This document shows, piece after piece, positions 1 through 64,000 of a stretch of DNA of 64,000 bases. The DNA is from Heterotrichella gracilis. Its lineage: Eukaryota > Sar > Xanthophyceae > Tribonematales > Xanthonemataceae. The stretch lies in assembly GCA_032358255.1 (NCBI GenBank), contig JAULBX010011656.1:1-64000 (forward strand). The letters are read 5' to 3'. The translations under genes were made by a program, and so were the position numbers. Below the pieces are notes generated by a model that saw nothing but the letters and a program-made list of their open reading frames with translations, searched no databases and was not told where the DNA came from. Position 1 is the stretch's first letter. Every line of letters begins with the position of its first letter.

Positions 1-74
<74 letters not shown>
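1..74. other. Poly-C homopolymer run at window edge
   Basis: Uninterrupted C from base 1 to 74. A homopolymer of this length at the very start of the sequence is most likely a contig end, gap filler or sequencing artefact rather than genomic sequence, although a true poly-C/G tract cannot be excluded from the sequence alone. Confidence 0.8.
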
Positions 75-1860
75 ACGCCTCCATCACCGGCATCGGCCCG
101 CTCGCAGCGCACCTGTGATGGCACTCGTGCAACCATGACACCAGGTCAGGGCCTGGCACGCTGGTCACGACATCCTTGAACTGCTGGAAGCGGCAAAGTA
201 GCAGAGCCGCTTCTGGGTGATAACTGGAGAATGTGGGTCGGCCTGGGGCGGACACCATCCTCGCACTGCGCTGGCCCCTGCACCCAATGCACCCAGGTAC
301 AGAAACGTCAGAAATCGCCCGATTCAACGCTGGCAGTCGCTGGCAGCAAGCAGGGGCTTTGCCCGGTTAAGAATGCTTCAATGGTCTGGTACAACTGGAG
401 TGTGGTGAGGTACATGTCCTGAAAACGTCAGCAGGCGAGACAGCACCAAACACCAAAGCTTCCTATACCCCATCCAGATTGCTTCCGTGAGTGCAACCCT
501 AGGCGAACTAAACGAGCCCGGCCAGGATACGCGGCGGTGCAGCGAGTACGGCTCCTGCAAAGCCCCCTTCTGGTACCACTGGGCTTTTAGGCACGGGACA
601 CTTGTGCTGTGTAGTAGAAAAGGAGGAATTCTGGGGGACACGCCGCGCTGCTACACCTAGTATCCAGGGTGCTCTTCCCCTTACCTTTGTTGCAGACCTG
701 AGGCCAAGCAAAAGAACCTGATGCTGGGCCCTGGCTCCGGGGAGCGGAAACCGCCAACGCCAAAAACTGCCCTCCTGTGTCAGCGAATACCCTCCAAGGG
801 CGGTGGGACCCGGACGGCCACCGAGCTTCGCTTCCAGTCGATAAACTATCAGCTGGTTGGGTCTGCTGCTGGCCAAACTGCCAGATGCTCTACCCTGCAG
901 CCCGTTCTGTTGCAGCAATTGAGGGCGCCTCTTGTGAGCACCAAGTGGCCACAGGGCGATAAGTGCCACGAAACGGACGTATGACAACAAAACAGTACTT
1001 GGCTGCCGCAACCTTTCCACAGGAACAAGTTTCCAGACAACGCGCAGGGACAAGCTGGTTTATTCTACAGCTTTCTTCTTCCAATTCTTCTTCTTCTCAT
1101 GGCTCGGTGAACAAACGAGGGCTACGTCACGCTCGTCCGATTCATCAGCCTAGCTTTTTGGCAGTATGGCGACGGTTCCCAGATCTTGGTCAGCGTACCA
1201 GTAATTACGGGAACTTGGGACCGTTGTCCTACTTGTCATATTTCTGTTGGGTACGGGCGCCCAACAACCACGCCGTTTTACGTCATTCGCTCAGTGGTGA
1301 CAATACAACACGGATTCGAATGGACCCTTTTACCACCTGGAGGCCTTGAGTCGACGTTTGAGACGTCAAAATCATACGTCATGCTGGGTCACCATATTCC
1401 TGGCGTGGTTCACGTTGTACAAGCTGCGTGAACGCCGATTGGCTGTGTCGGAAACGTTGGGAGTGGATGCCCGACTTAGGCTGGCAAGCAGTGTCAAAGT
1501 GTTGACATCAACATACTTGCTTTGTATCAAGCGCTGCGTTGAGTGAGCTGGGCAGCTTGGACAGCACACTGGCTTGTATTCCCCACTTTCAACGGAAAGC
1601 AGAACCCTCAAAACAGACAATGCAACGGCAACTCCGTAACGGGCTGTCACCTGTGAGTTGGTAGCCACCCTGCTCACATACTTTAAACAGTCGCATGCAT
1701 GCATGTGTGCATGCATATATTGTGATGCATCTCACTATGTATGCGTCCTGTGCAATACCCAGCTGTAGACCAGCCCCTGTGTGAGCCGTGCGGACTGTGA
1801 TGTTATCACTGCAGCGTGAGAGCCAGTGAAAAATAGCCGTGTTCAAAGCTAACCCATCTC
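75..1860. other. No gene recognised
   Basis: Open frames here are short, on both strands, and show no conserved motif or convincing splice structure. Near 1690-1718 there is a cluster of ATGCATGC-type palindromes. A partial gene truncated by the left edge cannot be excluded. Confidence 0.5.
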
Positions 1861-1872
1861 CTCTGTTGGGCA

Positions 1873-2952
1873 GTCTAAGGGCATGCTCGACTACTACAAG
1901 GTTAGAAGGTCGCCTGCCTCTGGTGAGATAAACCGAACAGCAAAGAAGCTTTGTATGAGTGAACCAGAGACGTCTGCAGAGGTGCTGCTATCAGATGATG
2001 AGGCGGGGCCTCCCACCCACCTCGGTGTACCTCTGCCAGTGCAAAGCTTCTTGTCTACCACCACTGCAGAGGTACAACCCCCTGGTGTGCTTGGTGTGCT
2101 TTGATGGTGCCTTGTACTTGTACGCGTTGATGTTGCTGGCGTCTTTGATGCAACGGTGGCCGTCAGCGCTGCTTCGTGCGGCTGGTGGTCTGTTGGGCCG
2201 CCTGTCACATAAAGTTGCCAGTGGGCCACCGCTCAGTGCGCAGTATGTATACCGTAACCACACTGTTGCAAAGAAGAAGGTTGGGGTCAGCGCACGGCAG
2301 CTCTTGCAGATAACGGCAGCTCCATCATGCGCTTCACATGCACTGTGTGACCCCAGGGACCCATGGTGCGGTTTTCAACCTTGTTGGTGGCACAAACAAG
2401 TACCAAATTGGAAGTTAGTGTGCAAACTTGAGTTGGCATGGGATACCATTCCAGGACATCGACAGCAGACAAGCAGCTGCACTGGACTCGCTTTGATATA
2501 TTGCTTCCTTGTTTGCAGGCAGTTGCACATACAGCTCGGCAGCTTACGGAAGAAAACAAAGAGTTGAAACAGCGCTTGGAGACATCAGAACAGCAGGTAA
2601 CCACCTTGCTGAACACTGTTGGTTTTGTCGTCTTTGTGAATGCGGATCATTGTCTGCGCATCCGCTTGCAATTGGCTGCAAGGTCATGCATAGGCTTCGC
2701 AGTACCAAGTGTGAGGGAGTAATATTTTTCTTGGGTCTGTCGAGATATGTTTGTGACTGTGATCCGTCAACCCATTGCTTACAGGTAGCTGCAATGAGAG
2801 GAGAGGTACTAAGGTTTGACAGAGACAGGTTGCAACACTGCTCTGCAGAAGAACTCTACCATCTGGATAAGGCCTTGAAAGAGGCGGTCAGCAAGGTTGC
2901 GGCAGCACGGCGCAGCTTGTCTGTGCAAAAGAAGCTGGGTATTGCCCTGTGA
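1873..2952 (+). CDS. Small coiled-coil protein, K-box-like helix at C-terminus (unidentified)
   Basis: I do not recognise this gene. Two exons are well supported by splice signals and frame: 2519-2596 (AG before, GTAACC after; sequence beginning AVAHTARQLTEENKELKQRL, a charged heptad-like helix) and 2785-2952 (ends in a stop; RLQHCSAEELYHLDKALKEA helix). Both are phase 0 and can join directly. A possible earlier exon reads SKGMLDYYK between an AG at about 1872 and a GT at about 1903. The terminal helix loosely resembles the K-box of MIKC MADS proteins and SKGMLDYYK loosely resembles the end of a MADS domain, but no MADS domain is visible upstream, so this is only a suggestion. The 5' end is undetermined. 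Confidence 0.4.
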
Positions 2953-3493
2953 GTCACAACGGCATGCAGCAGTGCTGACATAGGCACCATAGCCACAGTG
3001 CCGGCTATAAATTTTCATTTTGATATTATACAGCAGGTTTTGTGCCAGGGCTGCTGCACGGTATGTAGTGCCCTCGAGCAGGGTGATCTTGCTTGCTCAT
3101 TCCTTACATGCCGAAGGCATGCTGTACAAAAGCGGCATTTTGTGTTGAAGTATCATTTTGGGAGATTTCCCTCTTTTACATTCCCCAGCCCTTCTCGATA
3201 TAAAGTGTGCACTGCGAATGACGTTGTACGTGAACCCACCCTTTTATGTTGGCTATGTATGACAGGAGGTTGTGTCTGCACTGCTGAAAGGTACAGCTGG
3301 TAGTTTCTACTTGTAAAACATCCACCACACATGGCCATGCTCTTAAAACGCTGTAGCTGCATTTTTATCCAACACTGCTATACAAACAGCCTGTTGTATC
3401 TGCACGGCACAGCCGTACAGCCATGACAATACGCAGCAAACACCCACCCACCACGCCCAGCCATGTGGCCACCGCCATTGTGCAACAGCGGAA
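2953..3493. other. Intergenic, convergent gene ends
   Basis: This lies between the 3' ends of the coiled-coil gene (+) and the proteasome gene (-). It should contain both 3' UTRs. I see no further gene and no recognisable repeat. Confidence 0.5.
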
Positions 3494-4731
3494 TCAGTCC
3501 CTCTCACTGATAGCAGTCAAGTGCTCCTCCACCTCCTCCACTGGTAGGATGCGGAAAGACCTGTCATCCCCCTCCCTGGCCACCCCCACCTCCAGCTCGT
3601 GCGCCTTGAAGTCCTCAGAGACCACATTTTGTAGGGCTGTGATCGCAAGCTGTACCGTCTCGTCGTGCGTGTACTGCGGGTTGCTCTTGTACTTCTTTTC
3701 CAAGAAGTTCACTGCCTCCTGCTCCTTCACCCCTGCGCTTGTGCCCTGCGTAACATCAAACCACAAGGGCGTTAGCGAAGTTTGAAGACACGAACCAACA
3801 ATTATTGGCACAGTTTAGCTGCCCTCGAGGTCCGCACCTTGTACCCCACAAAGTAGCCAGCTGGGTCCACCTTGAATATCTGCGGTCCACGCTCCTCGTC
3901 CACACCGATGAGCATCGACACCACCCCAAGTGGGCGCATGTACGCATGCTGCAGCGCAACACACAGCGTCAGCAACCTGATGTGCCCCAGCAAACTGCCA
4001 CCAACCCATGCAGCTGACAATGCATGTACCTGTGTGTAGACTTGCGCTTGGTCTGCAAGAACCTTTGCCAGATAGTCCACAGGCACCTCGTACCCAAACT
4101 TGAACCTGAACTCAGCTGCTTCCTGGCGAGCTCGTTGGACAATAGACCTGGCATCGGCTGCAGTCAACAGGTTCAACGTGTTAGAAAGCGTAATGAGTAG
4201 GTGTTCAGGTGCATATTGACGGGTGGAAAGCTACATACCTATCATGCCAGTCACCAGCATCCCGATGTAGTCAGTAACCTGCAGGTCAGTTTTCGATTAA
4301 AAATCTCAAGTTTGATGGCAGCAAAACACACCTTGTAAAGCATGCAAGACTTAAAATCACACCTTGTACATGTGCCCCACGCTGCCTGGGTCGATGAGCT
4401 TGTCCTGCAGCACCCACAAACGTCAGCTCCATATGCATGCATGTTGAAGGACCTATCACAAATGCCCAACAGCCACACTCACCGGGACCCTCTTTTGCGT
4501 GACGAAACATACTGAGTCTTTGCCTCTGACAGCTATGCTTGTGATACCAGCTGCTTTCACGGCCTTGAAAGCGTACTCTGTAGGACGAAGGCGACAATCA
4601 TTTGCTGTGATGCGAAAACAACCAGATGTCATGAGGCAGGCACAGCCTGCACACTCACCGACTTGGTACAGTCTGCCGTCCGGGCTGAAGATTGTTATAT
4701 GGCGATCGTATCCTGAGCTTCCTCTCGACAT
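3494..4731 (-). CDS. PAA: 20S proteasome subunit alpha type-1 (PAA/PSMA6)
   Basis: Seven exons on the minus strand: 4731-4659, 4577-4483, 4404-4363, 4278-4239, 4157-4030, 3948-3838 and 3745-3494. They join in frame to 246 residues, the usual length of eukaryotic alpha1/PSMA6. The start is [15 protein letters not shown]; the proteasome alpha N-terminal signature follows ([18 protein letters not shown]). [39 protein letters not shown] and [20 protein letters not shown] are family-typical. The protein is a structural, non-catalytic subunit of the outer heptameric ring of the 20S core particle and has no active-site threonine. All introns are short (about 80-90 bp) and none holds an exon echo, unlike the large genes further along. 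The gene lies head-to-tail with CHLM on the same strand. Confidence 0.97.
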
Positions 4732-5639
4732 GGTGCCTGTGTTTTTGCTTACATCAACAATGGGTCTTGCATGCAACCCAGATGTGAACCAACGACGAAG
4801 AATGTCAAACTGCCGCAGTCAGAGAAAAGAGAGAAAAGAACCAAGTTGTAAACGGTTGCAAGCCCTGCACGATGTGTATGTATGTATGTCAGCTGGCTGA
4901 CTTATGAAAAACACTGCAAGTTGCATTGGGGACCATTGGAGTCCCCACGCAGGCCATTGGGAAGATGATCGAGTCCTCCAACCGCTGATGGGGATGCAAA
5001 GTACATAGTGACATCCTTGCGCCACCGAGCATGCGTGGAAGACCCATTGCCTTCTGGCGGTGTGCCCGGTTAGTTGCCCCACTGTGGGAATGCGGCATGG
5101 CGTGCGGCATGCCATGGGGTGAACCACCATGACAGTGTAGGATAGCAAGCAAGCCTATTTTGTGTTGGCAACCAAGCTTTTACAGTATGCTGTAACATAC
5201 AGCACTGTTGACAATCAGCCCCAGGGGAGTTGCAGAGGCTGCAAACTCACACCACACGTTGTCCATGCGACTACTCCAGAGGCTAACAACCGCACAAAGT
5301 ACGGCATGACCACAATATCCACTGCACCAATCTCATCACTTCTGCAGATACACCCTGCAGCATTCCAGCCAGTGAAAATTCAAACCTTGTACATCCCATC
5401 CCAAATCAGCGCCAGCAAACCCCCATCAAGCGCAGCAATGCTCGGCACAACACAGCGCGCATACCCCATCGCCCCCCGTCCCACTCTGCCCCTTCCCCAC
5501 ACCCATCCACCCACATCAACTCCCAATTATGCTCCCATAGATACACCCTGGCCAAGGGTAGTAAGATAAATAATAGGACTATTTACTATCTAATCACCCT
5601 TGACCCTGGCACACCAGTTGCTGCTGTAACCCGAAGTGC
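4732..5639. other. Intergenic between proteasome gene and CHLM
   Basis: About 0.9 kb holding the 5' region of the proteasome gene and the 3' UTR of CHLM, both on the minus strand. I see no additional gene; the open frames here lack splice support or motifs. Confidence 0.5.
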
Positions 5640-8600
5640 TTAGGCACGCACAGCCTCCAGCAGCCGAGAGAAGTAAAACTGCGTGGCAGTCATCTCGCGC
5701 TTCACCACCTTCCACCCTGCCCGCTGGAGTGCGGCCTCAACGTCAGCCTCCGCATGCAGGTAGGCACGGGTGGCCTGCACCGGCACTCACAAGTGTCAGG
5801 GCATTTGCAGGTATTCCTGTATGGAAACAGTGTCAGGCAAGCCTTGGCCCTTGGGCTGGGGTAGGCATACCCAGGCATGCTGATCCGGCTTTAAAGCTGG
5901 ATGCACGTACTACATTGCTGTATGGCGCAAGCTGTTCAAGGGTGATTGCTTATTCGTGCTGTACTATCGCAGCGCACGCCTTTATTAAGCACAGCATCGG
6001 TACGGGTGGTTACGGTAGGGGACTTAGTAGACTGAAGGGCAATGCCCTCCCCTATGCATACCCCACCTACACAGAAACCAATACGCCTGTTCACTGCCCC
6101 TGCTCATAATGATGGCCGACTATATGCCATGCGCACCTTTGATGGCCCTGGGAACAGCTCCCCGATGCGCTTGAGGATGGAGTATGCCAGGGTCTTAGGT
6201 GCAAAGCTGATGATCAAGCGCTCCTCGGCCAGGCTAGCCAGGTGGGTGATCATCTCATCGGCCTTGTTCTGTAGGGTGGGGGGGAGGGGCAGAGTTGGAG
6301 GGCGGAGCGCACAGGAGCAGGCTAATTCAAAAGCCTCATGACATGTACGCTAGCATATGTATGGCATAATATGGCATCACCCTACGTCATGTGCGCTGCC
6401 CTTGTTACAACCTGGCATGTAAATGTAGATGAAGGTTGTTTGAACTTTCAAATTTGGCGATTGTCAATGCACCATCTAATCCACTGTCCCATTCCCTGCA
6501 GGAAGCTCAGCATCAAGGCCAATCAATTGGTGGATGCCTGGGGGCATGCATTTGACCATGGGTGGAACCATTTGCTACACATTTGCCAGTCTGTTGTATA
6601 TTATACCGGAGAAACGGGAGGGAACAGGAAGCTATGCGCGGTCCCATCGCCATTTGCCTAATGCCACGTATGATCCGCCGAGGACGCCTCAGTATCGCGC
6701 ACTGATTTTCACAGTTGACAGCCTAGACACGCATGCAGCACTTGACCACCACCATTTCGCATCTGCCTGCAGCACACCTGTGGGATCATGACATCCAGGC
6801 AGGTGACTGCGTGGTCAAGTGGCGTGAACTGGGGCGCCCCCTTTGGTAGTTGACAACCAAACACCCTACCCAAAGCCCCACTACCAATGCAGGTGCATCT
6901 GCACCCCTGCTTGCCGGCAGCGCACCTGTGGGTAGTGGATCATGACGTCCAGGCAGGTGACCGTGTGGTACTTGCCCTTCACTGACTCCAGGTCAAGGGG
7001 CGTGAACTGCGGCGCCACCTTTGGGGCCTTGGCGCCGCCCGCCACCGCCGCGTTGTACCGCCGCTCCGCCTCCGACGTCATGGCGTCGGAGATGTCGCTG
7101 GCGCTCACCGCAGCACCCTGAAAAGGGACAGAAACAGAAGTTACTATGCAGTCATCATCCTATGATCTTTAAGGATCATCATCATCCCTAAGTTTCCTTG
7201 CCATGTGGCCCCTGGTGCAACAATCAGTTTGGTGCGGGTGGGTTGGATGCCACCCGCAGCCACCACGATGCAGCGCCGCACCACCTCCGTCGGCATGGCA
7301 ACATGTCCCCTGGCATGCACTGCGGTACCCTAAGGCACACAGGGATGGTACTATGTAATGCTCGTGCCGCTGCTAATGTGTACTGCAATTTTGCATCAAT
7401 GGGCGTGAGTGGAATGGCCGATGGAGGCAAGAGACTTTGCCATTGACCATGGGGCCAGTGGCTCCTCCATGCACCCACCACTGCCTGGTCAAGCCAGCTC
7501 TACTCCGCCTACCTTACAATCCATGCCCTGTTACGCCCTGGGCCACTCAAGTGTCGCACGTGCCTGCCCCACACAGCAGGCACCCCAAGTGCAACTCAGC
7601 AATAAGTACCCCACCCGCCACGCCACCATATCATACACTTTTTGTACGCACCCGCAGTGCCAGAGGGATGGACAGGCTGCCTGTGCCGCAGCCTGCATCG
7701 CACACCGTCACGCCCTCGATGCCCCCCTCGGCATCCAGCCATCCCAGAACCTTCTCCACTGTTTGTGCGTGGCCTGTCCTGATGTCCATCTGGACCTGCA
7801 CGGATGAACGCCAGGTGGCACCCACGTTCAGTTAACAGCGCACAAGTTTATTCACTGCCAATGAGATACGCAGCACTGGTTTGCTGCAAGAGTGGCGTGC
7901 CGGGCAATGTTTACGCTTTAGGGTTTAGGGTTCCGAGGCAGGGGTTCACAACTCACACCTGCGGGCCCACCACGTCACAGCTGTCACCGCTGGGACCTCA
8001 GCAAGACCAGCATGGCATAGGGTTGCAATGCGCGGTCTTATAGTTACAGGCTGTGTGCGCACCTTGTTGACCTCGTCGGTTTCGCCGTAGATCTTGTTCC
8101 AGCGCTCAAAGCCCGAGGTGTTGAAGTACTTGCGCACTGCGTCCTTCTCACTGCCGCCGGACTCCTCAAGCTGCGCTGACCGCCTGCAACAAAGTTTGAT
8201 TGGCAAATTACGTGCATTCCAGCAGTACAGCCAGACTAGCAGTCACCCTTGACTACATGCATGTGCCACCCTGACCTACCCAGGCCTTACACCGTGGAGC
8301 GTTCATACTCCCAAGCCCCACAGTACTGCATCTAGTCAAAAAGCAAGTTCAGGCAGGGGCAGCACAGCACATGTGTCCTGCCGTTGCATGGTATAGTGGG
8401 TTCAGCGCCCTGGTGTGTATCCTCTACATGTTGGGTGTTGAGAGTCGCACACCTCTTCTGTGGGTCAGTGGCAATCAGGGCAGCTCCCAGCGCTGCGATG
8501 GCCGCGCCACCTCCCAGGGCCAGTGGCAGCGCGCCAGCACCGTCAGCAATCTGGGAAACCTCTGCTGCATAGCTGGCTGCTGGGGCCAGGAGGCCACCCA

Positions 8601-8763
8601 CCAGGGTGACTGCAGCTGCAGCTGCTGCGCCATGCTGGGCCTTGCTGCCAGAGTGACTGCACTGGACAAGGGACGCAGCACGCCTGGGGAGGCTTGCTGG
8701 CCGTGTTGACTGGCTGGTGGGCCTGGCTGTGAAGGGCCTATCCATGAGTGCGTGGGTCTGCAT
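5640..8763 (-). CDS. CHLM: Magnesium-protoporphyrin IX O-methyltransferase, chloroplast precursor
   Basis: Six exons: 8763-8453, 8183-8063, 7795-7652, 7117-6926, 6268-6137 and 5774-5640, joining in frame to 344 residues. The enzyme transfers methyl from S-adenosylmethionine to the C13 propionate of Mg-protoporphyrin IX in chlorophyll synthesis. The N-terminus is a Ser/Ala/Arg-rich transit peptide followed by an Ala/Gly-rich hydrophobic segment typical of CHLM. Then come VRKYFNTSGFERWNKIYGET, the SAM-binding motif I VCDAGCGTGSLSIPLAL, VSASDISDAMTSEAERRY, YHTVTCLDVMIHYPQ, and the C-terminus ATQFYFSRLLEAVRA. The start at 8763 gives MQTHALMDRPF; an in-frame Met at 8745 is an alternative. The introns flanking exon 4 hold decayed partial copies of that exon, listed separately. 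Confidence 0.96.
6764..6845 (-). repeat. Splice-junction echo of CHLM exon 4, donor side
   Basis: Decayed copy of the 3' half of exon 4 (original about 6922-7022) located in the following intron. It preserves the donor context CCCACAGGTG and readable pieces of the TCLDVMI coding segment, but carries deletions and is not an open exon. This places a second plausible 5' splice site downstream of the true one. Confidence 0.8.
7236..7312 (-). repeat. Exon echo of CHLM exon 4, upstream side
   Basis: Degenerate copy of the 5'-central part of exon 4 (original about 7035-7110, coding SDAMTSEAERRYNAAVAGG) in the preceding intron. Similarity is clear over about 65 bases, but several substitutions destroy the frame. 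Confidence 0.6.
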
Positions 8764-9865
8764 GCCGTTTAGCTTTGGGAGCAAGCTGTGTGTTGATGGG
8801 ATAGTAAAATGAATAGAAAAGTGACAAGAAAACACTGGGTTTGGAGGTCACGGAGGGTACTGGCGTGGTGGGTACTCGAACTTGAGCCAAGCAGACACGA
8901 CAAAGTTGCTCACAGCGAGTTGCAGTGCGAGAATGGAGCCAAGACCCTCTGGCAAGCAGCTATGCGATTGCACTGGTAAAGGCGACGGCTTTAGTTCGGG
9001 TTCACGAGGGAATCTAGCGCTTTATGCGTTGCCCATTTGAGGTTTTGCTGCTTGTGCAGGCAACAAGGCACAAACCAGCAGGGGATAAGGGCGGGATAGC
9101 ACACAGCAGGCATCTGAGAAAGGCCACGTCAGCAGTCCACCCATGGTTTTGGGAACCCTTGGCAAGGGTATGAAAGGACCAAAAAAGGTCAACGGCAGTG
9201 TTCGATGTGCCTCATGAGGCTGCAGCGTGCAGCCAGAGAGGTCAAACTGCACGGCAGTACGTGTACGGGGCGGAGGGAACATGCCATGGAATGCGGCACA
9301 GCTTGATTGGCAAGAACTTGGAGCTTGTTCCCAGCAGGATGCAAGCAGAGGCTGCGCCATGATTGGGTTCATGATTACAGAATATTGACCGTTTGCAAGC
9401 GTTGTACGCCTGAAAAGTCGATGGACCCATCCAGGCCATCAAAGCAGATTGGACCAAAACAGCAGATTGGACCAAAACAAAAAGGCCAGGCCATGGTTTT
9501 AACTGGCCGTACAACCAGCCATGGAGCCATACCACCAAAGGCCATGGAACAGGCCATGACACCAGCCAGAAAGTCTGTGTGTCACCTCCTCGCCACAATC
9601 ATGCGGCAAGTTGACCGTGTGGCTGACATGCGGGTCCATGTACTGTAGCTTAACCTACAGTGCTAGTGGCATCAGGCAGCTGATGGCAGCAGATGGCACA
9701 ACACCGTGATAGCTAACACACACGGTTGCACGTTGCTGGGAAAAGTTACCCAAAGCCGTCTGCACTCAGACTCCGGTGACCATCTAACACGAGCCCCACA
9801 GGATATATGTGCCAAGCCGTGCGTTGCATGTCTTCTATTGCTACACCTGTGTTGCTGTAGCGGAG
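8764..9865. other. Intergenic, CHLM 5' region and TIM9 3' region
   Basis: About 1.1 kb without a recognisable gene. The longest frames (both strands, 9022-9648) have no conserved motif and overlap each other antisense. There is a short direct repeat, ATTGGACCAAAACA twice around 9449-9478. The CHLM promoter should lie immediately to the right of 8763, but no clear TATA element stands out. Confidence 0.45.
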
Positions 9866-10539
9866 CTATTTCTTTTGCTGCATCATACTCTGCATCTGCT
9901 GCTCTGCCTGGTTTGAAAGCTCCCCAAACCGCATGCCCACCCTGGCTGAGTGCTTCATGAACTTCTCACAGCACCTTTGCACGCACTGCAGCCACCAACA
10001 GGTATAGTTTGTAAAATAAACATGAGATCGGCAGGTTTTTGGTGCACTGATTACGGTTTTGGCTTGCCCAAAGAACGCACAAGTTGGTATACAAAGCCAT
10101 GCCATGCAGATGCTTCACTACCATCGTGACAAGATCTTCAACCAACTATCAGATACCCACCTTCTCCTCCGCCGGCTCCAAGTCTTTTCTTCGGAAGCCT
10201 TCCACGCAGTCCCGAAAACACCTCTCCACCAGCGAGTTGTACATTCGCAAGCTGCAGGATCACACCGCAGGTTTGAAATAGGATTCAGCTCTACAACTTA
10301 AAACCCAACTGATGACGCTCTATTTCCCACAAGACAAGGCTGTGTATGCCTCCAGGACACTCCAAATGGGTTGACAAGATGACCGTTTACATGCATGCAT
10401 ATGGGCAGCATGCATGCATGTGTGCACTAGTCGCCTGTCACTACCTGTCTCTGACTTGCATCGCCTCTATCGACGCCATCAGCTCCCTTTGCTGCGCCTC
10501 CGGCATGCCTTCAATGCCCTCTAATCCTGCAGGGTTCAT
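9866..10539 (-). CDS. TIM9: Mitochondrial intermembrane-space chaperone Tim9
   Basis: Three exons: 10539-10445, 10251-10161 and 9985-9866, giving 101 residues, close to the usual 90-100 of small Tims. It forms a hexamer with Tim10 that escorts hydrophobic carrier proteins through the intermembrane space to TIM22. The twin CX3C signature is present as CFRDC and CVQRC, in the Tim9-specific context LRMYNSLVERCFRDCVEGFR and CCEKFMKHSARVGMRFGELS, which separates it from Tim8, Tim10 and Tim13. The start MNPAGLEGIEGMPEAQQREL is the first in-frame Met with an open exon. The C-terminus is Gln/Met-rich. No targeting presequence is expected; import uses the MIA40 disulphide relay. Confidence 0.95.
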
Positions 10540-10694
10540 GGTTGCTGTGGTAGGCGGCTCAAAGACCAACAAAAGGATCCCGAATGTGGCAGCAAGTCGG
10601 TTGCAGTGGGAAGACGTTGGTGCAATAATTGTGAAGTTGACTGCAGGTTCACGTTCAAAGAGCGTGCATATTGTGCAAAAAGGGCGCCGGGTTG

Positions 10695-10702
10695 TATATA
10701 TA
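10695..10702 (-). promoter_or_regulatory. Possible TATA box for TIM9
   Basis: The octamer TATATATA lies about 156 bp upstream of the proposed TIM9 start codon. Its position is compatible with a TATA element followed by a 5' UTR of roughly 120 bases. It is only a sequence match; short AT runs also occur elsewhere. Confidence 0.3.
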
Positions 10703-11580
10703 ACTATTCCGTCGAGAGTCTGTGCTGTCATCATCGGACTCACTTACCGGGACTGGCCCCAGCCCCAGCATTGCCAGACACTGAGACAGTCATGTGAACA
10801 GGGCTGGTCCTTTTTCACGCCAAGCTCATACCCGGTGTGCGTATGAGTTGAGGTGACAAGATATAGTAACTGCTGCTGGTGTAATTTGGTACAAGCTTAC
10901 TTACTCTGACAGTTTTGGGCATGGCAACTGCATGGTGCCCACATTCCAATCAGTGCATCCAACAACGCCAAAATATCCACGAGACCAGCTCGTGCATAAC
11001 ATGGATAAGCTTAAAATAGATGAGCTACGTCTGTTTCTCGAAGTACCAACTGACACACAAATCACAAGTGCACCTCCCCGCCACCAATGTCTCCACACTG
11101 GGGTGGGCAAACAGTGCAACCGCCACCTGCTGAAAATTCAAACGACGTATGATAGTGCTAGCAACCCAAGGTGTTCAGAGTCCTGGAAAAAGCACATTTC
11201 GGCAAAAAACATTACTGTTGCAAGCATTGGATTGTTGACAAGCAATCAATGACGGCTGCGCCACAGCTTTATTGGCTCACAATTGCCAAGCTACACAAAC
11301 CACTAGTGAAGGTAACTGCACATGACTTCACAGCTGTGCTGCCCAGCACCCAGAGACACATATGTCCAGTTCAAAAGCTGCCCACGTTGCTCAACTTGCC
11401 CAGCTGCAATGTGGCATTAGCTTCGTTGACCTTGGATGCGAAGAGGCTGCCCACTCACGCGCTGGATTATTGCCAAACATCATCCTCTAGTCAGCCTATT
11501 CAATCCCCTCTCCGCAGCACTTTCTCTGCACCCAGACATGACCGCTGCTGCACACCGAGCCACCCCTGAAAGGTGTCCCG
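10703..11580. other. Intergenic between TIM9 and PAM18, holding a PAM18 exon echo
   Basis: This stretch holds the presumed TIM9 upstream region and the PAM18 3' flank. The only recognisable structure is a decayed copy of the PAM18 last exon at about 11385-11495 (separate entry). The remaining frames are short and unsupported. Confidence 0.5.
11385..11495 (-). pseudogene. Decayed partial copy of the PAM18 last exon
   Basis: On the minus strand this resembles 11594-11714, the J-domain end of PAM18: matching blocks include the segment coding for the residues around ASKVNEAKD and the segment coding IMIANHPD. Substitutions and small indels abolish the frame. It lies about 100 bp downstream of the intact stop codon, so it is a local partial duplication and not a second gene. 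Confidence 0.7.
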
Positions 11581-12143
11581 TTAGAAAAAGCTGCCCCCGT
11601 TTCGCGACTTCCCCAGCAGCATGTCCTTAGCCTCATTCACCTTGGATGCAATGAGGCTGCTGCCTCCCGCGTCTGGGTGGTTGGCAATCATTATCCTCCG
11701 GTGCGCCTCCTTGATCTTTTCCTCAGCTGCTGTTTCCCGAAGGCCCAGGATGAGTGCTGCTTCCCGTCGCGTCATCTCGGATTGGAAACCCCCCTTGTAG
11801 AACGACTTCCCAGCTGCAGAGAAGCGCTGCACCGCCAGGATGGCCATCCGCCCAGCATACGCAGCGGCAGCTACCCCAATGCCTGCTATCACGGGTGTGG
11901 TCTGCAGACAACCACACATGCTGATGTCAGTGGGCAGTGGGTGTACAAACCAGGTAGTTGCCTTGTTCTGTCACCAGCGTGTCTCGCTGAAATTGGAGCA
12001 GACAAAGCATGGGGCAGACATGGCTTCGCTCAGCAGCATACAAACCTGTCTTGCAGACGATGTGCATATGCATGCATGTGCCCACCCATTCTCAGGCAAC
12101 AACTGCAGAGCCAGTATGTGTCTTTTCGCAAAACACTTACCAT
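11581..12143 (-). CDS. PAM18: Mitochondrial import motor J-protein Pam18/Tim14
   Basis: The main exon is 11901-11581. It reads TTPVIAGIGVAAAAYAGRMA (a single N-terminal membrane helix), then SFYKGGFQSEMTRREAALIL and the degenerate J domain with the HPD tripeptide in MIANHPDAGGS. This is the Tim14/DNAJC19 family, which stimulates the matrix Hsp70 motor at the TIM23 channel. No initiator Met exists in the exon itself. At 12143-12141 there is ATG followed directly by GTAAG, and the intron 12140-11902 ends in TGCAG; joining gives MTTPVIAG in frame and a 107-residue protein, the usual length. The first coding exon would therefore consist of the start codon alone. A decayed copy of the last exon lies downstream. 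Confidence 0.88.
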
Positions 12144-12919
12144 GTTTGCGACAGCACGCTGCTATATGCTTCTTAGTTTTTCCACAACCAAGCAGAAGGT
12201 CCAAGCCCAGGCACTGCGTCCCACCCTCACGGATGGTACCAGTCAGCTCGCCCAAGGCCCAAAGGTGGCTTGTCGAACCCTGGCCCAGAGTCTAGGTCAG
12301 GAGTTTAAGATACCCAGATCACAACAGCACGACAATCGAGCCAAGCAAGGGCAGTGCCTCCTATGGCAGGCGAAACACTGTACACCAAGGCTTGACACGC
12401 CGAAGCACTTTTCAAGGCAACCAGGGTGACTAGAGCAGGGGCGCTTGTACGTACAGTCAGTAAACTCTGTGGTGTAAGGAGACGCCTGCTGGTTATAAAA
12501 GAGGCGCGTTTCTGTGTTTGTGGGTGAACGCGAAACCTTCTGGAACAACTGCAAGGGGTGTGGCAATGCATGCATATAGAGTGTTGAGCAGTGGGTGGCC
12601 AGTTGGATTTTCCCGATCGTTATCGCTTCAAAATGGTGGGATGATGCCTGCTTCTCGGCTCACTATGAGCACCTAGCGCTCAGCTCGGAGCTGTGTTATT
12701 TGTCTGTCGTAAGTGCACTGATGTCCCAACACAAACTCCATCAGAGTTCCAACCTTTCTACGAGCTGCACATCGTCTCGCCTAACACACATGCCATGGCT
12801 CGCAACCTTGTGTCCCCATGAATACAAACTTTGACACAGCGACGTCCAGCCGAGCGTCTGCATAGACATCTGATGCCCCCAAGCGGCCAGTTGGGCACTT
12901 AAGAGACGCAGTCAGCAAC
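12144..12919. other. Divergent intergenic region PAM18 / OPR-RAP
   Basis: About 0.8 kb between two genes transcribed away from each other, so it should contain both promoters. Open frames are present but overlap antisense and show no conserved motif. A TGCATGCAT palindrome occurs near 12567. Confidence 0.45.
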
Positions 12920-15900
12920 ATGCATGCATCCACAGTCACCACCACTGGTCGCGGGTCGCATGGCCTGGTGCAACCAACCTCTGCAGCGCGCTCGGCACCC
13001 AACCCAACCCCTCCATCCACACGATATCGGTCGACATCGAGGCACGCCAAGCCACGCAGGGGTCTATTACAGGTGAGAACACAGTGAGAGCTTCGCTCTT
13101 GGTCTAGGTGGCTCTTGATGGAGCACATGCTGCTCTCCGGAACCAGTGGCCAAAACTGCACGCGCGTGTCGCCAGCATGAAGCGTACCCTTCGTGCATTT
13201 TCCGACGTTTCTTTCAAACCCTGTTTTCATCGCAGAAACCCACCAACAGCCAAAATATTCGTGGAGCGATGCCAGATGTATAGCTGTGGCATCACCATGA
13301 CTATACTTTCTGCACTCATCCACCCCACCCAAACACCGCCTCACCAACGAGTGACTCCTATAATATTGGTGCCATCACCCTGGCCAACCGCACCTGTACT
13401 ACCACCCCACCAATAACTCTCTCCTTTGCCACATAGGTCCTGGCTGTCAGTCAGACCACAGTTGGCCCTACCGACCCATCGCCACCCTCGCCACCCTTGC
13501 CTAAGGGCGTGTCTCCACGCGATGTCAACCACAAGATCACCAGGGCAGACAACGCACTGGCAGTGCTGGAGGTGTATGCGGAGTACTGCGAAACCTTCAA
13601 CGCTGTCAACTGCGTGACGGCGTTCCACAGGGTAGCAAAGGTGGGTGTGGGTGGATGGTGAAGTTGTATGCATATGCCATTGCTGGGGTGTGTGAGATGG
13701 TGGGACTCAGCCTAGGGTCTTTAGTAACCCCAGCCCTAGCGCTGGGGTTTGAGCTGGTGGCGGAACCCAGCTAGGGTTGTGAGCGTTCCACAGGGTAGCC
13801 AGGTTTGGGGTGGGTGGATGGGGAAAACTCCAGCACCCTTGGGGTGGTGAGGTGGCGGAACCCTGCTTAGGGTTTGTAAAGAAAGTCCTAGCTGGGGGTT
13901 CGGCGAGGCAGTGCACCGTGGTACCTCGCCTGGGACCATAGCCATCTTTAACCCTTGCGAATGGAAATTGCGGTGTGGACAACCAAGAATCCCTGAATGC
14001 AGATAGGTGAAGGGTGTATTTCTCTAAACGCCTCCTCCCCTCCCCTCTCCTCTGCAGCACGGCTCCCGCCTGTCCCCCTCCGACCAGGACCAGCTGCGCG
14101 ACCACCCGCTGGTGCGCCACCTGGCACAGGCAGTGGAGTCATGTGCGCCCCAGTGGAACGCGCAGAGCACCAGCAACGTGGCGTGGGCGCAGGCGGTGAT
14201 GGGCCACGGCACAGAGCAGACGATGGAGCGGGTGAGGCTGAGGGTTAGGGTTCAGGGACCAGGGTTTAGGGTGATGGGCCACGCCTCATACCAGACGGTG
14301 AGGATGGGGTTAGCGTGAATATTAGGGCTTAGGGTGAGAGTGGGTTTAGCGTGAAGGGTAGAGTTTTCTTAGTGAGGATGGAGGGGGTGGGGATGGGGTC
14401 CGTCCTGGAATGGCTGCCATGTCTGGCACTGCGCATGGGGCCATGTGTGGTATCATGGTGGAGATACCTGGCAATGATCCATGTGCATACCGTGACCACT
14501 TTTCCCCATGTTCACTTTTCCGGGTACTGGTCACGGCTGCCAGGCGGAGTCATATGTGCTGGAACTCCTGCAGGGACCCTCTGCAACAATCAATCAAAGC
14601 TAGGCTACAGTAGACGTCTTCATGTACTTACTATGTCTCTGGCTGTGCCTGCCAGGTGGCGTGGCGTGTGATTGACCTTTGTTGCGAGGTCACCCCCCAT
14701 GATGGAAAGTGTAAATTGTACTCAATGCAAATTATGATAGTATACGATACTCAATGAAGCATGTGGTGTGGCTGCCAGGTGGCGTCGCGTGTGGTTGAGC
14801 TGCAGCGCGAGGCCGCCCCCTATGAGCTGGCCATCATGCTGTGGGCGCTGGTCAAGAGCGGGGCGCAGGCGGAGCAGCTGCTGGCTGACTGCAGCGAGGT
14901 GATTGTAGAGAGGTGAGGAGGGCAGGGAGGGGCTGGTTTCAATCAAGGGAATCAGACTAGGGGCTGTTTAGTCCTTTGGAGTGCTTTTGTAATGCTATTC
15001 TAGTCCCCCGAGGTTAGGTCAGGAGATGGGGGATTGCATGTGATGGGGCGCATCACGGCGGAGCAGCTGCTGGTGGTCGCAGAGAGGTGAGGGGATTTGG
15101 AGGGGCAGGTGATGGTCATGGGGAGGGGAGGGGAAGGGGGAAACAGCACGTCTTGGTGGAGCTACGCGGTGTAATAATATACTAGTAGGAGCTCTCCGGT
15201 TTCGTGCATGTACATAACCCAGATGGCACCGATACCAATTGAGAATATTTGTGTAAACCTAAGGCATCAACGCCAACTGAGAATGGCCTCCTCATAGCAT
15301 GGCAGCAGGAGGACCATGCACGTGTGCGCCCTCCCCGGAATGCCATGTACCACCACCACCCTGCTTGAAATTGCCATGACCGCCACAGGTCAGCTGGATT
15401 CGACACTCGCAGCAGTGCCAAATACCTCCCATGCCTCCATTAAATTCCCGCCTCACCACCCCTCACCTCTGCCCACAGTCTGACACTTCCCACCCCGCAT
15501 TATTATAAAGTAGAATATACAATAGTATTTTCATTCTTTATTCAAATCCCACCCCACCGCCGCAGGGCTTCTGAGTTTGATGCGCGCAGCATCGCCCAGA
15601 TATGCTGGGCCTACGCGGCTGCCGGTGCATACCACCCGGCCCTCTTTGAGGCTCTGGCAGTGGCGGCCCGCCAGCGCTTGGACTCGTTCAGCTGCCAGGG
15701 CTTGGCCAACCTGGCGTGGAGCTTTGCAAAGGTGGGGGAAGTGCAGCTGGCCTGCACCCGCACCCGCACCTGCACCATATGGAAACGCATGCAATGGGTT
15801 CCGTCATTCGTGGGAATCCGTGGAAATCCACCTTCCATTAAGCATGAGGGCCTTTTGAGCATCGGAAATGCGTTTTATAATAGCTGTCAAACATGCCATA

Positions 15901-18900
15901 TGTATACTTTTGCAGACCCTAGGTCTGGGACTATGACGAGGCGCTGATGGATGGCCTGGCCAGCGCCGCAGCTAGGTTTTGCTGTTACATGACCCCGCAG
16001 GACCCGTCCAAGCTGACGGGGCAGAAACCCATCGTGGTTCACACCAAATATATTATTACAAGACATAATAATGAGCACAGCCGCCTGAACTTTCTTTCGT
16101 TTGGTTGCGATCCCCAGGTCGGTCACTGGGACGAGGCGCTCATGGATGACCTGGCCAGTGCAGCAGCTGGGGTTTGCGGTGACATGAACCCGCAGGACCT
16201 GTCCAACGTGGCCTGGGCATATGCGCGGCTGCTGAGCCAACAGATGTCGGAAGAGGTGGCAGGTGGGTGTGGGGGGGGAGAGGGGTGGGGATGGTGGTAT
16301 TGCTGGCTGCATGGGCGGAGCATTGGTGGCAGCGTCGAGAGGGAGATGGCATCATGAAATGGGTAAGGATCGATACCAGGGGGGATGTAGAAAGCTTACT
16401 GTACCTTGATGAACTCACTGTACTATAGAGCATGCAACCATGCGTGTATGTGCTGGTGGAGGTGGCGTGCCTCAACACCATGCACCTCCACATCCTTGCC
16501 CCGCACCCTCGACCCCCCACCCCCCATGCACATCACCCCCCACTCCCACCATCACCCCCTGATCCCCACCCCCACCCCCCGCAGCCCGGGACCACAACTC
16601 CGAGGTGCCCACCTACTTCTCCCGGGTCATGTCGCACGAACCCAGGCGCGCACTGTTCCAAGCAATCATGGCGCGGGCAAGCGAGCTGCTGCCGCGCTTT
16701 GGCCCCCAATCACTGTCCACGATCGCGTGGTCACTGGCGGTGCTGCACCTCCAAAATGGGGCGTTCCTGGATTTGGTGGCTGCGCGGGCAGTGCGGGTGG
16801 CGGGCCAGTTCACTGAGCAGGTGGGTTGTGGTGGTGGGTGGGTGTAGTGGGGGATGGCGGGGCGTGGGAATCGTTTGGGGCAGGTGGGTGTGGTGGTGGG
16901 TGGTGTCAAGATTTGGAGCAGGTTGATCGCGGTGGTGGCCATGGTGATGGTGGGTGGTGTGGTGGGTGGGTGTGGTGGGTGTTTCTGACCTGGTGACTGA
17001 CTGTATGTGCCATGCGGTTGGCGGGGCAATTCTTTCAGCAGGTGGCCCCGACCTGACACCCTACCCACCTTTTTCACACACCACACCCCTCCCTTGCGCA
17101 GTCCATGGCCAATCTGCTGTGGGCCTTTGCCACGCTGCACCACCAGCAGCCCGAGATGTTTGACCACTTTGCACACGTGTGGGAGCCAAGGGTGGCGCAG
17201 GCGATCGAGGAGGGGGGGGAGGAGGAGGAGGGGGAAGGTGCGGGGCAGGGGCAGGGGGTACTCGGCGCAAATGACGTATGCAATTGCGGAACAGTGTGCA
17301 TGTCTTATGCCAATGCTATGCTGTGTACACTGTGCTGTGCTGTACGCACAATGCTATGCTATGCCTTGGGCTCAATGCTACCGCGTACGCGTTACATTGT
17401 GCGCTGTACATTATTGCTGTCCACAATAAACAGCGTGAACGCTGCGTGGTGTGAATGCTTTATAATCTCATTGCAAACCATGTCATGGCCCTGCCTACCA
17501 TGTCACCCCCACCTACCCTCTCTAAACCTTAACCCATTTCCCCCGCCATTTCCCCGCCATTTCCCACCCCATTTCCCACCCCATTTCCCACCCCATTTCC
17601 CCAGCCTCCATGAGCCTGCGCTACCTTGCCATGACGGGGATGGCGTACGCCTCCCTTGGCCACTGCACCAGCACCAGCGGCAAGCGCCTCATGTCAAGGC
17701 TGGCGGAGCTGGCGGGGAGGAGGCTGGAGGGGTGTGAGCCACAGGTGGGGTGGGAGGTTGTTGGGGGGGGAGGGAGGGCGGAGGCCACAGGTGGGGTGGG
17801 TGGGGGTGGGTGGATGGGTGGAGGAGGACGGAGGGGTGTAAGCCACAGGTGTGGGTGGGGATGGTAGAGATGGATGGAGGGGTGTTGAGCCGATGGTGAA
17901 CATGGAGGTGGTCATGGTGGAGGCGCAGTGTGCGTATGGAGTGTGGGGGGCTGTTGAGATGTTAAATCTGGTGACGCTGTTTCACAGGATGCAAGGGGTT
18001 TCTGCCAATATCTTGGCTGACATTTTTGTGTCAAACCCTTAAATGGGGTTTTGTGGTGTACCTTTGGCCACTGCTATACCCATGCGGACTCAACTCGTTG
18101 CAGTCTCAACAGCCCATCTTCCACCAAACACATGCACATGCACCGGCCAACAACAGCAGCCATTCCCACCTCACCCATCACCCTTCGCCCCTCTCTCCCA
18201 GGCACTGAGCAACCTTGCTTGGGCGCTTGCCGTGGCCAACTGTCTGCCTCCCACTCTCTTTGCGGCCATCAGGCGCCAGGCAGCGCGGGTGGCGGACCAG
18301 TTCACACCTACGGAGCTTAAACAGCTGTACCAGGTAGGGCGCTGAATGGGAAGATTACCCTGTTTAGGGTTTTTAAGCAGCTGATTAGGGTAATATATGG
18401 ATCCCTGAAAGATGGAGGCTTGAAGCGCTGAGGCAGGTGCTGCTGGAATGCAGAATTCCATGAATATGACAATTTTGTAAGCTGTTTCAGAACAGTGCTC
18501 TCTTCCATGGCCCCTTGCCTCCACACACCCACACACGCTTCTCCCCACACATGTGCCGCCACCGCCACTCCACACAAGGGCACACTTAGTACCCTCCCAC
18601 CCCCTCCCACCCCACTCCATGACCCCACCTCCCACGCAGGTCGAGCTGGCGCTACAGCTGGAGGAGGGCCCCCGCGTGGGCATCGCTGTGTCTGACATCA
18701 CCTCCTATGATGCCTTCCTTACCACGCTGTTTGATGCGGGGAGGGTGCGAAACCTGGCCACCGCATCCTGGGAGGAAGGGGTGCGCACGGGGCCAAAGAT
18801 CGTCACGCACCTGCAGAGGTGAGGGGATAGGGTGTAGGGTTAGAATAGGGTTTAGGGGGCAAAACCTGGTCAATGGGATCTGGAGGGTGCACGGGGCTCT

Positions 18901-21900
18901 AGATCTTGAGGCGCCATAAGCATTGAGGACAGAACAAGGATTTTGCTCTCTCACTAGTTGTTTATGGCGCCTCAACATGAACACCGTGAACTGAACAAAC
19001 TCTCACACTGGTATCCGCGCTCATTCCATGCGTATGCCTCTCCTTCCCCTCGGGACCTCAACACCTCCAATTCCCATCCCTATCCCCAGGGACGTGTTTG
19101 CCACCGCCGCATCCCTGGGAGTGCGCGCCACCATGGAGTACTCAGAAGCAGACGTCTCCCTGGACATCGCCCTGCCCGACCAGTGGGTGGCAATCGAGGT
19201 GGATGGACCCTCCCACTTCTCACACAACAACCTCCAGGTGTGTGCGCGGTGGTGGTGGCGATGCTGGTGGTGGGTGATCCCTTCCAACTCTACCAGCCAT
19301 GGCTTGGCCATGATATGGCAACCTTGGTCACCCACAAAATCCCCGGTGCTGGCGTTGCTTCCCAAGTTGATCATGGCGCCTGCCACGCACCCGGCTGGCT
19401 GTCATGCGCCTGACTCCGTCCTCATCCCACCGCCGCCGCAACCCTCGGGCGCCACCACCCTCAAGCACAATCTGCATATCGCATATCGCATGGGGTGGAC
19501 TGGCATATGCTAGTATTTGATGCAGATTTTCAAAGCACATCTGCAACCTTATTTATATACCCCTGAGCACCGTGCTGACACTGCTTCCACCTTGATCCGT
19601 GCCCACCACCCTACACACCCCCTCCCCCCCCCTGCAGCCCTCTGGCGCCACCACCCTCGAGTGGAGGCTGCTGTCCCGCATGGGGTGGGCGGGTATATAC
19701 TAGTATATGGAAGGGAGGGGAAACACAGAACTTAAAAGCCGCGGTCACGTAATCTTATCCTTCACCCACAGAAAACGGTATTGACATTGCACCCCAAAGC
19801 AGTCGGTCACCCACCTAACTCAACCCGCATCCCACCCCCACCGCAGCCCTCGGGGGCGACCACCCTCAAGTGGAGGCTGCTGTCGCGCATGGGGTGGACG
19901 GTGGCATCCGTGCCCTTCTTCCACTGGGCCATGCTGCGCAGCACTATTGAGAAGCAGATGTACATGTCGTACCTGTTTGAGCTGCTGGGCGTGGAGCATC
20001 AGCCGGGGTTCAAGCCGCTGATGGACCGGTTTACCATGATGGTGGGTGGCGGTTATGGTGGTGGTGGTGGTGGGTGGTGGCGGTTATGGTGGTGGTGATG
20101 GTGGGTGGTGGCTGTTATGGTGGTGGTGATGGTGATATGTTGGTGGTGGTGGGAAGGTGGTTGATGGCCTGTAGAGGTACAGATTGGGTAAAGCAAAAGA
20201 TTCTTTGATGATGTAGGGACATGTTGTTTGATGCCTTTGTACTAGTTGTTTGTTCACGGTAAGGTACCTCCCTTGTCCCCACAGGACTTGCATCAGGAAC
20301 ATTTTGAATCCCCACGACGGCTTCTCCTAATGGCGTGAAAAACGCGTCTGAGTCCCCTTCAAATCCAAAATACCTCTCATTCTCCTTGCATCACAGCAGG
20401 TGAACCGCCAGGACCGGCACACTATGGGAGACTTCCCCTGAAATTATATCTAATATATATTATCCCCTGAAATTATATCTAATATATAATCCCCCCTTGC
20501 ATCCCCGCAGGTGAACAGCGGGGACCGGCACACCATCCTAGTCCCCAGCAAGGAACAGATCAGCCAGGGGGCGGACATCAAGCGAAGACCACGGGTAGTG
20601 CACCGGGAGGTGGGGCCGGGGAGGGGCAAGGGGGTGGAAGACATCCCCTCAGGGGAGGAGGAGGAGGAGGGGGAGGGGACATCGAGCGGGGAGGAGGGGC
20701 AGGTGGGGAAGGGGTGGTGGTCGTGTGCGGGAATGTGTGGGATTTTGTGGGGGAAGTGGATGGTAGGCTGGTGCAGGGTGCAGGCAAGCATTGACACAAG
20801 TAGAGAAGCTGTCAGAATACACCGCTTGCTGAAAACCCTGCCTTGTGTGTACCCAGGACCCTAAACCCTAACCCTGCCATGGGTGTTCCCCAGGACCCTA
20901 AACCCCGCCATGTGTGCTCCCCAGGACCCTAAACCCTTATCCCTGCCCTGTGTGATCCCCGGAGCCTAATCCCTGAACCCCTGATCCACCCATGCGTGTT
21001 CGTCAGGACCCTAAACCCTAAACTCTGCCGTGTGTGTTCCGCAGGATCCTGCCCAGCCCTCTGGCCCCCCGCCCCCCCTGGTGGCAGAGCACGAGCCCCA
21101 CACCCCACCACCCCACTCCCCGAAAGGGCTGGAGGTTGGGCCCGACGCAGGACAACCACAGGCAGGGTAAGTGGCCCTGACTGCCCCATGTGTGGGGTGT
21201 GCGTGGAGGGAAATTGAAAACCTTGGCATGCATGGCAGTTGCATCTGCAGCCGTTTTTGCGTTAGGGTTTAGGGTTCAGTGTCCAATTTGCCTTCAATGT
21301 GACAGACGGGATGCAGTGCAATGGCTGGGGGACACATGTGTCGGGAAGCAAATCGAAACCCTTGGCAAGCATGGCGGTTGCATCTTGCTTCATGACGCCT
21401 TCAATGTGGCAGATTGGCTGCATTGGGGTCCACCAGTGACCAGGAGGGTTTGGGGTTAAGGGTTTAGGCACAGCGTACCGCCCTGCCCCTTGGCCACCTC
21501 CTCCTCCCTCAACCATGCAAGCATGTGCACCGACAGCCAGCTGACAGAGTGGAATGCTTGTTTGATTTTATTTGTTGGTTGGCATTGTCATCTAATGCAG
21601 GTGCGAAATTCCTCTTGAATTTTGTTTTATTTGTTGGTATTGCAGGTCCATTGGGAGCCCACCAGCTGGCGAGGGGGGCGAAGCCCCTGCAGGGGAGGGA
21701 CCTAGCGCCGCGCCATCTGAGGGCCCAAGCCAAGGGGTGCGTTGCAGCTAGGGTTGCTGTTAGGGTTTTGGGGTTTACCTGGTGTCTTTTCCATGTGCTG
21801 TGCATGTGTCGCGTGTGTTGCTCTCTGCATGCCTTCCCGGGAGCAGGCCTGCTCTGCCTGGGATCTGCTCGTGGTCATCTCAAACTGCGGGGGCTTTGTA

Positions 21901-22208
21901 TATTTCCTTTTTGGAATAAAAGGCAGTGAATGTGAACTGGAATTTATTCCTTTGAATCCTATGTTGTTGTGTGTATTATTGGAATACGGTCAGGCAGGTT
22001 GAAAATGAACGATTTTGTGTTCTTCCAGGGGGGCGAAGCGGGCGCCAAGGGCGGGGATGACAAGGACAAGGAGGCCCTGCGGCGGCTGCGTCTTCTGTGG
22101 CAGCAGGGCAAGCTGAGCACCAAGGACATGCTGGTCAAGACAGCCATACTCAAGCAGGAGGCAAAGGAGCGGAACGGGGCAAAGAAGGAGAACCACCCGG
22201 ACTACTGA
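12920..22208 (+). CDS. Octotricopeptide-repeat protein with C-terminal RAP domain, probable organelle RNA-binding factor
   Basis: Seventeen exons: 12920-13072, 13437-13640, 14058-14231, 14779-14912, 15566-15731, 16118-16262, 16585-16820, 17102-17237, 17605-17744, 18202-18333, 18640-18818, 19090-19237, 19847-20041, 20511-20702, 21045-21166, 21646-21736 and 22029-22208; all phases agree and give 908 residues. Exon 1 is a Ser/Thr/Arg-rich, acid-free leader like a plastid or mitochondrial transit peptide. Exons 3-10 carry helical repeats with the OPR/FASTK-like signature (STSNVAWAQAV, GLANLAWSFAK, DLSNVAWAYARL, SLSTIAWSLAVL, SMANLLWAFATL, ALSNLAWALAVA). Exons 12-13 encode the RAP domain (QWVAIEVDGPSHF, LLSRMGWTVASVPFFHW). 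The tail is acidic and Pro/Gly-rich, ending in a charged helix. OPR proteins stabilise, process or activate individual organelle mRNAs; the target cannot be told from sequence. Introns hold many exon echoes. Confidence 0.9.
14236..14303 (+). repeat. OPR exon 3 donor-side echo fused to telomeric repeats
   Basis: After the true donor at 14231/14232 the intron contains degenerate TTTAGGG units (14241-14270) that run straight into GTGATGGGCCACGCC (14271 on), a copy of the exon end at 14198 on, including a second GGTGAGG donor at about 14298. The telomeric repeat thus sits at the exon-interior end of the copied piece. Confidence 0.8.
14646..14705 (+). repeat. OPR exon 4 acceptor-side echo
   Basis: A copy of the intron end, acceptor CTGCCAG and first about 50 bases of exon 4 (original from 14773), about 120 bp upstream of the true acceptor. 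The GTGGCGT exon start is conserved; later codons are altered. Confidence 0.75.
15050..15095 (+). repeat. OPR exon 4 donor-side echo
   Basis: A copy of the exon 4 end (GCGGAGCAGCTGCTGG, as at 14869) with the AGAGGTGAGG donor context, about 180 bp downstream of the real donor. The central part is deleted relative to the original. Confidence 0.7.
15914..16022 (+). repeat. OPR exon 6 acceptor-side echo
   Basis: A copy of exon 6 (original 16118-16220) covering about 100 bases: matches include GACGAGGCGCT, GGCCTGGCCAG and CCGCAGGACC. It contains frame-breaking changes. Its 5' junction reads GCAGACCCTAGG where the true exon has CCAGGTCGG. Confidence 0.75.
17780..17898 (+). repeat. OPR exon 9 donor-side echo array
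   Basis: Three decaying copies of the exon 9 end and donor (original GAGCCACAGGTGGGG at 17736-17750) at about 17785, 17838 and 17886, embedded in G-rich intron. Each preserves a GGAGGGGTGT or CCACAGGTG core. Confidence 0.65.
19420..19700 (+). repeat. OPR exon 13 acceptor-side echoes (two)
   Basis: Copies of the start of exon 13, the RAP segment PSGATTLKWRLLSRMGW (original from 19847), at about 19430-19505 and 19632-19700. The second is nearly perfect, including its own CCTGCAG acceptor, and differs from the true exon at only a few bases before diverging after MGWA. Both are followed by a CTAGTAT-type AT-rich stretch. Use of either acceptor would insert or truncate the RAP domain. Confidence 0.85.
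20044..20160 (+). repeat. GGT/TGG-rich low-complexity intron
   Basis: Repeats of TGGTGGTGG and GGTTATGG follow immediately after the exon 13 donor (ATGATGGTGGGT). Two near-identical halves (20050-20090 and 20091-20130) suggest tandem duplication. Confidence 0.7.
20395..20492 (+). repeat. OPR exon 14 acceptor echo plus AT-rich tandem
   Basis: CAGCAGGTGAACCGCC at 20394 copies the acceptor and start of exon 14 (CGCAGGTGAACAGCGG at 20507). Between copy and original lies a 30-36 bp tandem duplication beginning CCCCTGAAATTATATC (20437 and 20464). Confidence 0.75.
20846..21044 (+). repeat. OPR exon 15 acceptor-side echo array seeded with telomeric repeats
   Basis: Five tandem units, each resembling the intron end and acceptor of exon 15 (GTGTGTTCCGCAGGATCCT at 21032) but switching after CAGGACCCT into AAACCCTAACCC: starts at about 20846, 20883, 20911, 20950 and 20994. 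In every unit the exon fragment is cut down to a few bases and continued by CCCTAAA-type repeat. Confidence 0.85.
21209..21390 (+). repeat. Intronic tandem duplication (about 140 bp period)
   Basis: A segment GGCATGCATGGCAGTTGCATC at about 21224 recurs as GGCAAGCATGGCGGTTGCATC at about 21364, and CTTCAATGTG recurs at 21291 and 21400. A TTAGGGTTTAGGG tract lies between them near 21263-21275. It is not an obvious exon copy. Confidence 0.6.
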
Positions 22209-23219
22209 ACCCTAGCAAGGAGATCCCTAAGGAGAAGAAACCTAAGCAGGAGGACCACGCGGCCTACTGAACCAGAGGGGTGGTGGTGTAGGTCGGGGGT
22301 GGGGGAAGTGGGGAGGGCGGGTGGGGGGTGAGTTGAGGATTTTTGCCTGTGGGCCACAGGCTGTGGGTAGCTAGGAGCGCTGAGGTGGCATCTGAGGTGG
22401 CGGGTGGGTGGGAGGCATGGCACTGGGTCTGATGCTGTGGGGTGCTAGTCAAATGGATGGACGGCAGATTTTGCAGCTCTGTTTCTGGAATCTGCAATTC
22501 CATTGCTGTGATGCAGTGGCTACGTGGGGGTGGGGGGCTGTTGGGGGAGGGTGTGGATAGGGACAAGGGTGGCAGGGATCATCTTGAGGAATTGTGTGGT
22601 GTACAATTGTCATTTCGGCATCAGGTGGGGGATGTGAGACGATTTTTTTTTGTTGGGGCACCTAGACAGGGTTTTTTGGAGTGTTTTTGGTATCATTGTT
22701 GGGGGCCTCGAGTGTGCAGTACTGGAGTGCTGCAAGGGTTGCAGATTTTGATGGTGTTGATGCTTACCGCATGGGACACAAGTTGCTCGTTGTCAGGGAC
22801 ACTAGTGGGTGCGCACCAGCACAGGTCTTGATCACGTGGATCCTGGTATTGGGCTACATAGGTGGTTGCTGCAGTGCGATGGCGATTTACGAAAACAGAT
22901 GCGGTGTTTTTTTAATGCATGGACTTCTTTGGCGGGGGTAAGATCAGATGCAAAGGCCCACTGTGAATTTCAGGCACAAATCTGACCAAGCAAACGCATG
23001 CCAACAGTGACACTCTATGCAAGCGCCTCACATTGGAAAGCAGCTGAACTATAGTTATAATCCCCCTGATTTGCATCCCTAATTTAGGGTTTTTGCACAT
23101 GCATGCATTGCCAGAGGGTGCAAACTTTGCCAGGGCTGTTGGTATACAGCTGAACTATTGCCCTATCTTGGAGCGTATCCACGTCTTGTGGTGCATTTGA
23201 GGGAGACGGGGAGGTTGCG
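22209..23219. other. Intergenic between OPR-RAP and DUF1365 genes
   Basis: About 1 kb with the OPR 3' UTR and the DUF1365 promoter. After the OPR stop a sequence resembling the last coding segment recurs (GGAGGACCACGCGGCCTACTGA at 22249, compare GGAGAACCACCCGGACTACTGA at 22187), a small terminal duplication. No other gene seen. Confidence 0.5.
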
Positions 23220-26146
23220 ATGGCTGGTTCATGGGACCCCACCGTTGCCGTCCAAGCCGGCTCGCTGCTGCTGTTTGCGCTCGTGTCCCTGTTGAAATGC
23301 ATACTCTACCTCCCGTACGCCGCGGTCAGGTGTGTGCTGCCCAAGGCTCAATCTGTGGATGAGGATCAGTGCACTTTCTACGAGGCACAAGTGGACCACG
23401 TCAGGAAGCGGCCAGCTCACCATGCTTTCAAGTAGGCAAACATACATGCAACACAGACAATGCGACACCCACCACCCACCCGTCACCACACGCCCACACC
23501 ACACCATCATACCACCACAATCCCACCGCCCCACACCTCACCACACCACCACAACACACCCAATCCACCACACCACCACCACCTATTTCAACCAATCCAC
23601 AGCACCAGTGGGTGCACCCTGGTAGCTCAATGGCATAGCCTGTTTGTGATCTAGTACCATACACTGCAGGTACCACGTGCGGATGGCCTTGGTTAACCTG
23701 GACAACCCCCCTGTGTGGTGGAGCAGCAGCACGAGTGACACCTTGACTGGGCACCAGGCCAGGGAGCTTGCGGGCACACAAGGTGACAGGCTTGGACTGG
23801 TGGGGTAGCCCAGAGTGGTTGGCACCACCATCGCCACCACCCTCCCATGACACACCTTCCACTGTTGGCTGGTGCTGTAATATTGCTGGTGCTATTAATA
23901 TTGCTGAGCACCCCATCACCCATCCACACCCTCTACACCCAGTTAGGGTGTTCCCGACCACTTTTGCGAGGCTACGGTAGCACTGAAACTAGCACTTGCT
24001 TCGTGTCTCTGACTGCCTGTGCCCTTCCCAGGCGCTGTGCGACTGCTGGCCCCCCCCCCCCAGCATGGGCTATGTGCCAAAACCTACACCACCCTTGGGA
24101 ACCCTGTCACCACCCAGTATTACTAGCATCTCCTTCAGTGTTGCTTACTGCCTGTGCCCTTGCCAGGCGCTGACCACGCCCCCAAGCGTGGGGTGTATGC
24201 AAAACCCTACACCACCTCCCACACCCTATCACCCCCCAGAAATGCTAGCACTTGCCTCGGTGTTTCTGACTGATGTATGTGTCCTTCCCAAGCGCTGTAC
24301 GTCTGCTGACCACGCCCCCACGCGTGGGTTATGTGCACCCTACACCACACCCCACACCCTTAGAAACCCTATTACATCGTGCGCCCACCCTCCAGGCTAG
24401 CACGAGCTTGACTGACTGACTGCTTCCTTCCCAGGGGCTGTGAGCTGCTGCCCACGCCCCCCCGCGTGGGCTACCGTATATGCCAAACCCTACACCACCT
24501 CCCACACCCTTGGGAACCCTACCACCACCCAATACCCCAAACACGTGACTGACTACTGTTTTCTTCAACAGGCGCTGTGAGGCTGCTGACCACCCCCCCC
24601 AGCATGGGCTATGTGCAGAACCCCATCAGCGTGTACTACTGCTACAACCCCCTTGGCCAGCTGAGCCGCTGCATTGCCGAGGTGACCAACACGCCCTGGG
24701 GGGAGCGGGTGAGCTTCCTGTTTGACCCAGAGGGCCAGTCAGTGCCCAAGGCGCTGCACGTGTCACCCTTCATGGACATGAAGGGCACATGGTGGGTCAG
24801 CCTTTCTCCTGCAAAAACCCTAAACCCTAAACCCTGTACCGACCCATCAACAGTTTCAACCGCTCAACTGAAGTGTCACCGTTCATGGACATGAGGGGCA
24901 CATGGTGGGTCAGGCAGTTAGTTGGGTTTCAAACCCTAAACCTTAAACTCGTCTAGATGTGCACGTTTTCTTGGACGTGAGAGGCACATGGTGGGCCAGG
25001 CTACGTGTGGTGCAGGCCTTGCAGTACCAGCCACTCAATTGGGTTGAAAATTAAAACCCTAAACCCTAACCTCGTCCCTTCCTGTTTTACCCAGAGGGAT
25101 AGTGCATGCCCAAGGCGCTGCACGAGTCACCCTTCATGGACATGAAGGGCACATGGTGGGTCAGCCCCCAGTGTGGGGTATGGCTTGCATGTCTTGCAGT
25201 ACCAGGCAAGGGGTTCAAAATCAAAACCCTAAACCCTAAATTCATCTATGCACACCTTTGTGGACATGGGAGGCATATGGGTATCAGTCTCAATGTGGTG
25301 CACGACCTGCGCGCAGTGCAGTACCAGCCACTCAACTGGTTCAAAATCAAAACCCTATTTAGGTTAAACCCTCAACGTATCTATGCCCACATGCCTTTGC
25401 ATGCATTTCAGCGGCACAGCCAGGTCAACAACAGTGTGCGTTAAGCAGCGCCAATAGGCCAGTGCCAAGGCATACAAGCATGAACCTGAAACTGAAAAGC
25501 AATTCTTGTGAGTGTAAGCGTTTGAGCCGCTCATATGAACTGATTTGTGCAGGCTATTGAAAACCAAGCTGGAGCATGACAAGCTGTTTCTGTCAGTGAG
25601 CGTGACCCACCCCGAGCTGGGCAGTTACTTCAACGCCACCCTACAAGGGACAAAGTCCTCCAGCCCACACCAAAGCGACTTTGCAAGCCTCTCTACACTG
25701 GCTAGGTAAAAAATATACAGAATCTTAATAGCCATTTCTATCTGCTATTGTGATTTAAAATAGTTGCAGTGACACGGCCAGATGAATAGCCAGCCCCATA
25801 TGCCTTGCGCCAGCCTGGCCCTGTCCTGGCACTGCTAAATTAAGATGCGCACCTATTAACCTTCTCAAGAACATGAACACCATGCTGGAAATCACTGAAT
25901 GGAGCTTGCTTCCTGCACAGGTACGGCTTCCAGCCCTTCCGGATCGCCTTCTGGATCTACTGGCAAGCTGTGCTGCTGTTGTGCAAGGGCGTACACCTGC
26001 TGGCCATCCCATCAAACAGTGTGAAGAGGGCGGCGGTGGACAAAGCAAGCCACCCAAAGACCAAGCAGGGCTCGTTTTTCGTGTGGCGGCCAGCACAGGC
26101 GTACCCATGGACGAGCGAGCGCTGGATAATTGGCCCTGAGCCCTGA
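23220..26146 (+). CDS. DUF1365 family protein
   Basis: Five exons: 23220-23431, 23670-23782, 24572-24791, 25553-25705 and 25921-26146, in frame, 307 residues. Order: an N-terminal hydrophobic segment (SLLLFALVSLLKCILYLPYA), then CTFYEAQVDHVRKRPAHHAF, YHVRMALVNLD, PPSMGYVQNPISVYYCY, SFLFDPEGQSVPKALHVSPF, MDMKGTW, LSVSVTHPELGSYFNATLQG and RYGFQPFRIAFWIYWQAVLL. These match the DUF1365 (PF07103) core, whose biochemical role is unknown; in bacteria its genes often lie near cyclopropane fatty-acid synthases and flavin amine oxidases. The N-terminal and C-terminal hydrophobic stretches suggest membrane association. Exon 3 is flanked on both sides by arrays of its own decayed ends. The gene converges with CMC1. 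Confidence 0.9.
23990..24540 (+). repeat. Acceptor-side echo array of DUF1365 exon 3 (four units)
   Basis: Four tandem units of about 100-150 bp, each with the end of intron 2, an acceptor in the context CTTCCCAGGCGCTG or similar, and 30-60 bases of exon 3 (GGCGCTGTGAGGCTGCTGAC and AGCATGGGCTATGTGC in the original at 24571-24617). Unit exon starts are near 24030, 24166, 24290 and 24434. Each copy leaves the exon sequence at AAACCCTACACCACC, a degenerate telomeric-like junction. Confidence 0.88.
24820..25400 (+). repeat. Donor-side echo array of DUF1365 exon 3 with CCCTAAA repeats (about four units)
   Basis: Copies of the exon 3 end and donor (original CATGGACATGAAGGGCACAT then GGTGGGTCAG at 24771-24800) at about 24877-24915, 24953-24995, 25083-25165 and 25236-25285. 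The third is about 80 bases long and nearly identical. Each unit contains CCCTAAACCCTAAA upstream of the exon fragment (for example 24818-24835, 25052-25066, 25225-25240), again on the exon-interior side. Confidence 0.88.
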
Positions 26147-26150
26147 AGCT

Positions 26151-26202
26151 GTTGGCATATATTGGCATGCCCTGTGTTGGCATATATTGGCATGCCCTGT
26201 GA
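26151..26202. repeat. Tandem duplication at DUF1365 3' end
   Basis: TTGGCATATATTGGCATGCC followed by CTGTG occurs twice head to tail just after the DUF1365 stop codon, with a 26-base period and no mismatches that I can see. Confidence 0.85.
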
Positions 26203-26509
26203 CCTACCATTGTGCTATGTTACAGTGACCCCACGGTGTCTTGTGGAAAAGCAAAAAAAAACATGTCAACTGCAGTTTTGATGAGCATCGCTCAGACGCT
26301 GAGACATGCCATGCCATGCCAAAATGCGTGAGCATGTTGCCCAATAGGCAATGGAGGCACCAGCGTCCACCCCAATGAACCCCAACTTCTGTTCTTGTAA
26401 CCCAGTTTGTCGTAATACCCCTCCCCCCCCACGAACCCAGCCAGTTGCTGCTGACTTTCTGGCCAAACCGCTCGCCAGAAGGATGCGTCATAGTATGCAG
26501 GCACGCCTG

Positions 26510-27688
26510 CTACAACCCTTGTAGTAGCTCTTTCCACTCGGGATGCGTTGGTTGGCCAGCCTCCTTCCATCGCTGCTTCACTTGTTCAAGGACTTGGTCA
26601 GAGGTGCTGCGCAGGGGTGTGCAAGTTGGATCAGTCGGGGTTGTAACGCCTCGTGGTTTGGTTGCAACACTTGGCTGAAGATACAAAAGTCATACCGTAT
26701 CACATTTTACAGGACGAGCACAGCGGTGAATTTTTTAGGCTATTATTTCTGTCAATAAAAGCCTAAAAAACGGTGTCTCCAACCAGCGCCAAAAATTGCT
26801 CCCACCCATCCGCCAATGGCCTGTGCGCATGGCATGACAATGCACATCACCATGCCCTTTGGTACACTTGCCAATCACGCACTAAGCACAGCACAAAGCA
26901 CCGTGCATGGTGCATGCAGCATGCCAAAACTCCCCATTTACTGCTGCTTGGAGACACTGGTTCTAAACCCTAAACACCAAAACCCCAAACTTACTGCCGC
27001 TCGAGGGGGCTGTTCCTAAACCCTAAATCCCAACTCTAACCCTTACCCCCCCCCCCCCCTTCAATACTTGAGGCACTGATCCTAAACCCTAAATAATAAC
27101 CCTACATCCCCCAACGTACTGCTGCTTGAGGCACTGGTCCAAGCTGTGCATATCCTCCTTGCACGCCCACACCAGCGACAGTATGCGCCCCTTGCAGCAC
27201 TCCGCATACGCCTGGCCAAGCGCTGCACACTCCTTCCAGGCATGCTGCTTCATCTGGTACACCATAGCTGCGCCACCGCAGTATAACTGAAGTGTCAGTT
27301 GTAGTAAAATACATTTACATACGGTACCTGACGGTACACACTTTTTTTTGTACATGTGTAAAAATGCACATGGTTTAAGGTCAGAGGTACAATGCTGCGT
27401 ATATTGGTGCGTTGCTTTGCAGTTGGAGTGATGCAGTGATGAAACGCCAGTGGAAAGCATCATAATAAAGGTATCCTACATACTGCATGCCTTACCACAG
27501 GGCAGAAGGTTGGCAAGGCTAAGCCTCCCATGTTTGCTCCCCAATGCATGCATATGCAGGTAAAGATGTTTTAGTTCAACTCGAAACCCTACGCATGGAC
27601 TGCTTGTTTACACAATTTCACAAGGTAAACGGGCAAACCTACCGGCTTCCGCCTTCTTCGGCACCTCCAGAGGAGATGTATCTGCCAT
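26510..27688 (-). CDS. CMC1: Cytochrome c oxidase assembly factor CMC1-like, twin CX9C protein
   Basis: Three exons: 27688-27643, 27267-27120 and 26606-26510, giving 96 residues. MADTSPLEVPKKAEA leads into MVYQMKQHAWKECAALGQAY. The twin CX9C motifs are CAALGQAYAEC and CKEDMHSLDQC, in the context CCKGRILSLVWACKED, which fits CMC1 rather than CMC2 or other CHCH proteins. The helical tail TSDQVLEQVKQRWKEAGQP follows. CMC1 acts in the mitochondrial intermembrane space in COX1 maturation; import would be by MIA40. The second intron (26607-27119) contains three truncated copies of the exon 2 end, each joined to CCCTAAA repeats. The exon 2 donor is CAGCAGTACGT, cut as CA then GTACGT to keep frame. 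Confidence 0.9.
26936..27112 (-). repeat. Three donor-side echoes of CMC1 exon 2, each fused to telomeric repeat
   Basis: The true exon end reads on the + strand GTACTGCTGCTTGAGGCACT then GGTCCAAGC (27117-27145). Copies at 26938-26962, 26991-27016 and 27063-27082 match until GGTTC, TGTTCC and GATCC and then switch at once to TAAACCCTAAA. All three break at the same exon position. This is the cleanest example of the echo pattern in the window. Confidence 0.92.
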
Positions 27689-28910
27689 GATACCACCCTG
27701 CCCCAACGGGTGTGTACAGGAAGGGCTCAGTTCCTTCAAACGCCAGGCAGGTACTCGCACTCGCAGTCCGTTGTTTTAATAAGTGCCGGAAGCTGTCTTG
27801 GAGCCGTCTTGCACGTGTGCCGTGCGAGATAGCAGTTCCCACCAGATGCGTGGCCAGTGGCTATTTTGCACGATGTCAGTAACCCCAAGCGGTTACCACC
27901 CCTAAATATGTGCTGACGCACTTTGCTATACAGCAGTGCAGAAATCGAAGCCAGATTGACCCATGAGCCACACTTACTCGGGTTAAAGTACGCTGTGTAC
28001 GTTGGCCAAGATGGTTCCCAAGTGCCAAAACCCTAAACCAAACCCTAAAGTCATGCGTCCAATCGACCAGCTGCAGCTGCACCATGGGGTGGGCAAGCTA
28101 CACCCACACATTGACTCTTCGAGGCTGGGACTGCCGAGAAGGCGAAATCAGAGCCGAGGATGCAGGTCTGGACATACATATCACTTTGAACTGCACTGCA
28201 ACCTGCACCTTGTGGCGTCATCCTTGTCCTTGGCGACGCCCATGTCCTCTCACTGTGGGTAGTTCTTCCCAGCTGGCCCTTTTGGCATCATGCCAAGGAG
28301 GGTCTGGCAATGTTGAGCGCAATTGAAGCAACAGGCGAAAGCATGTTGTGTTTTACAAATGCAGTATCGGCGTGGGTCTGTTGTCTTTCAGGCATGGTCC
28401 ACTGCACCACTCGCTGCTCGAGCCCTTGGCAGCGGCACCTGGCATGGCATATTAGAATCAGCAGGGTCAGTGCCATCCTGCATCACTTCTAATCCATTCA
28501 CTTGCGCGCTGGCGGTTCCCAATAAAAGTGCTTTGCGCCCCCAGCGCCCCCAGCCCCCTCCCTGCCCCCTCCCCTTGTCACGGGCACAGCAGCGACTCCC
28601 TTGTGGCCACCCCCGTCACTGGGTTCACCCCATCAGCCACCTTGCACATGGTGAGCAGCTGCAGCGGGGGCACAGGCACGTGAGCGGCTGAAAAGGGGCG
28701 ACTGCCCTGGAGGTATCATCAATTTAATTAGTACAATAATAATTTATTACTATTATAATGAAGATTTATGACAGGCATTGCATTGCTAGAAACTGTCAAG
28801 GATGAGGTCTTTGGCACATGCCAATGCATTAAGTCTGGCGGTGCCGCGACAGCTGCATTGCCATGCCGCATCGCGGTTGTTCGCCACGCCGCATCGCAAT
28901 GTTCCTTTCT
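27689..28910. other. Intergenic, no confident gene
   Basis: About 1.2 kb between CMC1 (5' side) and the pentapeptide gene (3' side). Frames on both strands are short. A minus-strand stretch at about 28577-28650 reads MCKVADGVNPVTGVATRESL and stops; it looks protein-like but I could not assign or extend it. Telomeric-type units occur at 28030-28045. An AT-rich patch lies at 28718-28765. Confidence 0.4.
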
Positions 28911-29965
28911 TCAGCGCCTCACAAAATAATTGGCCCAATCAGCGGGGCTGGTCATGCCAGCGTGAATCATCCTCACCTGCTTCTTGTCTATGATTGCATC
29001 GCTGAAGTCAGCCCCCGTGATGTCTGCGCCGTCGAATATCGAGCCAGGCAGCAGGGCGTCAGTGAAAATGGCGTTGCGCAGGTTGGCATTGCGGAACACC
29101 ACGCGGTCAGCAAACGCCTGCAGGGATGGGTTGGAAGAGGGTGAAGGGAGTAGGGTATGCAAAGTTTGTGGTGGATGATTGGCGGTGTAAGGAAGGGACA
29201 GAGTTCAGGGGTTCAGGGCTGCTGAGGGGATGCATCCATAAGCATTCGCAGTGGCTAATTGGAGTTGACGCAACTGGTGGTATGGGCGCAGATGCAGTGT
29301 GCACGGTGGCCCAGGAGTTGCAGGATCTGTGAAAAGTAGTTTCAACTGTTTCTGAGGGGCGCTGCATGCTTGCCTTACCTGCAGGGTGGCAGAACTCACA
29401 CCAGCACCATGCATGCTTGCATATGAACTGCCAACGAAACCTATCACCTTCACTGAGTCCAACCCATCACCTGAATCCAGGTAGACCCCTCCAGATTGCC
29501 CTGCTCAAAGTTAGCGAACGTATCCGTTGAGAAGTTCACGTTTGCCCCCTGCAGGTTGATCATCCGGCAGTCACATGCCGCGAAGATGGCGTAATCCAGC
29601 TGCTCCCCAGCTAGATTGGCGCGCTGCAGTGCCGCGTGGTCGTACGACTTAAAATCTGCTAATGATGGTAGCGGCTGTACTAGCGCTGCGGTTGCGAGGC
29701 ACAGCGTCGCCGTGCCCGCCAGCAGCGCCCCCCGGAGCGGTGGATATGCATGTGTTTGCATATGCATGCATGTGGGGGTGAGGTGGGGTCTGTGCCGCTG
29801 GGACGCTGGGTGTGCCAGCTGCTGCGCTGGGTGCGCCTGGTGTGATGTAGGTAGAGAACTTCTAGGTGTGGAGGAACAGTGGCGCAGCCTGGTCGAGGGA
29901 GTGTGGGTGGTGGTGCTGGTGCTGGTACTGGCCAGGCAACAAGTGGCTAGGGTGGTGGCACACAT
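28911..29965 (-). CDS. Pentapeptide-repeat protein, predicted thylakoid lumen
   Basis: Two exons: 29965-29471 and 29117-28911, giving 233 residues. The first about 60 residues are rich in Ser, Thr, His and Pro with no acidic residue, like a transit peptide. Then a hydrophobic segment (GALLAGTATLCLATAALV) ends in PLPSLADF, typical of a lumenal cleavage site; no twin-arginine is obvious. The mature part has A(N/D)LXX pentapeptide repeats: ALQRANLAGEQLDYAIFAA, INLQGANVNF, VVFRNANLRNAIFTDALLPG, GADITGADFSDAIIDKKQV. Lumenal pentapeptide proteins such as TL15/TL17 form right-handed beta-helices, but their exact role is unclear. The first start is used because it opens the transit peptide; Met at about 29767 is too late. 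Confidence 0.85.
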
Positions 29966-31018
29966 CTTGGGACAAACCTTGCTGTCAGTACCGAGGGCAG
30001 ATACGTGGTTGATAGCGGCACCAGGATAGTGGGCAGGACGATGTATGTGAGCTCTCCTCGCAAAGGGTTGCTGCTGCCACTCAGCAACAGGGTTCTAGGG
30101 TTTAGGGTTTTAGAACCGAAATTAGGCACGCACCGTGTTCACCCTAAACAACGGTTGAACCCCGATGCCTTCGCCCCGGGCACTCCATCATGGAGAAATG
30201 CTGCAGCCACAGCAACTGGTCAGCGGCTCCTGCCTTACTGTAGAAAGGCCACTTAGCGTGTTGCCAACAGCAGTGCTTTGCGTGTTCGCATGGTTTGCAC
30301 CAATGGCATTGCCTTGAAGGATATTACATTTTACAACAGATGCTTGGGTACCAACACATATGTTCGTACTAGGACTGGTTCATCATTTCCTCTACAATTG
30401 CATGAACACACTGCGCCAGCAGCTATGTGCTCTGAAACTCAAAAGTTTCTTGTGCGCATGCGCACGGCAAAAACGTCAATCTAACCTGGGGCATAAGCAA
30501 TATTATTAAGCAAAATGCAAGTGAATGCCAGGCCTTCTGCCATGCACCTTTTTTATTAAATGCACATGCACCCATGGCTGGTACAGAGCCAAACGCCTTA
30601 CTCCGCGATGCATATGACATTGTCGCAAACTTAACTAGGCTGTGCGTAACACACTGGAAATTCATAAGCAGCATTGATGGTAAACGTATGGTAAAATACA
30701 GTTTGCTGCAATCAGTGCCTCTATAATTGATTTGGAGCAGGCACAGTCTGGGAAACCAGTCTGAAAACACGGCGCAAAATCACGGGTGCATGCCTGGTGG
30801 TGGGAAAAGGCGATGAATAACTGCACATTTTTCCTAGGCGTGGTGACCTATGTTCTCTGTAAACGGCAAAGGGATGCAATTATGGAGCACAGAAGGAGGA
30901 TGGCTAATCTTTGTCCCCTTTGTTTAGCTAGCCATTTTTGGCAATGCTTATGGAAACCTGACGCCGTCCATCGCAATCGAATTGATTCTCTCTGGGAAAG
31001 GTTTGCAGCCTCCCTCGC
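29966..31018. other. Intergenic between pentapeptide and first DOMON-b561 gene
   Basis: Upstream region of the pentapeptide gene and 3' flank of the DOMON-b561 gene. It contains TTTAGGG units at about 30095-30110. Open frames (for example minus 30423-30770) have no recognisable domain. Confidence 0.45.
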
Positions 31019-34000
31019 TCATGCCTCACCCTTCCCATTTGCCCTGTGCCGACTGAACTCCACCCCATGCGCCGAATCCGCCCCGGTAGGACTCTTCGCG
31101 CCAGGCCAGTCCACCCGCCGCTTGGAGTAGGGGGGGATGACCCCTCCCCACTCCAGCCCCTCCTTCACCAGGGGGAGTAACACCAACAGGCAGAAAACCA
31201 CAGAATAGCCCGCGATAGCTGCATTTGAAGCGGGGTACACCTGCACTAGGCCGATATAGATGGTAGCCACCGCCAGAATGAGCGATGACCTGCCGATCCA
31301 TTGGTGGGCAAACTCCCAGTAGCGGCGCGCCTTGTCGCCGCGCTTGGGGCGGTAGACGAGGGCGCTGAATTGAGTGAAGCCTGCAAGACAAGGGGGGGAT
31401 TTCAGCGTGTGGAGTGTAGGGCATTGTGGTGAGCAGATGAAGTGGGTGGTTGCCTGTGCGGCGGCAATCAGGGTATGCATAGGGGTAACCTATCTGCTGC
31501 AGGGGGTAAGGTATAGGTGTAGGGTGCACGGTGCAGGATGTGGGGAGCGAATGAAGTGGACATAGCCTGCAGAATCGGGGTTTTGTGTGAAAATTAGATT
31601 TTTGATGAGCAGGCCATTTTAAACAGCCTCCTCCCCTCACTCCTATCCTCTCTCCTCACCTAGCGCCATGGTCGATATGCCCATGTTGCGGTGCGTGGTG
31701 TAGACGCAGTTGCTCCCAATTGCAACCCATGCCAGGGAAAACCCTGCGATGGCCAGCGCAAACCCTCCCACCTGCATGACCCTGTGCAGATTGAACCACA
31801 GCGGCTCCCATGCCTTCAGCTCGCGAGCGCTGAGCGCACCCAGGGGGAGTAATACGCCCCAGGAAATGACCATAATCCATGCGTGGGCCTGGGCAAGAAG
31901 GGGAGGGCGGGAGCAGTGAACGAGGGGACGAGATTCATGAAACAAGCAAGACTTTGATCCAAGAAAGTGATCATCATCCCATAATGTGCTCCATGCATGG
32001 GCATGGTCAAGGGGGAAAGCGGGGTCGGTGGGAACAAGGGAAGGTGCTGAAGGGGAGGAATTTGAACCCCAGGGGAGGCCACCATGGTCCATGACCCATG
32101 CAGGCTAGAGTAGGGGGCAGGGACAAGGGCATTAGTACAATGAACAAGGGGAGGTGATCATGCAACAAATGGCAAGCTCGGTCACATGGGCGCCACCACC
32201 CCAACCCCCACCTCCTATGCACACGATCCAGGGTACCCAACTCCCCGACTCCCCCGAAATACCCAGCCCCCACCCACCCACCAGTAACGTATTACTCCTC
32301 TTTGCCGTCTGGACGCCCCCCGTGGCCTGCCCTGTGGACTCCAAATCGATGGTGCTGCCTGCTGAGTTGGCAAGAGGATGGGGTAGCAGGCCGCCAGCTG
32401 GCGTGATGGGGCCAGCGGAGCAGATGAAGTTGGCCTGCGCGCAAGCGAATTGGAAGGCATATTTGCAGGGATTTGGAGGATTTGTTGGGGTTTGGCAGTA
32501 CCATTGGAGTGCGTTTTAGCCTGTTGCATCACATTTGAAGAAGGGCTTACTGGCAAGCATTTAGTGGGTCGGATATGGCAGCATTATCAAGTACACCCCA
32601 AACCCTAAACCCTAAACACTGACCCCAAACCCTCCCACACAGCGCAGCACCGTCGGGTACGCCAGCAGGGTTAAGTATACCCTAAACCCAGCCCCTCCCA
32701 CGCACCGCGGCAGGGTTAGATATGACCGCGGGGTCCAGCACCACTGAGAAGACACCACTTTTGAGGGTCATAATCCAGAATCCTAAACCCTAAACCCTGA
32801 ACCCTCGCACGCACCGCGGCAGGGTCTGGTATGACCGCTGGGTCAAGCACCACTGAGAAGATGCCCTGCAGCCTGCCAGATGCTGTCTTGGCTGCCGTTG
32901 CGTTTATGACCGTAAGCTTTCCCCCTGGGGTCACCGCTTGCACCACGGGAGCGGCCAGGAAGTACTGCTCGATGGTGGCGCCGCTGGGCGCTGTGGGAAG
33001 GGGAGGGAGGGGGGTGGGTGAGGGGGTTGGGAGAGAGCAGGTGTGGTGGTGGTGGGTGTGGGTGTGGGTGTGGGGAGCTGGGTGGTGGTGTGGCGGTGGT
33101 GGTGGCCATAGGACGTAAGTGTGTGACTGCGTCACTGTTGACAACGGATTTCCTACTGTTTGCCCCCTGCTGTCTAGAAGCCTGTCCTCAATTTGGGCAC
33201 ATTTCCTCAAATCCGGTCGACATCGAATCCTGGTCCCCAACTCGATCCCCGCCGCGCACATCATACTTGCATGACGGAAAATGTCGACAAACTTCGAACA
33301 AACCTCACACTCAAAACAACTACAAGTCTACCCGGTTGGGGGCCATCCTCGTTGCGTTGGATTTCTTGAATAATTGAATTATCATTTCAAAATGATTCGG
33401 ATATTATATGAATAAATATAAACAATAATAAACAATAATTCATATGATTTTAATAGTATATTATTGTTATATCATTTTTGAACTAAATTATCTAAATTAT
33501 GAATCATATGAATTATGAATAATATATATGATTCAAAATAATTGGGATATAATACGATATTTTTGAAATGATCATCATCATCTCATCATAGCAATCTGCA
33601 CCATTTTATTCCGGGTATCTTAAATACCCTTACCTGAGCTGTCGCTCTTGATGATCATTGCGCTTGCCCCAGTCATCAGCCCAGGCGTCACCGGGAAGCC
33701 CATGCCCACATAGCCATCGTGCTCAGCATCCACAGCAATGGTCAGAACCTGCTGGGGGCCAGCGGCCTGCGCAAGGGGAAATGCACATGAGGTGAAACCC
33801 TAGGTCCTGAACCCTGAACCCACGAAACCCTAGACCTCGAAAAGTACACCCTAAACGTCCACGGCGATGGACAGCACCAGCTGGGAGCCAGAGGGCAGTG
33901 GGGGCAGGGGGCGCACAGGGTGAAACCCCTGGCGCACATGGGCAACCCCTGGGTAAACCCTAATAGGGTACAAGCACCGCACCGTTTGTGCCAGTCGCCT

Positions 34001-37000
34001 GCCCTGCAAGTGGGTGTCGGAGGCCAGGCTCCACAGCAGAGTGTAGGGTTTACACTTGTAGGGTTTAGGAAACAGGCTCTAGGGTAAAAACCCTGGCCGT
34101 ATATGTTCCCTTATTGTTTGTGCCAGATGCCTACCCTGGGAGTGGCTGTTTGGGGTTTAGGGTTAGGAGTTTAGGGTAACAGGACCATACCGTTTGCGCC
34201 AGTCGCCTGCCCTGCGTGTGGGTGTCACTTGCCAGGTTCCACATCAGGGTGAATGAGGGCACTGACCCCAGGGGGAACGTCTTACAGGCAGAGAAGGAGG
34301 AGTGGGCAAGCGTGGTGGCCAGCTGGCAGTTGCTGGAGGTCTGTGGGAGCGACACGTGGGGGTGGGTGCGGGGGGGGGAGGGCAGGAGAGATGCGTAACG
34401 ATACTGGGGGGTGTTGGCGTGCACCAGAAATAAATATTCATTGCTGTTTGCCAATTAAAAGGTCCTTGCCATGATTCATTGTAGGTTGCTTTGGCGCTAC
34501 TGTAGGGCAGGTACTGTAGGCAATACGTTTGTTCTACTAGGGATTTGTGGGAGCAACCCCGGTTGCGGGTGGGGATGTAGCGATACCCTAGCTAGGATGT
34601 ATTGAGGGCGAGAACCATGTGTGGGATCAGGGTACTAGTGCCCAACATTGCCTTCAGCATCATAAGCAAAGTGGACAGCTCATCTGGCTGTACCTGTTGG
34701 ACTGCATGTAGTTTAGCAATCACGCCTGTTCCACGTGTTTGGTGATGTGCTTGAGGGTGTGAGCGCAGGTGTAATCTGTATGAAAGTAAGGTGTTGGGGG
34801 GAGGTGGTGGGCCATACCTGGGTGGGCGGCAGCACGGCTGGTGGCGGTGGGGTGGGTGGGTCAATGGTGGGGGGTGTCAGGAGTACGGATGGTGCTTCAA
34901 CTGGTGTGGCGGTTGGGGGTGGGGCGTCGGCTGGTGGGGTGGCGGTGGTGGGTGCTGGGGTGGTGGCAGGTGGTGACATGGGGGGGACGACTGGGGCAGC
35001 GGTGGGTGCTGGGGTGGTGGAGGGTGGCGACATGGGGGCGATGATGGGGGCTGCGGTGGGTGCTGGGGTGGTGGGGCCTGGTCAGCCACATTCACATGCT
35101 TGTAAGCAGGTTCTCCATGTTAACAATTATAAATTGATTAGATGGTCAACTCTAATCATAACCACATCCACATGCTTGTAAACAGGTGCCATAATGCATA
35201 ATAATCTTAATCATAACCACATCCACATGGTTGTAGGCAGGTGCCATAATTTGTAACAATCAAAATCATAACCTGAATCAAATCATGTTTGTAAGCAGTC
35301 ACACCCTAAGGAAGGGTTTACCACTGCAACCCGCAAAGGCATGCGGTATACTCTCGCCTTGCAATGTGGTGCCTGAACATTCCATAATACTAAACCACTA
35401 TAGCGCCCGTTCAAAAACCTTCACACGAGCACTTGAGCACGCTACCCACATGACCCAAAACCCTAGCAGAACCCTGACCAACCCCCCGACCCAACACACT
35501 CGTGCGCACACCATGCCCAACCGCCCCCAAAAACCTACCAAAATCCTGTCTCGCCACTACACACGTGCGCACTGCCCCCGCCACAACCTTGGTGCAGGTG
35601 GTCAATGACCCCCAAAACCCTAGCAAAACCCTAAACCACCACACCCACAAGCGCACCTGCATCTGCCACAAACTTGGTGCAGGTGGTCTGCGCCAACCCC
35701 AGATTCAAGGTGAACCCAAAGGGCGCGTGAGCATCCACGCTATGCTGCTCCACCCCCGGGACAGCCCCAGTCCCCGCAGCCAGCGGCCCCAGTCCCCAGA
35801 CGGCCGGCGCAGCTGCCCCGCTTTGCCAGGGCACATCCAGTGCGAAACCATTTGCCACAGAATTAACTGTGGTGTCTGATCCAGGTCCCAGGGAGCGGGA
35901 AAATTCCACATACAGCACCCCATTTTGCTCCCAGCAGCGCTCCAGGGTGGCGTCGTTTTTGCCCCCGTAGGCTGTGTCGGGGCACGCGCCGGGACCCTAA
36001 GATTGGGGTAAAGGGAGCAGGGTTTAGCTCCCCATGTGCACACCACCAAGGGTAAAGGGGTTAGGGTTTAGCTTCGCATGAGCACACAGCCAATGATAAA
36101 AGGGAGTAAGGTTTAGCTTCCCATGAGCTCGCCACCAAGGCTGGAGGGTTTAGGGTTTAGCTCCCCATAAGCACACCACCAACGGGTATCTCGCTGTGAA
36201 AGGGTGTTGCCATGCAGACCAAATTAGGGTACTTAGGGTTTTGCTTCAAAGCCCCTACAGCAGCGATGACTGGATCGCACTGCCCATGATCTAGCAGGAA
36301 GCAACCGGCTGTCAACCCTATTAGGGTCTGTCTACAGGGTTTTCAGGGTTTTGGCTCCCAGCACATACCGAGGCACCTATGGGACATGGCGCGTAATCCG
36401 CAAGAAAATAATCCAGCGCCCAGCACTTCCCCCCTGTCTTGCCCACCACCACCACGTCGGAGTCAACCATGGAGTTATACCCTATGGTAGGGTCTGTGAA
36501 GCCAAACCCCGCCCACTGGTCGGCCCCAACCGCCAGCTCCAGGCCTATCCGCAGCTTCTTGGTGGCTGCATCGGCCTGCATTTACAGGGGATTTGTTAGT
36601 GGTTTAGGGCTTAGGGTTTAGGGTTTCAGTTGCCTGGAGTTCTACAGGATGCGTCGCACTGGAAAGGTGGCGCCGTGAGTAGGGTTTGGAACTGAAACCC
36701 TAAATCACGGCACAATACAACTACGCAACAGCCGGAAAGGCTCCAAACTGCTGCCAAGTTAAGCCACAGCATTACTAAGGAGCACTGGCTTTGCCACTGA
36801 ACAGGTGAGACACACTAGTAAACACCTCCTATCCCCACCACCTGTCCCCATGCACATAGGGGTATCCCCACTTCCAGAGCCCCACACCTGGTAGTGTATG
36901 TTGAGGCCGTTTGGTTTGAGCGTGGCACAGTTGGGGAGGGTGTAGAGGGGACCGGCGCTGCTTTGGGCCTGCAGGCAAGGTGGGGGAGGAAGCGGGGTGT

Positions 37001-37540
37001 AAGGGAGATACAAGAAAGGGGAAGGGGCTCTTAGAGCAGGGTTGGTATGGTAGATCCTGAAAGGACACGAGGAGTTGCTTGTTCCTCCCCCCACGGGCAT
37101 GGAATGGGAAGCGGGCTGTCTAGCTAGCACACAGCGGGGCTGATCTAGCAGCTGCTTTAGCCACGTGTAAGGTCGAACCACAGCGCAGAACCCGTGCAAG
37201 TACCGTTGGAAGGCGAGAACAGGACCGCTCGAAGATAAGAACAGGACCGTTGCGCACCGCCGTTTAGCTTGCCCAACTGCCCACCATGCGTTTGAATAAG
37301 TGGGTTACCCGTACAAGCAATGCATGCATAAGGCCGACGTGAGGGTGGGAAATGCGTCCTCTACCTGGCAGTCTCGGCATGCGAGGGTGGTGCGTGTTGC
37401 TGGTGGTGTGCAGGCTTTCAAGGGCAGACAGGATGCAGACAATTGCGCTCGGAGAAAACGCAAGTGGGACATGCCTTTGCATGCGGTGAGACAGCCAGCA
37501 GCGCCCATACCACCAGCAGCGCGCGGGTGAGGAGTGTCAT
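31019..37540 (-). CDS. DOMON-cytochrome b561 protein, paralogue 1
   Basis: Eleven exons: 37540-37460, 36968-36888, 36575-36369, 35996-35657, 35077-34818, 34340-34191, 33766-33634, 32990-32815, 32434-32282, 31888-31660 and 31380-31019; about 723 residues. MTLLTRALLVVWALLAVSPH is a signal peptide. A first DOMON-like domain includes LRIGLELAVGADQWAGFGF and MVDSDVVVVGKTGGKCWALD. Then come a Cys-containing domain (CPDTAYGGKNDATLERCWEQ), a Pro/Thr-rich linker, and a second DOMON-like part (LTIAVDAEHDGYVGMGF). The cytochrome b561 core has four likely haem-ligand His in AHAWIMVISW, NLHRVMQ, THRNMG and FAHQWIG. Such proteins move electrons across membranes, usually from ascorbate. The exon 1 donor (TGC/GTTTTC) is the least certain junction. 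Introns are rich in exon echoes. Confidence 0.85.
32630..32775 (-). repeat. DOMON-b561-1 exon 8 donor-side echoes (two)
   Basis: Copies of the exon 8 end around the GCCGCGGTGCG donor (original at 32812-32870) at about 32703-32765 and, more decayed, at 32640-32690. CCCTAAACCCTAAA tracts lie at 32597-32612 and 32783-32800. Confidence 0.8.
33366..33592. other. AT-rich island inside intron 7 of DOMON-b561-1
   Basis: About 225 bases of very high A+T in otherwise GC-rich DNA. It contains repeated and inverted motifs such as AATTCATATGATT, AATCATATGAATTATGAATA and AATAATAAACAATAAT. No open frame. Composition suggests an inserted segment, perhaps of organellar origin or a small non-autonomous element, but I see no clear target-site duplication. 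Confidence 0.6.
33795..33935 (-). repeat. DOMON-b561-1 exon 7 acceptor-side echo
   Basis: The + strand segment from 33855 (AACGTCCACGGCGATGGACAG, then CACCAGCTGG) copies exon 7 coding DNA at 33725-33755, continues through a degraded acceptor region (GGGGGCAGGGGGCGC), and is followed by intron sequence GGTGAAACCC also seen at 33791. CCCTAAA-like units lie between copy and original. Confidence 0.75.
33975..34148 (-). repeat. DOMON-b561-1 exon 6 donor-side echoes (two) with telomeric repeats
   Basis: On the + strand CACCGTTTGTGCCAGTCGCC (33979 on) and ACCGTTTGTGCCAGATGCC (34113 on) copy the donor and last codons of exon 6 (original ACCGTTTGCGCCAGTCGCC at 34189). The longer copy extends to the region coding MWNLASDT and then meets TGTAGGGTTTACAC, joining the exon sequence at ACCCT on the coding strand. 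Confidence 0.85.
35086..35300. repeat. Degenerate tandem repeat, about 65-70 bp period
   Basis: Four decaying units marked by CACATGCTTGTAAGCAGGT (35093), CACATGCTTGTAAACAGGTG (35170), CACATGGTTGTAGGCAGGTG (35225) and a shortened form near 35285. Each is followed by ATAAT- and AATCATAAC-type sequence. It lies in the intron preceding the Pro/Thr-rich exon and begins at that exon's acceptor boundary. Confidence 0.8.
35455..35640 (-). repeat. DOMON-b561-1 exon 4 donor-side echo with telomeric-type repeat
   Basis: CCACAACCTTGGTGCAGGTG then GTC (35581 on) copies the exon 4 end (CCACAAACTTGGTGCAGGTG then GTC, 35666 on). Between copy and original runs AAAACCCTAGCAAAACCCTAA. On the coding strand the repeat again sits at the exon-interior side. 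Confidence 0.85.
35998..36215. repeat. TTTAGGG-containing minisatellite, about 55-60 bp period
   Basis: Four units of the form GGGTTTAGCTCCCCATGTGC then ACACCACCAAGG, starting near 36021, 36065, 36109 and 36149. Individual units vary. Each carries one or two TTTAGGG-like heptamers. It lies in the intron just upstream of DOMON-b561-1 exon 4, whose acceptor is itself TTAGGG-like. Confidence 0.85.
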
Positions 37541-38773
37541 CGCATGGGTCTTAGAGAGGCGTGCGTTTGGCATCGACTGTGGAAAACCGGGTTGTTGGGG
37601 CGCTTGGGGCGCATATGGTGGTGGCAAGTGGGGTGGTGGGTGCCCAGCGGCAGCGTATCACTGATACTGGCGCCGAGGCCACGAGCCTTAGTAAACCCGT
37701 GCCACGTGTAACGTTTGGCCTTACGCATGCAGTTTTAACTGCTGATGTACTTGTGCAGCTAGTTAGAAAGAAAAGTGCAGGCATACACTCTTCGACCTTT
37801 GTGTGTCAGCAAACAGCGGCAGAAGTTACAGGTACTTCAATAGCTATATGGGTTTGGTGGCTTTGGTCCTGCTTGCACCTTCTCTGCTAAAAATATTCTA
37901 TCAACTAAATCAAGCACAAAAATGCAAAGGCTACAAGCATAGTCTAAGCTTAGATCTTAAACACTGGCTTCTGGCTTTTCCCAAACTACTGGCCGTAGTG
38001 CCGCTGCCTTGACTTAGTGATGCGGTGTAAACAGCAACTTCAATTCCCGCAGTCATGAATTGCAAAACCCAGAAAGTACAGGATAAACGGCACACAAGCC
38101 CCACTTTAAGAGGCACCTGTCACAATAAAAACAGCAGTGTTGGTAACTATAACTTGGTAGTTGTTCAGCTTGTTCGTTGGGAAAGCCTCAGGGGAAGCCT
38201 TGGCGCATATATGACAGACCAGGAAAAGGAAAAAGGAAAAAACAAGGGGACTTCACATAAGTGCGCAGTGCAAGTGCGGTGCAAGTGCTCCAAAGGTTGA
38301 GACAAACTGCACCAAAACTGTCTTGAAGATTGTGACAAACGTGTGGAGTGTGGGCAGCAAAGGAATACCGCTACGCTACGCTACTACCAGGTTTAGGGTT
38401 TAAGGTTTAGGGTGACGTGGTCCTCACCCGCCCACCATGAAGAACCCACCAAGAGCGCCACTTGGGGCAGAAAAATAAAACAGAAAACAGCGGGTAGGGG
38501 ATCCCGCACTATCAATCTATGGGATCACATTGCCTAGGGCACAGAATGCTGACATGCTTCCAAATATCAGAAGCCGCACCCATGAGGCCATGGACGGCCA
38601 GCACCAGATATGGCGCACTGCTTGCCACTAGAATCCCCGCCACCAGAAATAGAAAATGGAAAAAAGAATAACTCGTAAACCCTGCCGTAGGCTGGAAGAC
38701 TTCAATATATCATTGTGATAAATCAAAGTCCTCCTGCATTTGGGCAGGCAATCCCCCAAATCCCAACCCCATC
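37541..38773. other. Intergenic between the two DOMON-b561 paralogues
   Basis: Contains the promoter of paralogue 1 and the 3' flank of paralogue 2. No gene recognised. TTTAGGGTTTAAGGTTTAGG lies at about 38393-38411 outside any gene, so telomeric-type repeats are not confined to introns. Confidence 0.5.
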
Positions 38774-41700
38774 TCACGCCGCTGGAACGCGCTGGAACGA
38801 GCGCCGCTCGTCTGCAGACCTGCGCATGCCATCCCCAGACATGGACCGCTTGTGGATGTGCACAGGGTTTGGCTGGCTGGGCGGGCCGATCTCCAGCATC
38901 TGCTGCCTTGACTCGGAGTGCACCATACCCGTCTTGGGCCAGTCCTCCAGCCGCTTGGAGTAGGGGGGAATGATCCCGCCCCACTCCAGCGCCTCCTTCA
39001 CCAGGGGGAGTAATATGAGCACCCCAAACACGGCGGAATAGCCCGCGATGGCTGCGGTTGAGGCCGGGTACACGTCGATGAGTCCTGTGAAGATGGCTGC
39101 CACTGCCAGTATGAGCGACGACCTGCCAATCCAGTGGTGGGCCAGCTCCCAGTAGGGGCGCGCCTTGTCGCCGCGCTTGGGGCGGTAGATGAGGGCGCTG
39201 AGCTGGGTGAAGCCTGCAGGGGGGAGGGGGTTTGGCGTGAATGGACAACGGGTGGGGAACCATGGCCACCAGTGGCATTTTAAATTTTGCATGCGTGCAG
39301 CACCCACCCGGGAGTTGCCTGTGGTCTACGGACTGCGGCGGGCTTTTCATCATTAATCTGATATTCTGTCATGCAGATTGCCACATGGTGGAACAAACCT
39401 CATTAAGGGTTAAAGAGCATCGTTGCAGCACCTACCATCTTCTCCAGGAAGGAGCAGTGCTATCAGCATGGGCAGTATGACAAGGTCCGTGAAAACCATA
39501 AAACCCTAAGGCTCTCAACACCTCATATCCCCCTTTCTCACCTAGCGCCATGGTGGATATGCCCAGGTTGCGGTGCGTGATGTAGGTGCAGTCGATCCCC
39601 CCCTCCAACCACCCCAGGACAAACCCTGCGATGGCCAGCGAAAACCCTCCGATCTGCATGACCCTGTGCAGGTTGAACCACAGCGGCTCCCATGCCTTGA
39701 GCTCGCGAGCGCTGAGCGCACCCAGGGGGAGTAGGAAACCCCAGGAGATGACCATGATCCATGCGTGGGCCTGGGCAAGAAGGGGAAGAATGGGAAATTC
39801 AGGAAAGGGGGGAGGGCGGGTACCGTTCAGTGAACAAGGGGAGCGGATTTTACGAAAAGATGCAAGACCGTGCTCCGAGGAGGGGGAAATGCAGCAAACA
39901 AAGGGGGGAAAAGCATGATCAAGATAAATCCCCAGGGCACGTGCCAGGTTGGTAGTTACGCGTAAGGAATGGTACACATCCTCACCTTTGCTGTGGTGCT
40001 CCAACTCTTTTTACAATTTGGGTAAAAAAAAATTTTTATTCTATTTTTTATTCTTTTTTATTCTTTTTTTTATTCTTTTTTTATTCTATTTTTTATTCTT
40101 TTTTATTCTAATTTTTAATTTTTTTCTCACACTCACCTTAGCTGTGGTGCTCCTGCTTTCCCCCCCCACGCCCGCACTGGCCTGCCCCGCCCCCTGCAGG
40201 TCCAGGGTGGTGCTGGCTGAGTTGGAGATATCGTGTGTCATCAGGCCGCCGGAGCGCGTCAGGGGACCGGCGGAGAAGATGAAGTTGGCCTGCAGCATGG
40301 GGTTTTGGAAGGGTTTGTGGGGCAGGTATTTGGAGGTGTGGGGCTGCTACGTTGCAGTGTTGTATAATAGTCAAGACCCACATGCATATTTTGCGCCAGC
40401 AAAAATCCCAAGTGGATCACGCACAGTCCATTGCCCAATAACCCCTGTACTGTGTTAGATACAATACAAGCACACCACCAGCGGTTGTAACCATCCCTTC
40501 CCACGCAGCGCCCGTCCGCTAGGGTTTATACTTTCCTCCCTAAACCCTACACCAAACCTCTCGCTCACACGTACCGCGGTCACGTCTGGAATGATGGCGG
40601 GGTCAACCATCACCGTGAAGACAGCCTGCAGGTTGCCAGATGCCGACTTTGCCGCCGTTGCGTTGGTGACCGTCAGCTTTCCCCCTGGGTTGACGCCCGA
40701 CAGGTCAGTGCTGGCCAGGTAGTACTGCTCAATGGTGGCACCGCTGGGGGCTGCGGGGAGGGGAGGAGTGGGGGTTGGAGGGGAGGGGAGGTGGTGCATA
40801 GGACAAGGGTGTTGGGGTGGGGCGGGTGGCTGTACAGGCATGGGGATGTACCCATGCGGGTGGATGGGGGTTTGCGAGGTGGGCACGTGGGTGGGTGGTG
40901 GTCCCTTGTGTGCTGTTCATCCCTGGTGATCGTGCCTCAGAGGTAAGGGTTCAGTGTCCCGGTGTTTCGCTGCACCTGTGCTGTCTGCCTTGTAGGTCCA
41001 TGAATCCAGCCTCTTCGGAAAATTCGCACCCCACATAGGATTTAGGGTTAGGGTTTAGTGACCTCACGCCTTAACCTACCTGTGGTATCCGTCTTGATGA
41101 TCATTGCGCTGGATGGGTCCATGGATCCAGCCACTTCAGGGAAGCCAAAGCCTATGTAGCCATTGTGCGCAACATCCACAGCAATGGTCAGCATCTGGGA
41201 GCCAGAAGCCTGCGCAAGAGGGAAAACACAGGAGGTGAAACCCTAAACCCTAAACCCTAAACGTTCACAGCAATGGTCAGCACCTGGGAGCCAGAAGCCT
41301 GCGCAAGGTAGGAAAGCACAGGAGGTGAAACCCTGACAGAGGGATTCAAAAGCGTGCGTAATTCCTCTTGCCAAGTGGCCACAGGGAATCAGCATGGGAG
41401 TGTTTATGGTAAGAAGATTTTGCAGTGGCGGACACTGCCACAAACCCGTCCAATGAGCATTTGATCTTTCGCAAAAGCACCACAATGCTGTGCGGCGCTG
41501 GCTGCAGATATTCCACCTCAAACCCCCGCCTCGGTTTTGCCTGTGCCTGCGGCCTGTTTAGGGTTTAAAGTTCAGCATTTAGGGTAAAAGCACCCTACCG
41601 CCTGCGCCAGCCGCCTGCCTTGGTTGGTGGTAGTGGTGTCTGTGCCCAGGCTCCACAGCATTGTGTAGGATGGCACCGAGCCCATAGGGAAGGTGGTGCA

Positions 41701-44340
41701 GGACGAGAAGGAGGTGGCGGCCAGGGTGGTGTCCAGCTGGCAGGCACTGGAGACCTGGAGGGGGCGACATGTGGCGGTGGATGGGAGTGGGGCCATAAGG
41801 GACGCTACTAACTGCAGGGTTGCTGCAGGCACTGCCTGGGTCCTGTTTGCATTTTTTTTGTTGCTGCCAGAAATTTTATTCGGATCACATTCTTCCTAAT
41901 TTGTCGCTTCTCACATCAAGGATGAAACACATGACACATGCAAGCCCTCCTGTTTCATTATTCCCTGGCACAAATGCGCTCAGTTTCAGCTGGGTTTTTG
42001 TACGTAACGCCAAAAGGTGGGGGAGCTGCAGGATTGCTGTATGGTTGCCGAGAACTGGCTGAATAGTCCCTGAGCAAACGCAGGTATTGAGTAACGGGTT
42101 TTGCCAAGCTGTGCCCCGTTCTGAAAATGCGGCAGCTTCAAGTAGATTCATGAGTGCATGAACCACATCTCGATGGATGTGGAGTGCAAGGAGAGGGTGA
42201 TTGAGGGTCCAGGACTCCAAGGTTTAGGGTATCGGGTTCATGCTTAAGGCCACACCTGGATGGAGGGCGATGATGATGGTGGTGCCTGCGCGGGTGCGTT
42301 GGTGGCTGTGGTGCTTGCAGCAGGGGATGGTGCTGCCACTGGTGGCATAGCGGCTGTGGTGGGGCTATTTGCGGAGGCTGGTCTGGTGACTGCATACCCA
42401 CATCATAGGTCTGTTGGTGCTACATTGGTCACACCCTAAGGGAGGGTTCAATATCGTGATGGACTGTCTGTTCATCCCCCAACCCCCCGATCATTGCCAT
42501 GTTGTGTTTTTACCCCAAACTGGCCCACCTTGCCACCATGTGCGCAACTGCACATGGGAGCACACGCACCGGCAAACCTAGCAAAACAATGCTGGGACTC
42601 CAAAAACCTTCAGAGCACAAGCAACACCCTCCATCCCAATAACCTTCAGAGCACCAGCACTGTTGGGTGGTGTGCTGCGTAACATCCCACTTACATACAA
42701 ACTCCAACCCCACACAACCAGCCCTCCCACCCACTATGCACACGCACCTGCTACAAACTTGGTGCAGGTGGTCTGCGCCTGGCCTAGATTGAATTTGAAT
42801 CCATCTGGCGCGTGGTCCACCTCCCCACGATGCTCCTGCACCCCGGGGACTCCCCCGGTCCCCGCGGTCAGCGGCCCAAATCCCCAGATTGCCGCCGCAG
42901 GTACATCGCCTTGCCAAGGCACATCCAGCGGGAAGTTGTTGGCAGCAGAGTTTTTTGCGGTGTCTGATGCGGACCCTAGGGGGCGGGAGAACTCCACGTA
43001 CAGCACCCCTTCTTCCTCCCAGCACCGCTCCAGGGTGGCGTCGTTTTTACCCCCATAGACTGTGTCGGGGCACACGCCGGGACTCTGCGATGCAGGCACA
43101 CGCTGTTTTTCAACGCCTGGGCCCATGAGGTGTCATACCCAACGGGATGTGCTTCCAACAGGGGATTGAGGGGTTTGGGGATTGATTCAAACTCCAATGC
43201 CATGTGCCTCATGGACCAAAAAAGCACACAGACCTAATTTGGTGCTTCCCTTCCCGTACCGTAGCGCGTGTAACGTCACACTCTGCGTAGTCGGACAAGT
43301 AGTAATCCAGCGCCCAGCACTTGCCCTTTGTCTTGCCCACCAGCACCACATCAGAGCTAACCATGGAGTTGTACCCTATGCTAGGGTCTGTGTAGCCAAA
43401 GCCCGCCCACTGCTCCACTCCATTGGCCAACTCCAGGCCTATCCGCACCACATTGGCAGCTGTATCGGTCTGTATTGCAGGGGGTTGACAGGGGTCACAA
43501 GAGGGTTTTGCAGGGTTTTCAGTGGTCTCGAGTTTCTCCGATTGCAAATGTGCCATGGCCCCTGAAAAGATGATATTCCCCTGGAACTGAAACCCTACGG
43601 TTAGGGTATGGCACCGAGGAGCAAACACCCAAAAACCTATTGGGGCAAAACGCGGGATCAAGGCGGCAAAGGCTTGAGACCCACTTTCTGCAACAGCGCA
43701 AGTTGCTATTCTGCAGCTGCACAAGCGACGCCTGTCAGCCTGAACTGAACCGGCTCCCACCACAGGGAGCAGGGCAGTTACTCCGCCTCACCTGGTAGTG
43801 TATGTTGAGGCTGTTTGCCTTGAGAGTCGCACAATTTGATAGGGTATACAGGGGTCCGCTACCACTCTGGGCCTGCAAGCACGGGGAAGGTGCAGATTAG
43901 TATATGAGCCTCCCTGGTAACGCCGCTGCCACGTCTCTCAAGACCGACATCTGGTCACACAGCAATGCTGCATGCAAAACGAGGTCAAATGCGGCAGAAT
44001 CGCAGTGTGGTCAATTCCAAGAGTTTGCATTGTAGATTGTATTGTAAGGTTGACCTTGGTCGGCATTTTAACCCCACACCGACTGTTCCATTTTGAGGTC
44101 ACTGCCCCACTGCCTAGCGACTTTGTGGACCGTGGTAGTGGTGGGGTCTACAAGGTAGGTGTCGAGTGCAATCGGGGTTGGAACAAGTCCAGCAGACTGG
44201 TTTGCAAGGGCAGAACCCACGCATTGGCGTAGATCGCGATGCGGGAGACCGGCCTCGAAGAGACGTACCTCCGCATGCGGGGCACCAAGCATCGCCACGC
44301 CAAGGGCCAGCAGCGCTGCCAGCAGCGCCGGGAGTGCCAT
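38774..44340 (-). CDS. DOMON-cytochrome b561 protein, paralogue 2
   Basis: Eleven exons with the same phases and order as paralogue 1: 44340-44221, 43872-43792, 43469-43260, 43084-42748, 42389-42256, 41754-41599, 41209-41080, 40750-40575, 40289-40137, 39770-39542 and 39213-38774; 721 residues. Signal peptide MALPALLAALLALGVAMLGA. DOMON-like motifs VRIGLELANGVEQWAGFGYT and MVSSDVVLVGKTKGKCWALD; Pro/Ser/Thr-rich linker; second DOMON-like segment LTIAVDVAHNGYIGFGFPE. The b561 core again shows His in AHAWIMVISW, NLHRVMQ, THRNLG and LAHHWIG. Exons 8, 9 and 10 have the same lengths in both genes (176, 153 and 229). The C-terminal tail is longer and more basic than in paralogue 1. Predicted plasma- or endomembrane redox protein, by family. 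Confidence 0.88.
40024..40128. repeat. T-rich (TTTTTATTC) low-complexity tract
   Basis: Imperfect repeats of TTTTTTATTC in intron 9 of DOMON-b561-2, directly downstream of the exon 9 donor on the coding strand (A-rich there). Simple-sequence expansion; no exon similarity. Confidence 0.85.
40940..41060 (-). repeat. DOMON-b561-2 exon 7 echo joined to TTTAGGG repeat
   Basis: TCCATGAATCCAGCCTCTTC (40997 on) copies exon 7 at TCCATGGATCCAGCCACTTC (41120 on). The copy breaks at CCACATAGGATTTAGGGTTA, i.e. telomeric repeat follows the exon-interior end directly. Confidence 0.8.
41239..41335 (-). repeat. Near-identical DOMON-b561-2 exon 7 acceptor-side echo after three CCCTAAA units
   Basis: CCCTAAACCCTAAACCCTAA at 41241-41260 runs into CGTTCACAGCAATGGTCAGC (41262 on), then a copy of the exon 7 start, GCGCAG acceptor and intron end GGAGGTGAAACCC; the original spans 41171-41243. 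The two copies differ at only a few positions, so this is one of the youngest echoes. The repeat starts exactly where exon similarity stops. Confidence 0.92.
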
Positions 44341-45020
44341 CGTGGTCGTCAATGCGTGTACTGAGGTGTGAATGCGTGGCACATGCAAGTGAGAGGAGAT
44401 GATCTGGCTGCCTGGGCCACATATTGTCGAGGTATACCGTCGCAGGTGCGTTGCAAAGCTTACAAGTTGGCAAAGAACCAGCGCTGATGACGAAGCTAGC
44501 GTGGGGGTTGACGTGACGCATTTGATGGGATTTCTCTGATTTGACCCCACCAAAGTGAGCGGCGGCCAATCGCACCGCCTCAAGCCTTCGCCGCCTGTGC
44601 TGAGCGGCGGCGGCGGCAGAACATTTGTGCCTGAAAAGGGCTTGATGCGGTGGCCGCCGCCCGTACGGGCCAAATGATTCCCACCGGTGGAAGCCGACCC
44701 TGCAGCTGATCGCCGCATTTTGTCACCTTGTACCTTGCAGCCAGCGCAGCGGGGGCCTTCACCGTTCTGGCTTTGCATCGATGCAGGTCACGTTGAAGTA
44801 TCGGATACTGGTTCTGCCAAGTGGGTTTGTAGGGATACAAGCAAAGAGCGTACCCCTGCTTTTGAGTAGGGCCATTTGAGCCACTTCAGCCACTTTCTAG
44901 AGGACCAGTATAGCACCAGTATTGGGACTGTATTGACAACCTCCCATGGGGCGATGGCTGCCAGTCCAGGGCGGGTTTAGAGGTGTTGCTAACTAAGAAT
45001 AAGCGAATACGTAGTTTTAG
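44341..45020. other. Divergent intergenic region DOMON-b561-2 / glutaredoxin-like gene
   Basis: About 0.7 kb between divergently transcribed genes. A minus-strand frame here (44580-44840) lacks a recognisable domain. It should carry both promoters and the undetermined first exon of the glutaredoxin-like gene. No clear TATA box. Confidence 0.45.
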
Positions 45021-45593
45021 AGCTTTCGCTGGCGGCGAAACTTGCCCCGTATCGTGCTGTACACCACATCAGTGCCCACTACCCTGAGACTCCGGAACCA
45101 AATCGAGCAGGCGCTGCACATACTCAGGTCCAAACAGGTGCCCAAAATTTTCAGCGTTGTTCTCATCCTTAAAGCTATAGGTAGCCTGCTGGCTGTGGCT
45201 GTCTAAGGTGGTATCCTCAGTTCACTCGTGGTTGGTAGGTCGAATTTGACGAGGTTGATCTCAGTGTCAGCCCAGAGAGGAGGGACAGCATGGTCGCGGC
45301 CAGTGGCGGGAAACGATTGCTTCCGCAGTTGCACGTCGATGGCAAGGTGGGTGGAAGGTGGTGTGCTTGCAAAGTGATTAATGCTATTGCATGCATGCAT
45401 GCATATGCAACCAAGTCATGACCAATGCTTGTTATGCATGCACTGGACCGTTTGCATGCATTGGATACTCAGCAGCAGCGACTTCAGCTTCGCGCGTTGA
45501 CCCATGCTCCGACTGCAGTGCATTGCCTGCGGGGACGATATCCAGGTGATGGAGGGTTTCGGTGAGCTAGACGAGGTCCTGGCAGGCGCATGA
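45021..45593 (+). CDS. Glutaredoxin-like / SH3BGRL-type protein (5' end undetermined)
   Basis: Three exons recognised: up to 45137, 45239-45346 and 45519-45593, all phase 0. The order is beta-alpha-beta as in thioredoxin folds: PRIVLYTTSVPTTLRLRNQI, ALHILRSKQVEFDEVDLSVS, PERRDSMVAASGGKRLLPQL, HVDGK, then GDDIQVMEGFGELDEVLAGA. LPQLHVDGK corresponds to the cis-Pro region of glutaredoxins, and GDDIQ to the glutathione-contact Gly-Asp. There is no CXXC/CXXS active site after VLYTTS, as in SH3BGRL-like members, so disulphide chemistry is doubtful. I found no start codon in the first exon; an AG at 45019-45020 suggests an unplaced upstream exon. The stop lies about 30 bp before the predicted start of the JmjC gene on the same strand. 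Confidence 0.7.
45390..45415. repeat. TGCATGCATGCATGCATATG palindromic tract
   Basis: Alternating ATGC repeat in the second intron of the glutaredoxin-like gene; one of many TGCATGCA palindromes in the window. Confidence 0.9.
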
Positions 45594-45623
45594 CCACAGC
45601 GAGTACACTGGAGCTGCAGTAGG

Positions 45624-48600
45624 ATGGCGCCAAACGGAAAGCAACCCATCTTGTCATCCTTTCTTGCAGGCGAAGCGGTCAGATCCCTTTTAGCAGGTGC
45701 GTTTTGCACTACCCCACTTGCGCAACAACTCTCGTGCTCGCTTGCAAATCCGTTGACGCGTCTTTCCTGCACTCCACTTGTGCATGATGCAAACCTTTTC
45801 GGTGCACATATTGTGCTCCCCTTGGCCCACAGACCTGGAACAGCATGGCGAGGGCAGCACCCATGTACAGCTCGAGAACCTCCTCACATGCCTGACGCGC
45901 CATAACACCCACTCGGCAGCCACCTCCCCCGCCGGCCTGGCGCATGCCATCCAATCCGATCCCCTCCTGACCATCCAAACGCAGGTGCGAACCACCCCAA
46001 TTGGAGCTGGTTATTTCCGTTTTCTGACCATAGAAAATATATCTACCTTCTAGTTTTACTTATTTTTAATTGTATGTTAATTCCTCTGGCGTGACCCCAG
46101 GCTCTGCAGGAGCTGGCCTGGGAGAAGCTCCACAGCGGCAGCTGGTGCCAGGTGGCAGTCATGTGGCGGGAGCTGTACTCAGCTGCCTGCCTCGTAGCAG
46201 CACTGCCAGCTGTCATCACCACAGAGGCCGACGGTGGGGATGGGGGTGGCATTGCACAGGGGGATTGTGCCGATGGTGCGGAGCAGCCGAGCACGGTTGG
46301 GATAGCCGACCAGGGCCCATGTGATGCAATCGCAGAGTCAGCACATGGCGCAGCCACATCCCACCAATTACAACCCCACCCGGCAGCCGATGGCAACCAT
46401 GCAGCAAATCCCAGTGCGCAGCGCCATGGCGACGTCCCTGCCCGGGTGCAGCATGCGGCGCGACATGACGCTGCCGAGACGCAGCATGAGGCGCAACCTG
46501 ACGCCGCCATCAGGGCGCAGGATGAGGCGCAACCTGACGCCGCCATCAGGGCGCAGGATGAGGCGCAGCATGGCGCGGCCCAAGTGCAGCATGCGGCCCA
46601 GTATGACGCAGGCATTGCGCAGGATCCCGCGCAACATGATGCGCCCCGGGCACAGCAGTCAGCACAACATGGCGATGCTCGAGTGCAGCACGCAGTGCAG
46701 CATGCAGCTCTGCACGCGTTGGACATGGCGGTGATTATGGGCGGGCCCGGGATGCGGCGCGCGGTGGATCCCGCCATCGACATGCTGCATGGTGCGCTGG
46801 TGGCGGACCACGAGGCATGCGGGGGGCGGTGTCGGAGTGAGGAGGGTGAGGAGGAACAGAGGGCGGTCAAGAGGTCTGATGGGGGTGAGGATGGGGGCCC
46901 GGAGCGCAAGCGGTTGAAAGGTGGGTGGGTCAGTGCTAGGCATTGGTGCTGTTGCAATAAAATGGTGATTATACCTTGTACCCCTCCTGGCATGCTGCAC
47001 GAGTGCACCAGGGTTCATGCAGTTTGCTGGGTTCATGTCGTATCGTTGGTGAGAATGCTAAGTGGGTAACTTGCCTGAACAGGGTGTGGTCGTTCTGGGT
47101 ATGCAACCCCTGCATACCTCAGATCGAAGAAGAGCAACAAATGGTATTAACAGTATCAGGACCAAACTGCTTGGCGTTTCATGACTGGCTAGCTGCTAGT
47201 CTGTATTGCTGAAATGCATGTAGCTAACGATGAGAGAGGAATGTGGCCGTGGATGGATAAAGCCTGGACATGTAACAAATGGCGGAATTGTGTGTCGACG
47301 AGGCTCATTCTAGCAGCAGGCAAGTTGTCATGGGCAAGGCGATTGCAGCGAAGTCGATGAAAACATGGGTGTGCCTGTCCTGCAGTACAAGCTAGCTCGT
47401 CCATTTACATTGCCAACTGGTTGCTTGGTGCCGCTAGCATGGTGTTTGTCAGTGGAAAGGCTTCTTGTACTGCAGGACGGCCACAGCTATCGATATACCT
47501 GGTCCTCGGCTTCACTGCCAATTGCCTTGCCCATGACAACTTGCCTGCTGCGCAAAAGAGTGAGGGTCGCAATTATGTTTTGCAGGCTCTGCCTTGCCAG
47601 TCCACCTACCTACCTTCTCCATACTACGTTTCCCAAAAGCTGAAATCTGCTGTCGCTTTTTGGCCTATGGCTTTTGTAGATTGGAGCTTGTGGAAAGCCT
47701 GAAATGCTGAGATTCTCACCCTTGAAACCTAGTGACCCGCTCCCCTTGGTTCCAGACCTATGGAAATAGGGTGAAGGGTTGTAGGGCTTATGTACCATGT
47801 ACTTTACATCTGCAGTGCAATCTACCGACAACCGCTTGTAGCGAGTACAATGGAGACCAAGTGCAATATGTGCAACTACCACACTACTCTCCCCACGCAT
47901 TACACTTTTACCATCCCACCTCCCTTGAGACCATGCCAGTCCCCACTCGCAGTTGCCCCCGCCCCCATTCCCCTCCCCCCCAGCTCCCTCACCGCCTCCG
48001 GCCAGCGCCTGCCGCTCACTCACATGCCATCCCTGGAGGCCTTCTACACGCGCCACATGGCGCCTGCACAGCCCGTGGTGGTCACAGGGGCAATGGGCCA
48101 CTGGCCGGCCATGCAGCACTGGGGCAGCAGGGACTACCTGTGTAGGGTAAGTACTCAAGGGTTTGGCATTGTAGTGCAAGAGCAGAAAGTACGTTTGTTG
48201 GGGAAGTGCGGGTTTGAGAAGGATTTGAAGTTACACAGTGAATGCCTTGGGATTACAACCCCATATGCCACCCCAATCAGCCATTACCTCCTCCTGCACA
48301 GCACCCCGCCCCCATCCCCACCCCACGTCCCGCTCCCTCCCCCGCACAGGTTGCTGGCCTGCGCACCGTGCCTGTGGAGGTGGGTGCCCACTACCTGGCT
48401 GAGGGGTGGGGCCAGACCCTGATGACCCTGCAGGAGCTGTTGGACTGCCACATGGCGCCAGGTGGCAGCACCACAGGGGTGGACCAGGATCAGCACCAGC
48501 ACCAAAAGTCGCCACATGGCGCTGATGCTGAGGACAGCCACCCACCGGACAGCCATGGCGTGCCAGGTGGCAGTCCCCCACAGGACAACCGCCCAGCCCC

Positions 48601-49586
48601 GTCCCCAGCCACCACCGCCACTGACCCACCAACCACCACCACGCAAGCACAGAGTGGGGGTGGGGTGGGTGGTGCCACCCTTGTACGTGGTCAGGCCGCG
48701 CCAGGTGGCAGCCCCCCACAGGACCACCACCCAGCCACAGCCACCACCACCACATCGCCCTATAGCGCACGTGGTCAGGAGGCGCCAGGTGGCGGCTCCT
48801 CGGGCCGCGCCTATCTGGCGCAGCACTCACTATTGGACCAGGTGCCTGTGCTGCGGAGGGATGTGGAGGAGCCTGAGTACTGCTGCCTGGGGGAGGGGGA
48901 GGTGCAGAGCGTGAACGTGTGGCTGGGGCCGGCAGGCACGGTGGGTGCAGGGGTGTGGTGTAGAATGGTTTAGGTGTGCCGGAGCGGTGGGTTTGGCGGG
49001 TGAGGGGCGTGTGGGTGGGACTTGGAGGGTGGTGTGCAGGAATGCCTGGGCCCCCTCCCCACTCTATTGCTTGCAATAATCCACATAATCATGCACCCAT
49101 GCCCACCATTGTCGCTGACTGTTGGCAAGGGTAATTAGATGATAATAGGTCCTATTATTATCTATTCACCCTTGCTGTTGGGTCATCTTGGCCAATCTAC
49201 GCAGGGGACGCTGCTTTAGTAGGTGAAGTAATATCGCCAATTTGTCTTGATATTAAAATGGAGTTTCTTACTTGCCTGTGCAGGTGACCCCGCTCCACAC
49301 CGACCCCTACCACAACCTCCTGGCGCAGGTGGTGGGGGAGAAGTATGTGCGGCTATACTCCCCCTTACACACACGCGCCCTCTACCCCTTCCAGGAGGGG
49401 CTCACAACCAATTCCAGCGAGGTGGACCTGGACCACCCAGATTTGGAGAAATTTCCAGAGTTGGAGGGAGCCCCTTTCCTGGACTGCGTGCTGGCCTCCG
49501 GTCAAATGCTGTACATCCCGCCTGGCTGGTGGCATTATGTGAAGTCGCTGAGCGTCAGCTTTTCAGTCAGCTTCTGGTGGAAATAG
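45624..49586 (+). CDS. JmjC-domain protein of the JMJD5/KDM8 (plant JMJ30) type
   Basis: Six exons: 45624-45696, 45833-45984, 46101-46920, 47953-48146, 48350-48940 and 49284-49586, in frame, 710 residues. The N-terminal helical domain shows the family pattern WEKLHSGSWCQVAVMWRELY. The JmjC domain starts at PLTHMPSLEAFYTRHMAPAQ PVVVTG and includes GAHYLAEGWGQTLMTLQELL, YLAQHSLLDQVPVLRRDVEE, the iron ligands His and Asp in LHTDPYHN, EKYVRLYSP, and the third His in IPPGWWHYVKSL, ending in SFSVSFWWK as usual. Members are Fe(II)/2-oxoglutarate hydroxylases (arginyl hydroxylation and/or histone demethylation reported). The protein is longer than animal JMJD5 (about 416) because of two low-complexity insertions: an Ala/Gln/His/Asp-rich stretch in exon 3 and a Pro/Gly/Ser/Thr-rich one in exon 5. 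Exon 1 start is inferred from frame and splice fit. Confidence 0.9.
46485..46560 (+). repeat. Coding tandem repeat, 36 bp (DEAQPDAAIRAQ)
   Basis: GAGGCGCAACCTGACGCCGC then CATCAGGGCGCAGGAT occurs twice exactly with a 36-base period inside JmjC exon 3. More diverged Gln/His/Ala/Asp repeats surround it from 46430 to 46725. Confidence 0.9.
48452..48805 (+). repeat. Coding low-complexity insertion in the JmjC domain
   Basis: Four dispersed copies of the core CGCCAGGTGGCAG (or close) encode APGGS, VPGGSPPQD, APGGSPPQD and APGGGSS, separated by Pro/Thr/His-rich spacers. They sit between family-conserved LLDCHM and YLAQHSLLDQ, a loop in known homologues. The frame is kept throughout, so it is probably translated or, less likely, a retained intron. 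Confidence 0.75.
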
Positions 49587-50378
49587 AACCTTCATGGCCA
49601 TGACAGGAATTTATTTTTCGCTTCTTTTTATTCTTTACAGGGTATATTGCTAGCACAAAATCTGATCAAAGATGCCGCTTTTTTGCACGCTTCAGGTCCT
49701 GGACATGTTAAACGCCCAACTTGGCATTTACTAAACTCTTTTTCTTATCATGAACATGGACAGGATTTTTGTCGCCATATGATATGCAACCCAGATATGG
49801 GTATAAGGACCCCTAAGTGCGCCTGTGTGTGTCCCCTTTCATTCTGTCTTCCTTCTTCTGACCATGCGGCTGTAGTGCACGGTGCAAAGTCGTCTGAATG
49901 CAGTGACTGGAGTAAAATTAAATAAAATCATGAAGCAAGTGCCTCTGGTCAATGGGTAGTATACTATTAGTGCCATGCCATGTTGCGTTCAGAGCCTGAA
50001 GTAGCACATACATTACAAAACAAACAAACAAAAGGCATTCCCAGCCGTCACACATACATTACGATAAATAATCCACACAAATATAGGAAAGAACGTGCAT
50101 ATGTGTTAATGTTGTTGTCTGAAAGCAAAAAACTATGACCATGCATATGCATGTGAAGGCTGGATCTGATCACCAATCATCACAATGTGGCAGCCTGTAC
50201 GGCCCCCGGGGCCTGGATATTTTTCATCGCTTTGCAAAAATTGGAGGTGGGGTCTGTATATTGACTTCCCTTCACTTCATCCCACCTCCTCCCGACCACA
50301 GTTGCTCCAGAGGCCACCCTCACATTCCCCTTGCCAATGACCACGATCACTCCTCTATCGTCTCCCCCTTGACGGTGA
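49587..50378. other. Intergenic, convergent ends of JmjC and USP genes
   Basis: 3' flanks of two convergent genes. No gene recognised; TGCATATGCATG palindrome at about 50143. Confidence 0.5.
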
Positions 50379-50406
50379 TCACTCCTCTATCGTCTCCCCC
50401 TTGACC
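50345..50406 (-). repeat. Tandem duplication spanning the USP stop codon
   Basis: GATCACTCCTCTATCGTCTC then CCCCTTGAC occurs at 50345-50373 and 50377-50405, exact over 29 bases with a 32-base period. The upstream copy (coding strand) holds the last codons GETIEE and the TGA; the downstream copy repeats them in the 3' UTR. Confidence 0.93.
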
Positions 50407-52571
50407 ACGATCACGGGTGCGTCCAGGCTGTGCACGCAGTAGTCGCTCACGCTGCCCAGACCAACAGCCGACATCAGGGACCTGGACCAGGGGGGAAGAG
50501 GGCATGCAGCCTGGTGCGACGGGGGTGATAGGGCAGGGGATTTTTTTTAAACACAAAGTGTCATGCGGGGAGGGTGCGCAACCTGAGAAAGCTCAGGCGG
50601 GAAAGCGATGTAGCGCATATGCGAGGGGTTGATGAGGTGCATATCGCGCGCTGTGGTATGCCATGGCAGGACTCAAGGGCAGCCTAGAATCTGAATCAGG
50701 CTACATGCATGTAGGGCAAAGGTTTCAAGGCAGGGTTCAAGGTCGTCCCCCCCCCCCTCCTCACTTTTTTATGCTCCCCATCCCCCTGTGCCCCACCACC
50801 ACCAGGTCCATGCCCTGCTCCCCCACGTAGCCCCTGATGCTCTCGCCCACCCCACCTGTGGCGCTGTGGCTGGAGGCGGGCAGCGCCTTGGTGTGGATCA
50901 TATTGGGGGGGACCTGCGGGTGGTGGGGGTGGGTATTGGTGGTGGCGGTGGCGAATTGTGATGGTAATAACAATGGCAGTGGTGGAGGAGGCGGTGGTTG
51001 GATGTGTTCCAGCTGCAGGCAGAGGGGCATGTACCCTTGCACAATGTGCGTCACCCAGCTTGGTGCCTGTGGTTATGGTGCATGACAAATGCAAGCATGG
51101 CGGGCGGCCCATGCAAATTACACCCGCCTGCACATGCCACCCATGCACCTGTTACCCCCCCTGGTGCCCACAGCCACATCTCCCCCTTGTTCCACGCACC
51201 CTGGTCGCCATTCAGCCCAGCCCAGCCCAGCCTGGTTACCCCCCTGGTACCCACATCCCCCCCCTTGTCACACGCACCCGCTATCCTCCCCCACCCGCAC
51301 ACCACCACAGGCGCACGCACCCCTGCCGCCGTGGCGCTGTTGTACCCCTCCCTCATCTGTATGCGCTCCGCGTGCAGCTGGAAGTCCTAAACCCTAAACC
51401 CTAAACCTCACTACACTACACAGTCAGGTACAGGTACCCGTGGCGCCTGCGGGGCACAGCAGGCAGCCCATGCAACCACACACACACATACTTCCGCAGG
51501 CCAATCCCCTACCCCCCCGCCCAACACGCACCCCTGCCGCCGTGGCGCTGTTGTACCCCTCCCGCAGGATGCGCTCCGCATCCAGCAGGAAATCCTCGCT
51601 GTAGTACACAGTGACCAGGTAAAGGTGGTCGTGGCGCTTGCGGGCGTGGCGGGCAGCCCAAGACAGGGCCGCCTTAGCATTGGCGCTGCCATCGATCATG
51701 GTGCAGAGCTTGCGCCCGGGGCGCGCCCCCGGCGGGGATTCTGGGTCTGGGTTGGGGTTGACGTCCATCCCGAACCGCATCTGGATGTGGGCCTCCACCA
51801 AGCGCTCAGTTTGGACGAGCTGGTGGAGTTCGTTAATTTTCTGGGGAGAGGGTGGATAGGTGGGTGGGTGGGGGGGAAGGGGTGTCAAGGGGCAAGGATC
51901 TCCATTCCGGATAGGGTAAGGATGTATGGTCAGTGCCTAGGGTTTCTGGGTCGTGTTGGGATTGGCATCCATCCTCTGCAATTTTTATTAGATTAAGCGC
52001 ATGGTTGGGGCTAGGTGGTGGAGCTGGTGCGTTGTCTAGGAGTGGGGGGTGGGGAGTGGGGGTGACACTTGGTTTTGGCTGGTGTCAAAGGGGGAGGTGG
52101 GGGGCAAAGTACCTTTTCTATACATGCAAAAGCGGGCATGATATACGAGAGCGCACGGGAAAACTTCCAAGTGGGTGCCTGTGGGTGTATCATATGGTTC
52201 AAGGTTAAACAAGGTTAAAAAAGGTTAAAAAGGCATGCACAACTTACTGCCACCAGTACGGATGGGTGGTTATCCAGGAATGTGTGGTCCCTATGCCAGA
52301 AGTCACACGCAACTGAACTCTGTGGCGGCGTGCTAAAAAAACAGGCCTGCTTGCTGCCGCACACGGGTTTCACCTCTAGGTAGCCAAAGCTTGAACCATG
52401 CACCCATGTCTGGAACCTTCACAAGCCACACACCTCGAGAGTAGTTGGGTACTGCATGAGACTATCGTTCGCCTCGCTGAAGTGCCTTTTGAGGTGCTTG
52501 ATCACGTCCTCTAGCTTGGCAGCCACGGCTGCGTCGTCCTTCGCTGCCACGGTGCCGGAAGTCTCTGCCAT
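50379..52571 (-). CDS. Universal stress protein (UspA-type) domain protein
   Basis: Four exons: 52571-52434, 51840-51532, 50913-50765 and 50481-50379, giving 232 residues. An N-terminal helical extension (MAETSGTVAAKDDAAVAAKL, VIKHLKRHFSEANDS, KINELHQLVQTERLVEAHIQ) precedes the USP fold: KLCTMIDGSANAKAALSWAA, HLYLVTVYYSEDFLLDAERI, YVGEQGMDLVVVGHRGMGSI, GSVSDYCVHSLDAPVIVVKG. The nucleotide-binding signature G-x2-G near GHRGMGS is present, with a slightly longer spacing than usual to the following GS, so ATP binding is plausible. USPs act in stress signalling in bacteria and plants; the specific role is unknown. Intron 2 contains a recent partial copy of exon 2 interrupted by telomeric repeats, and the stop region is tandemly duplicated. 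Confidence 0.9.
51313..51473 (-). repeat. USP exon 2 donor-side echo, split by three CCCTAAA units
   Basis: 51313-51388 closely copies 51527-51597 (the donor side of exon 2, CCTGCCGCCGTGGCGCTGTT and on). At TCCT the copy leaves exon sequence and continues TAAACCCTAAACCCTAAACC (51387-51406). A second fragment at 51424-51473 (GTGGCGCCTGCGGGGC, CAGGCAGCCC) then copies 51613-51662. The middle of the exon copy, about 20-30 bases, is thus replaced by telomeric repeat. Confidence 0.92.
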
Positions 52572-53340
52572 ACCTGTATCTCTGCCCAGGGTTCTCAGGT
52601 GTACACAGGGACCCTTCAACACCTATTGGCCGCAGCCGCTGTTGATATCAAAAGGGTTGTAGCCCTACAGTTCTTCCGTGTTCTGAGGTGTCTTGGGCAC
52701 TATGCGGGCACCCAACTCAGCACTACAACTGTTTCGGAGTTTGGGTTCCGAAACCAAAACCTGGGCTGCACGACTGCAGCGAGTTCAATTTACAAGCCGC
52801 TACCGGTTTGCGTTGCAATACAGCAAGCTTTATCTGTACCAACTGTTGTTAAGCAATAAGATATGTCAAAGGGGTACCCCACTAGGACCTAGTCTAGGGG
52901 TTGTCAAGTAACCCCCACTGAAGTTCAACCAGGCACCATGACCTGTCCGCGCACGTGGTCGATATGGTGACCTGCGCTCGTACACACGGAAACCTGTTGG
53001 GCGATACATTCCTCGAACAACTGGAAGCGTTAGGCATTACCTGCCTAGTCTGGTAGACAACCACTATTTGCAAGTAACGTACAGTTATGGCGTGTTTCAA
53101 TTGGCACATCTGCCCGCATGTGCACAGGTTTAGCGCCAGCTCGAGCGCCCGCTGAACCGGTCGGTCCCTATCCTCAACCTCGCGCCCAAGTTCCTGGTTC
53201 TCGTTTGCATCTGCCTTTGCATACCGTATGTAGTCTTTTGGTGTTATGCAGCGGCGTGTTTGCCAGTTAGGGTGGTAGGCAAGAGCTGCGGTTTTCCTGT
53301 CCAAAGGTCCTTGTTCACTCTAACCATCTCCCTTGCCAAG
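52572..53340. other. Divergent intergenic region, no confident gene
   Basis: USP upstream region. A minus-strand frame (52894-53304) contains a charged stretch but no recognised domain or splice support. Confidence 0.4.
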
Positions 53341-53583
53341 GGTTTCAGACGTGCCAACCTTGGCGAAGAAACTCATCGTGGAGTGCTGTGGGATTGCTGG
53401 AGTTTCTGGGCAGCAGAGGTGCGTGCAAAGCGTGCATGCATATCGAGCACAAGTGCATGCATGCATATGCATTGCCCAACCTCTTGGTGGCCCTGTGTAT
53501 ATGATCTGCCACCTTTCCCACCAACAGGTACTCTGAATCTTATCTGAGTCTATACATTTGGTATACCAGTTGGGTCACGGTCT
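53341..53583 (+). pseudogene. Possible fragment of a class II glutamine amidotransferase (GFAT-like) N-terminus
   Basis: A putative exon 53341-53418 reads VSDVPTLAKKLIVECCGIAG then VSGQQ, with an AG before and AG/GTGCGT after; a second, 53528 on, adds YSESYL before reaching a stop at 53581. CCGIAGV resembles the processed N-terminal nucleophile Cys segment of glucosamine-fructose-6-phosphate aminotransferases. Nothing of the rest of that approximately 600-residue enzyme follows; an LRR gene starts 210 bp later. If the resemblance is real this is a truncated remnant. Low certainty. Confidence 0.25.
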
Positions 53584-53793
53584 AGTGGAGCCTGTGGACT
53601 GGCGCTGCATATTCAAACCACAAAACATCATGGGTCCTGACTGGCAAACCCACCCTAGGGAGTACAGCCACACGACCCTTTCACGCTACACACACGATGC
53701 TTTGACGTACACGGTGAGCCTGTTTCCTCTGACGCGCAGGTATCGAGCATCGCCCTCACCGCACACAGTACTGCACACAGTAGCTAAGGGGCG

Positions 53794-55648
53794 ATGGAGC
53801 ACCCAACTGCAAATGTCACCCCCCATCAGATAGCGAGGGTGGAGCCACCAACTGTGAATGCCAGTCACCAGCCAAACTTGAACCACTTTTACCCACCCAG
53901 CTTACCAGATGCCATGGAGCACCCAGCACCTGCAGCTGTCTACTTACCCTGGTGGCACCCGCACCAGCCGAGCCAAGCATGGATTGACCAGGTATTAGCG
54001 GCCGTGGCCTGGTACAACATCCCAGCAGTCCGGGAACCAAAGCGGTGCCACATACACTCCCCTCCTGACCACATTCTCCAGCGCATCCTGGGCACCCCGC
54101 CGGTCCCCACCCGTGGAGGGAGCGCAACCATCAGCCGCGCAGTCAGGCACAGCGTGCGGCAGCAGCTGGTGTGCAAGCGCTGGCGCCAGGCCCTGGAGGG
54201 TCCCAGCGAGGCATATACAGACATTTGCACGGGCTTCTGCATTTTGGGCGATCAGCTGCTTGCCTGGCTGGGGTCCAGGCTAGGCGAAACCAGGTCCTTC
54301 AGCTTTGCTTTCGAGGAAAGGCACCATGTGCTTCGGGCGCTCAAGATCCTCAATCCAGCCTGCCTCGCCACCCTGCGTCCAATGGATGGCCTGTACAAGG
54401 GGGATATGGCAGGGCAGCTGCTGGAGGCCACCGCCCGCCTTACCTCCCTGACTGGCCTGCAGCTGTACCTGCGCTGCACCCGGGGCGAGGTGGTACCCTA
54501 CATGCCAGTCTTGGCAGCCCTGGTGAATGTGGAGAGGCTGGAAGCCAGCGTCAGGCATCCCCGGGGGAGGCACTGGTGGCCGCAGCTCCCCTGCCTTGCC
54601 AAGCTGGGGACCGCGATAGTGACGGTGAACGGGGCAGACTACGTCCCCATGCTGGCCAACCAGACCACCCTCACCAGGCTTGAGGTGGTTGAAGATAAGT
54701 TTGACAATGTAGAGGGTCCAGTGGGCGGGACCTCCTTACGGCAGCTGACGCAACTCAAGCACTTGAGCGTGAAAGCGTGCACTGAAGACAGCCTGGAGCT
54801 GCCCCCTGCCTGCTTCCCCACATCACTCCAAAGCCTGGCCATCCAAGGCGACTGTGGGGTCATGGATGCTATGGCACTCCTCCCACACCTCGTCCACCTG
54901 ACATCGCTAGATCTATTCTCATATGAGCAGCTCTTGCAGGGATTGACCCCCGCCTTGGTTAGTCTCACCAGTCTACGGGAGCTGAAGGTGAGGGGGCATC
55001 CAGGGGTGCTGGTGGTGCCCCCCTTGCCCCACCTCACGCGGGTGGAGATAGGGTGGCGCGGGTGTGGCATGACGCTGGAGGCGCCGCTCAACCCCCAGCT
55101 GCGCATCGTGTCGCCGGTACGGTTTAGGGCGACGGTTTAGGATTTAGGTTTTACCATTTGGTGGGAGCATGGTGCGGGGATGGTGACTGGCCTCTGAGAC
55201 TGGCTATCTGTCATGATAGGTGTGTGGCGGCGTTATTCTTCTTCCTTTCTTTGACTCTGTCTCTCCAATTGAGCAACATGCTCGTACTTGGGTGTATTTA
55301 TTGCAACTAATGTGCCAAAAGCCTGTGTTTGGCATGAAAGTTTTTTTGCAATTGCAATCTTAACAACTTATAGATTGTTTTGGAGGGGGAGGGGGGGGAG
55401 AGAAATGGTGTGTTTATTCATTTTGTCCATTGCAGGGGATGCATGGCAAGGGGGTGAGCATCAAGGGCAGGCACGGGGAGTACAGCCTACAGGGCCTGGA
55501 TGCGGAGGGTGCCCTTGTGGTGCACACAGTGCAGCACATGCCTCCGGATGCTCTGCCAGGCGCTGAGCACCCCCATGTGCACGAGGCAAGGGAAGAGAAG
55601 GAGCGGTGGTGTGCGTGGCTGCGGGAGTGCGCAGCAGGATGGCCCTAG
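53794..55648 (+). CDS. F-box-like / leucine-rich-repeat protein
   Basis: The main exon 53794-55116 (or to a stop at 55138-55140) is open for over 440 codons. The N-terminal about 100 residues contain a Pro/His-rich segment with two related MEHP starts, then an F-box-like region (PPDHILQRILGTPP ... RQQLVCKRWRQALE). LRR-like repeats follow: LTSLTGLQLYLRC, LVNVERLEASV, LRQLTQLKHLSVKAC, LVHLTSLDLFS, LTSLRELKVRGHP, LPHLTRVEIGW. Near the end, SPGTACGGTTTAGGG offers a donor (GTACGG at 55117) joining in phase to 55436-55648 (GMHGKGVSIKGRHGEYSLQG ... AAGWP stop), giving 511 residues; reading through gives 448. F-box-LRR proteins usually recruit substrates to SCF ubiquitin ligases, but the F-box here is weak. 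Confidence 0.7.
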
Positions 55649-56632
55649 CACCATGTGCAGCAATGAGCGGTGTACCCCTACTGGGTACATAAAGCACCAT
55701 GCGCAGCAATGCGCAGCAATGCGCAGCAGCGTGGCCAGGGGTATACTAACTAACTGTTAGTGAACAGTCAGTATAACCTGTACGACATATGATACCCACA
55801 GGCGTGGGGGCATTTGCCAAATGAATTGCTGCCGCCATGCCATTTGTTTTTACCAGGCATAAAGGTGGCGCAGTTGTAGACTTGAACAGGTCGCGCATGC
55901 CACCTGAGTTTTAGTGACCCACACAAGGGCGACATCACTGCCATGTTGCTTTCTGGCATCCGTGATTGAGCTATTGCTGACTTACGTTATTCTTTATGTT
56001 GAATGGAGTGATTGGATTGCACACTGTCAGTTGCCAGACTCCTGTCACTAGTGCTGCAAATAATTTGTAGACTCGCAACAAATACTACCCATGCACACAA
56101 AAGACATGCCTGCCTGTTCCTGCTTTCCTGCCAATGTCACAGTATGACCAAAGAAATGTAATAAAATAATAATACGCTCTACATAAACGCTATGGGGCCA
56201 TTGTTCAGCTATTCTCACATGACTCTGCCCAGCGCTCCAACTGAATGGCCTATGACTGCTGGCAGCAGTCATGAATCTGGGCACAATCAATCACCAGCCA
56301 TCCTGCATCAAGACCTAAGGTTTGCAGCACCCACTCACACCCTATTTACAACTACAACATCTGCAAAGCTGCACATTGATAGCAGCAATTTGACACCCGT
56401 CAGCTGGTCAACCGTGGTATACACAGCTAGGCATATGCTCACATAAAGGAAACATGACAGATGCCACCTGGTCAGCCCATTCCTTGGAATTTTTGCCCTA
56501 CACTCCCATGAGCAGCCCATCCCATGCGCACTTCACACGCTCCTTAATTCTTTTTGTAAACTTGTGCGCATTGCAGTGATTGCCAGCACAGCCCCAGCCC
56601 TTGCGCCCGCCCGCCCAAAACCCACACCCTAG
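55649..56632. other. Intergenic, convergent gene ends
   Basis: 3' flanks of the LRR gene (+) and the MYND gene (-). A short repeat GCGCAGCAATGCGCAGCAAT occurs near 55699-55720, related to GTGCAGCAATGAGC at 55656. No gene recognised. Confidence 0.5.
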
Positions 56633-59600
56633 CTACCCATATTTGTTCATCCTCAGCATCTGCAGCTCAGCATCAATCTCCTCCGCAGACCGCACAAGGG
56701 ACCCCTCCTTGGCCGCCGCGGCGCGCACCTTGCTGTCCAAAAACGTGCCCTCGGTGCTGCACACCATCCCAAAGTTGCCGTGCTTCACCAGCACCTTGTT
56801 GCCCACCCGCACAAAGGCGGTGGCGTCCGCGTAGGGCGAGGCCACCGCGGCGTCTGCTGCGCCGCCATGTGGCACATAGCTGGGCACCGCGGGGATGCGC
56901 GAGGTGATCTGGGATTGGTCGTCGAGGGGCAAAACCCCATCGGGGAGGGTCCTGGTCCCCAGGGGGGAGATCGCTTCGGTTTGGGATGCGGGGGTTGTCC
57001 AGTGGTCCCCATATAATATGTCAAATGCTGTTTCCCCCCTGGGGTGGTGCATCCCAGGGGGAGTGAAGACTGCATCGGGGCTGGGCCATGCTGCAGGGGG
57101 GATGTCACGAGCCCAGGGGAGGGTGCAGCTGGGTGACCTCCCCTCTTTAATTGTTGCGCACGCCCCCTTGTGCCTCCACCACGCCTTGGTCTGGCACTCC
57201 TTGCTGCAATAGGCAGCAACGCCGCAGCGCGAGCATTTGGACAGGGTGAGGGAGGACTCACTGGTGCCTGCGGGAGGGGAGGGAGGGGGGGGTTAGGGTG
57301 CGGCTAGGGTAATGGGCGCAGCATTTGGACAAGGGGAGGGATGACTCGCTGGGGCCCTGCAGATGGAGAGGAATGTATGGGGCATGGCATAATAAACGAC
57401 GCTTCCCTCCTTGTGGACGTTATGCACATATCACATCAAGAGGAGCAGTACCGCTATTGCATGACCCATATGCACCTTCAGCCTTATAACCTCACAGGCG
57501 CCACAGCCACAGCCACAGCCACAGCCACAGCCACAGCCACAGCCACAGCCACAGCTTGCATGCACCAACCAATCCCAGCCAACCCTTGTATTATCCCCCT
57601 CACCTGTGCAGTTTATGCAGTGTCCATAGGCGCAGCCCACCACCGGCCGCTGCATGATCAGCTCCTCAACCTCGGCTGAGGTGCAGCTGTGGTCAAACCT
57701 CTCGTCACGCAGGTTGCTGAGGAAGCCAAGCATGTTCCGGCCCTGGTGCAGGGGAGAGGTGGTGGGGGGTGTGGGGGGGTGGGGGATTGGGTAGGTGGGG
57801 TATGGCACCTCCTGTGCTGTTTAGGGTTTAGGGTATAGGGTTGGTGGGTTCTGGGATTGTGTGAGGTTGTTAGGGAAATGTGGTGCAGCTGTAGTTTCAT
57901 GCAGGTTGCTGAGGACCCCGAGCATGTTTTGGCCCTGATGCAGGGGGTAGAAGGGGGGTGGGGTGTGTTGAACAAGGGGTCTTGGGTCAACCCAGCCTAC
58001 ACGTTGTTCAAGAGCCAGAAATGGTGATAGGTAGCTGTGAAGGGTTGAGGGTTTGTGGTTATAAATCCTATACCCTAGACGCAATCAAACGAAATAGAGC
58101 AATAAATCTCGATAAAATTATAAACTTAAAATCACTATATTCAATTGACATAGATTAAGTTTCAGTCATTTTTATGAACCCATTTATTTCTGATCCCAAT
58201 CCCCACCTGCTCATCCTTGAGGTATGCCTCCACCTCGTCCTCCAGCAGCATGGCCCCCTTGGCCAGGCAGGTGTACACCGCCAACCCTACCCTAGGGTCC
58301 ATGGCCTGCACCTCATGGTGGCAGGCCCACACAGCAGACTTGAGCTCCTGGGCGCTCACCACCAGGCTGGAGGTGGCGTCGGCGCTCAGACCACACAGGG
58401 CGCCCTGCGGGACGATGGATGTGGTTCCAGAGTTCATAACATACACACCGGGTTTAGGGTTTAGGGCTTAGGGTTGCGACTGCAGCTCCTGGGCGCTCAC
58501 CACCAGGCTGGAGGTGGCGTCGGCGCTGAGCCCACACAGGGCGCCCTGCGAGGGGATGAAATTGGTTTCTTAATATGTAAGAGGGTAAATATACTAAGTG
58601 GCCTGTAGGGGCGGGGGCGAGGGGCGATCTCTTCTAAGACATGACGGGGAGTTGTTTCATGACCACTGCATGTCCACCCACACCGCCCTCCATGCTTGCA
58701 TGTCCCCCTGCGTAGTTGGTAATTATTACACTAATTTTTCTCCCCCACCCATTTACTCTTTTACTTATTCCTTTACTTATTATCTTCCCCTCACCCACCT
58801 CGTCCAGCCTGCTCCTCCTCAGCGCCCCAGCAAACAGGTCCCCAACTCCCAAAGCAACCAGCGCGCGATGCCACTGGGGGTCGGGGCACAGGCGGATCAG
58901 GGCCGTGGCAACCTGCAGGGGAGGGTTTAGGGTTTTAAGTAATACGAACCGTAAGAGTTGGGGTTTGGTGTGTGTGTGTGCCCACCGGGTTGGGACACAG
59001 GCGGATCAGGGCAATGGCCACCTATGGGGGAGGGTTAAGGATTTAAGTTTGAGGGTTAAGGGTTCACCAGGCATGCCTGGACGGCACAAGAGCAGGCAGC
59101 TACAGGCATTGGTTTGAGGGTTTAGGAGGACCCAGAAGCACTGTCTGCAAGGGCCATGGCGACGTACATGCAGACATTGACCCCCAAGGCAAGAAACGAT
59201 GTGATAGGGATTTCATTGTGCCATCCCTGCCACCCCCCCCACCCCACCTGCACCGCCAGCAACCCCCCCTCCACCCGCAGCGCCTGCTGCAGCTCCATCC
59301 TCTCAGTCAGCTGCTCAGGCTCGTCCCCCGGACCCATGGCGATGGGCTCGGGCTTAATTTCCAGCAGCACTGCCTTGAAGGCGGGGATGAGGTGGGCGGA
59401 CAGGGACAGGAGGGCCCTGTGGGGTAGGGGGTAGGGTTTAGGGTGAGGGTAGGGTTTTGGGTAGGGTTTAGGGTTGAAGTCCTGCAAGCACTGCCTTGAA
59501 GGCGGGGATGAGGTGGGTGGACAGGGACAGAAGGGCCCTGAAGAAAAGGGATTAGGATGTGGGTAGGGGTGTGGGTAGGGTTCAGGGTTTGATGGGGCCA

Positions 59601-62600
59601 GGGTTGTTGCAGGAGCCTTGGGGAGTAGGCCCAGGCTTCTGTTCGAGCAATACTGCCTTGAGGGAAGTAATGGTGTGGGCGGTCAGGGACAGGGATCCCC
59701 CCGCCCTGTGTGGGAGAATTTAGGGTAATGATTAGGGTTGACCCAGCTAACGTTATGCATGCACGCAGTGCACCGTGAAATCCTGAACAACATGCCCCAT
59801 AGTCCCACTTCCACCACTTCCACCACTTCCACGCACCGCTGCGCCTGCTCCCCTTGCCCCCTCCCCGCCCTCAGCCGCTCCAGCACCAGCTGGCGCCCCA
59901 CCCTCACCAGGTGCCACAGGGTATCGCACAGCGCCACGTGGCGCGTCACGCACTTTGCCCAGCTCACTATCAGGCCGTGCACCTCCAGGGTGTAGGGTAT
60001 TGTGGCGGGCAGAAACCCTAGATTGTCCCAGAGCGCGGCCAGGCAGGAGACCACGCTGCGGGCGCCCTTGGCGTTCATCCTGTGGGGGCAGAGAGGGTGG
60101 TTGTGGGGACTGCGAGGGATCCGAGGACGTGGGTGGGGTTTTGCAGGGCGCTGGGTGTGCGGTGAGGGTTTTACGGGGGATGTGGGGTGTGTATTTAGCG
60201 TAATGAGACGGGCAAAAACCCTAGGTTGTCCCAGAGCGCGGCCAGGCAGGAGACCACGCTGCGAGCGCCCTCCACGTTCATCCTGTGGGGGCAGGTGTGG
60301 AGTTAGGAGGGTTTTGTCACAAAACTTTTGTGGGGCGTATGGGAGGATTGTGAGGGATCAAAACCCTCACCAGTACATTGCCCTTATGACAGATTCCATC
60401 AGCCGCACCAGCCCTCCTCCCCTCACCCAAACCTTAATCCCCAAATGCATATACTTCAAAGACTAGGACACTATTCCAGTGGATCTTCAACAAACAATCC
60501 TCAAAATGCTGCAAAATCGCTCACCAATCCCAGCCCAGTTGACCACCAGAACCTTGCACCCCGTCAGCCCTGAAACCCTCAAAACCCTGCAGAACCCTCA
60601 CCAGTCCATGGCCCGTATGACCGCCTCAATCAGGCGCACCAGCCCCCCCTCCCGCAGCGCCACAACCGCCGCCTGGCCCGCAGTCAGCACCCCAGCCCCC
60701 GACCCCACCACCTCCAGATCCACAGCCCGGTCAAACAGGTCGGGGAGGAGCGCCAATCCCCGCAGCACGTTGAGGGAGGCCACTCGCCGAATGTGGGCCG
60801 CCTCGGGCTGCGGGTGGGGGGTGTGGGGGGTGAGCGGAGTGTGGGTGCAATTCAATGGTGATACCATCAATGAAGGATGACAACATCCCCTGGGTGGCCA
60901 TGGAATGTTGTCATCCACTCATGATGGTGTTTATTCACCCTGATGATATTATTTATGCTCCCTCACCTTCCCTGCAACCTCCCTTGCCTTCCTGTCCGTT
61001 CCTTCAGGGCCAGCGCAAATGCTTGGTAATTCTAGTTTATCCAACCTTCAATTGTTTTATGTACTTCCTCATTTGATTTTCACCTTCCCCCCTCACCTTC
61101 CCCGCCACCTCCCTTGCCTTCCTGTCCGCCCCCTCCACTGCCCTCAGGGCCAGGCGAGGCATCACAGCAGGCCAGCACCGGGACACCTGGTCGGGGTCCT
61201 TAGGGTTTTGGGGCGCGCGCCGAGCCCACGGCAAAACCCTACAGGTGGGTGCCGCTGTCAATAAAGAAACACATCCATATGTACAAGAAAGATATAGGTG
61301 CATTATTTCTTATAAGCAAAACATGTATTGGCATGAAACCGATGGGCGCTGTGCAGCCCATGAAGGAGGCACGCTTGGTGTTGTAGTAAACCCTAAATCC
61401 TAAACCCTACACAATCAGCAGTAGCACCAGCACCAGAACCACCACCGCCACCCCCCCACCTGGTTTTGTAGCTGTCCATGAGCAGGCACAGGATGGTGGT
61501 GAGGTGGTTGACAAGCTCGGGGGTGCGCGCGTGGACGGAGGGGGGGAGGGTGCCGGGCTCGGTGGCCACTGCATAGGCTGTGTTGGTCAGGGATTTCAGG
61601 GACTCGCGGCTGCTCCACCACTCCCTGCAGATGAATGTCGGGATTTGAATTTGAATTTGAATTGGATTTAGAATTTGGTTTTGAATTGAATTTGAATTGG
61701 GAATTGGAATTTGTTTTCCCCTGAACTTCCACTGGGGGTCCCAGATGGGTGATGTTGTCTGCTGATGCACGCCACCACCTCATGCTTGCAAACGCACAGG
61801 GCAAGCGCCCCTGTCCCGGCATCCATCCCCTCCACTGCGCCCCTGTATACATCGCCTACTCTTCCTCAAACACAACCCACTTACAGCTCCTGATTCCTCT
61901 TATTACCTCCCCTTCAACCCGCCATTTCTTACACACTTTGTGTGCGTTATTTGCAGCGGGTAGCTGCAGCCCTGCGCCACCACCTCCTGCGTACACCCCC
62001 ACAGTAGTAGGATTTCCTCCCCTTTCCTCAGGAGCAGTGTCCTACCCACCGCCTCCCCTCTTTCATTTCAATTAATTCTCAATTTTTGACATCTAATACC
62101 CCAATTTTTCACATCTATTCACCCCCTGTGGCCCCACCTTATGTGCGGCATCTGCAGCAGGTAGCTGCACCCATGCGCCACCACCTCCTGCGTGCACCCC
62201 CACAGCAACAGGGTTTCCTCCCCTGCTTCAGGCGCGGTGTAGTCCCCCCCCTTCACCCCGCGCTCCTCTGCCCGCTGCCGCAGCCTGGTCCATCCCCGCG
62301 CGTGCAGGTCGATGTGGTCGGACAGCTGGGACAGCCAGTGGAGGTGGGCGTCCTGCAGCGTTTGGAGGGGGTCGGAATGGATTATTTGGTGGTTCATTCG
62401 TTCTTGTTCCTTTTCCTTTTCTGTTTCCTGTTCCCTTTTCTATTTCCCTTTTCTATTTTTTTCTCTATTTTTCCCCCTATTTGCGTGCAGGTTGACAGCT
62501 GGGACAGCCAGTGGAGGTGGGCGTCCTGGGCATGCCTTGTTTGAGGGGAGATGGGGTTGGAATGGATTTCCCCCTCCCCCCCTCGTTTTGCTCGTATTGT

Positions 62601-64000
62601 TTTTGGTTTTGTCATTTTTCATTTTCATTTTTCGTTTACTTTTTCGTATTAGTTTTCCTTTTCCGTTTTTGGATGCAAGTTGACAGCTGAGAGGGCAATT
62701 GAGGTGGGCGTCCCGCTTCGCCAGGTTGAATCGGTTGATTTCCTTGGCGCCGCACGTGCATGGCTGTATTTCTATAATGCATGAGAGCAGTCCGGCAGTT
62801 CCAACCAGCACCCAGCATCCAACCCCCCCAGATTACCCTCGTCTCTCCCCCCCATCCCCCACACCCCACCTGTGTCTCCTTGGCCCCCAGCACCCGCAGC
62901 CACAGCTTGTTGGGCGGGAACCCAACGGGGACGGTGTAGGCGTTGCTGATGGCAGGGGGGGGGCGGGTGCCCTGCTTGTTCTGTAGCGGGGGAAGAAATT
63001 ATTATTTATTCAGATCATGCAGACAAGGTGCAGACAAGCTTTAGGGTTTACATTTTAGGGTTCCAGGTTTACCTGCAGGTAGGGCGCTGCTGCGCAGTTG
63101 AGGCGGCACATGCTGGTGGCCAGGGTGTGTTGGTGGTCAAAGACTGCAAGGTGGGAAATGAAAAGGGGACAGGGGGTCAGCAACAATGATGACTTGCTAA
63201 AAAGGGGAGGACACACAAGCACACACACACACACGCACACATGCAATTATGGAAGTCTGAGGGAATCCTAACCCCAAACCCTAATCCCTGTACTTGTGGT
63301 CTGCGCAATCGCGCCAGGTCAAGAATTGCTTTCACCCTAAACCCTACACCCAACACCCTACACCCCACACCCTAAACCCTACACCCCTACACCGTACTTA
63401 CTGTTACAACAGCGAGCCATGCTCAGAATCGCTTTCACCGTTTTCTCCCACAAGTGTCCGTTCGACTTATTGACGTCACAGTAGGCCTGCGAAGAAGTAA
63501 ATAAAGAAATAAATAGATTCAAAATATACTAATTGCTGTGCAAAGGTGTGCTGTATGTACACGCAGGAAGAGAGGATTTGATGCAAGCAAAGCAGAAATT
63601 CACCAACAATGGCTGGAATTGCCGGGCTGAGGGCGTCGAAGGTGGCATGCACAGATGGATAATCAAATTGACCATCACCACCACCACTGCCACCAGCGCC
63701 ACCACCACCACCACCACCACCACCACCACCACCACCAGCGCAGCTGGTCCCTACATACGACAGCTTATTATCCAGAGCCTGCTTAGGGTTTAGGGTTTAG
63801 GGTAGAGGACACCCCACCTCAGACAGCTTTGTGTCCATGTGGCTTCCCATGGCTGCGTGCACAATGGTGGCAAGGTTTAGTGCTCAGGGTTTAGGGTTTA
63901 GTGCGTAGGGTATAGGGTTTAGCGATTAGGACACCCCACCTCTGACAGCTTTGTGTCCATGTGGCATCCCATGGCTGCGTGCACCACGGTGACAAGGTTG
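56633..64000 (-). CDS. Helical (ARM/HEAT-like) repeat protein with C-terminal MYND zinc finger; N-terminus beyond window
   Basis: Fourteen exons seen, in frame: 64000-63940 (partial), 63486-63402, 63143-63073, 62980-62870, 62352-62138, 61624-61460, 61238-61097, 60807-60602, 60079-59837, 59416-59248, 58912-58799, 58404-58207, 57742-57604 and 57267-56633. Most encode amphipathic helix pairs (LNVLRGLALLPDLFDRAVDL, ALREGGLVRLIEAVIRAMDW, GARSVVSCLAALWDNLGFLP, RALLSLSAHLIPAFKAVLLE, VATALIRLCPDPQWHRALVA), consistent with an armadillo/HEAT-type solenoid. The zinc finger is complete across the last intron: CINCTG, CSRCGVAAYCSKECQ and HKGAC give the C-x2-C ... C-x2-C ... C-x3-C ... H-x3-C MYND pattern, a protein-protein interaction module. 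A 190-residue tail follows. Function unknown. Nearly every intron holds an exon echo. Confidence 0.85.
57300..57358 (-). repeat. MYND exon echo, acceptor side of last exon
   Basis: AGCATTTGGACAAGGGGAGG (57321 on) copies AGCATTTGGACAGGGTGAGG (57233 on), and GACTCGCTGGGGCCCTGCAG copies the region around the last-exon acceptor at 57258-57271. Confidence 0.85.
57499..57553. repeat. (CCACAG)n hexanucleotide microsatellite
   Basis: About nine perfect GCCACA/CCACAG units in an intron of the MYND gene. On the coding strand this is CTGTGG. Confidence 0.95.
57888..57950 (-). repeat. MYND echo of exon 57604-57742, acceptor side
   Basis: CATGCAGGTTGCTGAGGACC (57899 on), GAGCATGTTTTGGCCCTGAT and GCAGGGG copy 57707-57754 (CACGCAGGTTGCTGAGGAAG, AGCATGTTCCGGCCCTGGT, GCAGGGG). 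TTTAGGGTTTAGGG lies just before it at 57821-57834. Confidence 0.85.
58449..58556 (-). repeat. MYND echo of exon 58207-58404, nearly identical, with TTTAGGG units
   Basis: GGTTTAGGGTTTAGGGCTTAG (58451 on) runs into GCAGCTCCTGGGCGCTCACC and on to GGGCGCCCTGCG, matching 58341-58409 almost perfectly (two or three differences) through the acceptor. The copied exon fragment breaks after codons for SAQEL, exactly at the repeat. Confidence 0.93.
58970..59030 (-). repeat. MYND echo of exon 58799-58912, acceptor side
   Basis: GGGACACAGGCGGATCAGGG (58990 on) copies GGGGCACAGGCGGATCAGGG (58882 on), continuing through an altered acceptor (GCCACCTATGGGGG against GCAACCTGCAGGGG). Confidence 0.85.
59430..59708 (-). 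repeat. MYND echoes of exon 59248-59416 (two), with telomeric units
   Basis: First copy 59482-59540: GCACTGCCTTGAAGGCGGGG, ATGAGGTGGGTGGACAGGGA, AGGGCCCTG, preceded by TAGGGTTTAGGGTTGAAGTC. Second, more decayed copy about 59645-59708: ATACTGCCTTGAGGGAAGTA and GGTCAGGGACAGGGATCCCC. The original lies at 59367-59420. Confidence 0.88.
60205..60292 (-). repeat. MYND echo of exon 59837-60079, acceptor side
   Basis: AAACCCTAGGTTGTCCCAGA and then the segment coding MNVEGARSVVSCLAALWDNL (60219-60282), with its CTGTGGGGGCAG acceptor context, copies 60012-60092. The copy stays open over about 25 codons; only a few bases differ. Confidence 0.92.
60340..60445 (-). repeat. MYND echo of exon 60602-60807, donor side
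   Basis: AAACCCTCACCAGTACATTG (60360 on), ATGACAGATTCCATCAGCCG and CACCAGCCC copy 60592-60645 (GAACCCTCACCAGTCCATGG, ATGACCGCCTCAATCAGGCG, CACCAGCCC), i.e. donor plus last codons. Confidence 0.85.
60955..61025 (-). repeat. MYND echo of exon 61097-61238, donor side
   Basis: CTCACCTTCCCTGCAACCTC, CCTTGCCTTCCTGTCCG and CAGGGCCAG (60961-61014) copy 61093-61153. Confidence 0.85.
61633..61712. repeat. GAATTTGAATT simple repeat
   Basis: Imperfect GAATTT repeats in a MYND intron immediately next to the exon ending at 61624 (coding strand AAATTC). Low complexity. Confidence 0.9.
61945..62062 (-). repeat. MYND echo of exon 62138-62352, donor side
   Basis: GCAGCGGGTAGCTGCAGCCC (61953 on), GCGCCACCACCTCCTGCGTA and CACCCCCACAGTAGTAGGAT copy 62155-62220, followed by a weaker match in TCCTCAGGAGCAGTGTCCTA. 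Confidence 0.88.
62485..62715 (-). repeat. MYND echoes of exon 62138-62352, acceptor side (two)
   Basis: GACAGCTGGGACAGCCAGTG then GAGGTGGGCGTCCTG (62490-62529) is an exact copy of 62323-62355; GACAGCTGAGAGGGCAATTG then AGGTGGGCGTCC (62681-62712) is a decayed one. Both are flanked by T-rich low-complexity sequence (TTTTCTATTTC and similar). Confidence 0.9.
63678..63737. repeat. (CCA)n trinucleotide microsatellite
   Basis: CCACCACCACCACCACC run with a few interruptions, about 60 bases, in the first visible MYND intron. Confidence 0.95.
63783..63930 (-). repeat. MYND first visible exon, donor-side echo bounded by TTTAGGG
   Basis: GGACACCCCACCTCAGACAG and the rest of 63807-63874 copy 63929-63996 with about six differences; both read HAAMG(S/C)HMDTKLSE and carry the GAG/GTGGGG donor. 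TTTAGGGTTTAGGG lies on both sides of the copy (63784-63802 and 63886-63901). The copy lacks an obvious acceptor, so the right-hand one at 63940 is taken as the real exon. Confidence 0.9.

Follow-up and report, generated by a model that had tools for sequence, protein, structure and literature searches.

Where intron sequence comes from and how it is renewed is a long-standing question, and the locus described here raises it in a particular form, namely what process places copies of exon ends, which we call echoes, in the neighbouring introns. Such copies accumulate there, often beside pieces of telomere repeat, a pattern suggestive of continuing intron growth by local duplications that have a link to telomeric tracts, with one local process leaving copies of graded age. 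We analysed a window of 64,000 nucleotides (positions 1-64000 of its contig, in an assembly of 68.5 Mb and 903 contigs), the next 20 kb of the same contig and 24 readable stretches of 10 kb each from other contigs, which make up a sample of 324 kb; a 25th stretch consisted of N and was left out. Gene-model work was carried out on 304 kb, leaving out two stretches of low G+C content (L032 and L034, positions 20001-30000 of C127 and C151), whose G+C is 0.38 and 0.37, the other stretches lying mostly at 0.50-0.59. These two stretches carry several long uninterrupted open reading frames, up to 1499 aa, and may belong to contigs of bacterial or organelle origin. Genes were predicted by an unsupervised HMM of simple design, trained on the sequence under study and using sequence only, which called 399 exons in the 304 kb with the donor consensus CAG|GTGGGT and the acceptor consensus CTGCAG|G, and with a median gap of 330 nt between exons on the same strand. 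A Pfam scan of single exons confirmed DUF1365 (PF07103, E = 9.1e-26), Cmc1, Cupin_8/JmjC and zf-MYND, and gave no family for the tested exons of the genes named earlier as OPR-RAP, USP and one of two b561 genes; one exon of the other b561 gene had a weak, sub-threshold SdpI match only.

Self-alignment of the 324 kb revealed 132 direct local duplications within 600 bp versus a single inverted one, and within the window the self-matches at most 3 kb apart comprise 55 direct and 2 inverted. A first-pass annotation of the window had described exon ends copied together with their splice site into the adjacent intron, and self-alignment bears this out in the window and in other sampled contigs, where the echo pattern recurs. 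That annotation had counted about 45 echoes by eye between 12920 and 64000; echoes are indeed present there, and at the threshold used the count is 26 pairs with a displacement of at most 260 bp, the two sets not being matched one by one. At least one copy is predicted to be coding in 24 of these 26 pairs, and the spacer holds a telomeric 7-mer in 17. The wide range of ages that had been described is also seen, with identities of coding/non-coding pairs spanning 70-100% (median 86, n = 71, whole sample). Three more pairs lie in the window upstream of 12920, two of them at 6.7-7.0 kb in a gene that we take, from a protein motif, to be CHLM-like. In this gene (6764..7024, minus strand), 6764-6846 is a donor echo of the exon end 6912-7024, and the spacer is without a telomeric run. 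This CHLM-like gene and the other gene names of the first-pass annotation suggest that the organism is probably a green alga.

The individual loci differ in how telomeric sequence is placed. In the gene named OPR-RAP (15917..16206, plus strand), an acceptor echo at 15917-16011 repeats 16112-16206 at 83% and the spacer has no telomeric run. In the DUF1365 gene (24714..25166, plus strand), self-alignment and the HMM show the end of exon 24572-24791 and its donor echoed in the intron, with plus-strand echoes at 24873-24913, about 24968-25001 and 25126-25164, the copies being separated by CCCTAAA tracts at 24815-24835, 24931-24942 and 25054-25069. The pair 51314-51470 and 51525-51660 (51314..51660, minus strand) has a telomeric tract at 51386-51407 inside the first copy, and similarity resumes past this tract, which places it within the copy. 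As the HMM calls both copies coding and only 51525-51660 joins a longer exon, we take 51314-51470 as the putative echo and 51525-51660 as the exon copy. The next loci are all on the minus strand. An acceptor-type echo at 58478-58567, which carries an HMM coding call on the opposite strand, repeats the exon start 58337-58426 at 89%, with a tract at 58450-58466 between the two (58337..58567), and an acceptor echo at 59487-59540 repeats the exon start 59366-59419 at 96% across a spacer that is partly degenerate telomeric sequence (59366..59540). A donor echo at 60960-60998 repeats 61090-61128 at 95% (60960..61128), with an A+T-rich spacer (G+C 0.40) free of telomeric repeat, and another at 63806-63873 repeats the exon end 63928-63995 at 93%, with telomeric sequence after both donors (63806..63995).

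Next, we investigated where copies fall relative to exons. Among 110 pairs with a displacement of at most 260 bp, 71 join a coding and a non-coding copy (37.0 expected), 20 are non-coding only (56.5 expected) and 19 are coding/coding (16.5 expected); by reading, many of the coding/coding pairs are echoes that the HMM called exons, and several of the non-coding pairs are echo-echo pairs. Exon edges are spanned by 63 copies against 27.1 expected, a value reached in 0 of 500 random placements. This excess is in part expected, because one copy is constrained, and when only pairs of at least 92% identity are considered the coding/non-coding class numbers 14 against 8.1 expected and the non-coding class 8 against 12.3, so that the remaining exon-edge preference is moderate. 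The non-coding deficit is kept at lower cut-offs too (12 against 35.6 at 85%, 11 against 26.8 at 88%). Uniform duplication combined with faster decay of intron-intron copies was considered as the cause of the preference and rejected, as it weakens the preference and is not sufficient. A single predicted edge is spanned in 55 of the 71 coding/non-coding pairs (the other 16, spanning none or two, were not counted), and in these the side of the echo follows a strict rule, donor-spanning echoes lying downstream in 31 of 31 cases and acceptor-spanning echoes upstream in 24 of 24. Such a rule follows from tandem duplication in which the copy joined to the exon body stays in use.

The echoes also carry a signature of decay. 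Sorted by the codon position that they occupy in the exon copy, mismatches occur at rates of 0.117, 0.092 and 0.187 in the 71 coding/non-coding pairs, near the 1:1:2 expected with one free and one constrained copy. The coding/coding control, many members of which are themselves echoes, gives a similar pattern (0.104, 0.066 and 0.163), and for that reason does not discriminate. A detectable exon echo is found in 51 of the 307 predicted introns, and introns with an echo have a median length of 424 nt compared with 310.5 nt for those without, about 110 bp more (p = 1.4e-7). This association agrees with the recurrent, intron-lengthening process proposed in the first-pass annotation, as does the finding that the process leaves extra splice-site copies, the decoy sites it had anticipated. 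The same regularities speak to whether the echoes are assembly artefacts. Repeats are prone to assembly error, and the contig starts with a run of 74 C (window 1-74) that is probably a sequencing or assembly artefact in itself, but the divergence between coding and non-coding copies is 0-30%, many loci are involved, and both the direction rule and the codon-position pattern are consistent; we regard an artefactual origin of the echoes as scarcely credible.

We also examined how the copies are spaced. The duplications of the 324 kb fall into 94 clusters, 75 of which are single pairs and 19 of which contain more than one pair, sometimes regularly spaced, as in L016 (4163-4575) and L031 (9239-9619). 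Displacement is bimodal, near 105 and 200 bp, single pairs included, and only 5 of the 75 single pairs fall between 140 and 180. A hidden middle copy, tried as the source of the displacement near 200 bp, reaches z > 4 in 8 of 25 cases and accounts for only some of them. The copies flank a largely unique insert, as a target-site duplication would, and a mobile introner-like element with long target-site duplications could in principle produce this arrangement. However, the spacers of single pairs show no common or dispersed family, giving only three weak short matches against the rest of the sample; the apparent duplications of single pairs vary from 30 to 178 bp; and intron positions are common to the two paralogues described below. 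Furthermore, a 5.5-kb echo-rich stretch has 12 genome matches including itself, of which the strongest others are confined to one part (57144-57371), with no dispersed insert. We therefore disfavour such an element as highly improbable, in line with the earlier remark that introners do not fit. The genome search found no second haplotype of 57.0-62.5 kb.

Turning to the telomeric tracts, we observe that several contigs open with (TTTAGGG)7 runs oriented as in a telomere, on which ground TTTAGGG is very likely the telomere repeat of this organism. Perfect telomeric 14-mers occur 2845 + 2784 times genome-wide (5,629), against 2 + 3 for the reversed motif. In 254 kb, telomeric runs of at least 11 bp lie between copies in 37 of 88 cases, versus 6.25 by circular shift, and near inner ends 16 and 12 times, versus about 2, with 5 and 3 near outer ends, also versus about 2. 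We then applied a more stringent control, in which each telomeric run (ITR) was re-placed inside its own non-coding segment. ITRs between copies number 41 of 123 against 22.7 expected (0/1000) and those at inner ends 34 against 18.6 (0/1000), with 4 at outer ends against 11.9, and the result holds both in the window part and in the other 22 loci; the tie to telomeric repeats claimed in the first-pass annotation is thus upheld. The sequences to the left and right of a single telomeric run align with each other at a score of at least 46 in 30 of 93 cases. When the two flanks are taken from different runs this happens in 1 of 369 cases, and with the reverse complement in 1 of 93; random positions at the same loci give 35 of 372. 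None of 124 ITRs lies within predicted coding sequence.

Ordinary minisatellite dynamics, in which slippage or unequal exchange multiplies units at exon edges and telomere-like motifs play no causal part, would account for the 19 of 94 clusters with more than one pair, some of them regularly spaced, and for minisatellite-like arrays at 20833-21050 and 36006-36188 of the window, whose unit includes a telomeric motif (the unit of the former also has a CCCCAGG acceptor-like end). Against this reading stand the 75 clusters that are single pairs, the genome-wide excess of telomeric 14-mers over the reversed motif, and the tracts at inner junctions, which remain in excess even against placement within their own segment, making it an improbable explanation.

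The tracts are concentrated beside splice sites. Over 256 introns, the density of telomeric sequence is highest at 10-40 nt downstream of donors and at 20-60 nt upstream of acceptors. A telomeric 7-mer lies within 5-60 nt of 36 of 54 real splice sites that bear an echo, 19 of 54 echo sites and 94 of 509 other sites, and in 26 of 211 intron-interior stretches; relative to the interior, the tract excess at echo-less donors is modest (56/248, p = 0.005) and at echo-less acceptors there is none (38/261, p = 0.50). In genome-wide pattern counts, in which overlapping registers of a single tract are counted separately, the donor consensus is followed by a G-sense 13-mer 104 times at 0-30 nt versus 33 times at 50-80 nt, and by a C-sense 13-mer 33 times; within 30 nt of the acceptor consensus we count 199 C-sense against 86 G-sense 13-mers, the C-sense comparison count being 95. 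Spacer telomeric sequence is present in 39 of the 55 exon-edge pairs and absent in 16. Both orientations are found, as described before, with mostly one per event (acceptors, 14 C-sense and 4 G-sense; donors, 13 G-sense and 8 C-sense). With telomeric 7-mers masked, the shared intron end measures 23-86 nt in the four G-sense acceptor events and 2-21 nt in the C-sense ones, which would fit a C-rich insert replacing the polypyrimidine tract at acceptors; this is only a hint, since in unmasked sequence the C-sense range (7-56 nt) overlaps the G-sense range (26-39 nt). The acceptor orientation likewise hints at which inserts beside splice sites are tolerated.

Upon closer examination of the breakpoints, the proposal that telomeric units begin where the copied exon piece stops turned out to be no general rule. 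Counted up to 10 nt from the breakpoint inside the exon, heptamers show a weak excess (17/55 against 11.1 expected, reached in 14 of 500 randomisations); over an equal distance from the inner end on the intron side, by the real splice site, they occur in 25 of 55 pairs against 11.1 (0/500), and at the outer end of the echo in 11 of 55, at chance. The intron part of echoes, unmasked, has a median of 14 nt at donors and 23.5 nt at acceptors, and the intron part of about 8 nt seen in young echoes after masking is partly a masking effect. Telomeric 6-mers lie inside the aligned, shared intron part in 22 of 55 pairs. Junction nucleotides are in telomere register over at least 2 nt in 7 of 20 cases and over at least 4 nt in 4 of 20, and by reading the largest register matches are on the intron side, with a telomeric seed in both copies. 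Two further ideas were rejected. A telomerase-priming polarity (G-strand by the first copy, C-strand by the second) fails as both orientations occur at both ends, and the GGG of donors or acceptors is not the sole anchor, several echoes without a telomeric spacer also ending near splice sites.

The order of events can be approached in two paralogous genes that lie side by side, A (window 30500-37800) and B (38200-44000), with intron positions in common; their earlier name, DOMON-b561, found no support from Pfam on the one exon scanned in each. All echoes of this pair are on the minus strand. In A, a donor echo at 32693-32752 repeats the exon end 32802-32861 at 90% (32693..32861), with a tract at 32782-32798 between them; the echo matches its own exon at 54 of 60 positions and the exon matches B at 45 of 60. 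The tract is present in both genes, and no echo was detected in B at the counterpart of this donor. A second donor echo in A, 33964-34043 of the exon end 34172-34251 (33964..34251), has tracts at 34153-34176, and inspection by eye also shows a middle copy that has decayed; here too B has a tract at the same place and orientation and no detected echo, and the age difference is small (echo versus exon 65/80, exon versus B 61/80). At the third donor compared, 35554-35603 of A repeats 35639-35688 with a telomeric tract between (35554..35688), the echo dating from about the time of the gene duplication or before it (38/49 versus 41/49), and at its counterpart B has neither tract nor detected echo. 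B in turn carries an acceptor echo, 41266-41334 of 41177-41244 (41177..41334), with (CCCTAAA)n at 41238-41262 at the junction and a telomeric 7-nt seed in both copies; it is young (64/68 versus 58/68), and near 33848-33905 A has what looks like an older and decayed equivalent. By reading of 18 splice-site stretches from nine exon pairs, 4 have a tract of the same orientation in both genes and several have one in a single gene only. The tract without an echo in B, seen at two of three donors compared in this one paralogue pair, and the telomeric 6-mers inside the shared intron part suggest that tracts can precede echoes and belong to the duplicated part.

The general order proposed in the first-pass annotation, a break within the exon followed by telomerase addition at that point, is not supported by these data; tracts are concentrated on the splice-site side, sit inside the shared intron part in the 22 pairs mentioned, and occur without a detected echo in the paralogue at two donors. 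A related reading places both steps in one event, with a staggered double-strand break near the exon end filled in over 50-110 bp and telomerase adding repeats to one of its ends ahead of joining, so that telomeric inserts are consequences and repeated rounds put tracts at both places. Tracts at inner and not outer ends, the alignment of the two flanks of one ITR (30/93 versus 1/369 for different ITRs, although random same-locus positions reach 35/372), the junction nucleotides in telomere register and the absence of both tract and echo in B at the 35.6 kb donor are what it would produce, and there is precedent both for breaks that received telomeric insertions, now and then with a direct duplication (PMC7215372, PMC2246262), and for tandem duplications that arise when Pol alpha-primase, guided by CST, fills in 3' overhangs (PMC8355091). 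It nevertheless sits poorly with the tract that lacks a detected echo at two donors of the paralogue, with the weakness of the telomere excess at exon-interior breakpoints, with the intron-side position of the largest register matches, where the other copy was already seeded, and with the scarcity of purely intronic events, which should be common. We consider it somewhat unlikely.

We tentatively favour over such one-step telomerase repair a reading in which tracts of telomeric repeat next to splice sites give rise, time and again, to local tandem duplications that splicing then filters, without holding it to be established. It draws on the observed geometry, direction rule, decay pattern, association with longer introns and tract without an echo in the paralogue at two donors. 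Intronic tracts of this telomere repeat, short and close to splice sites, would act as break- or stall-prone hubs, and repair at a hub would re-copy the adjoining 50-110 bp as a local tandem duplication, perhaps by fill-in or template switching. This would double the exon end and the splice site, and in many cases some of the tract as well, and the junction would be filled with telomeric or other sequence. Products still spliced at the copy that is contiguous with the exon body would survive, and the other copy, now intronic, would decay and add about 105 bp (sometimes about 200 bp) to the intron, in rounds that repeat. The tracts may first have come from telomerase-type break repair, and a part for telomerase in their first seeding is plausible. 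Because 16 of the 55 exon-edge pairs are without spacer telomere, a tract is either not required or has been lost there.

Several observations weigh against tract-seeded duplication. Alignment through a telomeric repeat can be convergent. That the excess is greater at inner than at outer junctions is more readily expected of an insertion at the junction than of a duplicated unit with a tract at its end, unless live splice sites conserve their tracts. Since a tract also borders on intron sequence, hubs do not explain why non-coding pairs are so few, and at echo-less sites the tract excess is modest at donors and absent at acceptors. A further possibility is that a splice-site lesion, coupled to transcription or splicing, recruits telomere-synthesis machinery, so that introns are built outward in units of about 105 bp; we think this distinctly unlikely, and if true it would mean that telomeric repeat and a fresh exon-end copy are laid down stepwise from splice sites.

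Comparison with known systems indicates both likenesses and differences. Among telomeric insertions, the mammalian reports give a direct duplication in 3 of 66 cases in horse, ascribed to staggered breaks (PMC7215372), and at 6 of 130 rodent and 4 of 25 primate loci (PMC2246262), and describe human interstitial telomeric sequences as having none in exons and an intron share compatible with random insertion (PMC2246262, PMC7215372). The tracts described here resemble those of primates, rodents and horse in being short, internal and of the organism's own repeat, with some duplications and perhaps also with junction microhomology (PMC2246262, PMC7215372). Unlike those insertions, where by these accounts duplications are a small minority, 41 of our 123 ITRs lie between direct copies, and their location is not random, tracts being concentrated beside splice sites. 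Small tandem duplications by CST-Pol alpha-primase are likewise short local direct copies, and that complex also serves telomeres, whereas the accessible portion of that report describes neither telomeric inserts nor a link to splice junctions (PMC8355091). Introners, among them those of Amoebophrya, resemble the echoes in having intron material between direct repeats, but they are repeated families that make introns, in contrast to local exon copies in, where compared, pre-existing introns (PMC7789003). No new intron was created in the one gene pair compared, as positions are common to paralogues with and without an echo. An origin of introns by tandem duplication is reportedly due to Rogers in 1989 and Hellsten in 2011; the echoes share with it a tandem duplication around a splice signal and differ in that an existing intron is lengthened, often with telomeric repeat at the junction. 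Interstitial telomeric insertion and small tandem duplication are thus known separately, and a limited literature search, covering few subscription papers, found no precedent for their coupling at splice junctions. The echo process would connect the growth of introns with the biology of telomere repeats.

Young echoes may be taken for exons by gene finders, as happened with the HMM here. Finally, A+T-rich spacers (G+C 0.20-0.45) with no telomeric repeat are found in the pairs from window positions 14644, 20384, 60960 and 61934 and from position 9832 of L009.
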